NCBI GenBank assembly: GCA_033439265.1
Contig: JAVTVX010000035.1
Span: 10,318,001-10,382,000 of the forward strand
DNA length: 64,000 nucleotides
Direction of reading: 5' to 3'
From: Dillenia suffruticosa
Taxonomy: Eukaryota; Streptophyta; Magnoliopsida; Dilleniales; Dilleniaceae
Shown here: in pieces, positions 1 to 64,000 of the stretch
Layout of the letters: every line of letters starts with the position of its first letter
Numbering within the stretch: position 1 is the first letter of the stretch
Notes under the pieces: generated by a model
Seen by the model: only the letters and a program-made list of their open reading frames with translations
The model's database searches: none
Told to the model about the DNA's origin: nothing
Position numbers and translations under genes: made by a program

Positions 1-1425
1 AACCTCAGGAAATGCAATTATACTAACATCATCTAAATATCGACGATGATGACGCCGTTGCTTGTTAAGATTAAGTCGTGGAGTCTCAGTCGGTACTGTA
101 TCATCAACATTGTCTCTAAACCCCAGACTTAGGGTCGGAGTCAGATAGGAAGATGACACAGGTATCTTCATCGGCACGTCATAAGTATCTAGCACCAAAA
201 GTAGAAGGTATGTCCATCGGCTCATTCGGTGCAGAAGTCAAAGGACAGTAATTGTCAAATGGCACATGCTCGACAAATTGAAGTGCACGTCATGACGCAT
301 CTCTACAATATCCAAATCTAAGATCTATTCCTTCCTCTGCAAGTATGTAAGATGCTGCTAAATACATGCGTAAAAACTCATAGCAATACAAAAGATGAAA
401 AGAAATATTATGTAAATAATAAAATAGTATTAAACGGTGAACTTATTTTTACTTATGAGATACTCCATTTGCATCGCTTTGGACCGGAATCCTTGCTATT
501 AACGATGCAAAGGGCTGGCAATCTATAAATGGGTGATCTGACGATACCACAACATATAATCAGCAGTCGTACTCGACTCATCGAAAATCTCAGCATCCTC
601 TATGATGTGATATCTACGGTTATCCAACTATTGTAAGGGAACCACATGTATCCTAGTCCAATCGCTTCCATGTCTTTCGTGTCGATCAGTCCGATACAAC
701 TCCTGGTTGGTCTGATAGGTAAAGGAACACGCTGCAGAAACCCTGAACTATCTCATAACTCTTTGAGAGAAATGATACTCTACGATCTCAAAACAAATAA
801 GAGGGACATTGGCATGCCATATGTCACTGCCGATGAGGCAATAGGCAGGCAACACCGCAGATTGGCATATGAATATGACATCCAAATGAACTAAAAAGGA
901 AGAAGAAAAATAATGTTAATTTGATCTACAATGATAGAAGTAGTTGGAAAAAATGAAATTTATACTCACCTCTATGTCTTCTATATGATCTAATTGATTC
1001 TGGTATGTCATACTAACAAACTGCCATATATGTACATAATTATGCGGAACATCCCAATTTTTTACAAATAAAACAATGTCAAGATGGAATTATACAAAAT
1101 CAATGGAATAAAGAAAAAATATGAATAAATGAAATAAACACTATGTATACAGATCCTCTAGGGCAGGAGGTAGGTGGTCAGTAGAAGGCATCCGATCAAT
1201 AGTATGACATCTGATGGGGTTAAAATTGGGCGCTCTCTCCCAAACCCAAAGTTGATAAAAGAAAAAATATTAAATAACTGATATAATATATGCAAAAAGT
1301 ATTATTAAATAAACAATAATAGATCAAATGGAGATAGAATACAGGTATAACCAAGATCGGACTACAAACATGTCTAACACCGTCTATAGAAACCCAACAC
1401 ATGGCTTTGTAAAGTGTCACCAACA
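1..1425 (-). pseudogene. Plant mobile domain (PMD, MAIN-like) gene remnant, 5'-truncated by the array
   Basis: Conceptual translation of the minus strand gives pieces typical of the PMD ('aminotransferase-like, plant mobile domain') family, in order: VTLYKAMCWVSIDGVRHVC (about 1,355-1,425), WVWERAPNFNPIRCHTIDRM (about 1,185-1,250), FVSMTYQNQLDHIEDIE (about 970-1,050) and VPLICFEIVEYHFSQRVMRQ (about 730-810). An Arg-rich tail follows near 1-120. Splice-like borders separate them: GTGAGT donor at 964-969 and AG acceptor at 891-892, then a GT donor at 451-452 and a TAG acceptor at 358-360. Several in-frame stops and a reading-frame change inside the 453-890 exon argue for a dead copy. The 5' part ends where the tandem array starts. 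PMD domains occur in host genes and in transposons; which this was cannot be decided here. Confidence 0.6.
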
Positions 1426-2253
1426 CCATTGAAGGTAAGATAGTCAAATGACGATAAAGTCAATCCCCCTACTATTGTGAACAGATATAATCATTGAAAC
1501 AAATAAAATCATTACTGCTATGTTCTTTCCCTTTCATATCAATGCAAACATCATGAAAGAAAGAAGGTCCTACTACTTGGCAGGCCCTTCCCCTCTACTA
1601 TTGTGAACAGATACTATTGTGAAAATGTCCTTTTTCACCTCTTTCATGTTAAACCACAGATAAAAGGTTTTGAAAGTTTCATTTTTGGTTTTACTCACTG
1701 TTTTCTTCACCTCTTTCTTGGCTACAATATACTTCTCTAAATTTTCCTCAATTATACTAGTGTAGAGCAATTTATAGACAATTCTTTTCACCATTACTTT
1801 CTCTTGTATTTCTTTTTTTCACCACCAAATTCTTTATTTAGAGGTACACGACATTTTTCTCAGCAAATACACTATTAACTATAGTTTTCACACGAAACGT
1901 TATCTCTTCTCATGCCATATTAATGTCACTATGTACTTCTCTTAAAGCTTGTTCTCCTGCTCTCACCATAAAATTGTTCAATTTTTCATCGTTTAAATTC
2001 CACCACGTAATCCTAAGGGTTGTGCATACTTTCTTTCAATGAATACTATGCTTGAAGAAAGTTCTTGGGTATTTTCTTGGGCTTTTGTTTACTTATGATG
2101 AATGCGAAAATGCAAAATAAAAACCAAGTAAGACAAACCTAATGACAAGCCCAATCCAACAACGGAAGCAAAAAAGCTTTGCTAGGGAAGCGCTACAACC
2201 CAACATAAGTCTTTTGACATCATTGAAAAGTTTGAGAAAGAGTTGAGGTGCAA

Positions 2254-2327
2254 TGTCTGAGTCCAGGTTCGAACCGGGGATCTCTAGTGTATAAGATTAG
2301 CATGATAACCAACTGCACCACCCAGAC
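2254..2327 (-). pseudogene. tRNA-Val-derived copy 1, anticodon UAU
   Basis: Full length at 74 nt with A and B boxes (GGTTCGAACC). The loop reads CTTATAC, so the anticodon is TAU rather than CAC, and the anticodon stem has an A.C mismatch. The usual TTTT just after the tRNA is missing. A drifted edge copy, unlikely to work as a valine tRNA. Confidence 0.8.
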
Positions 2328-3122
2328 CACTGAAGTTAAAGCAATCAAAGGGGGATAAATTCAATTCCCCTACTATGACAAACAGATACAATCATTGAAG
2401 CAAATAAAATTTTTACTATTATGTTCTTTCCCTTTCATATCAATGCAAATAGTATGAAAGAAAGAAGGTCCTTCTACTTGTCAGGCCATTTCCCCATACT
2501 ATTGTGAACAGATACTATTCTGAAAATGTCCCTTTCTACCTATTTCGTGTTAAGCCATAGATAAAAGCTTTTTAAAGTTTCATTTTTGGTTTCACTTACT
2601 GCTCACTTTACCTCCTTCTTGATTACAATGTACTTCTCTAAATTTTTCTTGTTTGCACTAGTGTAGAAAAAATCATAAACAGTACTTTTCGTCTTTACTT
2701 TCTCATGTATTTCTTTTTTCCACCACCAAGATTTTTTATTTAGAGGTACATGTACTTTTTCTTACCAAATCCACTCTTAGCCAGCCATATTAAGGTCAAT
2801 CTATATTTCTCCTAAGACTTATTCTCCTACCCTCTCCTTAAAATTGTTTGATGTTTCATCATTTAAATTCCACCACTTAATCCTAAGGGTTGTGCACACT
2901 TTCCTTCTATGAATACTATGCTTGAAGAAAGTTCTTGGGTCTTTTCTTGGGTTTTTGTTTTGTTATAATGAATACAAAAATGCAAAATAAAAACCAAGTA
3001 AGACGTGCCTAAGACAAGCCCAATCCAAAAACGGAAGCAAAACAGCTTTCGTAGGGAAGCGCTACGGCTGAACATAAGTCTTTTGACATCACTTAAAAGT
3101 TTGAGAAAGAGCTAAGGTAAAA

Positions 3123-3196
3123 TGTCTAAGTCCGGGTTCGAACCGAGAACCTGTAGTATGTGAGACTAGCATGATAACCAACTGCACCACCCAAAC
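3123..3196 (-). tRNA. tRNA-Val (CAC), array copy 2
   Basis: 74 nt with loop CTCACAT giving anticodon CAC, B box GGTTCGAACCC and TTTT terminator. The acceptor stem still pairs through G-U pairs (5' side GTTTGGG). The outer T-stem pair and the first anticodon-stem pair are mismatched. Confidence 0.75.
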
Positions 3197-4018
3197 CATT
3201 GAAGGTAAAATAGTCAAAGAGGGATAAATTCAATCTCCCTACAATTGTGAACAGATACAATCACTGAAGAAAAATTTTTGCTGTTATGTTCTTTCTTTTT
3301 CATATCATTGCGAACAACAAGAAAGAAAGAAGGTTCTTCTACTTGTCAAGCCATTTTCCTTTTACTATTATGAATAGATACTATTGTAAACATGTCCCTT
3401 TCCGCTTCTTTCGTGTTAAGCCATTGGAAAAAGTTTTTGAAAGTTTCATTTTTGGACTTGCTCATTGCTCACTTCACCTCTTTTTTGGCTATTACGTATT
3501 TCTCCAAATTTTTCTCTTTTTGCTAGTGTAGAGTAATTTATAGACAGTTGTTTTTGCATTTACTTTGTCTTGTATTTCTTTTTTCCACCACTAGGATTCT
3601 TTATTTAGAGGTACACATCATTTTTCTCACCAAATACACTATCATAAATAGTTTTCACATGAAACGTCATCTCTTCTCTTGCCGTATTAAGGTCACAATG
3701 TATTTCTCCTAAGGCTTCTTCTCCAACTCTCTCCATAAAATTGTTTCGTTTCTCATCGTTAGATTCCACCACTTAATTCTAAATGTTGTGCATACTTTCC
3801 TTCTATGAATACTATGCTTGAAAAAAGTTCTAGGGTATTTTCTTGGGTTTTTGTTTTGTTATGATGAATGCAAAAAAGCAAAGCAAAAACCAAGTAAGAC
3901 ATACCTAATGAAAGCCCAATCCAATAATGGAAGCAAAACAGCTTTCGCAAGGAAGCACTACAGCCCAACATAAGTCTTTTGACATCACTAAAAAGTTTGA
4001 GAAAGAGCTAAGATAAAA

Positions 4019-4079
4019 TGTCTGAGCCTGGGTTCGAACTAGAGACCTCTAATAGTGTGATAACCAACTACCACTAGAC
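4019..4079 (-). pseudogene. tRNA-Val remnant, array copy 3
   Basis: Only 61 nt: most of the anticodon arm is missing, while the T arm, part of the D arm and the terminator remain. It cannot fold as a tRNA. Confidence 0.85.
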
Positions 4080-4703
4080 CATTGAAGGTAAAACAATCAA
4101 AGCGGGAAAAATTCAATCTCTCTACTATTGTGAACAAATACAATCATTGAGGCAAATAAAATTTTTGCTGTTCTGTTCTTTCCTTTTCATATCATTGCAA
4201 ACAACATGAAAGAAGAAGGTCCTTCTACTTATCAAGCCATTGCCTTGCTACTATTGTGAATAAATACTATTGTGAACATGTCCCTTTCCCCTTCTTTCAT
4301 GTTAAGCCGTTGGTAAAAGTTTTTGAAAGTTTTATTTTTGGACCTACTCATTGCACACTTTACCTCATTCTTGGCTACTACATATTTCTCCAAATTTTTC
4401 TCTTTTTGCTAGTGTAAAGTAATTTATGACAGTTCTTTTTTCCTTTACTTTTTCTTGTATTTCTTTTTTCTACCACTAAGACTCTTTATTCAGAGGTTCA
4501 CAACATTTTTCTCACCAAATACACTGTAAACTATAGTTTTCATCTAAAACGTCATTTCTCATAATTTAAATTGTTTTGTTTCTCATCATTTAAGGTCACG
4601 ATGTATTTCTCCTAAGGCTTCTTCTCCTACACTCTCCATAAAATTGTTTCGTTTCTCATCATTTAAATTCCACCACTTAATCCTAAGGGTAGCGCTGGTA
4701 AAA

Positions 4704-4777
4704 TGTCTGAGCCCGGGTTTGAACCGGGGACCTCTAGTGTGTGAGACTAGCGTGATAACCAACTACACCACCCAGAC
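4704..4777 (-). tRNA. tRNA-Val (CAC), array copy 4, near-perfect
   Basis: One of the best copies. Acceptor GTCTGGG/CTCAGAC, anticodon stem CTAGT/ACTAG fully paired, loop CTCACAC, T stem CCCGG/CCGGG fully paired, discriminator A, and TTTT directly downstream. The B box reads GGTTCAAACCC. The unit beyond its 3' end is shortened, so the spacing to copy 3 is only 685 bp. Confidence 0.92.
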
Positions 4778-5590
4778 CATTGAAGGTAAAACAGTCAAAG
4801 GGGGTTAAGTTGATTCCCCGTACTATTTTAGAAAGATACAATCATTGAAGCAAATAAAATTTTTGCTGTTATGTTCTTTCCCTTTCGTATCATTGCGATC
4901 AACATGAAAGAAAGAAGGTCCTTCTACTTGTTACGTCATTTTACTGCAACTTTTGTGAACAGATACTATTGTGAATCTGTCCCTTTCCCCTTCTTTCGTG
5001 TTAAGCCATTGGTAAAAGTTTTGATAGTTTCATTTTTGGACTTACTCATTGCTCACTTTGCCTCTTTCTTGGCTACTACGTATTTCTCCAAATTTTTCTC
5101 TTTTTGCTAGTGTAGAGTAATTTATAAACAGTTCTTTTTGTCTTGACTTTTTCTTGTATTTCTTTTTTCCACCACTAAGATTCCCACATCATTTTTTTCA
5201 ACAAATACATTGTCAGCTATAGTTTTCACATGAAACGTCATCTTTCTCTTGCCATATTAAGGTCACCATGTATTTCTCCTAAGGCTTCTTCTCCTATACT
5301 CTCCATAAAATTGTTTGGTGTCTCATCGTTTAAATTCCACCACTCAGTCCTAAGGGTTGTGCATACATTCCTTCTGGGAATACTATGCTCGAAGAAAGTT
5401 CTTGGGTATTTTCTTTGGTTTTTGTTTGTTATGATGAATGTGAAAATGCAAAACAAAAACCAAGTAAGACATACCTAATTACAAGCCCAATCCAACAATG
5501 GAAGCAAAACACTTTCATAGGGAAGCGCTATGGCCCAACAAAAGTCTTTTGACATCACTGAGAAGTTTGAGAAAGAGCTCAGGTCAAATG

Positions 5591-6083
5591 TGTAACACCA
5601 ACAGCTCAGCGTACTCACTATTGTACTTATCTTCATTGTATATATACCATTGTTCATAAATTTACATAGAAATTTTTTCGCTAAAACCGCTTCTGAAAGT
5701 TTCGGCCTAAATCGTCAGAAATTCAAAATTTCCAAAATGACTACCAATGGTCTACAAATAATAAGGATGACTCTAGGGTATACAGAAATCTCAAATTTGA
5801 GTAGATCTTATGCCGTAGTGTTGAATCGTAAATTTTCTAAAAAAATCACTGGTAAAACCCCAACTGGGTCGAATGTGTCTCGAAAAGATTAAAAGACCAC
5901 GTTTTGAAGCGGGATAAATTAAATTAGGCATAATATAAGGTTTTGGGTCTAACTTGAAATTTTGAAAATTTTCAGCGTCAAAATGTAATTTTCATAAATC
6001 AGGGGACCTATTTGCAATTAACAAAAATAGAACTATTTGACATATGAATTCCCCCTCCCCAAAACCATGAACAGCTAAGGTGT

Positions 6084-6126
<43 letters not shown>

Positions 6127-9100
6127 ATTTATGGATTTTTGAGAAGTTAAATCCAAGGGTGGAGATTGAATTGAATTTAGATGAATTAATTTAAACCATT
6201 AGATTGAGTTAGTGAGAAACAAGACACTATTCATTGAGTTAAATGCATGGGCTTTCTTAAAACCCAACCAATGGTGAGGATTGACTTGGAATTAGATCAA
6301 AATTTGTGAGCTCTTGGATCTTGGTGGTTGGGAGACATACAATTAATGAAAGTGACATTATAGTGTAAGAAAATGTGTTTTATGTGAGAGAGAGAGAGGG
6401 AGTGACTTATTGTGACCAAAATAATCCAAAGGCTAGGAGTTGATCTTGAAAAGGTTGGATCACTAGGATTGGATAGAGCAACCAAATAAAGCAAATACTT
6501 ATGCCTTTCTCCTTCCCAAAACCATGAGACACATCCAAGGCAAAGAAGAAAGCTCTCCATTTTCTCTCAATTCTTCCATCAAAACCGTGAGCTTCAAGGT
6601 GAGAGATACAAATTTTTTTTCTACAACAACACCAAATATTTTTACATAGATCCAATCCTCACAAATCCAACTATAACATATCCAAAAATTGGAGCAAAAC
6701 GAGGAGTTTTGCATGGTGAAGATTCAAGAGAGCTTTGAGCATCACCATTGAAGAAATGTATGATTTCTTCAAACAACTCTTTGAAATTTTGATATAGATT
6801 CATTCCACTCTAACCCTAGTATAAATCTAAATTTGGAGCCAAAAGGAAAGGCCTAACATGGTGAACAATGAGGAGGCCGAAAGTTAGAAGACCATAGGAG
6901 GAGAAAGAACTTCATTCTGCCCTGTTTTCAACAGATAATTCCCCTCAGATTTGAGATATCATCTTGATAGAATCTGACCAAGTGTTAAACACAAAGTTGT
7001 AGATCTAGGTTTCATCTTTGCAATGAGATAAGAATCACCTAAATCCAATTTTTGTACCAAAAGTTACAGTAATTCTTTCGAGACTGTGCAAAGTGTTCCT
7101 CTGTTTTTGACCATATATTAGCAGAATTTTTAGTGACCAATTTTGATCCTATGCTAGACATAATTAAGAACAACTCCAAATACTAAAGTTGTAGGTCTCT
7201 ATCCCATCTTTAACCTATCCAAATTTTGCTTAAAGTAAAGTAGTATGCTAAAGGTTATATCACTTTCACTGAGACAGGACAAAGTATGAGTTTAGAACAA
7301 AATTGAGAGAAAGTTTTGAATTTCTGAAATTTTGTGCTTAGAATCAGAGTAAATGCTCAAATGAAAGTTATAGTACTGTTTCGTATCTTTCATATGGGAC
7401 AAGAATTAATCAATTTGGAGTTATATGTTAGGAGGTATGAGGAAACTACCGAAACTGTGCAAATTGAGTTAAAAAATCCGAATCAGACCAAATATAAAAT
7501 TTTATAAATTCATATAGTGAGAACCAGAAGATGAGTTAAACATAAAAAATGTTTGTAAATATCTTAGTTTTAAGTAGCAATTTGAATCACTCAATTTTGA
7601 GTTATATTAAAAATGTTATAGCATTTTTCCTAAAACTGCGCAAGTACAAAAATTTAGAGTTAGAAAATTTATGAATGTTTGGGTTTGAACCACTAAGGCA
7701 AATTGTATTGGGTCCAAGTCCATTTAGAACATTAGAGTCCAATAACCCAAAGCCTATGATGAAAGATGTGGCCCAAAAATATCTAAAGCCAATCAAAATT
7801 GTGAAAGTCTTGTAAAGTAATAAAGAATTTACACATGTGTATATTGTTGTTTTAGGGGTAGACTATTATTCTACACATGAGGGACGACTTGGTGGAGCTC
7901 GAGATTCATAGGGGAGTGGTGTACCCTCCCCATATGTGTGAGTGAGATTTTGACGCTGTGTTTTTTATTGAACAAAAATCCATATTTTATACCTTTTCAA
8001 ATGACATATTTAATAACATGTGTGAAATCATGATATTTGATTTATATTTTATAATACTTATCTTTGTGATCATGAATGTCTCAAATGATTTATTTAGATG
8101 ATATGTATCCATGAATTTCGTTGAAACGACATCATGCCACTTTTTGAGAAACTTGATAGAATTATATGCTTCCATTGCATTAGCACACAAATTTGAAATT
8201 GTTTAATTGAAATGTGTGGGCCGGATACCTACTTATGATGTGATGATGTGATGATATCCTTGGTGGACTTGATGTGATGATGTTCTTGATGGACTACTAT
8301 AGCTACGAAGGGCATTCGTAGAGGCACACATTGTATCCGGATACACTTCTATAGGAGGTATCCCCAAACATAATATGTATAGTTACGACCGGTTGAACCA
8401 AATCGGGGAGGACATGTGTAAAGCCATCATCTAGCACTGGGCAGAATTCTATACATAGTTGATTATATATATGTGCATAGACACGAGCTAGCCGGTTGAA
8501 CTGTAAGGGGAGGATATGTGTGACGTCACTGTCTAGCACTTGGTGAACCCCGTGGCCAACATTGGGGTAGAGATCTAAATGTGTCTATACTTGCATATAA
8601 AAAACCCAAATGCGTCCATCATTGGTCGTGGTAGGCTCTTACTAGGAATATTTTATTGGCAAACTCTAAATGATTTGGAAATGTAAATAGATGCATTTGT
8701 TGATATTATGATGTATGATATATGGTCATCTGATTTATGGAAATGTCAAGCTTGATTTTGATATCATCATGTTTTAAAGCATGCTTTGACACTCTGTGTT
8801 CACACACGGTATTAAGAACATAATGTCGATCCCCTCATTCACTGAGTATTTTTCCATAATACACACCCCTCACCTTTTCATGATGACAAATATAGTTTTG
8901 GCAGGGAGACGTGTCGAGAGATTTTCGACACACTTGACATCCCTTTGGAGATGACGAGTGTTGGGTATGGTACCAATCATTCTTTCGTAATGAAGTTGGA
9001 CATTGTATATATATTTTAGGTCCATAGAGTGATCATTATACATTTTATGGGATTACTGTAAATATGTTATTGTAAATGTAAATTGAAACTCTCAAATTTG

Positions 9101-9296
9101 TTATATATTCATGCAATGAAACAAAATGTTGCATTTTAATTTTTATTTTACTTGGGAAATGTTATTTGAGGAAAAACAAGTTTTAATAGGTATGGACGAA
9201 TGTCTTGCGTTATCCCAGTATATGAGAAGATGTTGCCCGTATGCCAAGATAATACGGCGGTTGTTGCATGCTCGACTCGAGGATCGGGGTGTGACA
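5591..9296 (+). repeat. 5' LTR of the plus-strand gypsy relic (3.7 kb)
   Basis: It begins TGTAACACC and ends GGTGTGACA, the usual TG...CA ends, and is followed by a primer site. It holds a (GA)n tract near 6,084 and a roughly 100-bp imperfect tandem duplication near 8,386-8,540 (two copies of an accggttgaac block). Its start matches, after divergence, the LTR start of the minus-strand relic at 29,394. No gene is visible in it. Confidence 0.85.
6084..6125. repeat. (GA)n microsatellite
   Basis: About 40 bp of nearly uninterrupted GA dinucleotides inside the gypsy LTR. Confidence 0.95.
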
Positions 9297-9302
9297 ATTC
9301 TA

Positions 9303-9316
9303 TTGATATTAGAGCT
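9303..9316 (+). other. Primer binding site of the plus-strand gypsy relic
   Basis: The sequence ttgatattagagct is a drifted form of TGGTATCAGAGC, complementary to the 3' end of initiator tRNA-Met. It lies six bases after the LTR end, as expected for plant Ty3/gypsy elements. Confidence 0.75.
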
Positions 9317-9583
9317 CTAGGTTAAGAGCTATGTTTTATGAAAAGAGTTTTAAAATATTCCCAAGTATGTTTCAAAACTCCTTAATGCATATGAGAGTTT
9401 CTTTACAGTCATAAGATCCCAGTACATGGTTTTAGACATATGAGTTCTTTTATTTTTTTAGGGGGTTAGATATAATTCGTATCTAACCTAGCATATCATT
9501 GTCATCGCTTCTTAAACCGATAACTTCATGCATTTTAGAGGGTTAGTTATCATGCCTAATAATAATTATTCATTTACCGAACC

Positions 9584-10368
9584 ATGACGACTAGGCGGGG
9601 CACTAGATTTGTACCCCCTAAGCCACCTAAAGTGCACGAGAATACATCCACATCACGTCTGCCCGCTCTAGCGCCTTCTCAGCCGACTACTACAGCCGCA
9701 GTTCCACCACCACCACTCGATGCATGGAGGCAGGTGTATGAGTGGTACAGTAAACTTTGAGTAGGGACTACGTCCCCAGGGGTTTGGAGTACCAGGCCCT
9801 AGTGCTACAAGTCAAACTACAGTTCAGCGGCACCCTCCTTGCCATAGATGGAGTAGGCACCATCCTCAGGGAACTTGCAGGGTACCTATCATGTGCTTCT
9901 AGTATGGGAAGCCAAGACATATCAGGAGTTTATGTCCTGATTTAGGACTTGAAGGTCAGACGACTTCGAGTCATCCGAGTGGTCCGCAAGTAGGACAGTA
10001 GGGAGAACCTGTGCATTCGAGTCACACAACTCTACGGACGATAACTAGGAGCAACACTGTACCCGATCCTTCACGATAGCAGCGAAGGGCACTGGCCTGC
10101 GTATATGCTATGACGCAGACTAATGTTGTGGTAGATGTCTTGAGTCAGAAATCATTATCTTCTCCACAGACGACAGAGAATGCTTATCTCTCTTGCTTGG
10201 TGGGACTCCGTACATTGGGAGTCAGCTTGGCTAGTGATGATCGATGAGCACTACTAGCCCGATTTGAGGTGAGGCCGACCTTGCTCGACTGCATTAGGGA
10301 GCTCCAGGGATCAGATAAGGAGCTCCAATGTATTCTTGATAGGATCCGCAGGGGTGATAGCGAAGGTA
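9584..10368 (+). pseudogene. gag-pol fragments of the plus-strand gypsy relic
   Basis: The gag-type start MTTRRGTRFVPPKPPKV opens at 9,584. Pol-like pieces follow towards the right end, covering the RNase H tail and the integrase N-terminal side. The stretch is far too short for a whole gag-pol, so this is a fossil with most of its coding part gone. Confidence 0.7.
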
Positions 10369-10815
10369 GTTATTTTTCTTGTATTTTTTTCCCACCACTA
10401 AGATTCCCACATCATTTTTCTCACCAAATACACAATCAGCGATAGTTTTCACATGAAACGTCATCTCTCCTCATGCCATATTAAGGTCACGATGTAGTTC
10501 TCTAAAGGCCTCTTCTCCGATTCTCTCCATAAAATTGTTTAGTTTCTCATCGTTTAAATTCCACCACTTAATCCTAAGGGTTGTGCATACTTTCCTTCTA
10601 TGAATACTATGCTTGAAGAAAGTTCTTGCGTAATTTCTTGGGTTTTTGTTTTATTGTGATGAATGCAAAAATGCAAAAGAAAAACCAAGTAAGACATAAC
10701 TAATAACAAGCCTAATCCAACGACAGAAGCAAAACAACTTTCGTAGGGAAGCGCTACGACCCAACATAAGTCTTTTGAAATCACTGAGAAGTTTGAGAAA
10801 CAGCTCAGGTTTAGC

Positions 10816-10889
10816 CATCTGAGCCCAGGTTCGAACCGGGGACCTCTAGAGTGTGAGACTAGTGTGATAACCAACTACACCATCCAGAC
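10816..10889 (-). tRNA. tRNA-Val (CAC), array copy 5, weak
   Basis: 74 nt, CAC in loop CTCACAC, B box GGTTCGAACC intact. The 3' end reads CTCAGATG, so the acceptor end and discriminator are changed. One anticodon-stem pair is U.U, and there is no T-run terminator close by. Probably not functional. Confidence 0.65.
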
Positions 10890-11703
10890 CATTAAAGGAA
10901 AAACTATCTAAGGGGGATAAATTCAATCTCCCTACTGTTGTGAATAGATACAATCATTGAAGCAAATAAAATTTTTTCTGTTATGTTCTTTCCTTTTCAT
11001 ATCAGTTCGAACAATATAAAAGAAAGAATGTTCTTCTACTTGTCAAGCCATTTCCCCGCTACTATTGTAAACAAATACTATTGTGAACATGTCCCTTTCA
11101 CCTTCTTTCTTGTTAATCCGTTAGTAAAATTTTTTGATAGTTTCATTTTTGAACTTACTCGTTGCTCACTTCGCCTCTTCCTTGGCTACTACGTATTTCT
11201 CCAAAATTTTCTCTTTTTGCTAATGTAGAGTAATTTATAGACAATTCTCTTTGTCTTTACTTTTTCTTGTATATCTTTTTCCACCACTAACATTCTTTAC
11301 TTAGAGGTACACATCATTTTTTCTCACCAAATACACTATCAGCGATAGTTTTCACATGAAACATCATCTCTTCTCATGTTGTATTAAGGTCACAATGTAG
11401 TTCTCTAAAGGCCTCTTCTCTGACTCTCTCCATAAAATTGTTTGGTTTCTCATCGTTTAAATTCCACCACTTAATCCTAAGGGTTGTGCATACTTTCCTT
11501 CTATGAATACTATACTTGAAGAAAGTTCTTGGGTTGTTTTGTTATGATGAATGCGAAAATGCAAAACAAAAACCAAGTAAGACATACCTAATAACAAGCC
11601 CAATCCAACAACGGAAGCAAAACATCTTTCATAGGGAAGCACTATGGCCCAACATAAGTCTTTTGATATCACTAAGAAGTTTGAGAAAGAGCTGAGGTAA
11701 AAC

Positions 11704-11777
11704 TGTCTGAGGCCGAGTTCGAACCGGGGATCTCTAGTATGTGAGACTAGCTTGATAACCAACTACACCACCCAGAC
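11704..11777 (-). tRNA. tRNA-Val (CAC), array copy 6
   Basis: Acceptor and anticodon stems pair, the loop is CTCACAT (CAC), the discriminator is A, and TTTT lies one base further down than usual. The T stem is weakened (CCCGG/CTCGG). Confidence 0.8.
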
Positions 11778-12603
11778 CATTGAAGGAAAAACAGTTAAAT
11801 GGGGATAAATTCAATCTCCATACTGTTGAGAATAGATACAATCATTCAAGCAAATAAAATTTTTACTGTCATGTTCTTTCCTTTTCATATCAATTCGAAC
11901 TATATGAAAGAGAGAAGGTCCTTCTACTTGTCAAGCCATTTCCCCTCTACTATTGTGAATATATACGATTGAGAACATGTCCATTTCCCCAACTTTCGTG
12001 TTAAGCCATTGATAAAAGTTTTTGAAAGTTTAATTTGGGACTTACTCATTGTTCACATCGCCTCTTTCTTAGCTACTATGTATTTCTCCAATTTTTTCTC
12101 TTTTTGCGAGTGTAGACTAATTTATAGACAGTTCTTTTCACCTTTACTTTTTCTTGCACTTCTTTTTCCCACCATTAAGATTCTTTATTTAGAGGTACAC
12201 GTCATTTTTCATACTAAATACAATGTCAGCAATAGTTTCACATGAAACGTCATCTCTTCTCTTGCCATATTAAGGTTACGATATATTTCTCCTAAGGCTT
12301 CTTCTCCTACTCTCTCCATAAAAATGTTTTGTTTCTCATCGTTTAAATTCCACCACTTAATCCTAAGAGTTGTGCATACTTTCCTTCTATGAATACCATG
12401 CTTGAAGAAAGTTCTTGCGTATTTTCTTGGGTTTTTGTTTTGTTATGATAAATGCGAAAATGCAAAACAAAAACCAAGTAAGACATACCTAATGTCACGC
12501 CCAATCCAACAAAGGAAGCAAAACGGCTTTCATAGGGAAGCGCTATGGCCCAACATAAGTCTTTTGAAATCACCGAGAAGTTTTGGAAAGATTTCAGGTA
12601 AAA

Positions 12604-12677
12604 TGTCTAAGCCCAGGTTCGAACCGGGGACCTCTAGTGTATGAGACTAGCGTGATAGCAACCTACACCACCCATAC
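12604..12677 (-). tRNA. tRNA-Val-derived copy 7, anticodon CAU
   Basis: The body is a valine tRNA with good boxes and a TTTT terminator, but the loop CTCATAC gives anticodon CAU (Met). The 5' end reads GTATGGG, leaving one acceptor pair mismatched. Confidence 0.75.
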
Positions 12678-13492
12678 CATTGAAAGAAAAATAGTCAAAG
12701 GGGAATAAATTCAATCTCCCAACTATTGTGAACAGATACAATCCTTGAAGCAAATAAAATTTTCGTTGTTATGTTCTTTCCTTTCCATATCATTGCGAAC
12801 AACATGAAAGAAAGAACGTCCTTCTATTTGTCAAGCCATTTCCCAGCTACTATTGTGAACAGATACTATTGTGAACTAGTCCATTTCCCCTTCTTTCATG
12901 TTAACCTGTTCATAAAAGTTTTTGAAAGTTTCATTTTTGGAGTTACTCATTGCTTACTTCGCCTCTTTCTTGGCCACTACGTCTTTTTCCAAATTTTTCT
13001 CTTTTTGCTGGTGTAGAGTAATTTATGGACAATTGTTTTTGCCTTTACTTTTTCTTGTATTACTTTTTCTACTGCTAAGATTTTTTATTTTGAGGTACAC
13101 GTCATTTTTCTCACCAAAAACACTATTAGCTATAGTTTGCACATGAAATGTCATCTCTGCTCATGTCGTATTATAGTCACGATGTACTTCTCCTAAGGCC
13201 TCTTCTCCTACTCTCTCCATAAAATTGTTTTGTTTCTCATCATTTAAATTCCACCACTTAATCCTATGGGTTGTTCATACTTCCATCCATGAATACTATG
13301 CTTGAAGAAAGTTCTTGGGTTTTGTTTTGTTATTCTGAATGCATGAAAATGCAAAACAAAAACCAAGTAAGACATACCGAATAACAAGCCTAATCCAACG
13401 ATGGAAGCAAAATAGCTTTCGTAGGGAACCACAATGACCCAACAAAAGTCTTTTGAAATCACTGAGAAGCTCGAGAAAGAGCTCAGGTAAAA

Positions 13493-13566
13493 TGTCTGAG
13501 CCCAGGTTCAAACTGGGGACCTCTAGTGTGTGAGACTAGGGTGATGACCAACTACACCACCCAGAC
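13493..13566 (-). tRNA. tRNA-Val (CAC), array copy 8
   Basis: CAC with a fully paired anticodon stem and a TTTT terminator. The T stem CCCAG/CTGGG stays paired although both strands differ from the array consensus. The B box is altered to AGTTTGAACC, which may weaken TFIIIC binding. Confidence 0.8.
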
Positions 13567-14392
13567 CATTAAAGGAACAACAATCAAAGGGCGATAAATT
13601 TAATCTACCTACTGTTGTGAACAGATACAATCATTGAAGCAAATAAAATTTTTGTTGTTATGTTATTTCCTTTTCATAACAGTTCAAACAAAATGAAAGA
13701 AGCAAGGTCCTTCTACTTGTCAAGCCATTTCCCCGCTACTTTTGTGAACAGATACTATTGTGAACATATCCATTTCCCCTTCTTTCTTGTTAAGCCATTA
13801 GTAAAACTTTTTGATAGTTACATTTTTGTATTTACTCATTGCTCACTTCGCCTCTTTTTTGGAAACTACGTATTGCTCCAAAATTTTCTCTTTTTGCTAG
13901 TGTAGAGTAATTTATAGACAATTCTTTCTGCCTTTACTTTTTCTATTATTTCTTTTTCAACCACTAAGATTCTTTATTCAGAGGTACACGTCATTTTTCT
14001 AACCAAATATACTATCAGCGATAGTTTTCACATGAAACGTCATCTCTTCTCATGCCGTATTAAGGTCACCATGTAGTTCTCCTAAGGCCTCTTCTCCTAC
14101 TCTCTCCTTAAAATTTTTTGGTTTCTCATCATTTAAATTCCACCACTTAATCCAGAGGATTGTGCATACTTTCCTTGTATGAATACTATGCTTGAAGAAA
14201 GTTCTTGGGTAATTTCTTGGGTTTTTGTTTTCTAATGATTAATGCGAAAATGCAAAACAAAAACCAAGTAAGACATACCTAATAACAAGCCCAATCCACT
14301 GACGGAAGCAAAATAGCTTTCATTGGGAAGCGCTACGACCCAACAAAAGTCTTTGAAATCCCTGAGAAGTTTGAGAAAGAGCTCAAGTAAAA

Positions 14393-14454
14393 TGTTCGAA
14401 CTGGGGACCTCTAGTGTGTGAGAATAGTGTGATAACCAACTACACCACCCATAC
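14393..14454 (-). pseudogene. tRNA-Val remnant, array copy 9
   Basis: 62 nt: the 3' acceptor strand and one side of the T stem are lost, while the D arm and the CAC anticodon loop remain. Not foldable as a tRNA. Confidence 0.85.
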
Positions 14455-15270
14455 CATTGAAGGAACAAGGGGGAAAAATTCAATCTCCCTACTATTGTCA
14501 ACAGATACAATCATTGAAGCAAATAAAATTTTTGCTGTTATGTTCTTTCCTTTTCATATCAGTTCAAACAATATGAAAGAAACATGGTCCTTCTACTTGT
14601 AAAGCCATTTCCCCGCTACAATTGTGAACAGATACTATTGTGAACATGTCCCTTTCCCCTTCTTTCTTGATAAGCCATTAGTAAAAGTTTTTTATAGTGC
14701 CATTTTTGGACTTACTTATTGCTCACTTCGCCTCTTTCTTGGCTACTACGTAATTCTACAAATTTTTCTTTTTTTGCTGGTGTAGGTAATTTATAGACAA
14801 TTCATTTTGCCATTACTTTTTTTGTATATCTTCTTCCACCACTAAGATTTTTTATTTAGAGGTACCCGTAATTTTTCTTACCAAATACACTATCAGCAAT
14901 AGTTTTCACATGAAACGTCATCTCTCCTGATGCTGTATTAAGGTCACGTTGTAGTTGTCCTAAGGCCACTTCTCCTACTCTCTCCATAAAATTGTTTGGT
15001 TTCTCATCGTTTAAATTCCACCACTTAATCCTAAGGGTTGTGCATACTTTCCTTCTATGAATACTATGCTTAAAGAAAGTTCATGGGTAATTTCTTGGGT
15101 TTTTGTTTTGTAATCATTAACACGAAAATGCAAAAAAAAACCAAGTAAGACATACCTAATAACTTGCTCAATCCAACGCCAGCAGCAAAACAGCTTTCGT
15201 AGGGAAGCGCTACAACCCAACATAAGTCTTTTGAAATCGCTGAGAAGTTTGAGAAAGAGCTCAAGTAAAA

Positions 15271-15344
15271 TGTATAAGCCCGGATCCGAACCGGGGACCT
15301 ATAGTGTATTAGACTAGCGTGATAACCAACTACACCACCCAGAC
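15271..15344 (-). tRNA. tRNA-Val-derived copy 10, anticodon AAU
   Basis: 74 nt with TTTT terminator, but loop CTAATAC gives AAU (Ile type). The B box is GGTTCGGATCC. It is the first copy from the left with the T-loop and anticodon-stem changes (cctatag) that dominate the right block. Confidence 0.7.
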
Positions 15345-16182
15345 CATTGAAGGAAAAACAGTCACATGGGGATAAATTCAATCTCCCGACAGTTCTGAAC
15401 TTATACAATCATTGAAGTAAATAAAATTGTTGCTGTTATGTTCTTTCCTTTTCATATCAGTTCGAACAAGATGAAAGAAAGAAGGTCCTTCTACTTGTCA
15501 AGCCATTTCCCCGCTACTATTGTGAACAGATACTATTGTGAACATGTCCTTTTCCCCTTCTCTCTTGTTAAGCCATTAGTAAAAGTTTTTGGTAGTTTCA
15601 TTTTTGGACTTACTTATTGCTCGCTTCCCCTCTTTATTGGCTTCAACATATTTCTTCAAATTTTTCTATTTTTGCTAAAGTAGAGTAATTTATAGATAAT
15701 TCTTTTTGCCTTTACCTTTTCTTGTATTTCTTTTTCTCACCACTAAGATTCTTTATTTAGAGGTACACGTCACTTTTCTCACCAAATACACTGTCAGCTA
15801 TAGTTTTCACATGAAATGCCAACTCTTCTCTTGCTATATTAAGGTCACGATGTATTACTCCAATGGGTTCTTCTCCTACTGTCTCCATAAAATTATTTTG
15901 TTCTCATCGTTTAAATTCCACCCCTTAATCCTAGGGGTTGTGCATACTTTCTTCTATGAATACTATGCTTGAAGAAAGTTCTTGGGTAATTCTTAGGTAA
16001 TTTCTTGGGTTTTTGTTTTGTAATAATTAACGTGAAAATGCAAAACAAAAACCAAGTAAGACATACCTAATAACAAGCCCAATCCAATGATGGAATCAAA
16101 ACAGCTTTCGTAGGGAAGCGCTACGGCCCAACATGAGTCTTTTGAAATCACTGAGAAGTTTGAGAAAGAGCCCAGGTAAAAC

Positions 16183-16256
16183 TTTCTAAGCCCGGGTTCA
16201 AACCGGGGACCTTTAGCATGTAAAACTAGCGTGATAACCAACTACACCACACAGAC
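16183..16256 (-). tRNA. tRNA-Val-like, anticodon UAC, array copy 11
   Basis: The loop reads TTTACAT, giving UAC, which is still a valine anticodon. The acceptor arm is weakened (GTCTGTG against CTTAGAA). A TTTT lies just downstream. Identity as valine is plausible but function is doubtful. Confidence 0.65.
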
Positions 16257-17083
16257 CATTGAAGGAAAAACTATCAAAGGGGGATAAATTCAATCTCCCT
16301 ACAGTTCTGAATAGATACAATCTTTGAAGAAAATAAAATTTTTGCTATTATGTTCTTTCCTTTTCATATCAATTCGAACAACATGAAAGAAAGAAGGTCA
16401 TTCTACTTGTCAAGCCATTTCCCCGCTACTATTGTGAACAGATACTATTGTGAACATGTCCCATTCCCCTTCTTTCTTGTTAAGCCGTTAGTGAAAGTTT
16501 TTGATAGTTTCATTTTTGGACTTACTTATTGCTTACTTCACCTCTTTCTTGGCTACTACGTATTTCTCCAAAATTTTCTTTTTTTGCTTGTGTAGAGTAA
16601 TTCAGGGACAATTGATTTTTCCTTTACTTTTTCTTGAATTTCTTTTTCTACCACTAAGATTCTTTATTTAGAGGTACACGCCATTTCTCTCACCAAATAC
16701 ACTATCAACGATAGTTTTCACATGAAATGTCATCTCTTCTCATGCCATTTGAGGTCCCGATGTAGTTCTCCTAAGGCCTCTTCTCCTACTCTCTCCATAA
16801 AATTGTTTGGTTTCTCATCGTTTAAATTCCAACACTTAATCCTAAGGGTTGTGCATACTTTCCTTTTATGAATACTATGCTTGAAGAAAGCTCATAGGTA
16901 ATTTTTTGGGTTTTTGTTTTGTTATGATGAATGCGAAAATGCAAAACAAAAACCAAGTAAGACATACCTAATGACAAGCCCAATCCAACGACAGAAGCAA
17001 AATAGCTTTGATAGGGAAGCGCTTCGACTCAACATAAGTTTTTTGAAATCACTGAGAAGTTTGAGAAAGAGCTCAGGTAAAAC

Positions 17084-17157
17084 TGTCTGAGCCCAGGTTC
17101 AAACCGGGGACCTCTAGTATGTGAGACTAGCATGATAACCAACTACACCACCCAAAC
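17084..17157 (-). tRNA. tRNA-Val (CAC), array copy 12
   Basis: CAC in loop CTCACAT, paired anticodon stem, B box GGTTTGAACC, TTTT one base down from the usual place. One acceptor pair becomes G-U (5' GTTTGGG). Confidence 0.82.
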
Positions 17158-17984
17158 CCTTGAAGTAAACACTATCAAAGGGGGAAAAATTCAATCTCCC
17201 TACTGTTGTGAATAGATACAATTATTGAAGCAAATAAAAATCTTTCTGTTATGTTCTTTCCTTTTCATATCAGTTCGAACAATATGAAAGAAAAAAGGTC
17301 CTTCTACTTGTCAAACCATTTCACCGCTATTATTGTGAGTAGATACTATTGTGAACTTGTCCGTTTCCCCTTCTTTCTTGTTAAGCTATTAGTAAAAATT
17401 TTTTATAGTTTCATTTTTGGACTTACTCATTTCTCACTTCACCTCTTTCTTGGGTACTACGTATTTCTCCAAATTTTTCTCTTTTTCCTTGTGTAGAGTA
17501 ATTTATAGACAATTCTATTTGCCTTTACTTTTTCTTATATATCTTTTTCCACCACTAAGATTCTTTATTTCGAGGTACACGTCATTTTTCTCACCAAATA
17601 CACTATCAGCAATAGATTTCACATGAAACGTCATCTCTTCTCATACGGTATTAAGGTCACAATATAGTTCTCCTTAGGCCTCTTCTCCTCCTCTCTCCAT
17701 AAAATTGTTTGGTTTCTCATCGTTTCAATTCCACCACTTAATCCTAAGGGTTGCACATACTTTCCTTCTATGAATACTATGCTTGAAGAAAGTTCTTGGG
17801 TAATTTCTTGGGCTTCTGTTTTGTTATGATGAATGCAAAAATACAAAACAAAAACCAAGTAAGACATACCTAATAACAAGCCCAATCCAATGACGAAAGC
17901 AAAACATCTTTCGTTGGGAAGCGCTATGGCCCAACTTAAGTCTTTTGAAATCCTTGAGAAGTTTGCGAAGGAGCTCAGGTTAAA

Positions 17985-18058
17985 TGTCTGGGCCCGGGTT
18001 CGAACCGGGGACCTCTAGTGTGTGAGACTATCATGATAACAAACTACGCCACTTAAAC
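17985..18058 (-). tRNA. tRNA-Val (CAC), array copy 13, weak
   Basis: CAC with good T and anticodon arms, but the 5' acceptor strand GTTTAAG no longer pairs well with CCCAGAC, and the T-run after the gene is only three long. Confidence 0.65.
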
Positions 18059-18997
18059 AATTGAAGGAGAAGCAGTCAAAGGGGAATAAATTCAATCTCC
18101 CAACTGTTATAAATAGATACAATCATTGAAGCAAATAAAATTTTTGTTGTAATGTTCTTTCCTTTTCATATCATTGCGAGCATGTTCTCACGCAAAGGGC
18201 GATAAATTCAATCTCCCTGATCATATGAACAGATACAATCATTCAAGCAAATAAAATTTTTGTTGTTATGTTCTTTCCTTTTCATATCAGTTCAAGCAAT
18301 ATGAAATAAAGAAGGTCTTCTACTTTTCAAGCCATTTCCCCGCTACTTCTGTGAATAGATACTATTGTGAACATGTTCTTTTCCCCTTCTTTCTTGTTAA
18401 GCCTTTAGTAAAAGTTTTTGATAGTTTCATTTTTGGACTTACTCATTGCTCACTTCACCTCTTTCTTGGCTATTGTGTATTGCTCCAAATTTTTCTCTTT
18501 TTGCTAGTGTAGAGTAATTCATAAGCAATTCTTTTTGCCTTTACTTTTTTTTCTATTTCTTTTTCCACCACTAAGATTCTTTATTTAGAGGTATACGTCA
18601 TTTTTCTAATCTAATACACTTTCAGTGATAGTTTTCACATGAAATGTCACTCTTCTCTTGCCGTATTAAGGTCTCAATGTACTTCTCCTAAGACCTCTTC
18701 TCCTACTCTCCCCATAAAATTGTTTTGTTTCACATCGGTTAAATTCCACCACTTAATCCTAAGAGTTGTGCATACTTTCCTTATATGAATACCATGCTTG
18801 AAGAAATTTCTTCGGTATTTTCTTGGGTTTTTTTTGTTATGATGAATACGAAAATGCAAAACAAAAACCAAGTAAGACATACCTAATGGCATGCCCAATC
18901 CAACAATAGAAGCAAAACAGCTTTCGTAGGGAAGCGCTACGGCCCAACATAAGTCTTTTGAAATCGCTGAGAAGTTTGAGAAAGTGCTAAGTAAAAA

Positions 18998-19071
18998 TGA
19001 CTGAGCCCTGGTTTGAGCCAGGAACCACTAGTGTGCGAGACAAGCATGATAACCAACAGCTCCGCCAAGAC
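18998..19071 (-). pseudogene. tRNA-Val-derived copy 14, degenerate
   Basis: 74 nt and alignable throughout, but with many changes: loop CTCGCAC (anticodon CGC), a broken anticodon-stem pair and altered D arm. A T5 run follows. It neighbours the copia insertion. Confidence 0.7.
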
Positions 19072-19577
19072 TATTTAAGGTAAAACAGTCAGAGGGGGAT
19101 AAATTCAGTCTCCCTACTGTTGTGAACAGATACAATCATTGAAACAAATAAAATTTTTGCTGATATGTTCTTCCCTTCTCATATCAGTTTGAGCAATAAG
19201 AAAGAAAGAAGCTCCTTGTAATTGTCAAGCCATTTCCCCGCTACTATTGTGAACAGATACTATTGTAAGCATGTCCCTTTCCCCTTCTTTCTTGTTTAGC
19301 CGTTAGTAAAAGTTTTTTATAGTTTCATTTTTGGACTTACTCATTGCTTACTTCGCCTCTTTCTTGGCTACTACGTATTTCTCCAAATTTTTCTCTTTTT
19401 GCTAATGTAGAGTAATTTATAGACAATTCTTTTTGCCTTTACTTTTTCTTGTATTTATTTTTCCCACCACTAAAATTCTTTATTTAGAGGTATACGTCAT
19501 TTTTCTCACCAAACACACTGTCAGCTATAGTTTTCACATGAAACTTCAACTCTTCTCTCGCCATATTAAGGTCACGA

Positions 19578-19582
19578 TATAT
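19578..19582. other. Target site duplication of the copia element (left)
   Basis: tatat, repeated at 24,206-24,210. Without the element, the flanks rejoin as cacga-tatat-tactcc, which fits the array unit's own sequence. Confidence 0.9.
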
Positions 19583-19855
19583 TGTTGAAACAGATGAGAA
19601 AACTTATAGACTCTGAGTGATGGTGAGCAAAAATATTCAGCCTTCTCATTTTATTGAGTAGAGCCATTACTTATTTATGAGCACTACAAATAACAAATTC
19701 AGAAAAAAAGGCAAAATATCTGATGAATGATAGTTAGCAGGAATGCTGCATAACTCTAGCTAAGAGAGAATATAGCAACAATATTGACTCTAACCATAAG
19801 AGAGAAAATAGGAGAGAACACAGCAAACTAACTTGATTTGAATCAATTTTCTACA
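19583..19855 (-). repeat. Copia LTR (3' LTR by element orientation)
   Basis: Starts tgttgaaacag and ends ttttctaca. Nearly identical to 23,932-24,205. Confidence 0.95.
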
Positions 19856-19868
19856 CTCCCCCTTGATT
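19856..19868 (-). other. Polypurine tract of the copia element
   Basis: On the minus strand, tcaagggggag lies directly before the 3' LTR, the usual place for plus-strand priming. Confidence 0.8.
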
Positions 19869-19879
19869 CAAATTCACAT

Positions 19880-20520
19880 ACCCCAAGTTGTAGCCTTAGA
19901 TATTCATGTTTATCCTTGGGGAGTGACTTTGTAAGAATGTCTGCCACTTGTTCCTCAGTACTGCAATGCTTTAAGGTAATAGTTTCTTCTGCCACTAGAT
20001 CTCGAATAAAATGTGCCCTGATATCAATATGCTTAGTCCTCCCATGGTATACAGGATTCTTAGCCATGGCAATAGTTGACTTGTTATCACAATAAATTTA
20101 TGTAGCTCCAAATTGATTTTGGCTTAGATCAGATAATATTCTTCTCAACCAGATTGCTTGACATGCTGAAGTTGTGGCAGCTATATATTCTGCTTCTAAA
20201 GTTGATAGAGCAACTGTGGCCTGTTTCTTTGAACTCCATGTTATTGCTCCTGATCCAAGACTAAAGATGAATCCTGAAGTACTCTTTCTGTCTTCTATAC
20301 AGTCTGCCCAATCACTATCAGTGAAGCCATGTAATTTGAATTCTGGAACTTTGCCATACCAGATTCCAAAATTTGTAATTCCAGCTATGTAACGCAGGAT
20401 TCTCTTAGCAGCTCCAAGATGATGTTTTGTTGGGCTATGCATAAACCTGGATATCACCCCAACTGAGTATGCAATGTCAGGCCTAGAATGTGTTAAATAG
20501 ATCAATCCTCCAACCAAACT
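19880..20520 (-). pseudogene. Copia RNase H region (fossil)
   Basis: The translation shows ADCIEDRKSTSGFIFSLGSG, then STLEAEYIA and, near the end, EEQVADILTKSLPK. These are the standard copia RNase H signatures (catalytic D and E regions). It lies next to the polypurine tract, as expected for the end of pol. Confidence 0.9.
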
Positions 20521-20559
20521 TCTGAATTGTCTTTCATTTGCTGGTTCTGTTCCATCATT

Positions 20560-21405
20560 TGCCTAACATTTCTCATTCAAATTCATAGGTGTGGGAGCAA
20601 GTTTGCAATTTAACATATTGAATCTCTTTAAGAGATCAGTTGCATATTTCTTCTGTGAGATGAAGACACCACCTTCAACCTGTCTTACTTCAATACCAAG
20701 AAAATAATGAAGCATTCCAAGATCAGACATTTCAAACTTCTTCTTCATGATGGATTGGAACTTGCTTACAAGAGTTGCAGATGATCCCATATATATCATA
20801 TCATCAACATATAGACAAACATAGAGAACATCATTACCTTCTCTTTTAATGTAGAGAGTGGCTTCATTTTTGCTTCGTTCAAATCCATTCTGCAGAAAAT
20901 AGGAATCAATATTCGCATACCAAGGTCGTGGAGCTTGTTTTAATCCATACAAAGCCTTTCTCAGTTTGTACACATTTTCCTCCTTCCCTTGAATTTCAAA
21001 CCCTTCAGGCTACAAGACATAGACCTCTTCCTCCAATTCTCCATTTAAAAAGGCAGACTTTACATAAAATCATAGATTAGCCAATTTAATTGAGCAGCTA
21101 CAGCCAAAAAGGTTCTTACCGTTTCAAACCTTGCTACAGGTGAAAATGTGTCTTCAAAATCAATCCCTTATTGCTGTGAATATCCCTTTGCCACCAGTCT
21201 TGCTTTATGCTTTTGTATACTCCCATCAGCATTGTATTTGGTTCGAAATACCCACTTTACTCCTATAGCTTTCTTTCCTTTAGGAAGTTTTACAAGTTCC
21301 CATGTTCTGTTTTTCTCAATAGCTGCCATCTCTTCCTCCATTGCTTCATTCCATTCCTTTTTTGTCACAGCTTCTTTAAATGTAGTGGGATCAGCAACAT
21401 ACATA
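20560..21405 (-). pseudogene. Copia reverse transcriptase region (fossil)
   Basis: Recognisable by IGVKWVFRTKYNADGSIQKH, KARLVAKGYSQ, YGLKQAPRPWY and the catalytic YVDD box (YVDDMIYMGS). Order and spacing fit copia RT. Confidence 0.92.
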
Positions 21406-21559
21406 GCATGAATGGCTTCATAGATATTCCTCAGGGACTTGTACTTTCGTGGTTGCTCATCTTCAGATGAACTTTGTGAGGTGCTGCCTTGCCCTGAGCT
21501 TCCTGACCCTGAAGTGTCTGAAGTGCGTGGTGAAACTGGAGGGGTTAAGACCTTCTACT

Positions 21560-22950
21560 GCTTAGTAATCATAGGGCCTTTGTTCTCTACTTCTTCATCT
21601 GTGTCAAACTGAATTCCACTTTCTTCACTTTGGTACCATCTCCATCTACCCTTCTCATTAAAGGTAACATCCCTGCTTATGATCACTTTGCCATTTTCAG
21701 GATTATAAAGTCTGTAAGCTTTAGATTTTGTACAGTATCCAATAAAAATGCACTTTGTAGCCTTTTCATCAAGTTTGCTACGCTTTTGAGAATTAATTAG
21801 TGCATATGAAATACAGCCAAAAATCCTTAAATGGCTTACCCAGGGCCTTCGACCGGTCCAAACTTCATATGGGATGTGATCTACTATTACTCGTGTTGGA
21901 GATATGTTCAGTAGATAAACTGCAGTTGCAATTGCTTCTTCCCAGAACTGAGTTGGAAGTTCTTTTTCCTGCAGCATGCTTCTGGCCATTTCAACCACTG
22001 TTCGATTCTTTCGCTCTGCTACTCCATTTTGCTCCGGTGTGTATGGAGCCGTTAATTCCCTGCGAATTCCATTCTCATCACAGAACAAATTAAACTCATA
22101 GGATGTGAATTCCCTGCCTCTATCAGTTCTCAGGGCTTTGATGTATCTCCCACTCTGCTTTTCCACAAGGGCTTTAAACCTTTTAAAAACTTCAAGAGCT
22201 TCAGATTTTGCCTGTAAAAAATAGACCCAACTCATTCGACTATAATCATCAGTTAATAACATAAAATACCTGCTTCCACCCAGAGAAATTGTTTTCATGG
22301 GACCGCATATGTCAGCATGTATCAAGTCTAAAATTTTTTGTGCTCTCCAAGCAGACCCTTCAGGAAATGGTCTCCTGTTTTGCTTGCCATAGACACATGC
22401 TTCACATATCTCCAAAGATTTAATATTGGGAAGTCCCTGAACCATCCCTTTCTGCTGCAATAGCTTCAAACTTCTTTCATTGAGATGGCCATAACGTAAA
22501 TGCCACAACTTTGACTCCTCCTTTTCACGAACTACCATTGCATGATATTGGACATTAGCTATATTAATAAGAAATAGCTTATTTGTAGTCATGCTTGCTT
22601 CTACTACTACTTCTTGCGATTTCCTATCTTTAATCACACAAGAGTTCTCTTCAAATAATACTGAGAAGCCATTAGTTAGCAATTGCCCAACACTCAGTAG
22701 GTTCTGAGTAAGACTCGGAACAAAGAAAACATTTGAGATTAGTTTTGTACCTCCATTTACATTACCTATCACCACAGTTCCTTTGCCCTCGACTTGCATT
22801 TGCTTATCATCACCTAACCTGACCTTTATCTTGTAAGTGTCATCAATGTCTTTGAACAGTGAATGTATACCTGTCATATGATTAGAACAACCACTGTCCA
22901 AGAACCAAATATTTTCCATCTCCTGTGTGGCCTCACACTTTGCCATGAAC
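21560..22950 (-). pseudogene. Copia protease-integrase region (fossil)
   Basis: The protease site is WFLDSGCSNHMTG. Next come the GAG-pre-integrase motif LWHLRYGHLNERSLKLL, the zinc-binding CEACVYGKQ and the integrase core (DLIHADICGPM, TDDYSRMSWVYFL, PEQNGVAERKNRT). A family-typical tail (WTGRRPWVSHLRIFGC, then CIFIGYCTKSKAYRLYNP) follows. A zinc knuckle at the gag end lies just upstream. Confidence 0.93.
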
Positions 22951-23135
22951 AATTTAATTTCTTCATCATCTGCTTCTTCAACATAATTTGCCTGATTTGC
23001 TTTCTTCCAGCAGTTTGTTGCAATATGTCCATATTTCTTACAGTAATAGCATTAAATAGATTGTCGTTGCCATTCTTCTCCAGAGCGTCCTCGTCCACGT
23101 CCTCTCATGCCACGTCCACGGAAGCCTCCTCTGCC

Positions 23136-23855
23136 TCAGCCTCTTCCACCAAATGTTTCTGGTTCCTCATACGAATCAACATTTTGGTGTGAATTTGGAA
23201 TCTCACCCTTCACTTGGAGTGCTTTTTCTTCTGTTTGCTCAATTGTTCTATTCATCCTAGCTTCATGAGCTTGTAAAGAACCCATTAACTCATCAAAGGT
23301 AAATATAGATAAATCTTTAGATTCTTCTATTGCAGCAACTACGTAATCAAATTTTGGAGTTAAACTTCTTAAGACTTTTGCAACAATTGTTTGGTCAGAA
23401 TATGTCTCACCATATGTTCTCATCTGAGTTACAATGGCTGAAACCCGAGATAGGAAATCTTGGACAGACTCTCTGTGTTTCATTGCTGCAGTCTCAAAGT
23501 CACGACGGAGGAGTTGAAGCTTTACTGCAATTACTTTGGAGTCTCCCTGAAATTCTTTCTTTAGAATCTGCCATGCCTCTTTGGAGGTGTTTGCTGCAAC
23601 AATCCTGGAGAAAATACTCTCATGTACTGCTTGCTGAATGAAGAAGTGGGCTTTCGATTCCTTTTTCTTATTTTCTTTCAACTGAGCTTCATCATCTGAT
23701 TCAAGGTAGCCATGCTCAACCAAATCCCACAATTCCTGAGACTTGAACAAGGTCTTCATCTTGATGCTCCAAAATTCATACTTTTCTCCATTGAAGATTG
23801 GGATTGATGGTTGAGATGTTGAGAAATTGTTTGCTGCCATACCTGTAAGACTCAA
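23136..23855 (-). pseudogene. Copia gag region (fossil)
   Basis: The N-terminal part MAANNFSTSQPSIPIFNGEK and KYEFWSIKMKTLFKSQELWD mark a UBN2-type copia gag. It lies just inside the 5' LTR and primer site. Confidence 0.9.
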
Positions 23856-23913
23856 ATTCTCGTATTTTCTTCCTTTTATATTTCTCTCGATTGCCCAGCC
23901 AATAGATTGAACT

Positions 23914-23927
23914 TGGCTCTGATACCA
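23914..23927 (-). other. Primer binding site of the copia element
   Basis: The minus strand reads TGGTATCAGAGCCA, complementary to the 3' end of initiator tRNA-Met, four bases inside the 5' LTR. Confidence 0.92.
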
Positions 23928-23931
23928 ATTT

Positions 23932-24205
23932 TGTTGAAACAGATGAGAAAACTTATAAACTCTCAGTGATGGTGAGCAAAAATATTCAGCCTTCTCATTT
24001 TATTGAGTAGAGCCATTGCTTATTTATAAGCACTACAAATAACAAATTCAGAAAAAAAAGGCAAAATATCTGATGAATGATAGTTAGCAGGAATGCTACA
24101 TAACTCTAGCTAAGAGAGAATATAGCAACAATATTGACTCTAACCATAAGAGAGAAAATAGGAGAGAACACAGCAAACTAACTTGATTTGAATCAATTTT
24201 CTACA
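23932..24205 (-). repeat. Copia LTR (5' LTR by element orientation)
   Basis: Same tgttgaaac...ttctaca ends as 19,583-19,855, with about five base differences and one extra A. Confidence 0.95.
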
Positions 24206-24210
24206 TATAT
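24206..24210. other. Target site duplication of the copia element (right)
   Basis: tatat, matching the copy at 19,578-19,582. Confidence 0.9.
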
Positions 24211-24527
24211 TACTCCTAAGGTTTGTTCTCCAACTCTCTCCATAAAATTGTTTCTTTTCCCATCATTTAAATTCCACCACTTAATCCTAAGTGTTGTGCA
24301 TGCTTTCCTTTAATGAATACTATGCTTGAAGAATGTTCTAAGGTATTTTATTGGGTTTTTGTTTTGTTATAATGAATGCGAAAATGTAAAACAAAAACCA
24401 AGTTAGACATACCTAAAGACAAGCCCAAGCCAACAATGGAAGCAAAACAGCTTTAGTAGGGAAGCGATATGGCCCAACATCAGTCTTTTGGCATCACTAA
24501 GAAGTTTGAGAAAGAGATCAGGTAAAA

Positions 24528-24601
24528 TGTCTGAGCCCGGGTTTGAGCCGGGAATCCATAGTGTGTGAGACTAGCGTGATAACCAGCTGCACAACCCAGA
24601 C
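24528..24601 (-). tRNA. tRNA-Val (CAC), array copy 15
   Basis: CAC in loop CTCACAC, acceptor GTCTGGG/CTCAGAC intact, TTTT terminator. B box GGCTCAAACCC, and the variable loop and one anticodon-stem pair are changed. Confidence 0.8.
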
Positions 24602-25428
24602 CATTTACGGTAAAACAGTCAAAGGGGGATAAATTCAGTCTGCCTCCTGTTGTGAATAGATAGAATCTTTGAAGCAAATAAAATTTTTACTGTTATGTTC
24701 TTTCCTTTTCATATCATTGTGAACAACTTGAAAGAAAGAAGGTCCTTCTACTTGTCAAGCCATTTCCCCGCTACTATTGTGAACAGATACTATTATGAAC
24801 ATGTCCTTTTCCCCTTCTTTCTTGTTAAGCCGTTAGTAAAAGTTTTTGATAGTTTCATTTTTGGACTTACTCATTGCTTAGTTCGCCACTTTCTTGGCTA
24901 CTACATATTTCTCCAAAATTTTCTCTTTTTGCTAATGTAGAGTAATTTATAGGCAATTCTTTTTGCCTTTACTTTTTCTTGTATTTCTTTTATCCCACCC
25001 CTAAGATTCTTTATTTAGTCGTACACATCATTTTTCTCACCAAATATACTATCAGCTATAATTTTCACATGGAACGTAACTCTTCGCTGGCCATGTTAAG
25101 GTCACGATGTATTACTCCTAAAGTTTCTTCTCCTACTCTCTCCATAAAATTGTTTCGTTTCCCATCGTTTAAATTCCACCCCTTAATTCTAAGGGTTGTG
25201 CATACTTTCCTTTTATGAAAACTATGCTTGAAGAATGTTCTACAGTATTTTCTTAGGTTTTTGTTTTATTATGATGAATGCGAAAATGCAAAACAAAACC
25301 AAGTTAAACAAAACTAATGACAAGCCCGATCCAATAATGGAAGCAAAATAGCTTTCGTCATGAAGCGTTACAGCCCAACATAAGTCTTTCGACATCACTG
25401 ATAAGCTTGAGAAAGAGCTCAGGCAAAA

Positions 25429-25502
25429 TGTCTGAGCCCGGGTTCAAGTCAGGAAGCTCTAACGTGTGAGACTAGCGTGATAACTAAATGCACCACCAAG
25501 AC
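25429..25502 (-). tRNA. tRNA-Val (CAC), array copy 16, weak
   Basis: CAC and TTTT are kept, but the B box (GACTTGAACCC) and A box are eroded and the T stem is weakened. Confidence 0.65.
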
Positions 25503-26280
25503 CATTTAAGGTAAAACAGTCAAAGGGGGATAAATTCAGTCTCCCAACTGTTGTGATTTGATACAATCATTGAAGCAAATAAAATTTTTGCTGTTATGTT
25601 CTTTACTTTTCGTATCAGTTCGAACAATATGAAAGAAATGAGGTCCTTCTACTTGTCCAGCCATTTCCCCGCTACTATTGTGAACAAATACTATTGTGAA
25701 CATATCCCTTTCCCCTTCTTTCTTATTAAGCTGTTTGTAAAAGTTTTTGATAGTTTCATTTTTGGACTTACTCATTGCTCAATTCACCTCTTTCTTGGCT
25801 ACTACTATTTCTCCAAATTTTTCTCTTTTTGTTAGTATAGAGTAATTTATAGATAATTCTTTTTGCCTTTACGTTTTCTTGTATTTCTTTTTCCACCACT
25901 AAGATTCTATATTTAGAGGTACACGTCATGTTTCTCACCAAATACACTATCAGTGATAGTTTTCACATGAAACATCATCTCTTCTCTTTCCGTATTAAGG
26001 TTTACGATGTACTTCTCCTAAGGCCTCTTCTCGTACTCTCTCCATAAAATTGTTTTGTTTCTCATCGTTTAAATTCTACCACTATCATATATAGATAAAG
26101 AAATTGAGCTAGATACGGAGAATCTAACCCCCTAAATGGAAGGAACTCATTTGCGTAAATCATCTTTAGAGATTTTATGACTATAAGTAAACTTTCTAAT
26201 TTATTTCAAAATATTGAAGATTTGAAAACAATACTTAAAAAATTTTCAAATCTTTCATAAAACTCAGCACTCAACCAACT

Positions 26281-26294
26281 TGGCTCTGATACCA
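26281..26294 (-). other. Primer binding site of the minus-strand gypsy relic
   Basis: The minus strand reads TGGTATCAGAGCCA (initiator tRNA-Met type), seven bases inside the LTR end. Confidence 0.9.
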
Positions 26295-26453
26295 AGAAAA
26301 CTGTCACGTCCAGATCCGTGATTCAAAGGCCGTAAACAGTTGTCCGTTACCTCGAACACCGGTCTAACCCCACCACGTTTCCTCAACGTAATGCAAGGCT
26401 AATCAAAATTTCAGTTACAAATATTTTATTAGTATTTAAAATACAAAGTCCTC

Positions 26454-26475
26454 ATATATATATATATATATATAT
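26454..26475. repeat. (AT)n microsatellite
   Basis: Eleven uninterrupted AT dinucleotides inside the gypsy LTR. Confidence 0.95.
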
Positions 26476-29345
26476 TGTACAAATGAAAGTTCCTTAGTTT
26501 TATACAGTCAACCGACATGATCAATTAATATCCTCAAAATGCAATGGAAGATAATTACCATAAACGATTTCTGATACTACGTACGTCAAAATAAGTTAAT
26601 GTCTCTCTCCAATTTCTAGCTCTATATAGATTTAAAAATATTGAGGGGTGAGTATAATCAAATAATCAGTGAGTGAGAAATCCGTGACAAGTAATTAATA
26701 AGTGAGGTGTCATATATATATATCCATGCAAGACATATTATCAAATCAAAACAAATTTAACACAATTTTTCATCCAATCTAAACATATGTATCCAAGATC
26801 TCATGTCATAAATCGTAGGGTCATGCCAAATCATGTTCTTGACAAAAGTTTACCTCAACCAATGACGAACCACCAAGGGGTTTTTGTATGTAAACAAAAA
26901 ACAATCCCAAAACCTTGGTGTTGGCATCAGACCTCCCCAATTGCTAAACTGAAAAGTCATTCAATCATCCCCTTTTGATTCAACTTGACTAGTCCAAAAC
27001 ATAATATTGTATACACGCCACCTAACCATGTAGAGTGTTTGCGTCTCGAGACATCGCAAACGTGCGACAATCTATATAACGAGATGGGTCTGCTATAGCA
27101 TATGAGGTGAGTCTGCGCGGGACGACGCTTATTATATCATATCCCTGATCTACGATCAAGGGGATTCAGGTACTAATGCCTAAGTATATAATCTCGCATC
27201 AAAATCATCAATAAACCAACCGTGCCATACATGTCGAAGAAATCATGAAAATCCAATATAGTATACTATTACATATATCATCAAAGTACATTTCATGATT
27301 TAAAACATGACACATATATTTCTCATCAAAATTCATGGATGCATATTTTGAAATTTTGGGATACTCCATTTATCGCAAAATATGTTACCAAAGCTATTTT
27401 ACAATCATTTCACAAATCATGCTTTAAAAATGATAAAACATGGTTTTACTCATCAAATACATGGCAACAGTATGACCCACTCACTTATACGGGAAGGGTA
27501 CTCCATTCTCCTAAAACCTCAATCCTCAACTGAGTCACCCATTGAGTGTAGTATGTCGTCTACTCCTAAAACAATAACATATATATATGTCAATCCCCCT
27601 ATTTCTTTTAATAAAATTTTGGATTTTCAAGTTTTTTTCTTGCGTAATCTTAGAAAAAATGTCATAACTTTCTTTATATAAATCGGATTCAAATGATTCA
27701 AATTGTTAATTAAAGCTAAGACAAATATCTACATTTTTTATTTCAACTCATCTCCAAATTCCTACTGCACGAATTTAAAAAAATCTATCTTCAATACAAT
27801 TCATACTTATATAACTAAATTTGCACAGTTTTGGTAGAAAATTCATATCTCAGTATATACATCTCCAATTTACATGATTCTAAGTTCTACTAAAAGATAC
27901 GAGGCAGCCCTACAACTTTCATGTTTTGTATTTCCTTTAATTCTAAGTGTAGAATTTTATAAAATTTCATTTCAGCCTCAGTTCCAGTTCTAAATTATGC
28001 TCTGCACAGTTTCAGTAAAAACACATAACTTCCAGCATACTACTCCGATTTAAGTGAATTTTAGCTCATTTTAAAGATAAGATGAGAGCTAAAACTTTGA
28101 TCTTTTAAGTTTCTCTAAATTTTGTACAGAAAATATTTTAAAAAATTATACAACACACTGGCCGTGCACAAAGGATGAAAAACAGAACATGTCATTTTGT
28201 TGTCCCTTTCCAAAATCACTATAAATCACATTCTTAATAGAAATTTTCATGTCATACCTTATTTTAAAGCTTAAGGAGTCTAGTTTTATCAGAAATAAAC
28301 CAATCTAAATTTCGATTATCACAGAATAAGATATCATGGAATTACTATAACTTGCTAACCATGCTAGCTTACTTGAACAAACCTATTTCATTGAACCAAT
28401 TTAATCTAATGTACACTCAAAGAAGAATTTATTACCTCTTTAATAAAATCTTGACATCCAATTATTCATCATCAATACCATCCTTTAGCACTTGATTGTC
28501 ACATCTTGCAAACACATATACATTAATATAAATATAAAAAAAGAAAATCTTCTATATCATACTAATACTATCTAAACAATTAAAATCTCAACCAAATATT
28601 TTCCTTACCTCTTCAAAGCCTAAAGTGTTTGGATGAATACAAGAAATTCTCACTTCCTACACTAGAACTCACAACCAAGAGGGTGAATGTTGAGAAGAAA
28701 ATGAGGTCCAATGCTTCAAAAAACTCATTTATGCAAACCTAGCAAAAATTTTGACGATTGATCCATTTCTATGCAAAATCTTTACTCTACACTTGTCCTA
28801 AGTCTTTCTCCCATACAAGATTGCTTACAAGCTACCTTCATGCACCTCCTTTGTGTCAATTTCGTTCATGATGGATTCCAAGTACAAAGAGAGGGGATTT
28901 TGACCAACCAATGAGAATTCATGCAAGTATTGTTCAACCAATGAGATTTCTCCTTAGTGGAATGAGCTTAAATGGCCACTAACCAAACTTGCTACCATCT
29001 TGATCAATCATTTGGCTCTAATTATCTATCCTTGAGTGGTTTGCAACCAAGTCCTTCACATTCCTTAATTGCATTTAAACCCTTGATTTTTAACAAATTA
29101 CATTTTTGATCTCTATGAAATTTTATTCGAAATTTCTTAAATATGTGAAATTTCATTTAAATATCTCTATTTAATTGTGTAGGCCTTCTCTTTTCCATTT
29201 TTTACTTCTTTAGGACTTGCCGGTGCTTACCGAGAGGATTTTCGGCTTACTGATAAAATTTTCGGTTTCAGCGATTTTGAAAGAAACCTCAAAGTAAATA
29301 ATAGAAAATTAAAATTGCATCTTAGATATCTTAAAAGAATGTTCA

Positions 29346-29374
29346 ATATATATATATATCTATATATATATATA
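29346..29374. repeat. (AT)n microsatellite
   Basis: AT dinucleotides with one C interruption near the start of the gypsy LTR. Confidence 0.95.
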
Positions 29375-29394
29375 GAATCATGAGGAGTGGTACA

Positions 29395-29424
29395 TGATAC
29401 ACAATTACCAAAAAATGGCATTAT
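29395..29424. other. Junction filler between gypsy LTR and array
   Basis: About 30 bp that match neither the LTR nor the array unit. The array resumes at about 29,425 (cacttcgcctcc), a different point in the unit from where it stopped at 26,083, so the junction was reworked after insertion. Confidence 0.5.
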
Positions 29425-29980
29425 ACACTTCGCCTCCTTAGCTACTACGTATTTCTCCCAAATTTTTCTCTTTTTGCTAATGTAGAGTAATTTATAGACA
29501 ATTCGTTTTGTCTTTCTTTTTCTTGTATTTTTTTTTCCTACCACTAAAATTCTTTATTTAGATGTACATGTCATTTTTCTCACCAAATACACTGTCAACT
29601 AAAGTTTTCACATGAAACGTCGACTCTTCCCTTGCCATATTTTTATATAAGGTCATGATGTATTACTCCTAAGGTTTTGTCTCCTACTCTCTCCATAAAA
29701 TTGTTTCGTTTCTCATCGTTTAAATTACACTACTTAATCCTAAGGGTTGTGCATACATTCCTTCTATGAATACTATGCTTGAAGAATGTTCTAAGGTATT
29801 TTCTTGGGTTTTTGTTTTGTTATGATGAATGCGAAAATGCAAAACAAAAACCAAGTCAGATATACCTAATGACAAGCCCAATCCAACAATGGAAGCAAAA
29901 CCGCTTTTGTAGGTAAGCAATACTGCCCAACATAAGTCTTTTGACATCACTGAGAAGTTTGAGAAAAAACTAAGGTAAAA

Positions 29981-30054
29981 TGTCTGAGCCCAGGTTCGAG
30001 CCGGGAACCTCTAGTGTATGAGACAAGCGTGATAACCAACTGCACCACCCAGAC
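29981..30054 (-). tRNA. tRNA-Val-derived copy 17, anticodon CAU
   Basis: Loop CTCATAC gives CAU. Acceptor arm intact, TTTT terminator present. B box GGCTCGAACC, with one anticodon-stem pair broken. Confidence 0.72.
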
Positions 30055-30776
30055 CATTTAAGGTAAAACAGTCAAATGGGGATAAATTCAATCTCCCTGC
30101 TATTGTGAACAGATACAATCATTGAAGTAAATAAAATTTTTGCTGTTATGTTCTTTCCTTTTCATAAGATAGCGAACAACTTGAAAGAAAGAAGGTCCTT
30201 CTACTTGTCAAGCCATCTCCCCGCTACAGTTATGAACGGATACTATTGTAAACATGTCCCTTTTCCCTACTTTCATGTTAAGCCGTTGGTAAAAGTTTTT
30301 GAAGGTTTCCATTTGGGACTTACTCATTGCTCACTTCACCTCTTTCTTGGCTACAAATTTTTTTCTTTTTTCTAGTGTAGAGTAATTTATAGACAGTTCT
30401 TTTTGCCTTTACTTTTTCTTGTTCTTATATTTCCCACCACTAAGATTCTTTATTTAGAGGAACACATCATTTTTCTCACCAAATACACTATCAACGATAG
30501 TTTACACATGAAACGTGAACTCTTCTAATGTTGTATTAAGGTCATGATGTACTTCTCCTAAGGCCTTTTCTCTTACTCTCTCCATAAAATTGTTTTGTTT
30601 CTCATCGTTTAAATTCCACCACTTAATCCTAAGGGTTGAGCATACTTTCCTTATATGAATACTATGCTTGAAGAAAGTTCTTGGGTAATTTCTTGGGCTT
30701 TTGTTTTGTTATGATGAATGCTTGAAGAAAGTCCTTGGGTAATCACTAATAAGTTTCAAAAAGAGCTCAGGTAAAA

Positions 30777-30850
30777 TGTCAGAGCCCGAGTTCGAACTGG
30801 GAACCTCTAGTGTGTTAGACTAGCGTGATAACCAACTACATCACCCAGAC
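30777..30850 (-). tRNA. tRNA-Val, anticodon AAC, array copy 18
   Basis: Loop CTAACAC gives AAC, the anticodon of the other major valine isoacceptor. The anticodon stem is fully paired, the T loop is TTCGAAC and TTTT follows. One acceptor pair is changed. Confidence 0.78.
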
Positions 30851-31481
30851 CATTGAAGGAAAAATAGTCAAAGGGGGACAAATTCAATCTCCCGACAATT
30901 GTGAACAAATACAATCATTGAAGCGAATAAAATTTTTGCAGTTCAGTTCTTTCCTTTTCAAAACATTGAGAACGACTAGAAAGAAAGAATGTCCTCCAAC
31001 TTGTCAAGTCATTTCCCCATTACTATTATGAATGCTATTGTGAACATGTCCCTTTCCCCTACTTCTGTGTTGTCGTTGGTAAAAGTTTTTGAAAGATTCA
31101 TTTTCGAACTTATTCATTGCTCACTTCACATCTTTCTTGGCTACAAATTTTTCACTCTTTGCTAGTGTAGAGTAATTTATAGACAGTTCTTTTGGCCTTT
31201 ACTTTTTCTTGTACGTATTTTTCCCACCCCTAAGATTCTTTATTTAGAGTTACACATCATTTTTCTAACCAAATACACTATCAGCAATAATTTTCACATG
31301 AAACTTCATCTATTCTCTTGTCATATTAAGGTCAAGATGTACGTCTCCTAAGGCCTCTTCTCCTACTCTCTCCAAAGCTCAATCCAACAACGGACGTAAA
31401 ACAGATTTCATAGGAAAGTGCTACGACCCAACATAAGTCTTTTGAAATCATTGAAAAGATTGAGAAATAGTTCACGTAAAA

Positions 31482-31555
31482 TGTCTGAACCCAGATTCGA
31501 ACAAAGGACCTATAGTGTACGAGACTAGCATGACAACCAACTACACCACCCAGAC
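31482..31555 (-). tRNA. tRNA-Val-derived copy 19, anticodon CGU
   Basis: Loop CTCGTAC gives CGU (Thr type). TTTT present, but the T stem is weakened (B box TGTTCGAATC). Confidence 0.65.
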
Positions 31556-32205
31556 CATTGAAGGAAAAATAGTCACAGGGGGATAAATTCAATCTCCCTA
31601 CTGATCAAAACTGATATAATCATTGAAGTAAATAAATTTTTTGTTGTTAGGTTCTTTCCTTTTCATATCAGTTCGAACAACATGAAAGAAAGAAGGTCCT
31701 TCTACTTGTAAAGCCATTTCCCCTATACTATTATGAACATGTCCCTTTCCCTTTCTTTCTTGTTAAGCCATTAGTAAATGTTTTTGGTAGTTTCATTTTT
31801 GGACTTACTCATTGCTCACTTCCCCTCTTTCTTGGCTTCAACGTATTTCTCCAAATTTTCTTTTTTTGCTACTATAGAGTAATTTATAGACAATTCTTTT
31901 TGCCTTTATATTTTCTTCTATTTCTTTTTCCACCAGTAAGATTCTATATTTACTGGTACACGTCATTTTTATCACCAAATACACTATCAGCAACAGTTTT
32001 CACATGAAACGTTATCTCTTGCGCATTAAGGTCACGATGTACTTCTCCTATGGCCTCTTCTCCTGCTCTCTCTCCATATAATTGTTTTATTTCACATCGT
32101 TTAAATTCCACCACCTAATCCAAAGGGTTGTTCATACTTTCCTTCTATGAATACTATGCTTGAAGAAAGTTCTTCGGTAATTAGTTATGATGATTGCAAA
32201 AATGC

Positions 32206-32226
32206 AAAAAAAAAAAAAAAAAAAAA
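32206..32226. repeat. Poly(A) run
   Basis: 21 A in a row, at the place where other units read gcaaaacaaaaacc: a local slippage expansion inside one unit. Confidence 0.9.
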
Positions 32227-32356
32227 CCAAGTAAGACATGACTAATAACAAGCCCAATCCAACAACGGAAGCAAAACAGCTTTCGTAGGGAAGCGCTACG
32301 ACCCAACATAACTCTTTTGAAATCACTGAGAAGTTTGAAAAAGAGCTCAGGTAAAA

Positions 32357-32430
32357 TGTCTGAGTTCGGATTCGAACTGGGGACCTATAGTGTGTGAGAC
32401 TAGCATGATAACCAACTGCACCACCCAGAC
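32357..32430 (-). tRNA. tRNA-Val (CAC), array copy 20
   Basis: CAC, acceptor arm intact, TTTT present. B box AGTTCGAATCC and a weakened T stem. Confidence 0.8.
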
Positions 32431-33254
32431 CATTGAAAGAAAAACAGTCACAGAGGGATAAATTCAATCTCCCTATTGTTCAAAAATGATACAATCATTG
32501 AAGTAAATAAAATTTTTGTTGTTAGGTTCTTTCCTTTTCATATCAGTTCAAACAACACGAAAGAAAGAAGGTCCTTCTACTTGTCAAGCCATTTCCCTGC
32601 TACTATTGTGAACAGATACAATTGTGAGCATGTCCATTTCTCCTTTCTTGTTAACCCATTAGTAAAAGTTTTTGGTAGTTTCATTTTAGGACTTACTCTT
32701 TGCTCACTTTCCCTCTTTCTTGGCTTCAACATATTTGTCCGAATTTTTTTCTTCTTTTTAGTGTAAAGTAATTTATAGACAATTCTTTTTGCCTTTACTT
32801 TTTCTTGTATTTCTTTTTCCACCCGGAAGATTCTTTATTTATAGGTACACGTCATTTTTATCAGCAAATTCACTATCAACAATAGTTTTCACATGAAACG
32901 TCATCTCTTCTCTTGCCGTATTCAGGTCACGATATACTTCTCCTAAGGCCTCTTCTCCTACTCTCTCCAAAAAATTGTTTCGTTTCTTAACGTTTAAATT
33001 CCACCACTTAATCCTAAGAGTTGTTCTTAATTTCCTTCTATGAATACTAAGCTTGAAGAAAGTTCTTCGGTAATTTCTTGGGTTCTTATTTAGTTATGAT
33101 GATTGCGAAAAAGCAAAACAAAAACCAAGCAAGACATACCTAATAACAAGCCCAATCCAACAACAGAAGTAAAACAACTTTCGTAGGGAAGCGCTACGAC
33201 CCAACATAAGTCTTTTGAAATCACTGAGAAGTTTGCGAAAGAGTTCAGGTAAAA

Positions 33255-33328
33255 TGTCTGAGCCCGGATTCGAACCGGGGACTTATAGTATGTGTGACTA
33301 GCGTGATAAGCAACTATACCACCCAGAC
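33255..33328 (-). tRNA. tRNA-Val (CAC), array copy 21, A at position 33
   Basis: Loop CACACAT: the CAC anticodon is kept but the near-universal U33 is A, which should disturb the loop's U-turn. Acceptor, B box GGTTCGAATCC and TTTT are intact. Confidence 0.72.
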
Positions 33329-34154
33329 CATTGAAGGAAAAATAGTCACAGGGGGATAAATTCAATTTCCCTGCTGTTCAAAACTGATACAATCATTGAA
33401 GTAAATAAAATTTTTGCTGCTATGTTCTTTCCTTTTCATATCAGTTTGAACAACATGAAAGAAAGAAGGTCCTTCTACTTGTCAAGCCATTTCCTCGGTA
33501 CTTTTGTGAACAGATACTTTTGTGAACATGTCCCTTTCCCCTTCTTTCTTGTTAAGCCATTAGTAAAAGTATTTGATAGTCTCATTGTTGGAGTTACTCA
33601 TTGTTTGCTCCCCCTCTTTCTTAGCTTCAACGTATTTCTCCAAATTTTTCTCTTTTTGCTACAGTAAAGTAATTTATAGACAATTTTTTTTCCTTTATAT
33701 TTTCTTGGATTTCTTTTTCCACCAGTAAGGTTCTTTATTTACAGATACACGTCAGTTTTATCACCAAATACACTATCAACAATAGTTTTCACATGAAACA
33801 TCATCTCTTCTCTTGTCGTATTAAGGTCATGATGTACTTCTCGTGAGGCCTCTTCTCCTCCTCCCTCAATAAAATTGTTTCGTTTCTCATCGTTTAAATT
33901 CTATCACTTAATCCTAAGGGTTGTTCATACTTTCCTTTTATGAATACAATGCTTGAAGAAAGTTCTTGGGTAATTTCTTGGGTTTTTATTTAGTTAAGAT
34001 GATTGCGAAAATGCAAAACAAAAACCAAGTAAGACTTACCTAATAACAAGCCCAATCCAACAACGGAAGCAAAACAACATTCGTAGGGAGGCGCTACGAC
34101 CCAACATAAGCCTTTTGGAATCACTGCAAAGATTGACAAACAGCTCAAGTAAAA

Positions 34155-34180
34155 TGTTTGAGCCCGGATTCGAATCGGGC
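34155..34180 (-). pseudogene. tRNA-Val remnant, array copy 22 (T arm only)
   Basis: Only the 3' acceptor strand and T arm remain (26 nt, with TTTT). The D and anticodon arms were replaced by unrelated sequence. Confidence 0.85.
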
Positions 34181-34992
34181 TACTATTCAAGGACATACAG
34201 TCTCACGGGGCGAAAAAATTCAATCTCCCTACTATTCAAAACTGATACAATCATTTAAGTAAATAAATTTTTTGTTGTTACGTTCTTTCCTTTTCAAATC
34301 AATTCAAACAACATGAAACATAGAAGGTCCTTCTACTTGTCAAGCCATTTCCCCGCTACTATTGTGAACTTGTCCCTTTGCCCTTCTTTCTTGTTATGCA
34401 AATAGTAAAAGTTTTTGGTAGTTTCATTTTTGGACTTACTCATTGCTCACTTCCCCTCTTTCTTGGCTTCAACGCATTTCTCCAAATTTTTTTCTTTTAA
34501 CAACTGTAGAGTAATTTATTGACATTTCTTTTTGCCTTCACATTTTCTTTTATTTCTTTTTCGACCAGTAAGATTCTTTATTTACTGGTACATGTCATTT
34601 TTATCACCAAATATACTATCAGCAATAGTTTTCACATGAAACGTCACTTCTTCTCTTGCCGTATTAAGGTCACGATGTTCTTCTCCTAAGGCCTCATCTC
34701 CTACTCTCTCCATAAAGTTATTTCGTTTCTCATCGATTAAATTCCACCACTTAATCCTGAGGGTTATTCATACTTTCCCTCTATGAATACTATGCTTGAA
34801 GAAAGTTCTTAGATAATTCTTGGGTTTTTATTTAGTTATGATGATTGCGAAAGTACAAAACAAAAACCAAGACATACCTAATAACAAGCCTAGTCCAACA
34901 ACGGAAGCAAAACAGCTTTCGTAGGGAAGCGCTACGACCAAACATAAGTCTTTCGAAATCACTGAGAAGTTTGAGAAAGAGCTCAGGTAAAA

Positions 34993-35066
34993 TGTCTGCA
35001 CTCGTATTCGAATCGAGGACCTACAGTGTGTGAGACAAGCGTAGTAACCAACTACACCACCCAGAC
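34993..35066 (-). tRNA. tRNA-Val (CAC), array copy 23, weak
   Basis: CAC and TTTT kept. The 3' acceptor strand and T stem carry several changes (B box GATTCGAATAC), and the D stem is altered. Confidence 0.65.
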
Positions 35067-35786
35067 CATTGAAGGAAAAATAGTCACAGGGGATACATTC
35101 AATCTCCCTACTATTCAAAACTATTACAATCATTGAAGTAAATAAATTTTTTGTTGTTATGTTCTTTCATTTTCTTATCAGTTCGAACAACATGAAAGAA
35201 AGAAGGTCCCTCTACTTGTCAAGCCATTTCCTCGCTACTATTGTGAACAGATACTATTATGAACATGTCCCTTTCCCCTTCTTTCTTGTTAAGCCATTAG
35301 TAAAAGTTTTTGGTAATTTTTTGCCTTTACATTTTCTTGTATTTCTTTTTCCACCAGTAAGATTATTTATTTACTAGTACACGTCATTTTTATCACCAAA
35401 TACACTATCAACAATAGTTTTCACATGAAACATCATCTCTTCTCTTGCTGTATTAAGGACACGATGTACTTCTCCTAAGGCCTTTTCTCCTATTCTCTCG
35501 ATAAAATTGTTACGATTCTATTCATTTAAATTCCACCACTTAATCCTAGGGGTTGTTCATACTTTCCTACTATGAATATAATGCTTGATGAAAGTTCTTG
35601 GGTAATTTCTTGGGTTTTTATTTAGTTACGATGATTGTGAAAATGCAAAACAAAAACCAAGTAAGACATGTCTAATAACAAGCCCAATCCAAATACGGAA
35701 GCAAAACTGCTTTCGAAGGGAAGTGCTACGACCCAACATAAGTCTTTTGAAATCACTGAGAAGTATGAGAAAGAGCTCAGGTAAAA

Positions 35787-35860
35787 TGTTTGAGCCTGGA
35801 TTCAAACCGGGGACCTATAGTGTGTGAAACTAGCGTGATAACCAACTACACCACCCAAAC
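35787..35860 (-). tRNA. tRNA-Val (CAC), array copy 24
   Basis: Loop TTCACAC (CAC, U33 kept), B box GGTTTGAATCC, TTTT present. The acceptor pairs with G-U help (GTTTGGG). Confidence 0.78.
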
Positions 35861-36714
35861 AATTGAAGGAAAAACAGTCACAGAGGGATAAATTCTATCT
35901 CCTTGCTATTCAAAAATGATACAATCATTGAAGTAACCAAAATTTTTGCTTCTATGTTCTTTCCTTTTCATATCAGTTTGAACAACATGAAAGAAAGATG
36001 GTCCTTCTACTTGACAAGCTATTTCCCCGCTACTATTGTGTACAGATACTATTGTGAACATGTCCCTTTCCCCTTCTTTCTTGTCAAGCCATTAGAAAAA
36101 GTTTTTGATAGTTTCATTTTTGGACTTACTCATTGCTCACTTCCCCTCTTTCTTGGCTTGAACGTATTTCTCCAAAATTTTCTTTTTTTGCTACAGTAGA
36201 GTAATTTATAGACAATTCTTTTTTCCTTTACAATTTCTTGGATTTCTTTCTCCACCAGTAAGATTCTTTATTTACAGGTACACATCATTTTTATCACTTT
36301 ACAGGTACACATCATTTTTATCACCAAATACACTATCAACAATAGTTTTCACATGAAACGTTATCTCTTCTCTTGCCGTATTAAGGTCACGATATACTTC
36401 TCCTAAGTCATCTTCTCCGACTCTCTCCACAAAATTGTTTCGTTTCTCATCGTTTAAATTCCACCACTTAATCTTAAGGGTTGTTTATACTTTCCTTCTA
36501 TGAATACTATGTTTGAAGAAAGTTCTTGGGTAATTTCTTGGGTTTTTATTTAGTCATGATGATTGCGAAAATGCAAAACAAAAACCAAGTAAGACATGCC
36601 TAATAACAAGCCCAATCCAACAACAGAAGCAAAACAGCTTTCGTAGGGAAGCGCTACGACCCAACATAAGTCTTTTGAGATCACTCAGAAGTTTGAGAAA
36701 GTGTTAAGGTAAAA

Positions 36715-36788
36715 TGTCTGAGACTAGATTCGAACCGGGGACCTATAGTGTGTGAGACTAGTGTGATAACCAACTACACCACCCAGAC
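36715..36788 (-). tRNA. tRNA-Val (CAC), array copy 25
   Basis: CAC with intact loop and TTTT. The 3' side of the T stem is changed (GGTTCGAATCTAG), weakening the T arm. Confidence 0.75.
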
Positions 36789-37172
36789 CATTTAAGGAAA
36801 GACATATACAGGGGGATAAATTCAATCTCCCCACTGTTCAAAATTGATGCAATCATTGAAGTAAATAAAATTTTTGCTATTATGTTGTTTCCTTTTCATA
36901 TCAGTTTGAACAACATGAAAGAAAGAAGGTCCTTCTATTTGTCAAGCCATTTCCCCGCTACTATTGTGATCATGTCCCTTTCCCCTTCTTTTTTGTTAAG
37001 CCATTAGTAAAAGTTTTTGATAATTTCATTTTTGAACTTACTCATTGCTCACTTCCCCTCCTTCTTGGCTTCAACGTATATCTCCAAATTTTTCTCTTTT
37101 TGCTACTGTAGATTTATTTATAGACAATTCTTTTGAAATCACTGAGAAGTTTGACAAAGAGCTCAGGTAAAA

Positions 37173-37246
37173 TGTCTGAGCCTGGATTCAAACTCAGGAC
37201 CTACAATATGTGTGACTAGCGTGATATCCAACCACACCACCCAGAC
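37173..37246 (-). tRNA. tRNA-Val (CAC), array copy 26, A at position 33
   Basis: Loop CACACAT with CAC but not U33, like copy 21. B box AGTTTGAATCC, TTTT present. It lies in a half-size unit only 458 bp from copy 25. Confidence 0.7.
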
Positions 37247-38074
37247 CATTGAAGGAAAAACAGTCACAGGGGGATAAATTCAATCTCCCATCTATTCAAA
37301 ACTTATACAATCATTGAAGTAAAAAAAACTTGTTGCAGCAAGGTTCTTTCCTTTTCATATCAATTCAAGCAACATGAAAGAAAGAAGGTCCTTCTACTTG
37401 TCAAGCCATTTCCCTGCTACTATTGTGAACAGATACTATTATGAATTTGTCCCTTTCCCATTCTTTCTTGTTTAGCCATTAGTAAAAGTTTTTGGTAGTT
37501 TCATTTTAGGACTTACTCATTGCTCACTTCCCCTCTTTCTTGGCTTCAACGTATTTCTCCAAATTTTTCTCTTTTTTCTAGTGTAAAGTAATTTATAGGC
37601 AATTCTTTTTGCCTTTACTTTTTCTTGTATTTCTTTTTCCACCAGTAAGATTCTTTATTTATAGGTACACGTCACTTTTATCACTAAATACACTGTCAAC
37701 AATAGTTTTCACATGAAACGCCATCTCTTCTCTTGCCTTATTAAGGTCACGTTGTACTTCTCCTAAGGCCTCTTCTCCTACTCTCTCCATAAAATTGTTT
37801 CGTGTCTCATCGTTAAAATTCCACTACCTAATCCTAAGGGTTGTTCATGCTTTGCTTCTATGAATACTATGCTTGAACAACATTCTTGGGTAATTTCTTG
37901 GGTTTTTATTTAGTTATGATGATTGCAAAAATGCAAAACAAAAACCAAGTAAGACATGCCTAATAACAAGCACAATCCAACAACGGAAGCAAAATGGCTT
38001 TCGTAGGGAAGCGCTATGTCCCAACATAAGTCTTTTGAAATCACTGAGAAGGTTGAGAAAGAGCTTAGGTAAAA

Positions 38075-38148
38075 TGTCTAAGCCCGGATTCGAACCGGGG
38101 ACCTATAGTATGTGAGACTAGCATAATAACCAACAACACCACCCAGAC
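38075..38148 (-). tRNA. tRNA-Val (CAC), array copy 27
   Basis: CAC, B box GGTTCGAATCC, TTTT present. The A box is slightly changed (TGGTGTTGTTGG). Confidence 0.8.
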
Positions 38149-38974
38149 CATTGAAGGAAAAATAGCCACAGGGGCATAAATTCGATCTCCCTACCGTTTA
38201 AAAGTGATACAATCCTTGAAGTAAATAAAATTTTTGATGTTATGTTCTTTCCTTTTTGTATCAGTTCGAACAACATGAAAGAAATAAGGTCATTCTACTT
38301 GTCTAGCCATTTCCTCGCTACTATTGTGAATAGATAGTATTGTGAACTGGTCCATTTCCCCTTCTTTCTTGTTAAGCCATTAGTAAAAGTTTTTGGTAAT
38401 TTCATTTTTCGACTTACACATTGCTCACTTCCCCTCTTTCTTGGCTTCTACGTATTTCTCCAAAATTTTCTCTTTTTTATAGTGTAGAGTAATTTATAGA
38501 CAATTCTTTTGTCCTTACTTTTTCTTGTATTTCTTTTTCCACCAATTAGATTCTTTAATTATAGGTACATGTCATTTTTATCACCAAATACACTATCACA
38601 AATAGTTTTCACATGAAACGACATCTCTTCTCTTGCCATATTAAGGTCACAATGTACTTCTCCTAAGGCCTCTTCTCCTACTCTCTCCATAAAATTGTTT
38701 CTTTTCTCATCGTTTAAATTCCACCACTTAATCCTGAGGGTTGTTGATACTTTCCTTCTATGAATACTATGCTTGAAGAAAGTTCTTGGGTAATTTCTTG
38801 GGTTTTTATTTACTTATGATGATTTTGAAAATGCAAAACAAAAACCAAGTAAGACATGCCTAATAACAAGCCTAATCCAACAACAGAAGCAAAACAGCTT
38901 TCATAAGGAAGCGCTACGACACAACATAAGTCTTTTGAAATCACTTCGAAGTTTGAGAAAGAGCTTAGGTAAAA

Positions 38975-39048
38975 TGTCTGAGCCCGTATTCAAAATGGGG
39001 ACCTATAGTGTGTGAGACTACCATGATAACCAACTACACCACCCGGAC
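38975..39048 (-). tRNA. tRNA-Val (CAC), array copy 28, weak
   Basis: CAC loop intact, TTTT present. The B box is eroded (CATTTTGAATAC) and the T stem largely lost. The 5' acceptor strand is GTCCGGG. Confidence 0.65.
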
Positions 39049-39875
39049 CATTGAAGGAAAAACAGTCACAGGGGGATAAATTCAAACTCCCTACTACACA
39101 AAACTGATACGATTAGTGAAGTAAATAAAATTTTTATTGTTATGTTCTTTCCTTTTCATATCAGTTTGAACAACATGAAAGAAAGAAGATCCTTCTACTT
39201 TTCAAGCCATTTCCCCGCTACTATTGTGAACAGATACTATTGTGAACATGTCCCTTTCCCCTTCTTTCTTGTTAAGCCATTAGTAAAAGTTTTTGATAGT
39301 AAAATTTTTGGACTTACTCATTGCTCACTTCCTCTCTTTCTTGGCTTCAACGTATTTCTCCAAATTTTTCTTTTTTTGCTACTATAGAGTAATTTATAGA
39401 CAATTCTTTTTGTCTTTACATTTTCTTGTACTTCTTTTTCCACGAGTAATATTCTTTATTTTCAGGTACATGTCATTTTTATCACCAAATATACTATCAA
39501 CAATAGTTTTCACATGAAACGTCATCTCTTCTCTTGTCGTATTCAGGTCACGATGTACTTCTCCCAAGGCCTCTTCTCCAACTCTCTCAATAAAATTGTT
39601 TCGCTTCTCATCGTTTAAATTCCACCACTTAATCCTAATGGTTGTTCATACTTTCCTTCTATAAATACTATTCCTGAGGAAAGTTATTGAGTAATTTCTT
39701 GGGATTTTATTTAGTTATGATGATTGCGAAAATGTAAAACAAAAACCAAGTAAGACATACCTAATAACAAGCCCAATCCAACAACAGAAGCAAAACAGGT
39801 TTCGTAGGGAACCGCTACGATCCAATATTAGTCTTTTGAAATCACTGAGAACTTTGAGAAAGAGTTCAGGTAAAA

Positions 39876-39949
39876 TGTCTGAGCCCGGATTCGAACCGGG
39901 GACCTATAATGTGTGAGACTAGCGTGATAACCAACTACTCCACCCAGAC
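39876..39949 (-). tRNA. tRNA-Val (CAC), array copy 29
   Basis: CAC, B box GGTTCGAATCC, acceptor and T stems paired, TTTT present. A box TGGAGTAGTTGG, with one anticodon-stem change. Confidence 0.83.
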
Positions 39950-40604
39950 CATTGAAAGAAAAACAGTTACAGGGGGATTAATTCAATCTCCTTACTGTTC
40001 GAAACTGATACAATCATTGAAGTAAATAGACTTAGTTGTTAAACTATAAGTAAAAGTTCTTGATAGTTTCATTTTTAGACTTAGTCATTGCTCACTTCCC
40101 CTCTTTCTTGGCTTCAAGTTATTTCTCCAAAATTTTCTCTTTTTGCTACTGTAGAGTAATTTATAGATAATTCTTTTTGCCTTTACTTTTTCGTAAATTT
40201 CTTTTTCCGCCAGTAAGATTCTTTATTTATAGGTACACGTCATTTTTATCACCAAATACACTATCAACAATAGTTTTCACAAGAAACATCATCTCTTCTG
40301 TTGTCATATTAAGGTCACGATGTACTTCTCCTATGGCATCTTCTCGTACTCCCTCCAAAAAATTGTTTCGTTTCTCATCGTTTAAATTCCACCACTTTAT
40401 CCTAATGGTTGCTCATACATTCCTTGTATGAACACTTTGCTTGAAGAAAGTTCTTGAGTAATTTCTTGGGTTTTTATTTCATTATGATGATTGCAAAAAT
40501 GCAAAACAAAAACCATGTAAGTCATGCCTATAATGTGTAAGGCTACCGTCCCAACATAAGCCTTTTAAAATCATTGAGAAGTTTGAGAAAGAGCTCAGGT
40601 TAAA

Positions 40605-40678
40605 TGTCTGAACCCGGATTCGAACCGGGGACCTATAATGTGTGAGGCTACCGTGATGACCAACTACACCACTCAGAC
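40605..40678 (-). tRNA. tRNA-Val (CAC), array copy 30
   Basis: CAC and a good B box, but the downstream T-run is only TTT and the anticodon stem has changes (CTCACAC between TAGCC and ATTAT). A patch of its own sequence lies 80 bp away at 40,527. Confidence 0.72.
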
Positions 40679-41460
40679 CATTGAAGGAAAAACATTCACA
40701 GGGGGATAAATTCAATCTCCTTACTGTTCAAAACTAATACAATCATTGAAGTATATAAAATTTTGCAGTTATATTATTTCTTTTTCATATCAGTTTGAAC
40801 AGCATGAAAGAAAGAAGGTCCTTCTACTTGTCAAGCCATTTCCCCGCTACTATTATGAACAGATACTATTGTGAACATGTCCCTTTCCCCTTCTTTCTTG
40901 TTAAGCCATTAGTAAAAGTTTTTGATAGTTTCATTTTTGGACTTACTCATTGCTCACTTCCCCTTGTTCTTGCCTTCAATGTATTTCTCCAAATTTTTCT
41001 CTTTTTGCTACTGTAGAGTAAATTATAGACAATTCATTTTGCATTTACATTTTCTTGTATTTCTTTTTCCTCCCGTAAGATTCTTTATATACAGGTACAT
41101 GTCATTTTGATCACCAAAAACACTATCAACAATAGTTTTCACATGAAACATCATCTCTTCTGTTGTCGTATTATAGTCACGATGTACTTCTCCTAAGGCC
41201 TCTTCTCCTACTCTCTCCAAAAAATTGTTTCGTTTCTCATCGTTTAAATTCCACCACTTAATGCTAAGGGTTGTTTGTACTTTCCTTCCATGAATACTAT
41301 GCTTGAAGAAAGTTCTTGGGTAATTTCTTGGGTTTTTATTTAGTTATGATGATTGCGAAAATGCAAAACAAAAAGCAAGGTACCAAATAACCTGCCCAAT
41401 CCAACAACGGAAGGAAAAACAGTCACATGGGTTTTTATTTAGTTATGATGATTGTGAAAA

Positions 41461-41534
41461 TATCTGGGCCCAGATTCGAACTGGGGACCTATAGTGTGTG
41501 AGACTAGTGTGATAACCAACTACACCACCCAGAC
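41461..41534 (-). tRNA. tRNA-Val (CAC), array copy 31
   Basis: CAC. The T stem CCCAG/CTGGG stays fully paired through changes on both strands, and the acceptor gains a G-C pair (CCCAGAT). TTTT lies two bases further down. The 3' flank is rearranged, being a repeat of sequence 100 bp away. Confidence 0.8.
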
Positions 41535-42345
41535 CATTAAAGGAAAAACAGTCACACGAGGATAAATTCAATCTCCCTACTGTTCAAAACTGAAACAATC
41601 ATTGAAGTAAATAAAAATTTTGCTGTTATTTTCTTTCCTTTTCATGTTAGTTTGAACAACATAAAAGAAAGAAGGTCCTTCCATTTGTCAACCAATTGAG
41701 CAGACACTATTGTGAACTTGTCCCTTTCCCCTTCTTTCTTGTTAAGCCATTAGTAAAAGTTTTTGGTAGTTTCTTTTTTGGACTTACTCATTGCTCACTT
41801 CCCCTCTTTATTGGCTTCAACGTATTTCTCCAAACTTTTCTCTTTTTTCTAGTGTAGAGTAATTTATAGACAATTCTTTTTGCCTTTGCTTTTTCTTGTA
41901 TTTCTTTTTCCACCAGTAAGATTCTTTATTTATAGGTACACGTCATTTTTATCACCAAATACACTACCAGCAATAGTTTTCACATGAAACGTCATCTCTT
42001 CTCCTGCTGTATAAAGGTCACGATGTACTTCTCCAAAGCCCTCTTCTCCTACTCTCTCCATAAAATTGTTTCGTTTCTTTTCGTTTAAATTCCATCACTT
42101 AATCCAAAGGGTAGATCATACTTTTCTTCTATGAATACTATGCTTGAAGAAAGTTCTTTGGTAATTTTTTGGGTTTTTATTTAGTTATGATGATTGCGAA
42201 AGCACAAAACAAATCGAAGTAAGACATGCCTAAAAACAACCCCCAATCTAACAATGGAAGCAAAACAGCTTTCGTAGGAAAGCGCTATGACCCAACATAA
42301 GTCTTTTGAAATCACTATGAAGTTTGACAAAGAGCACAGGTAAAA

Positions 42346-42419
42346 TGTCTGAGCCCGGATTCAAACCGGGGTCCTACAGTGGGTATGACTAGCCTGATAA
42401 CCAACTACACCACCCAGAC
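42346..42419 (-). tRNA. tRNA-Val-like, anticodon UAC, array copy 32
   Basis: Loop CATACCC gives UAC, with A instead of U at position 33. Boxes and TTTT are present. The loop as a whole is unusual. Confidence 0.62.
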
Positions 42420-43245
42420 CATTGAAGGAAAAACAGTTACAAGGGGATAAATTCAATCGCCCAACTGTTCAAAACTGATACAATCATTGAAGTAGATAAA
42501 CTTTTTGCTATTTTGCTCTTTCCTTTTCATATCAATTCGAACAACACGAAAGAAAGAAGGTCGTTCTACTTGTCAAGCCATTTCCCCGCCACTAGTATGA
42601 ACAGATACTATTGTAAACTTGTCCCTTTCCCCTTCTTTCTTGTTTAGCCATTAGTAAAAGTTTTTCGTAGTTTCATTTATGGATTTACTCATTGCTCACT
42701 TCCCCTCTTTCTTGGCTTCAACAAATTTCTCCAAAATTTTCTCTTTTGTCTAGTGTAGAGTAATTTATAGATAATTCTTTTGCCTTTACTTTTTCTTGTA
42801 TTTCTTTTTCCACAAGTAAGATTCTTTATTTACAGGTACACGTCATTTCTATCACCAAATACACTATCGGCTATAGTTTTAGCTTGAAATGTCATCTCCT
42901 CTCTTACCTTATTAAGGTCATGACGTACATCTCCTTTGGCCTCTTCTCCTTCTCTCTCTATAAAATTGTTTCATTTCTCATCGTTTAAATTCCACCACCA
43001 AATCTTAAGGGTTGTTTATAATTTCCTTCTATGAATACTATGCATGAAGAACGTTCTTGGGTAATTTCTTGGGTTTTTATTTAGTTATGATGATTGCGAA
43101 AATGCAAAACAAAAACCAAGTAAGGCATACTTAATAACAAGCCCAATCCAATAACGGAAGCAAAACAGTTTTCGTAGGGAAGTGTTACGACCCAATATAA
43201 GTCTTTTGAAATCAATCAAAAGTTTGAGAAAGAGCTGAAGTAAAA

Positions 43246-43319
43246 TGTCTGAGCCCGTATTCGAACCGGGGACCTATAGAGTATGAGACTAGCGTGATAA
43301 CCAACTACACTACCCAGAC
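43246..43319 (-). tRNA. tRNA-Val-derived copy 33, anticodon CAU
   Basis: Loop CTCATAC gives CAU. B box GGTTCGAATAC, TTTT present, acceptor 5' strand GTCTGGG. Confidence 0.72.
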
Positions 43320-44143
43320 CATTGAAGGAAAAACAGTCATAGGAGGATAAATTCGATCTCCCTACTATTCAAAACTGATACAATCCTTCAAGTAAATAAA
43401 ATTTTCCTTGTTATGTTCTTTATTTTCATCAGTTCAAACAACATGAAAGAAAGAAGGCCCTTCTACTTGTCATGCCATTTCCCCGTTACAATTGTGAACA
43501 AATACTATTATGAACTTGTCCTTTTCCCCTTCTTTCTTGTTAAGCCATTAGTAAAAGTTTTTCATTGTTTCATTTTTGGACTTACTCATTGCTCACTTCC
43601 TCTCTTTCTTGGCTTCAACGTATTTCTCCAAATTTTTCTTTTTTTGCTACTGTTGAGTAATTTATAGACAATTCTTTTTGCCTTTACATTTTCTTGTATT
43701 TCTTTTTCCACAAGTAAGATTCTTTATTTACAGGTACAGGTCATTGTTATCAACAAATACACTACCAACAGCAGTTTTCACATGAAACGTCATCTCTTCT
43801 CTTCCCGTATTCAGGTCACGATGTACTTCTCCTAAGGCCGCTTCTCTTACTCTCTCCGTAAAATCGTTTCGTTTATCAACCTTTAAATTCTACCACTTAA
43901 TTCTAAGGGTTTTTCATAATTTCCTTCAAAGAATACTATGTTTGAAGAAAGTTCTTCGGTAATTTCTTGGTTTTTTATTTACTTATGATGATTGCGAAAA
44001 TGCAAAATAAAAACCAAGTAAGACATACTTAATAACAAGCCCAATCCAACAATGGAAGCAAAACAACTTTCGTCGGGAAGCGCTACGACCCAACATAAGT
44101 CTTTTGAAATCACTCAGAGGTTTGAGAAAGAGCCCAGGTAAAA

Positions 44144-44217
44144 TGTCTGAGCCCGTATTCGAACCAGGGACCTATAGTATGTGAGACTAGCGTGATAACC
44201 AACTACACCACCCAGAC
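44144..44217 (-). tRNA. tRNA-Val (CAC), array copy 34
   Basis: CAC in loop CTCACAT, acceptor intact, TTTT present. B box GGTTCGAATAC slightly off consensus. Confidence 0.8.
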
Positions 44218-45040
44218 CATTGAAGAAAAAATAGTCACAGGTGGATAAATTCGATCTTCCTATTGTTCAAAACTGATATAATCCTTGAAGTAAATAAAAT
44301 TTTTGTTGTTATGTTCTTTCCTTTTCATATCAGTTCAAACAACATGAAAGAAAGGACCTTCAACTTGTCAAGCCATTTCCCCGCTACTATTGTGAACAGA
44401 TAATATTGTGAAGTTGTCCCTTTCCCCTTCTTTCTTGTTAAGCCATTAGTAAAAGTTTTTAATTGTTTCATTTTTGGACTTACTCGTTGCTCACTTCCCC
44501 TCTTTCTTGGCTTCAACATATTTCTCCAAATTTTTCTTTTTTTGCTACTGTTGAGTAATTTATAGACAATTCTTTTTGCCTTTACATTTTCTTGTATTTC
44601 TTTTTCCACAAGTAAGATTCTTTATTTACAGGTACAGGTCATTTTTATCACCAAATACACTACCAACAGTAGTTTTCACATGAAACGTCAACTCTTCTCT
44701 TCCCGTATTCCGGTCACGATGTGCTTCTCCTAAGGCAAGTTTCTCCTACTCTCTCCATAAAATCATTTCGTTTCTCAACGTTTAAATTACCACTTAATCC
44801 TAAGGGTTGTTCATAATTTCATTCTAAGAATACTATGCTTGAAGAAAGATTTTGGGTAATTTCTTGGTTTTTTATTTACTTATGATGATTGCAAAAATGC
44901 AAAACAAAAACCAAGTAAGACATACATAATAACAAGCACAATCCAACAACGGAAGCAAAACAGTTTTCGTAGGGAAGCGCTATGACCCAACATAAGTCCT
45001 TTCAAATCAATCAAAAGTTGGAGAAAGAACTCAGGTAAAA

Positions 45041-45114
45041 TGTCTGAGCCCGGATTCGTACCGAGAACCTATAGTGTGTGAGACTAGCGTGATAACCAAC
45101 TAAACCACCCAGAC
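45041..45114 (-). tRNA. tRNA-Val (CAC), array copy 35
   Basis: CAC and TTTT, but the B box reads GGTACGAATCC. The invariant TTC of the T loop is altered in the same way as in copy 36, so these two units are close relatives. Confidence 0.72.
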
Positions 45115-45941
45115 CATTAAAGGAAAAATTGTCAGAGGTGGATAAATTCAAACCCCCTATTGTTCAAAACTGATACATTCCTTGAAGTACATAAAATTTT
45201 TGTTGTTATGTTCTTTCCTTTTCGTATCAGTTCAAACAACATGAAAGAATGAAGGTCCTTCTACTTGTCAAGCCATTTCCCCACTACAAATGTGAACAGA
45301 TAATATTGTGAAGTTGTCCCTTTCCCCTTCTTTCTTGTTAAGCCATTAGTAAAGTTTTTAATTGTTTCATTTTTGGACTTACTCGTTGCTCACTTCCCCT
45401 CTTTCTTGGCTTCAACGTATTTCTCCAAATTTTTCTTTTTTTGCTACTATTGAGTAATTCATAGACAATTCTTTTTGCCTTTACATTTTTTTGTATTTCT
45501 TTTTCCACAAGTAAGATTCTTTATTTACAGGTACAGGTCATTTTTATCACCAAATACACTACCAACAGTAGTTTTCACATGAAACGTCAACTCTTCTCTT
45601 CCCGTATTCCGGTCACGATGTGCTTCTCCTAAGGCAAGCTTCTCCTACTCTCTCCATAAAATCATTTCGTTTCTCAACGTTTAAATTCTACCACTTAATC
45701 CTAAGGGTTGTTCATAATTTCATTCTAAGAATACTATGCTTGAAGAAAGTTCTTGGGTAATTTCTTGGTTTTTTATTTACTTATGATGATTGCAAAAATG
45801 CAAAACAAAGACCAAGTAAGACATACATAATAACAAGCCCTATCCAACAACGGAAGCAAAACAGTTTTTGTAGGGAAGCGCTTTGACACAACATAAGTCC
45901 TTTGAAATCAATCAGAAGTTGGAGAAAGAACTCAGGTAAAA

Positions 45942-46015
45942 TGTCTGAGCCCGAATTCGTACCGAGGACCTATAGTGTGTGAGACTAGCGTGATAACCAA
46001 CTAAACCACCCAGAC
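45942..46015 (-). tRNA. tRNA-Val (CAC), array copy 36
   Basis: Same GGTACGAATTC-type T-loop change as copy 35. CAC and TTTT kept. Confidence 0.72.
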
Positions 46016-46842
46016 CATTAAAGGAAAAATTGTCACAGGTGGATAAATTCAAACCCCCTATTGTTTAAAACTGATACATTCCTTGAAGTAAATAAAATTT
46101 TTGTTGTTATGTTCTTTCCTTTTCGTATCAGTTCAAACAACATGAAAGTATGAAGGTCCTTCTATTTGTCAAGCCATTTCCCCGCTACTAATGTGAACAG
46201 ATAATATTGTGAAGTTGTCCCTTTCCCCTTCTTTCTTGTTAAGCCATTAGTAAAAGTTTTTAATTGTTTCATTTTTGGACTTACTTGTTGCTCACTTCCC
46301 CTCTTTCTTGGCTTCAACGTATTTCTCCAAATTTTTCTTTTTTTGCTACTATTGAGTAATTCATAGACAATTCTTTTTGCCTTTACATTTTTTTGTATTT
46401 CTTTTTCCACAAGTAAGATTCTTTATTTACAGGTACAGGTCATTTTTATCACCAAATACACTACCAACAGTAGTTTTCACATGAAACGTCATCTCTTCTC
46501 TTCCCGTATTCAGGTCACGATGAGCTTCTCCTAAGGCTACTTCACCTACTCTCTCCATAAAATTGTTTCGTTTCTCAACATTTAAATTCTACCACTTAAT
46601 CGTAAGGGTTGTTCATATTCTCCTTCTATGAATACTATGCTTGAAGTAAGTTCTTGGGTAATTTCTTGGTTTTTTATTTACTTATGACGATTGCGAAAAT
46701 GCAAAACAAAAACCAAGTAAGACATACATAATAACAAGCACAATCCAACAACGTAAGCAAAACAGTTTTCGTAGGGAATCGCTACGACCCAACATAAGTC
46801 TTTTGAAATCAATTAGAAGTTTGAGAAAGAGCTCAGGTAAAA

Positions 46843-46916
46843 TGTCTGAGCCCGGATTCGAACAAGGAACCTATAGTGTGTGAGACTAGCGTGATAACCA
46901 ACTACACCACCCAGAC
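46843..46916 (-). tRNA. tRNA-Val (CAC), array copy 37
   Basis: CAC, acceptor intact, TTTT present. The 5' side of the T stem is changed (CCTTGTTCGAATCC), weakening the T arm. Confidence 0.75.
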
Positions 46917-47675
46917 CATTGAAGGAAAAACAATCACAGGAGGATAAATTCGATGTCCCTACTATTCAAAATTGATACAATCCTTGAAGTAAATAAAATT
47001 TTTCTTGCTATGTTCTTTCTTTTCAAATCAGTTCAAACAACATGAAAGAAAGAAGGCCCTTCTACCGGTCATGCCATTTCCCCCACTACAATTGTGAACA
47101 AATACTTTTGTGAACTTGTCCCTTTCCCCTTTTTTCTTGTTAAGCCATTAGTAAAAGTTTTTCATTGTTTCATTTTTGGACTTACTCATTGCTCACTTCC
47201 CCTCTTTCTTGGCGTCTACATATTTCTCCAAATTTTTCTTTTTTTACTTCTATTGAGTAATTTATAAACAATTCTTTTAGCCTTTATATTTTCTGGTATT
47301 TCTTTTTCCACCAGTATGATTCTTTATTTACAGGTACACGTCATTTTTATCACCAAATACACTATCAACGTTAGTTTTTACCTGAAACGTCATCTCTTCT
47401 CTTGCCGTATTCAGGTCACGAGGTACTTCTCCTAAGGCCTCTTCTCCTACTCTCTCTCTCCATAAAATCGTTTCGTTTCTCAACGTTTAAATTCTACCAC
47501 TTAATCCAAAGTGTTGTTCATAATTTCCTTCTATGAATACTATGCTTGAAGAAAGTTCTTGGGTTATTTCTTGGGTTTTTATTTACTTATGATAACAGCT
47601 TTCGTAGGGAAGCGCTACGACCCAACATAAGTCTTTTAAAATCACTCAAAAGTTTGAGAAAGAGCCCAGGTAAAT

Positions 47676-47749
47676 TGTCTGAGCCCGGATTCGAACCGGG
47701 GACCTATAGTGTGTGAGACTAGCGTGATAACCAACTACACCACCCAGAC
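47676..47749 (-). tRNA. tRNA-Val (CAC), array copy 38
   Basis: Consensus-quality body with CAC and GGTTCGAATCC, but the downstream run is only TTT (CAATTTACC). Confidence 0.82.
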
Positions 47750-48576
47750 CATTGAACGAAAAATTGTCACAGGTGGATAAATTTGATCTCCCTATTGTTC
47801 AAAACTGATACAATCCGTGAAGTAAATAAAATTTTTGTTGTTATGTTCTTTCCTTCTCGTATCAGTTCGAACAACATGAAAGAAAGAAGGTCCTTCTACT
47901 TGTCAAGCCATTTCCCCACTACTATTGTGAATAGATAATATTGTGAAGTTGTCCCTTTCCCCTTCTTTCTTGTTAAGCCATTAGTAAATGTTTTTAATTG
48001 TTTCATTTTTGGACTTACTCATTGCTCCCTTCCCCTCTTTCTTGGCTTCAACGTATTTCTCCAAATTTTTCTTTTTTTGCTACTGTTGAGTAATTTATAG
48101 ACGATTATTTTTGCCTTTACATTTTCTTGTATTTCTTTTTCCACAAGTAAGATTCTTTATTTACAGGTACAGGTCATTTTTATCACCAAATATACTACCA
48201 ACATTAGTTTTCACATGAAACGTCATCTCTTCTCTTCCCGTATTCAGGTCACGTTGTGCTTCTCCTAAGGCTGCTTCTCCTACTCTCTCCATAAAATCGT
48301 TTCGTTTCTCAACGTTTAAATTCTACCACTTAATCCTAAGGGTTGTTCATAATTTCCTTCTATAAATACTATGCTTGAAGAAAGTTCTTGGGTAATTTCT
48401 TGGTTTTTTATTTACTTATGATGATTGCGAAAATGCAAAACAAAATCCAAGTAAGACATACTTAATAACAAGCCCAATCCAACAACGGAAGCAAAACAGT
48501 TTTCATAGCGAAGCGCTACGACCCAACATAAGTCTTTTGAAATCAATCAGAAGTTTGAGAAAGAGCTCAGGTAAAA

Positions 48577-48650
48577 TGTCTGAGCCCGGATTCAAACCGG
48601 GGACCTATAGTGTGTGAGACTAGCGTGATAACCAACTACACCACCCAGAC
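48577..48650 (-). tRNA. tRNA-Val (CAC), array copy 39
   Basis: CAC, acceptor and T stems paired, TTTT present. T loop TTTGAAT. Confidence 0.86.
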
Positions 48651-49473
48651 CATTGAAGGAAAAACAATCACAGGAGGATAAATTCGATATCCCTACTATT
48701 CAAAACTGATACAATCCTTGAAGTAAATAAAATTTTTCTTGTTGTGTTCTTTCTTTTCATATGAGTTCAAACAACATGAAAGAAAGAAGGCCCTTCTACT
48801 TGTCATGCCATTTCCCCACTACAATTGTGAACAAATACTATTGTCACCTTGTCCCTTTCCCCTTCTTTCTTGTTAAGCCATTAGTAAAAGTTTTTCACAA
48901 TTTCATTTTTGGACTTACTTATTGCTCACTTCCCCTCTTTCTTGGCTTGTACATATTTCTCCTAATTTTTCTTTTTTTGCTTTTCTTGAGAAATTTATAG
49001 ACAATTCTTTTTGCCTTTACATTTTCTTGTATTTCTTTTTCTACCAGTTTGATTCTTTATTTACAAGTACACATCATTTTTATCACCAAATAACTATCAA
49101 CATTAGTTTTAATAGGAAACTTCATCTCTTCTCTTGCCGTATTCAGGTCACGATGTACTTCTCCTAAGGCCTCTTCTCCTACTCCTTCCATAAAATCGTT
49201 TCATTTCTCAACGGTTAAATTCTACCACATAATCCTAAGGGTTGTTCATAATTGCCTTCTATGAATACTATGCTTGAAGAAAGTTCTTGGCCAATTTCTT
49301 CGGTTTTTATTTACTTATGATGGTTGCGAAAATGCAAAACAAAAACAAGTAAGACATTCATAATAACAAGCCCAATCCAACAACGGAAGCAATACAGCTT
49401 TCATAGGGATGCGCTACGACCCAACATAAGTCTTTTGAAATCACTCAGAGGTTTGAGAAAGAGCCAAGGATAA

Positions 49474-49547
49474 TATCTGAGCCCGGATTCAAACCGGGGA
49501 CCTATAGTATGTGAGACTAGCATGATAACCAACTACACCACCCAGAC
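49474..49547 (-). tRNA. tRNA-Val (CAC), array copy 40
   Basis: CAC, paired T stem. The 3' end reads CTCAGATA and no T-run follows, so 3' processing is doubtful. 5' acceptor GTCTGGG. Confidence 0.72.
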
Positions 49548-50432
49548 TATTAAAGGAAAAATTGTCACAGGTGGATAAATTCGATCTCCCTATTGTTCAA
49601 AACTGATATAATCCTTGAAATAAATAAAATTTTTGTTGTTATGTTCTTTCTTTTTCGAATCAATTCGAACAACATGAAAGAAAGAAGGTCCTTCTACTTG
49701 TCAAGCCATTTCCCCGCTACTAATGTGAACAGATAATATTGTGAAGTTGTCCCTTTCCCCTTCTTTCTTGTCAAGCCATTAGTAAAAGTTTTTAATTGTT
49801 TCATTTTTGGACTTACTTGTTGCTCACTTCCCCTCTTTCTTGGCTTCAACGTATTTCTCCAAATTTTTCTTTTTTTGCTACTATTGAGTAATTTATAGAC
49901 AATTCTTTTTGCCTTTACATTTTTCTGTATTTCTTTTTCTACAAGTAAGATTCTTTATTTACAGGTACAGGTCATTTTTATCACCAAATACACTACCAAC
50001 AGTAGTTTTCACATGAAACGACATCTCTTCTCTTCCCGTATTCAGGTCACGATGAGCTTCTCCTAAGGCTACTTCTCCTACTCTCTCCATAAAATTGTTT
50101 CGTTTCTCAACGTTTAAATTCTACCACTTAATCATAAGGGTTGTTCATATTCTCCTTCTATGAATACTATGCTTGAAGTAAGTTCTTGGGTAATTTCTTG
50201 GTTTTTTATTTACTTATGACGATTGCGAAAATGCAAAACAAAAACCACGTAAGACATACATAATAACAAGCACAATCCAACAACTGAAGCAAAACAGTTT
50301 TCGTAGGGAATCGCTACGACCGAACATAAGTCTTTTCAAAACAGTTTTCGTAGGGAAGCGCTACGACCCAACATAAGCCTTTTGAAATCACTCAGAAGTT
50401 TTGAGAAAGAGCTTAGGTAAAATGGTTGAACT

Positions 50433-50506
50433 CAGATTCGAACCAGGGACCTATAGTGTGTGCGACTAGCATGATAACCAACTACACCACCCAAACCATT
50501 GAAGGA
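50433..50506 (-). tRNA. tRNA-Val (CAC), array copy 41, G at position 33
   Basis: Loop CGCACAC: CAC kept but U33 replaced by G. 5' acceptor GTTTGGG and 3' AACC differ from consensus. It belongs to a subtype shared with copies 43, 48 and 54. TTTT present. Confidence 0.7.
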
Positions 50507-51323
50507 AAAATTGTCTCACGTGGATAAATTCGATCTCCCTATTGTTCAAAACTGATACATTCCTTGAAGTAAATAAAATTTTTGTAGTTATGTTCTTTCC
50601 TTTTCGTATCAATTCGAACAACATGAAAGAATGAAAGTCCTTCTACTTGTCAAGCCTTTTCCCTCCTACTATTGTGAACAGATAATATTGTGAAGTTGTC
50701 CCTTTCCCCTTCTTTCTTGTTAAGCCATTAGTAAAAGTTTTTAACTGTTTCATTTTTGGACTTAGTCGTTGCTCACTTCCCCTCTTTCTTGGCTTCAACG
50801 TATTTCTCCAATTTTCTCTTTTCTTGCTACTGTTGAGTAATTTATAGAAAATTCTTTTTGCCATTACATTTTCTTGTATTTATTTTTCCACAAGTAAGAT
50901 TCTTTATTTAGTGGTACAGGTCATTTTTATCACCAAATACACTACCAACAGTAGTTTTCACATGAAACGTCATCTCCTCTCTTCCCGTATTCGGGTCACG
51001 ATGTGCTTCTCCTAAGGCTACTTCTCCTACTCTCTCCGTAAAATCGTTTCGTTTCTCAACATTTAAATTCTACCACATAATCGTAAGGGTTGTTCATAAT
51101 TTCCTTCTATGAATACTATGCTTGAAGAAAGTTCTTGGGTAATTTCTTGGTTTTTTATTTACTTATGATGATTGCGAAAATGCAAAACAAAAACCAAGTA
51201 AGACATACTTAATAACAAGCCCAATCCAACAACGGAAGCAAAACTGTTTTCGTAGGGAAGCGCTATGACCCAACATAAGTCTTTTGAAATCAATCAGAAG
51301 TTTGAGAAAGAGCTCAGGTAAAA

Positions 51324-51397
51324 TGTCTGAGCCCGGATTCAAACCGGGGACCTCTAGTATGTGAGACTAGCGTGATAACCAACTACACCACCCAGAC
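51324..51397 (-). tRNA. tRNA-Val (CAC), array copy 42, near-perfect
   Basis: One of few right-block copies with a fully paired anticodon stem (CTAGT/ACTAG). Loop CTCACAT, acceptor and T stems paired, B box GGTTTGAATCC, TTTT present. Confidence 0.9.
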
Positions 51398-52223
51398 CAT
51401 TGAAGGAAAAACAATCACAGGAGGATAAATTTGATATCCCTACTACTCAAAACTGATACAATCCTTGAAGTAAATAAAATTTTTCTTGTTATGTTCTTTC
51501 TTTTCATATGAGTTCAAACAACATGAAAGAAAGAAGGCCCTTCTACTTGTCATGCCATTTCCACACTACAATTGTGAACAAATACATTGTCAACTTGTCC
51601 CTTTCCCCTTCTTTCTTGTTAAGCCATTTGTAAAAGTTTTTCATTGTTTCGTTTTTGGACTTACTCATTGCTCACTTCCTCTCTTTCTTGGCTTCAATGT
51701 ATTTCTCCAAATTTTTCTTTTTTTGCTTCTGTTGAGTAATTTATAAACAATTCTTTTTGCCTATACATTTTCTTGTATTTCTTTTTCCACGAGTAAGATT
51801 CTTTATTTACAGGTACAGGTAATTTTTATCAACGAAAACACTACCAACGGTAGTTTTCACATGAAACGTCATCTCTTCCCTTCCTGTATTCAGGTCACGA
51901 TGAACTTCTCCCAAGGCCTCTTCCCCTACTCTCTCCTTAAAATAGTTTCATTTCACAACGTTTAAATTCTGCCACTTAATTCTAAGTGTTGTTCTTAATT
52001 TCTTTCTATGAATACTATGCTTGAAGAAAGTTCCTGGGTAATTTCTTAGGTTTTTATTTACGTATGATGATTGCGAAAATGCAAAACAAGAACCAAGTAA
52101 GACATACCTAATAACAAGCCCAATCGAACATCGGAAGCAAAACAACTTTCGTAGGGAAGCGCTACGACCCAACATAAGCCTTTTGAAATCACTCAGAAGT
52201 TTTGAGAAAGAGCTTAGGTAAAA

Positions 52224-52297
52224 TGGCTGAACTCAGATTCGAACCAGGGACTTATAGTGTGTGCGACTAGCATGATAACCAACTACACCACCCAAAC
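52224..52297 (-). tRNA. tRNA-Val (CAC), array copy 43, G at position 33
   Basis: Same subtype as copy 41 (loop CGCACAC, 5' GTTTGGG), two units further on. TTTT present. Confidence 0.7.
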
Positions 52298-53120
52298 CAT
52301 TGAAGGAAAAATTGTCTCACATGGATACATTCGATCTCCCTATTGTTCAAAACTGATACATTCCTTGAAGTAAATAAAATTTTTGTTGTTATGTTCTTTC
52401 CATTTCGTATCAATTCGAACAACATGAAAGAATGAAAGTCCTTCTACTTGTCAAGCCTTTTCCCTCCTACTATTGTGAACAGATAATATTGTGAAGTTGT
52501 CCCTTTCCCCTTCTTTCTTGTTAAGCCATTAGTAAAAGTTTTTACCTGTTTCATTTTTGGACTTAGTCGTTGCTCACTTCCCCTCTTTCTTGGCTTCAAC
52601 GTATTTCTCCAAATTTCTCTTTTCTTGCTACTGTTGAGTAATTTATAGAAAATTCTTTTTGCCATTACATTTTCTTGTATTTATTTTTCCACAAGTAAGA
52701 TTCTTTATTTAGTGGTACAGGTCATTTTTATCACCAAATACACTACCAACAGTAGTTTTCACAAGAAACGTCATCTCTTCTCTTCCCGTATTCGGGTCAC
52801 GATGTGCTTCTCCTAAGGCTACTTCTCCTACTCTCTCCGTAAAATCGTTTCGTTTCTCAACGTTTAAATTCTACCACATAATCGTAAGGGTTGTTCATAA
52901 TTTCCTTCTATGAATACTATGCTTGAAGAAAGCTCTTGGGTAATTTCTTGGTTTTTTATTTACTTATGATGATTGAGAAAATGCAGAAGAAAAACCAACT
53001 AAGACATACTTAATAACAAGCCCTATCCAACAACGGAAGCAAAACAGTTTTCGTAGGGAAGCGCTACGACCCAACATAAGTCTTTTGAAATCAATCAGAA
53101 GTTTGAGAAAGAGCTCAGGT

Positions 53121-53124
53121 AAAA
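53121..53124 (-). terminator. Pol III terminator TTTT (representative)
   Basis: The minus strand reads ACA-TTTT-ACC directly after the discriminator base. The same arrangement is found after most copies. Confidence 0.85.
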
Positions 53125-53198
53125 TGTCTGAGCCCGGATTCGAACCGGGGACCTATAGTGTGTGAGACTAGCGTGATAACCAACTACACCACCCAGAC
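53125..53198 (-). tRNA. tRNA-Val (CAC), array copy 44, consensus copy
   Basis: Matches the right-block consensus. Acceptor GTCTGGG/CTCAGAC, A box TGGTGTAGTTGG, anticodon CAC with U33, T arm CCCGG-TTCGAAT-CCGGG, discriminator A and TTTT at 53,121-53,124. Its only defect is a C.U first anticodon-stem pair, shared by most right-block copies. Nuclear plant tRNA-Val(CAC) in protein synthesis reads GUG codons. Whether this copy is transcribed is unknown. Confidence 0.92.
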
Positions 53199-53235
53199 CA
53201 TTGAAGGAAAAACAATCACAAGAGGATAAATTCGA
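53199..53235 (-). promoter_or_regulatory. Upstream tRNA-gene elements (representative)
   Basis: On the minus strand a CAA lies at -5 to -3 of the mature 5' end (53,201-53,203) and a TATA-like AATTTAT at about -34 to -28 (53,226-53,232). Both features are known to support plant Pol III tRNA transcription. They recur in nearly every unit. Confidence 0.7.
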
Positions 53236-54023
53236 TATCCCTACTATTCAAAACTGATACAATCCTTGAAGTAAATAAAATTTTTCTTGTTATGTTCTTT
53301 CTTTTCATATGAGTTCAAACAACATAAAAGAAAGAAGGCCCTTCTACTTGTCATGCCATTTCCCCACTACAATTGTGAACAAATACTATTGTCAACTTGT
53401 CCCTTTCCCATTCTTTCTTGTTAAGCCATTAGTGAAAGTTTTTCATTGTTTCATTTTTGGACTTACTCATTGCTCACTTCCCCTCTTTCTTAGCTTCTAC
53501 ATATTTCTCCAAATTTTTCTTTTTTTGCTTCTGTTGAGTATTTAACAGACAATTCTTTATGCCTTTACATTTACTTGTATATCTTTTTCCGCCAGTATGT
53601 TTCTTTATTACAGGTACACATCATTTTTATCACCAAATACACTATCAACATTAGTTTTCACATGAAACGTCATCTCTTCTCTTGTCGTATTCAGGTCATG
53701 ATGTACTTCTCCTAAGGCCTCTTCTCCTACTCCTTCCATAAAATCGTTTCGTTTCCCAATGTTTAAATTCTACCACTTAATCCAAAGGGTTGTTCATAAT
53801 TGCCTTCTATTAATATTATGCTTGAAGAAAGTTCTTGGGCAATTTCTTGGGTTTTTATTTACTTATGATGGTTGCGAAAATGCAAAACAAAAACCAAGTA
53901 AAACATACATAATAACAAGCCCAATCCAACAACGGAAGCAAAACAGCTTTCGTAGGGAAGCGCTACGACCCAACATAAGTCTTTTGAAATCAGTCAGAAG
54001 TTTTAGAAAGGGCCCAGGTAAAA

Positions 54024-54097
54024 TGTCTGAGCCCGGATTCGAACCGGAGACCTATAGTGTGTTAGACTAGCGTGATAACCAACTACACCACCCAGAC
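54024..54097 (-). tRNA. tRNA-Val, anticodon AAC, array copy 45
   Basis: Loop CTAACAC gives AAC, a valine anticodon that would read GUU/GUC if A34 is edited to inosine. Acceptor intact, TTTT present, one T-stem change. Its near-duplicate is copy 52. Confidence 0.85.
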
Positions 54098-54924
54098 CAT
54101 TAAAGGAAAAATTGTCACAGGAGGATAAATACGATCTCCCTATTGTTCAAAACTGATACAATCCTTGAAGAAAATAAAATTTTTATTGTTATGTTCTTTC
54201 CTTTTCGAATCAATTCGGACAACATGATAGAAAGAAGGTCCTTCTACTTGTCAAGCCATTTCCCCGCTACTATTGTGTACAGATAATATTGTGAAGTTGT
54301 CCATTTCCCCTTCTTTCTTGTTAAGCAATTAGTAAAAGTTTTTTATTCTTTCATTTTTTTACTTACTCATTGCTCACTTCCTCTCTTTCTTGGCTTCAAC
54401 GTATTTCTCCAAATTTTTCTTTTTTTGCTACTGTTAAGTAATTTATAGACAATTCTTTTTGCTTTTACATTTTCTTGTATTTCTTTTTCCACAAGTAAGA
54501 TTCTTTATTTACAGGTACACGTCATTTTTATCACCAAATACATGACCAACATTAGTTTTCACATGAAACGTCATCTCTTCTCTTCCCGTATTCAGGTCAC
54601 GATGTGCTTCTCCTAAGGCTGCTTCTCCTACTCTCTCCCTAAAATCGTTTCGTTTCTCAACGTTTAAATTCTACCACTTAATTGTAAGGGTTGTTCATAA
54701 TTTCCTTCTATAAATACTATGCTTGAAGAAAGCTCTTGGGTAATTTCTTGGTTTTTTATTTACTTATGATGATTGCGAAAATGCAGAAGAAAAACCAACT
54801 AAGACATACTTAGTAACAAGCCCTATCCAACAACGGAAGCAAAACAGTTTTCGTAGGGAAGCGCTACGACCCAACTTAAGTCTTTTGAAATCAATCAGAA
54901 GTTTGTGAAAGAGCTCAGGTAAAA

Positions 54925-54998
54925 TGTCTGAGCCCGGATTCGAACCGGGGACCTATAGTGTGTGAGACTAGCGTAATAACCAACTACACCACCCAGAC
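54925..54998 (-). tRNA. tRNA-Val (CAC), array copy 46
   Basis: Consensus-quality, CAC, B box GGTTCGAATCC, TTTT. D-stem change to TTATTAC (a G-U pair), also seen in copies 47, 53 and 55. Confidence 0.88.
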
Positions 54999-55824
54999 CA
55001 TTGAAGGAAAAACAATCACAAGAGGATAAATTCGATATCCCAACTATTCAAAACTGATACAATCCTTGAAGTAAATAATATTTTTCTTGTTATGTTCTTT
55101 CTTTTCGTATGAGTTCAAACAACATGAAAGAAAGAAGGTCCTTCTACTTGTCATGCCATTTCCCCACTACAATTGTGAACAAATACTATTGTCAACTTGT
55201 CCCTTTCCCATTCTTTCTTGTTAAGCCATTAGTAAAAGTTTTTCATTGTTTCATATTTGGACTTACTTATTGCTCACTTCCCCTCTTTCTTGGCTTGTAC
55301 ATATTTCTTCAAATTTTTCTTTTTTTGCTTCTGTTTAGTAATTTATAGACAATTCTTTTTGCCTTTACATTTTCTTGTTTTTCTTTTTCCACCAGTATGA
55401 TTCTTTATTTACAGGTACACATCATTTTTATCACCAAATACACTGTCAACATTAGTTTTCACATGAAACGTCATCTCTTATCTTGCCGTATTCAGGTCAT
55501 GATGTACTTCTCCTAAGGCCTCTTCTCCTGCTCCTTCCATAAAATCGTTTCGTTTCTCAACGTTTAAATTCTATCACTTAATCGTAAGGGTTGTTCATAA
55601 TTTCCTTCTATGAATACTATGCTTGAAGAAAGTTCTTGGGCAATTTCTTGGGTTTTTATTTACTTATAATGGTTGCGAAAATGCAAAACAAAAACCAAGT
55701 AAGACATTCATAATAACAAGCCCAATCGAACAACGGAAGCAAAACAGCTTTCGAAGGGAAGCACTACGACCCAACAAAAGTCTTTTTAAATCACTCAGAG
55801 GTTTGAGAAAGAGCCCAAGTAAAA

Positions 55825-55898
55825 TGTCTAAGCCCGGATTCGAACCGGGGACCTATAGTGTACGAGACTAGCGTAATAACCAACTACTCCACCCAGAC
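55825..55898 (-). tRNA. tRNA-Val-derived copy 47, anticodon CGU
   Basis: Loop CTCGTAC gives CGU (Thr type) in an otherwise good tRNA body with TTTT. A box TGGAGTAGTTGG. Confidence 0.75.
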
Positions 55899-56727
55899 CA
55901 TTAAAGGAAAAATTGTCACAGGCGGATAAATTCGATCTCCCTATTGTTCAAAACTGATATAATCCTTGAACTAAATAAAATTTTTGTTGTTTTGTTCTTT
56001 CCTTTTCGAATCAATTTGAACAACATGAAAGAAAGAAGGTCCTTCTACTTGTCAAGCCATTTCCCCGCTACTATTGTGTACAGATAATATTGTGAAGTTG
56101 TCTCTTTCCCTTTCTTTCTTGTTAAACCATTAGAAAAAGTTTTTTATTGTTTCATTTTTGGACTCACTCATTGCTCACTTCCTCTCTTTCTTGGCTTAAA
56201 CGTATTTCTCCAAATTTTTCTTTTTTTGCTACTGTTGAGTAATTTATAGACAATTCTTTTTGCCTGTACATTTTCTTGTATTTCTTTTTCCACGAGTAAG
56301 ATTCTTTATTTACAGGTACAGGTTATTTTTATCAACGAAAACACTACCAACAGTAGTTTTTCACATGAAACGTCATCTCTTCCCTTCCTGTATTCAGGTC
56401 ACGATGTACTTCTCCTAAGGCCTCTTCCCCTACTCTCTCCTTAAAATCGTTTCATTTCACAACGTTTAAATTCTGCCACTTAATTCTAAGTGTTGTTCAT
56501 AATTTCCTTCTATGAATATTATGCTTGAAGAAAGTTCCTGGGTAATTTCTTGGGTTTTTATTTACTTATGATGATTGCGAAAATGCAAAACAAGAACCAA
56601 GTAAGACATACCTAATAACAAGCCCATTCGAACATCGGAAGCAAAACAACTTCCGTAGGGAAGCGCTACGACCCAACATAAGCCTTTTGAAATCACTTAG
56701 AAGTTTTGAGAAAGGGCTTAGGTAAAA

Positions 56728-56801
56728 TGTCTGAGCTCGGATTCGAACCGGGGACCTATAGCGTGTGCGACTAGCATGATAACCAACTACACCACCCAAA
56801 C
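56728..56801 (-). tRNA. tRNA-Val (CAC), array copy 48, G at position 33
   Basis: Loop CGCACAC, 5' GTTTGGG: the copy 41/43/54 subtype, here with a better T arm. TTTT present. Confidence 0.72.
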
Positions 56802-57628
56802 CATTGAAGGAAAAATTGTCTCACGTGGATAAATTCGATCTCCCTATTGTTCAAAACTGATACATTCCTTGAAGTAAATAAAATTTTTGTTGTTATGTTC
56901 TTTCCTTTTCGTATCAGTTCGAACAACAAGAAAGAATGAAAGTCCTTCTACTTGTAAAGCCATTTGCCTCCTACTATTGTGAACAGATAATATTGTGAAG
57001 TTGTCCCTTTCCCCTTCTTCCTTGTTAAGCCATTAGTAAAAGTTTTTAACTGTTTCATTTTTGGACTAAGTCGTTGCTCACTATCCCTCTTTCTTGGCTT
57101 CAACGTATTTCTCCAAATTTTTCTTTTCTTGCTACTATTGAGTAATTTATAGAAAATTCTTTTTGCCTTTACATTTTCTTGTATTTCTTTTTCCACAAGT
57201 AAGATTATTTATTTACAGGTACAGGTCATTTTTATCAGCAAATACACTACCAACAGTAGTTTTCACATGAAACGTCATCTCTTCTCTTCCCGTATTCGGG
57301 TCACGATGTGCTTCTCCTAAGGCTACTTCTCCTACTCTCTCCATAAAATCGTTTCGTTTCTCAACGTTTAAATTCTACCACTTAATCGTAAGGGTTGTTC
57401 ATAATTTCCTTCTATGAATATTATGCTTGAAGAAAGCTCTTGGGTAATTTCTTGGTTTTTTATTTACTTATGATGATTGCGAAAATGCAAAACAAAAACC
57501 AAGTAAGTCATACTTAATAACAAGCCCAATACAACAACGTAAGCAAAACAGTTTTCGTAGGGACGCGCTACGACCCAACATAAGTCTTTTGAAATCACTC
57601 AGAAGTTTGAGAAAGAGCCTAGGTAAAA

Positions 57629-57702
57629 TGTCTGAGCCCGGATTCGAACCGGGGACCTATAGTGTGTGAGACTAGCGTGATAACCAACTACACCACCCAG
57701 AC
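57629..57702 (-). tRNA. tRNA-Val (CAC), array copy 49, consensus copy
   Basis: Same sequence as copy 44 by eye over the 74 nt, with TTTT. Confidence 0.92.
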
Positions 57703-58526
57703 CATTGAAGGAAAAACAATCACAGGAGGATAAATTCGATGTCCCTACTATTCAAAATTGATACAATCCTTGAAGTAAATAAAATTTTTCTTGTTATCTT
57801 CTTTGTTTTCATATCAGTTCAAACAACATGAAAGAAAGAAGGCCCTTCTACTTGTCATGCCATTTCCCCACTACAATTGTGAACAAATACTATTGTCAAC
57901 TTGTCCCTTTCCCCTTTTTTCTTGTTAAGCCATTAGTAAATGTTTTTCATTGTTTCATTTTTGGACTTACTCATTGCTCACTTCCCCTCTTTCTGGGCTT
58001 CTACATATTTCTCCAAATTTTTCTTTTTTTTACTTCTGTTAGTAATTTATAGACAATTATTTTTGCCTTTACATTTTCTTGTATTTCTTTTTCCATCAGT
58101 ATGATTCTTTATTTACAGGTACACGTCATTTTTTCACAAAATACACTATCAACGTTAGTTTTCACATGAAACGCCATCTCTTCTCTTGCCGTATTCAGGT
58201 CACGAGGTACTTCACCTTAGGCCTCTTCTCTTACTCTCTCCATAAAATCGTTTCGTTTCTCAACGTTTAAATTCTACCACTTAATCCAAAGTGTTGTTCA
58301 TAATTTCCTTCTATGAATACAATGCTTGAAGAAAGTTCTTGGGTTATTTCTTGGGTTTTTATTTACTTATGATGGTTACGAAAATGCAAAACAAAAACGA
58401 AGTAAGACATACATAATAACAAGCCCAATCCAACAACGACGCAAAACAGCTTTTGTAGGGAAGCGCTACGACCCAACATTAGTCTTTTGAAATCACTCAG
58501 AAGTTTAAGATAGAGCACACGTAAAT

Positions 58527-58600
58527 TGTCTTAGCCGGGATTCGAACCGGGGACCAATAGTGTGTGAGACTAGCATGATAACCAACTACACCACCCAGAC
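58527..58600 (-). tRNA. tRNA-Val (CAC), array copy 50
   Basis: CAC with a good B box. The 3' acceptor strand is changed (CCGGCTAAGACA), the variable loop is TGGTC and only TTT follows. Confidence 0.75.
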
Positions 58601-59426
58601 CATTGAAGGAAAAATTGTCACAAGTGGATAAATTTGATCTCCCTATTGTTCAAAACTGATACAATCCTTGAAGTAAATAAAATTTTTGTTGTTATGTTCT
58701 TTCCTTTTCGTATCAGCTCGAACAACATGAAAGAAAGAAGGTCCTTCTACATGTCAAGCCATTTCCCCACTACTATTGCGAATAGATAAAATTGTAAAGT
58801 TGTCCCTTTCCCCTTCTCTCTTGTTAAGCCATTAGTAAATGTTTTTAATTGTTTCATTTTGGACTTACTCGTTGCTCCCTTCCCCTCTTTCTTGGCTTCA
58901 AAGTATTTCTCCAAATTTTTCTTTTTTTGCCACTGTTGAGTAATTTATAGACAGTTCTTTTTGCCTTTATATTTTCTTGTATTTCTTTTTCCACAAGTAA
59001 CATTTTTTATTTACAGGTACAGGTCATTTTTATCACCAAATACACTACCAACATTAGTTTTCACATGAAACGTCATCTCTTCTCTTCTCGTATTCAGGTC
59101 ACGATGTACTTCTCCTAAGGCTGCTTCTCCTACTCTCTCCATAAAATCGTTTCGTTTCTCAACGTTTAAATTCTTCCACTTAATCCTAAGAGTTGTTCAT
59201 AATTTCCTTCTATAAATACTATGCTTGAAGAAAGTTCTTGGGTAATTTCTTGGTTTTTTATTTACTTATGATGATTGCGAAAATGCAGAAGAAAAACCAA
59301 CTAAGACATACTTAATAACAAGCCCAATCCAACAACGGAAGCAAAACAATTTTCGTAGGGAAGCGCTACGACCCAACATAAGTCTTTTGAAATCAATCAG
59401 AAGTTTGAGAAAGAGCTCAGGTAAAA

Positions 59427-59500
59427 TGTCTGAGCCCGGATTCGAACCGGGGACCTATAGTGTGTGAGACTAGCGTGATAACCAACTACACCACCCAGAC
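59427..59500 (-). tRNA. tRNA-Val (CAC), array copy 51, consensus copy
   Basis: Identical by eye to copy 44, which lies 6,302 bp to the left in a duplicated block. TTTT present. Confidence 0.92.
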
Positions 59501-60325
59501 CATTGAAGGAAAAACAATCACAGGAGGATACATTCGATATCCCTACTATTCAAAACTGATACAATCCTTGAAGTAAGTAAAATTTTTCTTGTTATGTTCT
59601 TTCTTTTCATATGAGTTCAAACAACATAAAAGAAAGAAGGCCCTTCTACTTGTCATGCCATTTCCCCACTACAATTGTGAACAAATACTATTGTCAACTT
59701 GTCCCTTTCCCCTTCTTTCTTGTTAAGCCATTAGTAAAAGTTTTTCATTGTTTCATTTTTGGACTTACTCATTGCTCACTTCCCCTCTTTCTTGGCTTCT
59801 ACATATTTCTCCAAATTTTTCTTTTTTTGCTTCTGTTGAGTATTTAACAGACAATTCTTTATGCCTTTACATTTACTTGTATATCTTTTTCCGCCAGTAT
59901 GCTTCTTTATTACAGGTACACATCATTTTTATCACCAAATACACTATCAACATTAGTTTTCACATGAAACGTCATCTCTTCTCTTGTCGTATTCAGGTCA
60001 CGATGTACTTCTCCTAAGGCCTCTTCTCCTACTCCTTCCATAAAATCGTTTCGTTTCCCAACGTTTAAATTCTACCACTTAATCCAAAGGGTTGTTCATA
60101 ATTGCCTTCTATGAATATTATGCTTGAAGAAAGTTCTTGGGCAATTTCTTGGGTTTTTATTTATTTATGATGGTTGCGAAAATGCAAAACAAAAACCAAG
60201 TAAAACATACATAATAACAAGCCCAATCCAACAACGGAAGCGAAACAGCTTTCGTAGGGAAGCGCTACGACCCAACATAAGTCTTTTGAAATCACTCAGA
60301 AGTTTGAGAAAGGGCCCAGGTAAAA

Positions 60326-60399
60326 TGTCTGAGCCCGGATTCAAACCGGAGACCTATAGTGTGTTAGACTAGCGTGATAACCAACTACACCACCCAGAC
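60326..60399 (-). tRNA. tRNA-Val, anticodon AAC, array copy 52
   Basis: Loop CTAACAC (AAC), duplicate of copy 45 at 6,302 bp distance, differing in the T loop (TTTGAAT). TTTT present. Confidence 0.85.
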
Positions 60400-61226
60400 C
60401 ATTAAAGGAAAAATTGTCACAGGTGGATAAATACGATCTCCCTATTGTTCAAAACTGATACATTCCTTGAAGTAAATAAAATTTTTGTTGTTATGTTCTT
60501 TCCTTTTCGTATCAATTCGAACAACATGAAAGAATGAAAGTCCGTCTACTTGTCAAGCCATTTCCCTCCTACTATTGTGAACAGATAATATTGTGAAGTT
60601 GTCCCTTTCCCCTTCTTTCTTGTTAAGCCATTAGTAAAAGTTTTTAACTGTTTCATTTTTGGACTTAGTCGTTGCTCACTTCCCCTCTTTCTTGGCTTCA
60701 ACGTATTTCTCCAAATTTTTCTTTTCTTGCTACTGTTGAGTAATTTATAGAAAATTCTTTATGCCTTTACATTTTCTTGTATTTCTTTTTCCACAAGTAA
60801 CATTCTTTATTTAGAGGTACACGTCATTTTTATCACCAAATACACTACCAACATTAGTTTTCACATGAAACGTCATCTCTTCTCTTCCCGTATTCGGGTC
60901 ACGATGTGCTTCTCCTAAGGCTACTTCTCCTACTCTCTCCATAAAATCGTTTCGTTTCTCCACGTTTAAATTCTACCACTTAATCGTAAGGGTTGTTCAT
61001 AATTCCCTTCTATGAATACTATGCTTGAAGAAAGCTCTTGGGTAATTTCTTGGTTTTTTATTTACTTATGATGATTGCGAAAATGCAGAAGAAAAACCAA
61101 CTAAGACATACTTAATAACAAGCCCAATCCAACAACGGAAGCAAAACAGTTTTCGTAGGGAAGCGCTACGACCCAACTTAAGTCTTTTGAAATCAATCAG
61201 AAGTTTGAGAAAGAGCTCAGGTAAAA

Positions 61227-61300
61227 TGTCTGAGCCCGGATTCGAACCGGGGACCTCTAGTGTGTGAGACTAGCGTAATAACAAACTACACCACCCAGAC
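61227..61300 (-). tRNA. tRNA-Val (CAC), array copy 53
   Basis: CAC with a fully paired anticodon stem (ACTAG restored), good B box and TTTT. The A box has one change (TAGTTTGTTATTAC). Confidence 0.88.
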
Positions 61301-62123
61301 CATTGAAGGAAAAACAATCACAAGAGGATAAATTCGATATCCCAACTATTCAAAACTGATACAATCCTTGAAGTAAATAAAATTTTTCTTCTTATGTTCT
61401 TTCTTTTCGTATGAGTTCAAACAACATGAAAGAAAGAAGGCCCTTCTACTTGTCATGCCATTTCCACACTACAATTGTGAACAAATACATTGTCAACTTG
61501 TCCCTTTCCCCTTCTTTCTTGTTAAGCCATTACTAAAAGTTTTTCATTGTTTCATTTTTGGACTTACTCATTGCTCACTTCCTCTCTTTCTTGGCTTCAA
61601 CGTATTTCTCCAAATTTTTCTTTTTTTGCTTCTGTTGAGTAATTTATAAACAATTCTTTTTGCCTATACATTTTCTTGTTTTTCTTTTTCCACGAGTAAG
61701 AATCTTTATTTACAGGTATAGGTAATTTTTATCAACGAAAACACTACCAACAGTAGTTTTCACATGAAACGTCATCTCTTCCCTTCTTGTATTCAGATCA
61801 CGATGTACTTCTCCTAAGGCCTCTTCCCCTACTCTCTCCTTAAAATAGTTTCATTTCACAACGTTTAAATTCTGCCACTTAATTCTAAGTGTTGTTCTTA
61901 ATTTCCTTCTATGAATACTATGCTTGAAGAAAGTTCCTGGGTAATTTCTTGGGTTTTTATTTACTTATGATGATTGCGAAAATGCAAAACAAGAACCAAG
62001 TAAGACATACCTAATAACAAGCCCAATCGAACATCGGAAGCAAAACATTCGTAGGGAAGCGCTACAACCCAACATAAGCCTTTTGAAATCACTCAAAAGT
62101 TTTGAGAAAGGGCTTAGGTAAAA

Positions 62124-62197
62124 TGTCTGAGCTCGGATTCGAACCAGGGACCTATAGTGTGTGCGACTAGCATGATAACCAACTACACCACCCAAAC
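62124..62197 (-). tRNA. tRNA-Val (CAC), array copy 54, G at position 33
   Basis: Loop CGCACAC, 5' GTTTGGG, 3' side of the copy 41/43/48 subtype. TTTT present. Confidence 0.7.
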
Positions 62198-63024
62198 CAT
62201 TGAAGGAAAAATTGTCTCACGTGGATAAATTTGATCTCCCTATTGCTCAAAACTGATACATTCCTTGAAGTAAATAAAATTTTTGTTGTTATGTTCTTTC
62301 CTTTTCGTATCAATTCGAACAACATGAAAGAATGAAAGTCCTTCTACTTGTCAAGCCATTTCCCTCCTACTATTGTGAACAGATAATATTGTGAAGTTGT
62401 CCCTTTCCCCTTCTTTCTTGTTAAGCCATTAGTAAAAGTTTTTAACTGTTTCATTTTTGGACTTAGTCGTAGCTCACTTCCCCTCTTTCTTGGCTTCAAC
62501 GTATTTCTCCAAATTTTTCTTTTCTTGCTACTGTTGAGTAATTTATAGAAAATTCTTTTTGCCTTTACATTTTCTTGTATTTCTTTTTCCACAAGTAACA
62601 TTCTTTATTTAGAGGTACACGTCATTTTTATCACCAAATACACTACCAACAGTAGTTTTCACATGAAACGTCATCTCTTCTCTTCCCGTATTCGGGTCAC
62701 GATGTGCTTCTCCTAAGGCTACTTCTCCTACTCTCTCCGTAAAATCGTTTCGTTTCTCAACGTTTAAATTCTACCACTTAATCGTAAAGGTTGTTCATAA
62801 TTTCCTTCAATGAATACTATGCTTGAAGAAAGCTCTTGGGTAATTTCTTGGTTTTTTATTTACTTATGATGATTGCGAAAATGCAGAAGAAAAACCAACT
62901 AAGACATACTTAATAACAAGCCCAATCCAACAACGGAAGCAAAACAGTTTTCATAGGGAAGCGCTACGACCCAACTTAAGTCTTTTGAAATCAATCAGAA
63001 GTTTGAGAAAGAGCTCAGGTAAAA

Positions 63025-63089
63025 TGTCTGAGCCCGGATTCGAACCGGGGACCTCTAGTGTGTGAGACTAGCGTAATAACCAACTAGAC
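63025..63089 (-). pseudogene. tRNA-Val, array copy 55, shortened
   Basis: 65 nt: good T arm, paired anticodon stem and CAC, but 9 nt between the acceptor 5' end and the D arm are missing, including part of the A box. Confidence 0.85.
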
Positions 63090-63913
63090 CATTGAAGGAA
63101 AAACAATCACAAGAGGATAAATTCGATATCCCAACTATTCAAAACTGATACAATCCTTGAAGGATATAAAATTTTTCTTGTTATGTTCTTTCTTTTCGTA
63201 TGAGTTCAAACAACATGAAAGAAAGAAGGCCCTTCTACTTGTCATGCCATTTCCCCACTATAATTGTGAACAAATACTATTGTCAACTTGTCCCTTTCCC
63301 CTTCTTTCTTGTTAAGCCATTAGTAAAAGTTTTTCATGTTTCATTTTTGGACTTACTTATTGCTTACTTCCCCTCTTTCTTGGCTTGTACATATTTCTTC
63401 AAATTTTTCTTTTTTTGCTTCTGTTTAGTAATTTATAAACAATTCTTTTTGCCTTTACATTTTCTTGTTTTTCTTTTTCCACCAGTATTATTCTTTATTT
63501 ACAGGTACACATCATTTTTATCACCAAATACACTATCAACATTAGTTTTCACATGAAACGTCATCTCTTCTCTTGCCGTATTCAGGTCACGATGTACTTC
63601 TCCTAAGGCCTCTTCTCCTACTCCTTCCACAAAATTGTTTCGTTTCTCAACGTTTAAATTCTACCACTTAATCGTAAGGGTGTTCATAATTTCCTTCTAT
63701 GAATACTATGCTTGAAGAAAGTTCTTAGGCAATTTCTTCGGTTTTTATTTACTTATGATGGTTGCGAAAATGCAAAACAAAAACCAAGTAAGACATTCAT
63801 AATAACAAGCCCAAGCCAACAACGGAAGCAAAACAGCTTTCGAAGGGAAGCGCTACGACCCAACATAAGTCTTTTGAAATCACTCAGAGGTTTGAAAAAG
63901 AGCCCAAGTAAAA

Positions 63914-63987
63914 TGTCTAAGCCCGGATTCGAACCGGGGACCTATAGTGTATGAGACTAGCGTGATAACCAACTACACCACCCAGAC
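63914..63987 (-). tRNA. tRNA-Val-derived copy 56, anticodon CAU
   Basis: Good tRNA body with B box GGTTCGAATCC and TTTT, but loop CTCATAC gives CAU. It is the last copy before the window ends, and its upstream flank runs to the edge. Confidence 0.78.
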
Positions 63988-64000
63988 CATTAAAGGAAAA

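Follow-up and report, generated by a model that had tools for sequence, protein, structure and literature searches.

The question raised by this locus is whether dozens of tRNA-Val(CAC) copies, lying one after another in a plant genome, supply tRNA, are silent, or owe whatever role they have to Pol III activity itself. The window analysed here is a stretch of 64,000 nucleotides from Dillenia suffruticosa. BLAST of one unit against this window revealed a long head-to-tail array of a single unit of about 900 bp, all in one orientation (1418..64000, minus strand); the first unit begins at 1418 and the right end of the array lies beyond the window edge. An nhmmer profile built from 42 of the 43 ARAGORN hits and run over the whole window (E<0.01) located 56 tRNA-Val loci, all on the minus strand. 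Fifty-two are of full or nearly full length, and four are truncated (4019-4071, 14394-14454, 34155-34183, and 63025-63091). These are the same numbers as those given by an earlier sequence-only reading, and its figure of one tRNA per 0.9-kb unit also holds: 45 of the 55 locus-to-locus intervals measure 833-949 bp, commonly 897-903.

ARAGORN itself reported 43 tRNA genes in the window, every one on the minus strand. Rfam RF00005 gave 45 rows at E<=1 and none for 11 of the 56 loci; 43 of the 56 score at or above the gathering threshold of 29 bits. Under the distance rule for plant tRNA clusters (adjacent genes within 1 kb, PMC12652284), 52 of the 55 neighbor intervals qualify and the longest run comprises 40 loci (29981 to 63987). 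With about one gene per 0.9 kb, the array is too sparse for the density rule of PMC11700998, which asks for three or more tRNA genes in each kb. As regards a comparison with SINEs, the copies within the window are tandem and carry a full-length tRNA, mostly with TTTT.

Little else was recognized in the units. Besides tRNA, the only Rfam row in the window was mir-4000, whose 26.1 bits lie below the cut-off of 58. Three stop-to-stop frames of at least 120 aa overlap units, and the one that was run against Pfam had no match. A conserved 26-base unit motif had no exact match in genome_contigs in its narrower form, and none in viral_contigs in its wider form (17 matches in the window). These scans say little because the two collections are, by their descriptions, prokaryotic and viral.

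We checked the anticodon, stem pairs, invariant bases, and promoter motifs of 53 near-complete loci. Only one of them combines CAC with all stem pairs and all checked invariant bases, as a functional tRNA-Val(CAC) would. This copy (4704..4777, minus strand), whose stem-pair check leaves out a U13:U22 opposition shared among the copies, has TTTT and CAA, lacks the upstream TTTAT, and obtains the best Rfam score (62.9 bits). If a single mispair is tolerated, with CAC and the invariant bases still required, 8 of the 53 qualify, and all checked invariant bases are present in 20. The anticodon CAC named in the earlier reading is present in 39 of the 53 and lost in the other 14. The same reading credited most copies with A and B boxes; this is correct for the A box (41/53) but not for the strict B box (GGTTCRANNCC, 20/53). 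Its further claim of CAA, a TATA-like stretch, and TTTT in most copies corresponds to 36/53, 44/52 (TTTAT at about -40 to -20), and 46/53, respectively. A box, B box, and TTTT occur together in only 11 of the 53.

Four copies in the right-hand part of the array are one change from canonical when position 60 (C or T) is left out. In one of these, 53125..53198 (minus strand), which is among the best of that part, the terminal pair of the anticodon stem is mismatched (C27:U43). By comparison, 52224..52297 (minus strand) exemplifies a degenerate copy in which U33 and stem pairs are lost. Minimum-energy RNA folding of four copies returned no cloverleaf; it was not used further because the canonical copy also failed to give one, and the method thus did not discriminate. 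As almost every copy is without some feature of a normal valine tRNA, the copies are mostly tRNA pseudogenes, and the array does not consist of working genes.

The array has an age structure. In its older part (2254..43319, minus strand, 33 of the 56 loci), 22 full units have a mean pairwise difference of 14.1%, while in a younger core (43320..64000, minus strand, 23 loci) the 23 full units differ by 8.7%. Within the core, units of subfamilies A and B (52224..52297 belongs to A) alternate in 18 of 22 neighbor steps (permutation p 0.004), and several unit pairs are supported by 100% bootstrap. A more homogeneous core and higher-order repeats are what turnover by unequal exchange leaves in a satellite. 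The tRNA of unit 50496 has eight derived changes in common with that of 52297, and the two are of different subfamilies; we regard 50496 as an exchanged unit, and such exchange could lead to a single change being counted several times.

Position 44 of the tRNA (canonical 43) also varies along the array. It is G in 12 and T in 2 of the 16 loci left of 31 kb, and T in 14 of 14 loci at 31-44 kb and in 20 of 23 in the core. One analysis was rooted on G43 and C60 and later ones on T43 and T60. We take G43 as the ancestral state because of base pairing and because of the left-end loci, both of which are independent of the rooting.

Three large interruptions sit at differing positions within the unit. 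One is a Ty1/Copia-type LTR retrotransposon (19579..24205, minus strand) inside a single unit. Its LTRs share 97.5% identity along 278 bp, its broken ORFs contain Copia-type gag, integrase, and RVT_2 domains, and a 5-bp target duplication is possible but indistinct. The other two are insertions or replacements, recognized where similarity to the unit stops and then resumes in BLAST: 5596..10474, where five ORFs had no Pfam match above the curated cut-off, and 26084..29442, where the same was true of one ORF. These interruptions also bear on whether the array is an assembly artefact. Arrays are hard to assemble; however, this explanation is exceedingly improbable, as the mean difference among the 45 units compared is 12.8% (closest pair 1.7%) and the interruptions fall at different places in the unit.

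The flanks of the tRNA reveal the mutational background. Transition rates on terminal branches were 2.07 at CG, 1.72 at CHG, 0.57 at CHH, and 0.24 at A/T. An excess of C-to-T change at CG and CHG is expected of methylated plant DNA, and judging from this mutation pattern the array probably lies in CG/CHG-methylated heterochromatin.

Against this background, the positions that matter most to a valine tRNA are unconstrained. The anticodon has 9 changes where 5.7 are expected from the flanks, and ten invariant loop positions have 18 compared to 18.6. They change at the flank rate, and there is no detectable selection at the anticodon. The gene body as a whole is somewhat slower than its flanks (O/E 0.80; 137 changes against 171.5), a deficit that lies mainly in the transversions (43 against 70.0). 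Flank windows as low numbered 0/59, 1/61, and 2/61 under three filters. The ratio depends on the treatment: it was 0.68, below all 76 flank windows, when measured against the majority consensus without alignment filters, and 0.97 on terminal branches with a filter that drops 9 of the 74 gene columns. Changes were also few in the A box (11 against 20.0) and in TTTT (2 against 5.7), which hints at promoter retention.

A working array that supplies tRNA-Val, amplified for dosage like specialized clusters such as the SYY cluster of Arabidopsis in the root cap, would account for the 43 loci at or above the Rfam gathering score, the frequent TTTT, and the four nearly canonical core copies. We consider it very unlikely. 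Supply of normal tRNA, one of the roles left open by the earlier reading, is disfavored because a single copy of 53 is canonical and the anticodon and invariant loops are free to change; the loss of CAC and of the strict B box points the same way.

The transitions in the 74-bp gene were then compared with their context expectation and with flank windows. In 38 units, C>T was in excess (59 against 40.4 expected) and G>A was deficient (18 against 43.2), a log2 asymmetry of 1.75 that none of 67 flank windows equalled. In 55 loci the counts were 100 against 72.6 and 44 against 78.0, and none of 50 windows was as high. The 100 bp upstream and downstream of the gene were symmetric (0.13 and 0.07; 0.14 and -0.02), and the maxima among flank windows were 1.17 and 1.04. 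Taken separately, the C>T excess was equalled in 6/67 and 2/50 windows and the G>A deficit in none. The core carries most of the skew (log2 2.99 and 2.89). On the other hand, the older part alone (1.05 and 0.92, equalled by 1/67 and 1/50 windows) is not exceptional.

The asymmetry persisted with finer sequence contexts (site bootstrap 0.94-2.82 for 38 units and 0.74-1.65 for 55 loci). It also survived the omission of the exchanged unit 50496, which altered it little, and the use of a tree built from the neighborhood of the gene (log2 1.69 and 1.24, with 0/67 and 0/50 windows as high). Tree-free counts under ten settings gave eight without a flank window as high; the remaining two, both with 55 loci, had 12/50 at cap 1 and 1/50 at cap 2. 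Rare variants (in at most two units) behaved differently. The 38 units were balanced (C, 11 with 10.0 expected; G, 12 with 11.3 expected), and the 55 loci leaned the opposite way (C, 2 with 7.6 expected; G, 16 with 8.9 expected). This count discards the most-changed C sites because any site that changed in three or more units is set to zero. The asymmetry emerged during many analyses and was not predicted beforehand.

What could produce such a pattern? Weak purifying selection acting on RNA structure is one possibility: the array would make an RNA whose fold is important, but in some role other than that of a valine adaptor. It would yield the skew because G>A breaks stem pairs while C>T leaves G-U pairs. 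In agreement with this, stem transitions that break a pair are depleted (27 against 49.5), unlike those that keep it (78 against 68.7). Transversions in stems (49 against 74.7) and changes in the acceptor stem (23 against 37.3) are also few. A stronger form, strong selection on stems, had been suggested by a first count of 12 against 27.7; it was mostly dropped when an equivalent strand skew was found in loops, and is kept as the weaker alternative considered here. At unpaired positions, which lie beyond the reach of pairing, C>T is 37 against 21.7 and G>A 15 against 22.8, and transversions are as scarce there (24 against 53.0) as in stems. Moreover, purifying selection is unable to lift C>T above the flank rate. 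At the T-loop CpG (55 loci), C56, which the B box and the tertiary fold require, changed 10 times compared to 3 for the tolerant G57, opposite to the prediction from selection. Selection on RNA structure is thus a rather unlikely source of the skew.

Another possibility is a passive satellite, silent since its origin, in which the asymmetry arose by chance or from an uncontrolled effect of sequence context. The anatomy of the array, the transposon insertion, and the methylation-like spectrum are all accounted for in this way, and it is favored by the rare-variant count, by the unexceptional older part, and by the unpredicted manner in which the asymmetry was found. What it leaves over is the asymmetry itself, which no flank window equals in either data set, which survives finer contexts, a local tree, and the removal of the exchanged unit, and which stands above every flank window in eight of ten tree-free settings. 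We therefore doubt this explanation, about as much as the previous one. The silence envisaged as an option in the earlier reading fares accordingly: the CG/CHG mutation pattern fits methylation, but silence throughout the history of the array sits badly with a strand asymmetry in the gene body.

The explanation that we prefer, and consider likely as a whole, is that of a decayed tRNA-Val satellite, mostly pseudogenes and probably methylated, whose core would have been transcribed by Pol III in the past. In this account a nuclear tRNA-Val(CAC) gene, together with some 830 bp of the sequence flanking it, was duplicated head to tail, and the array then presumably enlarged by unequal exchange in the manner of a satellite. 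The unit comparisons and the head-to-tail layout support this origin, which the sequence-only reading had suggested. Growth ran largely on a version that already carried the C27:U43 mismatch. Because the asymmetry is carried by the 74-bp gene and not by the 100 bp on either side, and mainly in the young core, we infer past Pol III transcription of the core at least, in cells that lead to the germ line. Any function of the array would then lie in the act of transcription, or in occupancy by Pol III/TFIIIC, and not in tRNA supply. Points that weigh against this explanation are the somewhat slow change of the gene body, the depletion of pair-breaking stem transitions, the few changes in the A box and TTTT, the unexceptional older part, and the rare-variant count. 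A more specific version is possible, though we would not call it probable: a methylated, hardly coding tRNA satellite on which Pol III transcription in the germ line continues or ceased only recently, with a gene-long strand-asymmetric scar as the record.

Several known systems resemble this array in part. The maize satellite tRNASAT_ZM forms a 91.95-kb array on chr4L of Mo17 (PMC10335936) and is likewise a plant tandem satellite named for tRNA and of the same length class; the comparison covers name and length class. The earlier reading knew of no valine array of this size. This is uncontradicted in the literature examined, and no plant valine array of this kind is named in the titles or abstract openings among the matches listed, but a tRNA satellite of 91.95 kb is in print. 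Plant clusters of non-identical tRNA genes (2 to 110 genes, neighbors within 1 kb, PMC12652284) share with the array a spacing below 1 kb, divergent copies, and a size range that covers it. The same source depicts Val(AAC)-Glu-Phe units arranged in tandem in the moss ‘Cpu’. A stretch of 28 tRNA-Ile genes in maize and the tRNA-Pro clusters of plants (PMC11700998) are tandem and of one isoacceptor, although defined by at least three genes per kb.

The Arabidopsis SYY (Ser-Tyr-Tyr) cluster (PMC12308677) is similar in its tandem tRNA units, its core rich in the major copy, its more variable edges, its methylation in the order CG>CHG>CHH, and its pseudogenes among good copies. In contrast to the array, it has two tRNA types per unit and demonstrated expression; 13 of 54 clustered Tyr genes are described as tRNA-like, compared to 52 of 53 copies not fully canonical here, under criteria that differ. 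The human 1q23.3 tDNA VNTR (PMC4041453) also consists of tandem tRNA-carrying units (9-43 per allele); however, these are 7.3 kb long with a CTCF site, and their tRNA genes, unlike most of the unit, are conserved to mouse.

Plant tRNA satellites are thus on record, in maize, but in the literature examined they are merely listed and not analysed. Scan counts overstate the number of working tRNA genes: here the Rfam cut-off admits 43 of the 56 loci, and 1 of 53 is canonical. Mutation in tRNA genes has been addressed before (Thornlow 2018, cited in PMC8113476). An array such as this one sets dozens of nearly neutral Pol III gene copies side by side, so that the effects of mutation on a tRNA gene can be told apart from those of selection. 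Should the asymmetry be a scar of transcription, heterochromatic tRNA repeats are read by Pol III in the germ line. Decaying tRNA satellites would then expose the transcription-associated mutation in gene bodies that is normally hidden by selection, and Pol III activity in heterochromatin would be readable from sequence alone.

The tandem array of ~900-bp units extends from position 1418 to the right end of the window (35.4% G+C, no N in 64,000 bases), with its tRNA loci on the minus strand. A profile built from ARAGORN hits recovered 56 tRNA loci in the window (E<0.01), all 56 on the minus strand and four truncated, which bears out the 56 loci and 52 full-length copies of the sequence-only reading. 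ARAGORN itself counted 43 tRNA genes, and the Rfam tRNA model gave 45 rows at E<=1, 43 of them exceeding the cut-off. Downstream of the tRNA lies a 26-base motif, potentially a small hairpin, with 17 matches in a degenerate exact search of the window, 53047-53072 among them. Three large interruptions break the array: two of them are other stretches and one is a Copia-type LTR retrotransposon (19579-24205, from its domains and LTR comparison). This element sits within an array unit, has broken ORFs and LTRs of 97.5% identity (278 bp), and shows a CpG observed/expected ratio of 0.24, compared to 0.70 for 44-64 kb. Its Copia domains, together with the tRNA sequence and the CHG signal in the mutation rates, point to a plant source. 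Outside the array, a number of short minus-strand frames lie in the left flank (1-1417); no Pfam match was obtained for four of them, and some, judged by eye, may resemble plant mobile-domain proteins.

Among 45 aligned units of 820-980 bp, divergence averaged 12.8% (range 1.7%-21.3%). The mean difference was 8.7% for the 23 units right of 43.3 kb versus 14.1% for the 22 units to their left, and the former constitute a younger core. The core subfamilies A and B, a split taken from the tree, alternate in 18 of 22 neighbor steps (permutation p 0.004). Adjacent units are barely more similar than far-apart units, which fits repeated exchange. Unit 50496 (named by its tRNA end coordinate) has a tRNA with eight derived changes in common with that of 52297 while the tree sets the two units in different subfamilies, so that 50496 looks like an exchanged unit. 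Four core copies, ending at 50496, 52297, 56801, and 62197, all lack U33 (T34G) and share additional changes in the tRNA; these copies were amplified or exchanged despite the loss.

We assessed tRNA integrity in 53 near-complete loci (the 56 minus three with <66 model positions), using invariant bases and a pairing scheme chosen from general tRNA knowledge. The anticodon CAC is kept in 39, all twelve checked invariant bases in 20, and every stem pair (the common U13:U22 excluded) in five. A single locus, at 4704-4777, combines all three features, and eight have CAC plus the invariants and no more than one mispair. T at canonical position 43 mispairs with C27, and this pair is unformed in 37 of the 53 loci. 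At position 43 (tRNA position 44), G occurs in 12 of 16 loci left of 31 kb, whereas all 14 loci at 31-44 kb have T, as do 20 of 23 core loci. Growth of the array therefore came mainly from a mildly defective copy.

To compare the 74-bp gene body with its flanks, changes were reconstructed by parsimony on trees and matched for cytosine context. In the best-built test (38 units centered on the gene, tree from flanks only), 137 changes were observed versus 171.5 expected (O/E 0.80), and flank windows as low numbered 0 of 59 under a strict filter and 1 and 2 of 61 with two more permissive filters. Transitions were close to the flank rate (94 versus 101.5) and transversions were reduced (43 versus 70.0). 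Earlier versions gave 0.68, below 76 of 76 flank windows, without an alignment filter, and 0.97 on terminal branches with 9 of 74 gene columns dropped. By region, the counts were 9 versus 5.7 expected for the anticodon, 18 versus 18.6 for ten invariant loop positions, 11 versus 20.0 for the A box, 29 versus 35.8 for the B box, and 2 versus 5.7 for TTTT. These counts indicate that the copies are under weak constraint at most, with none at positions that decoding needs. Constraint in a working tRNA gene would be far greater (an order of magnitude is mentioned in PMC8113476).

Transitions within the gene were strand-asymmetric. On the RNA-like strand, C>T numbered 59 versus 40.4 expected and G>A 18 versus 43.2 in 38 units; in 55 loci the values were 100 versus 72.6 and 44 versus 78.0. 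None of 67 and none of 50 flank windows, respectively, was as skewed, and transitions were symmetric in the 100 bp on each side. The skew is limited to the gene at a resolution of 74- to 100-bp windows. Compared site by site, C and G differed, with a Mann-Whitney p of 0.0006 for 19 C against 21 G sites and of 0.0005 for 21 against 23. The skew persisted under finer sequence contexts, with a tree from the gene's own neighborhood, and without unit 50496 (37 units: C>T 53 versus 38.8, G>A 17 versus 41.8, 0 of 67 windows as high; 54 loci: 95 versus 73.7, 43 versus 79.7, 0 of 50). No flank window was as high in eight of ten tree-free settings, the exceptions, both with 55 loci, being cap 2 (1 of 50) and cap 1 (12 of 50), nor in any of three such settings once near-duplicates had been taken out, leaving 26 units. 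Against the skew, a rare-variant count, which drops sites changed in >2 units and thus the most-changed C sites, showed no asymmetry in 38 units and a reversed one in 55 loci. The skew was far stronger in the core (C>T 29 versus 14.6, G>A 3 versus 15.5) than in the old part to its left (30 versus 25.8, 15 versus 27.7).

A C>T bias of the non-template strand is a known trace of transcription. Transcription-associated mutation is known to affect tRNA genes (cited in PMC8113476). The explanation we favor, at well under even confidence for the full claim, is that the core is being, or once was, transcribed by Pol III; selection and chance are its rivals. Selection on RNA pairing would likewise be expected to lower G>A; however, purifying selection is unable to yield a C>T excess, the loops are skewed at least as strongly as the stems, and C56 changed ten times compared to three for its CpG partner G57. 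Together, these three observations argue for Pol III transcription over pairing selection. Chance is the other rival: the asymmetry emerged during the analysis with no prior prediction, and the skew of the old part alone was equaled by one window each among the 67 and the 50 in the flanks. Six and two of these windows, respectively, equaled the C>T excess on its own; none equaled the G>A deficit.

At position 39 of the tRNA (canonical 38), which lies in a CHH context, C>T recurred (10 changes versus 2.2 expected, 55 loci). Canonical C38 is the tRNA methylation site of Dnmt2; the recurrence there is probably a coincidence. In the flanks, transition rates on terminal branches, per unit branch length, were 2.07 for CG, 1.72 for CHG, 0.57 for CHH, and 0.24 for A/T. 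This order agrees with the CG>CHG>CHH methylation reported for the Arabidopsis SYY cluster (PMC12308677), and as a methylation-like mutation spectrum it is indirect evidence that the array may be methylated.

A tRNA satellite is already known in one plant, maize, where a 91.95-kb array is reported in the Mo17 assembly (PMC10335936), and a survey of 50 plant species describes clusters that hold 2-110 non-identical tRNA genes, with neighbors no more than 1 kb apart (PMC12652284). The SYY cluster has a comparable layout, with a good core and more degenerate edges (PMC12308677), while the human 1q23.3 repeat (PMC4041453) and the Entamoeba arrays (PMC2652664) are more distant comparisons. Among the arrays compared, the present one stands apart in its valine identity, its unit size, and its near-complete decay. 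The Dillenia array presents one unusual measured property in an otherwise known type of array.
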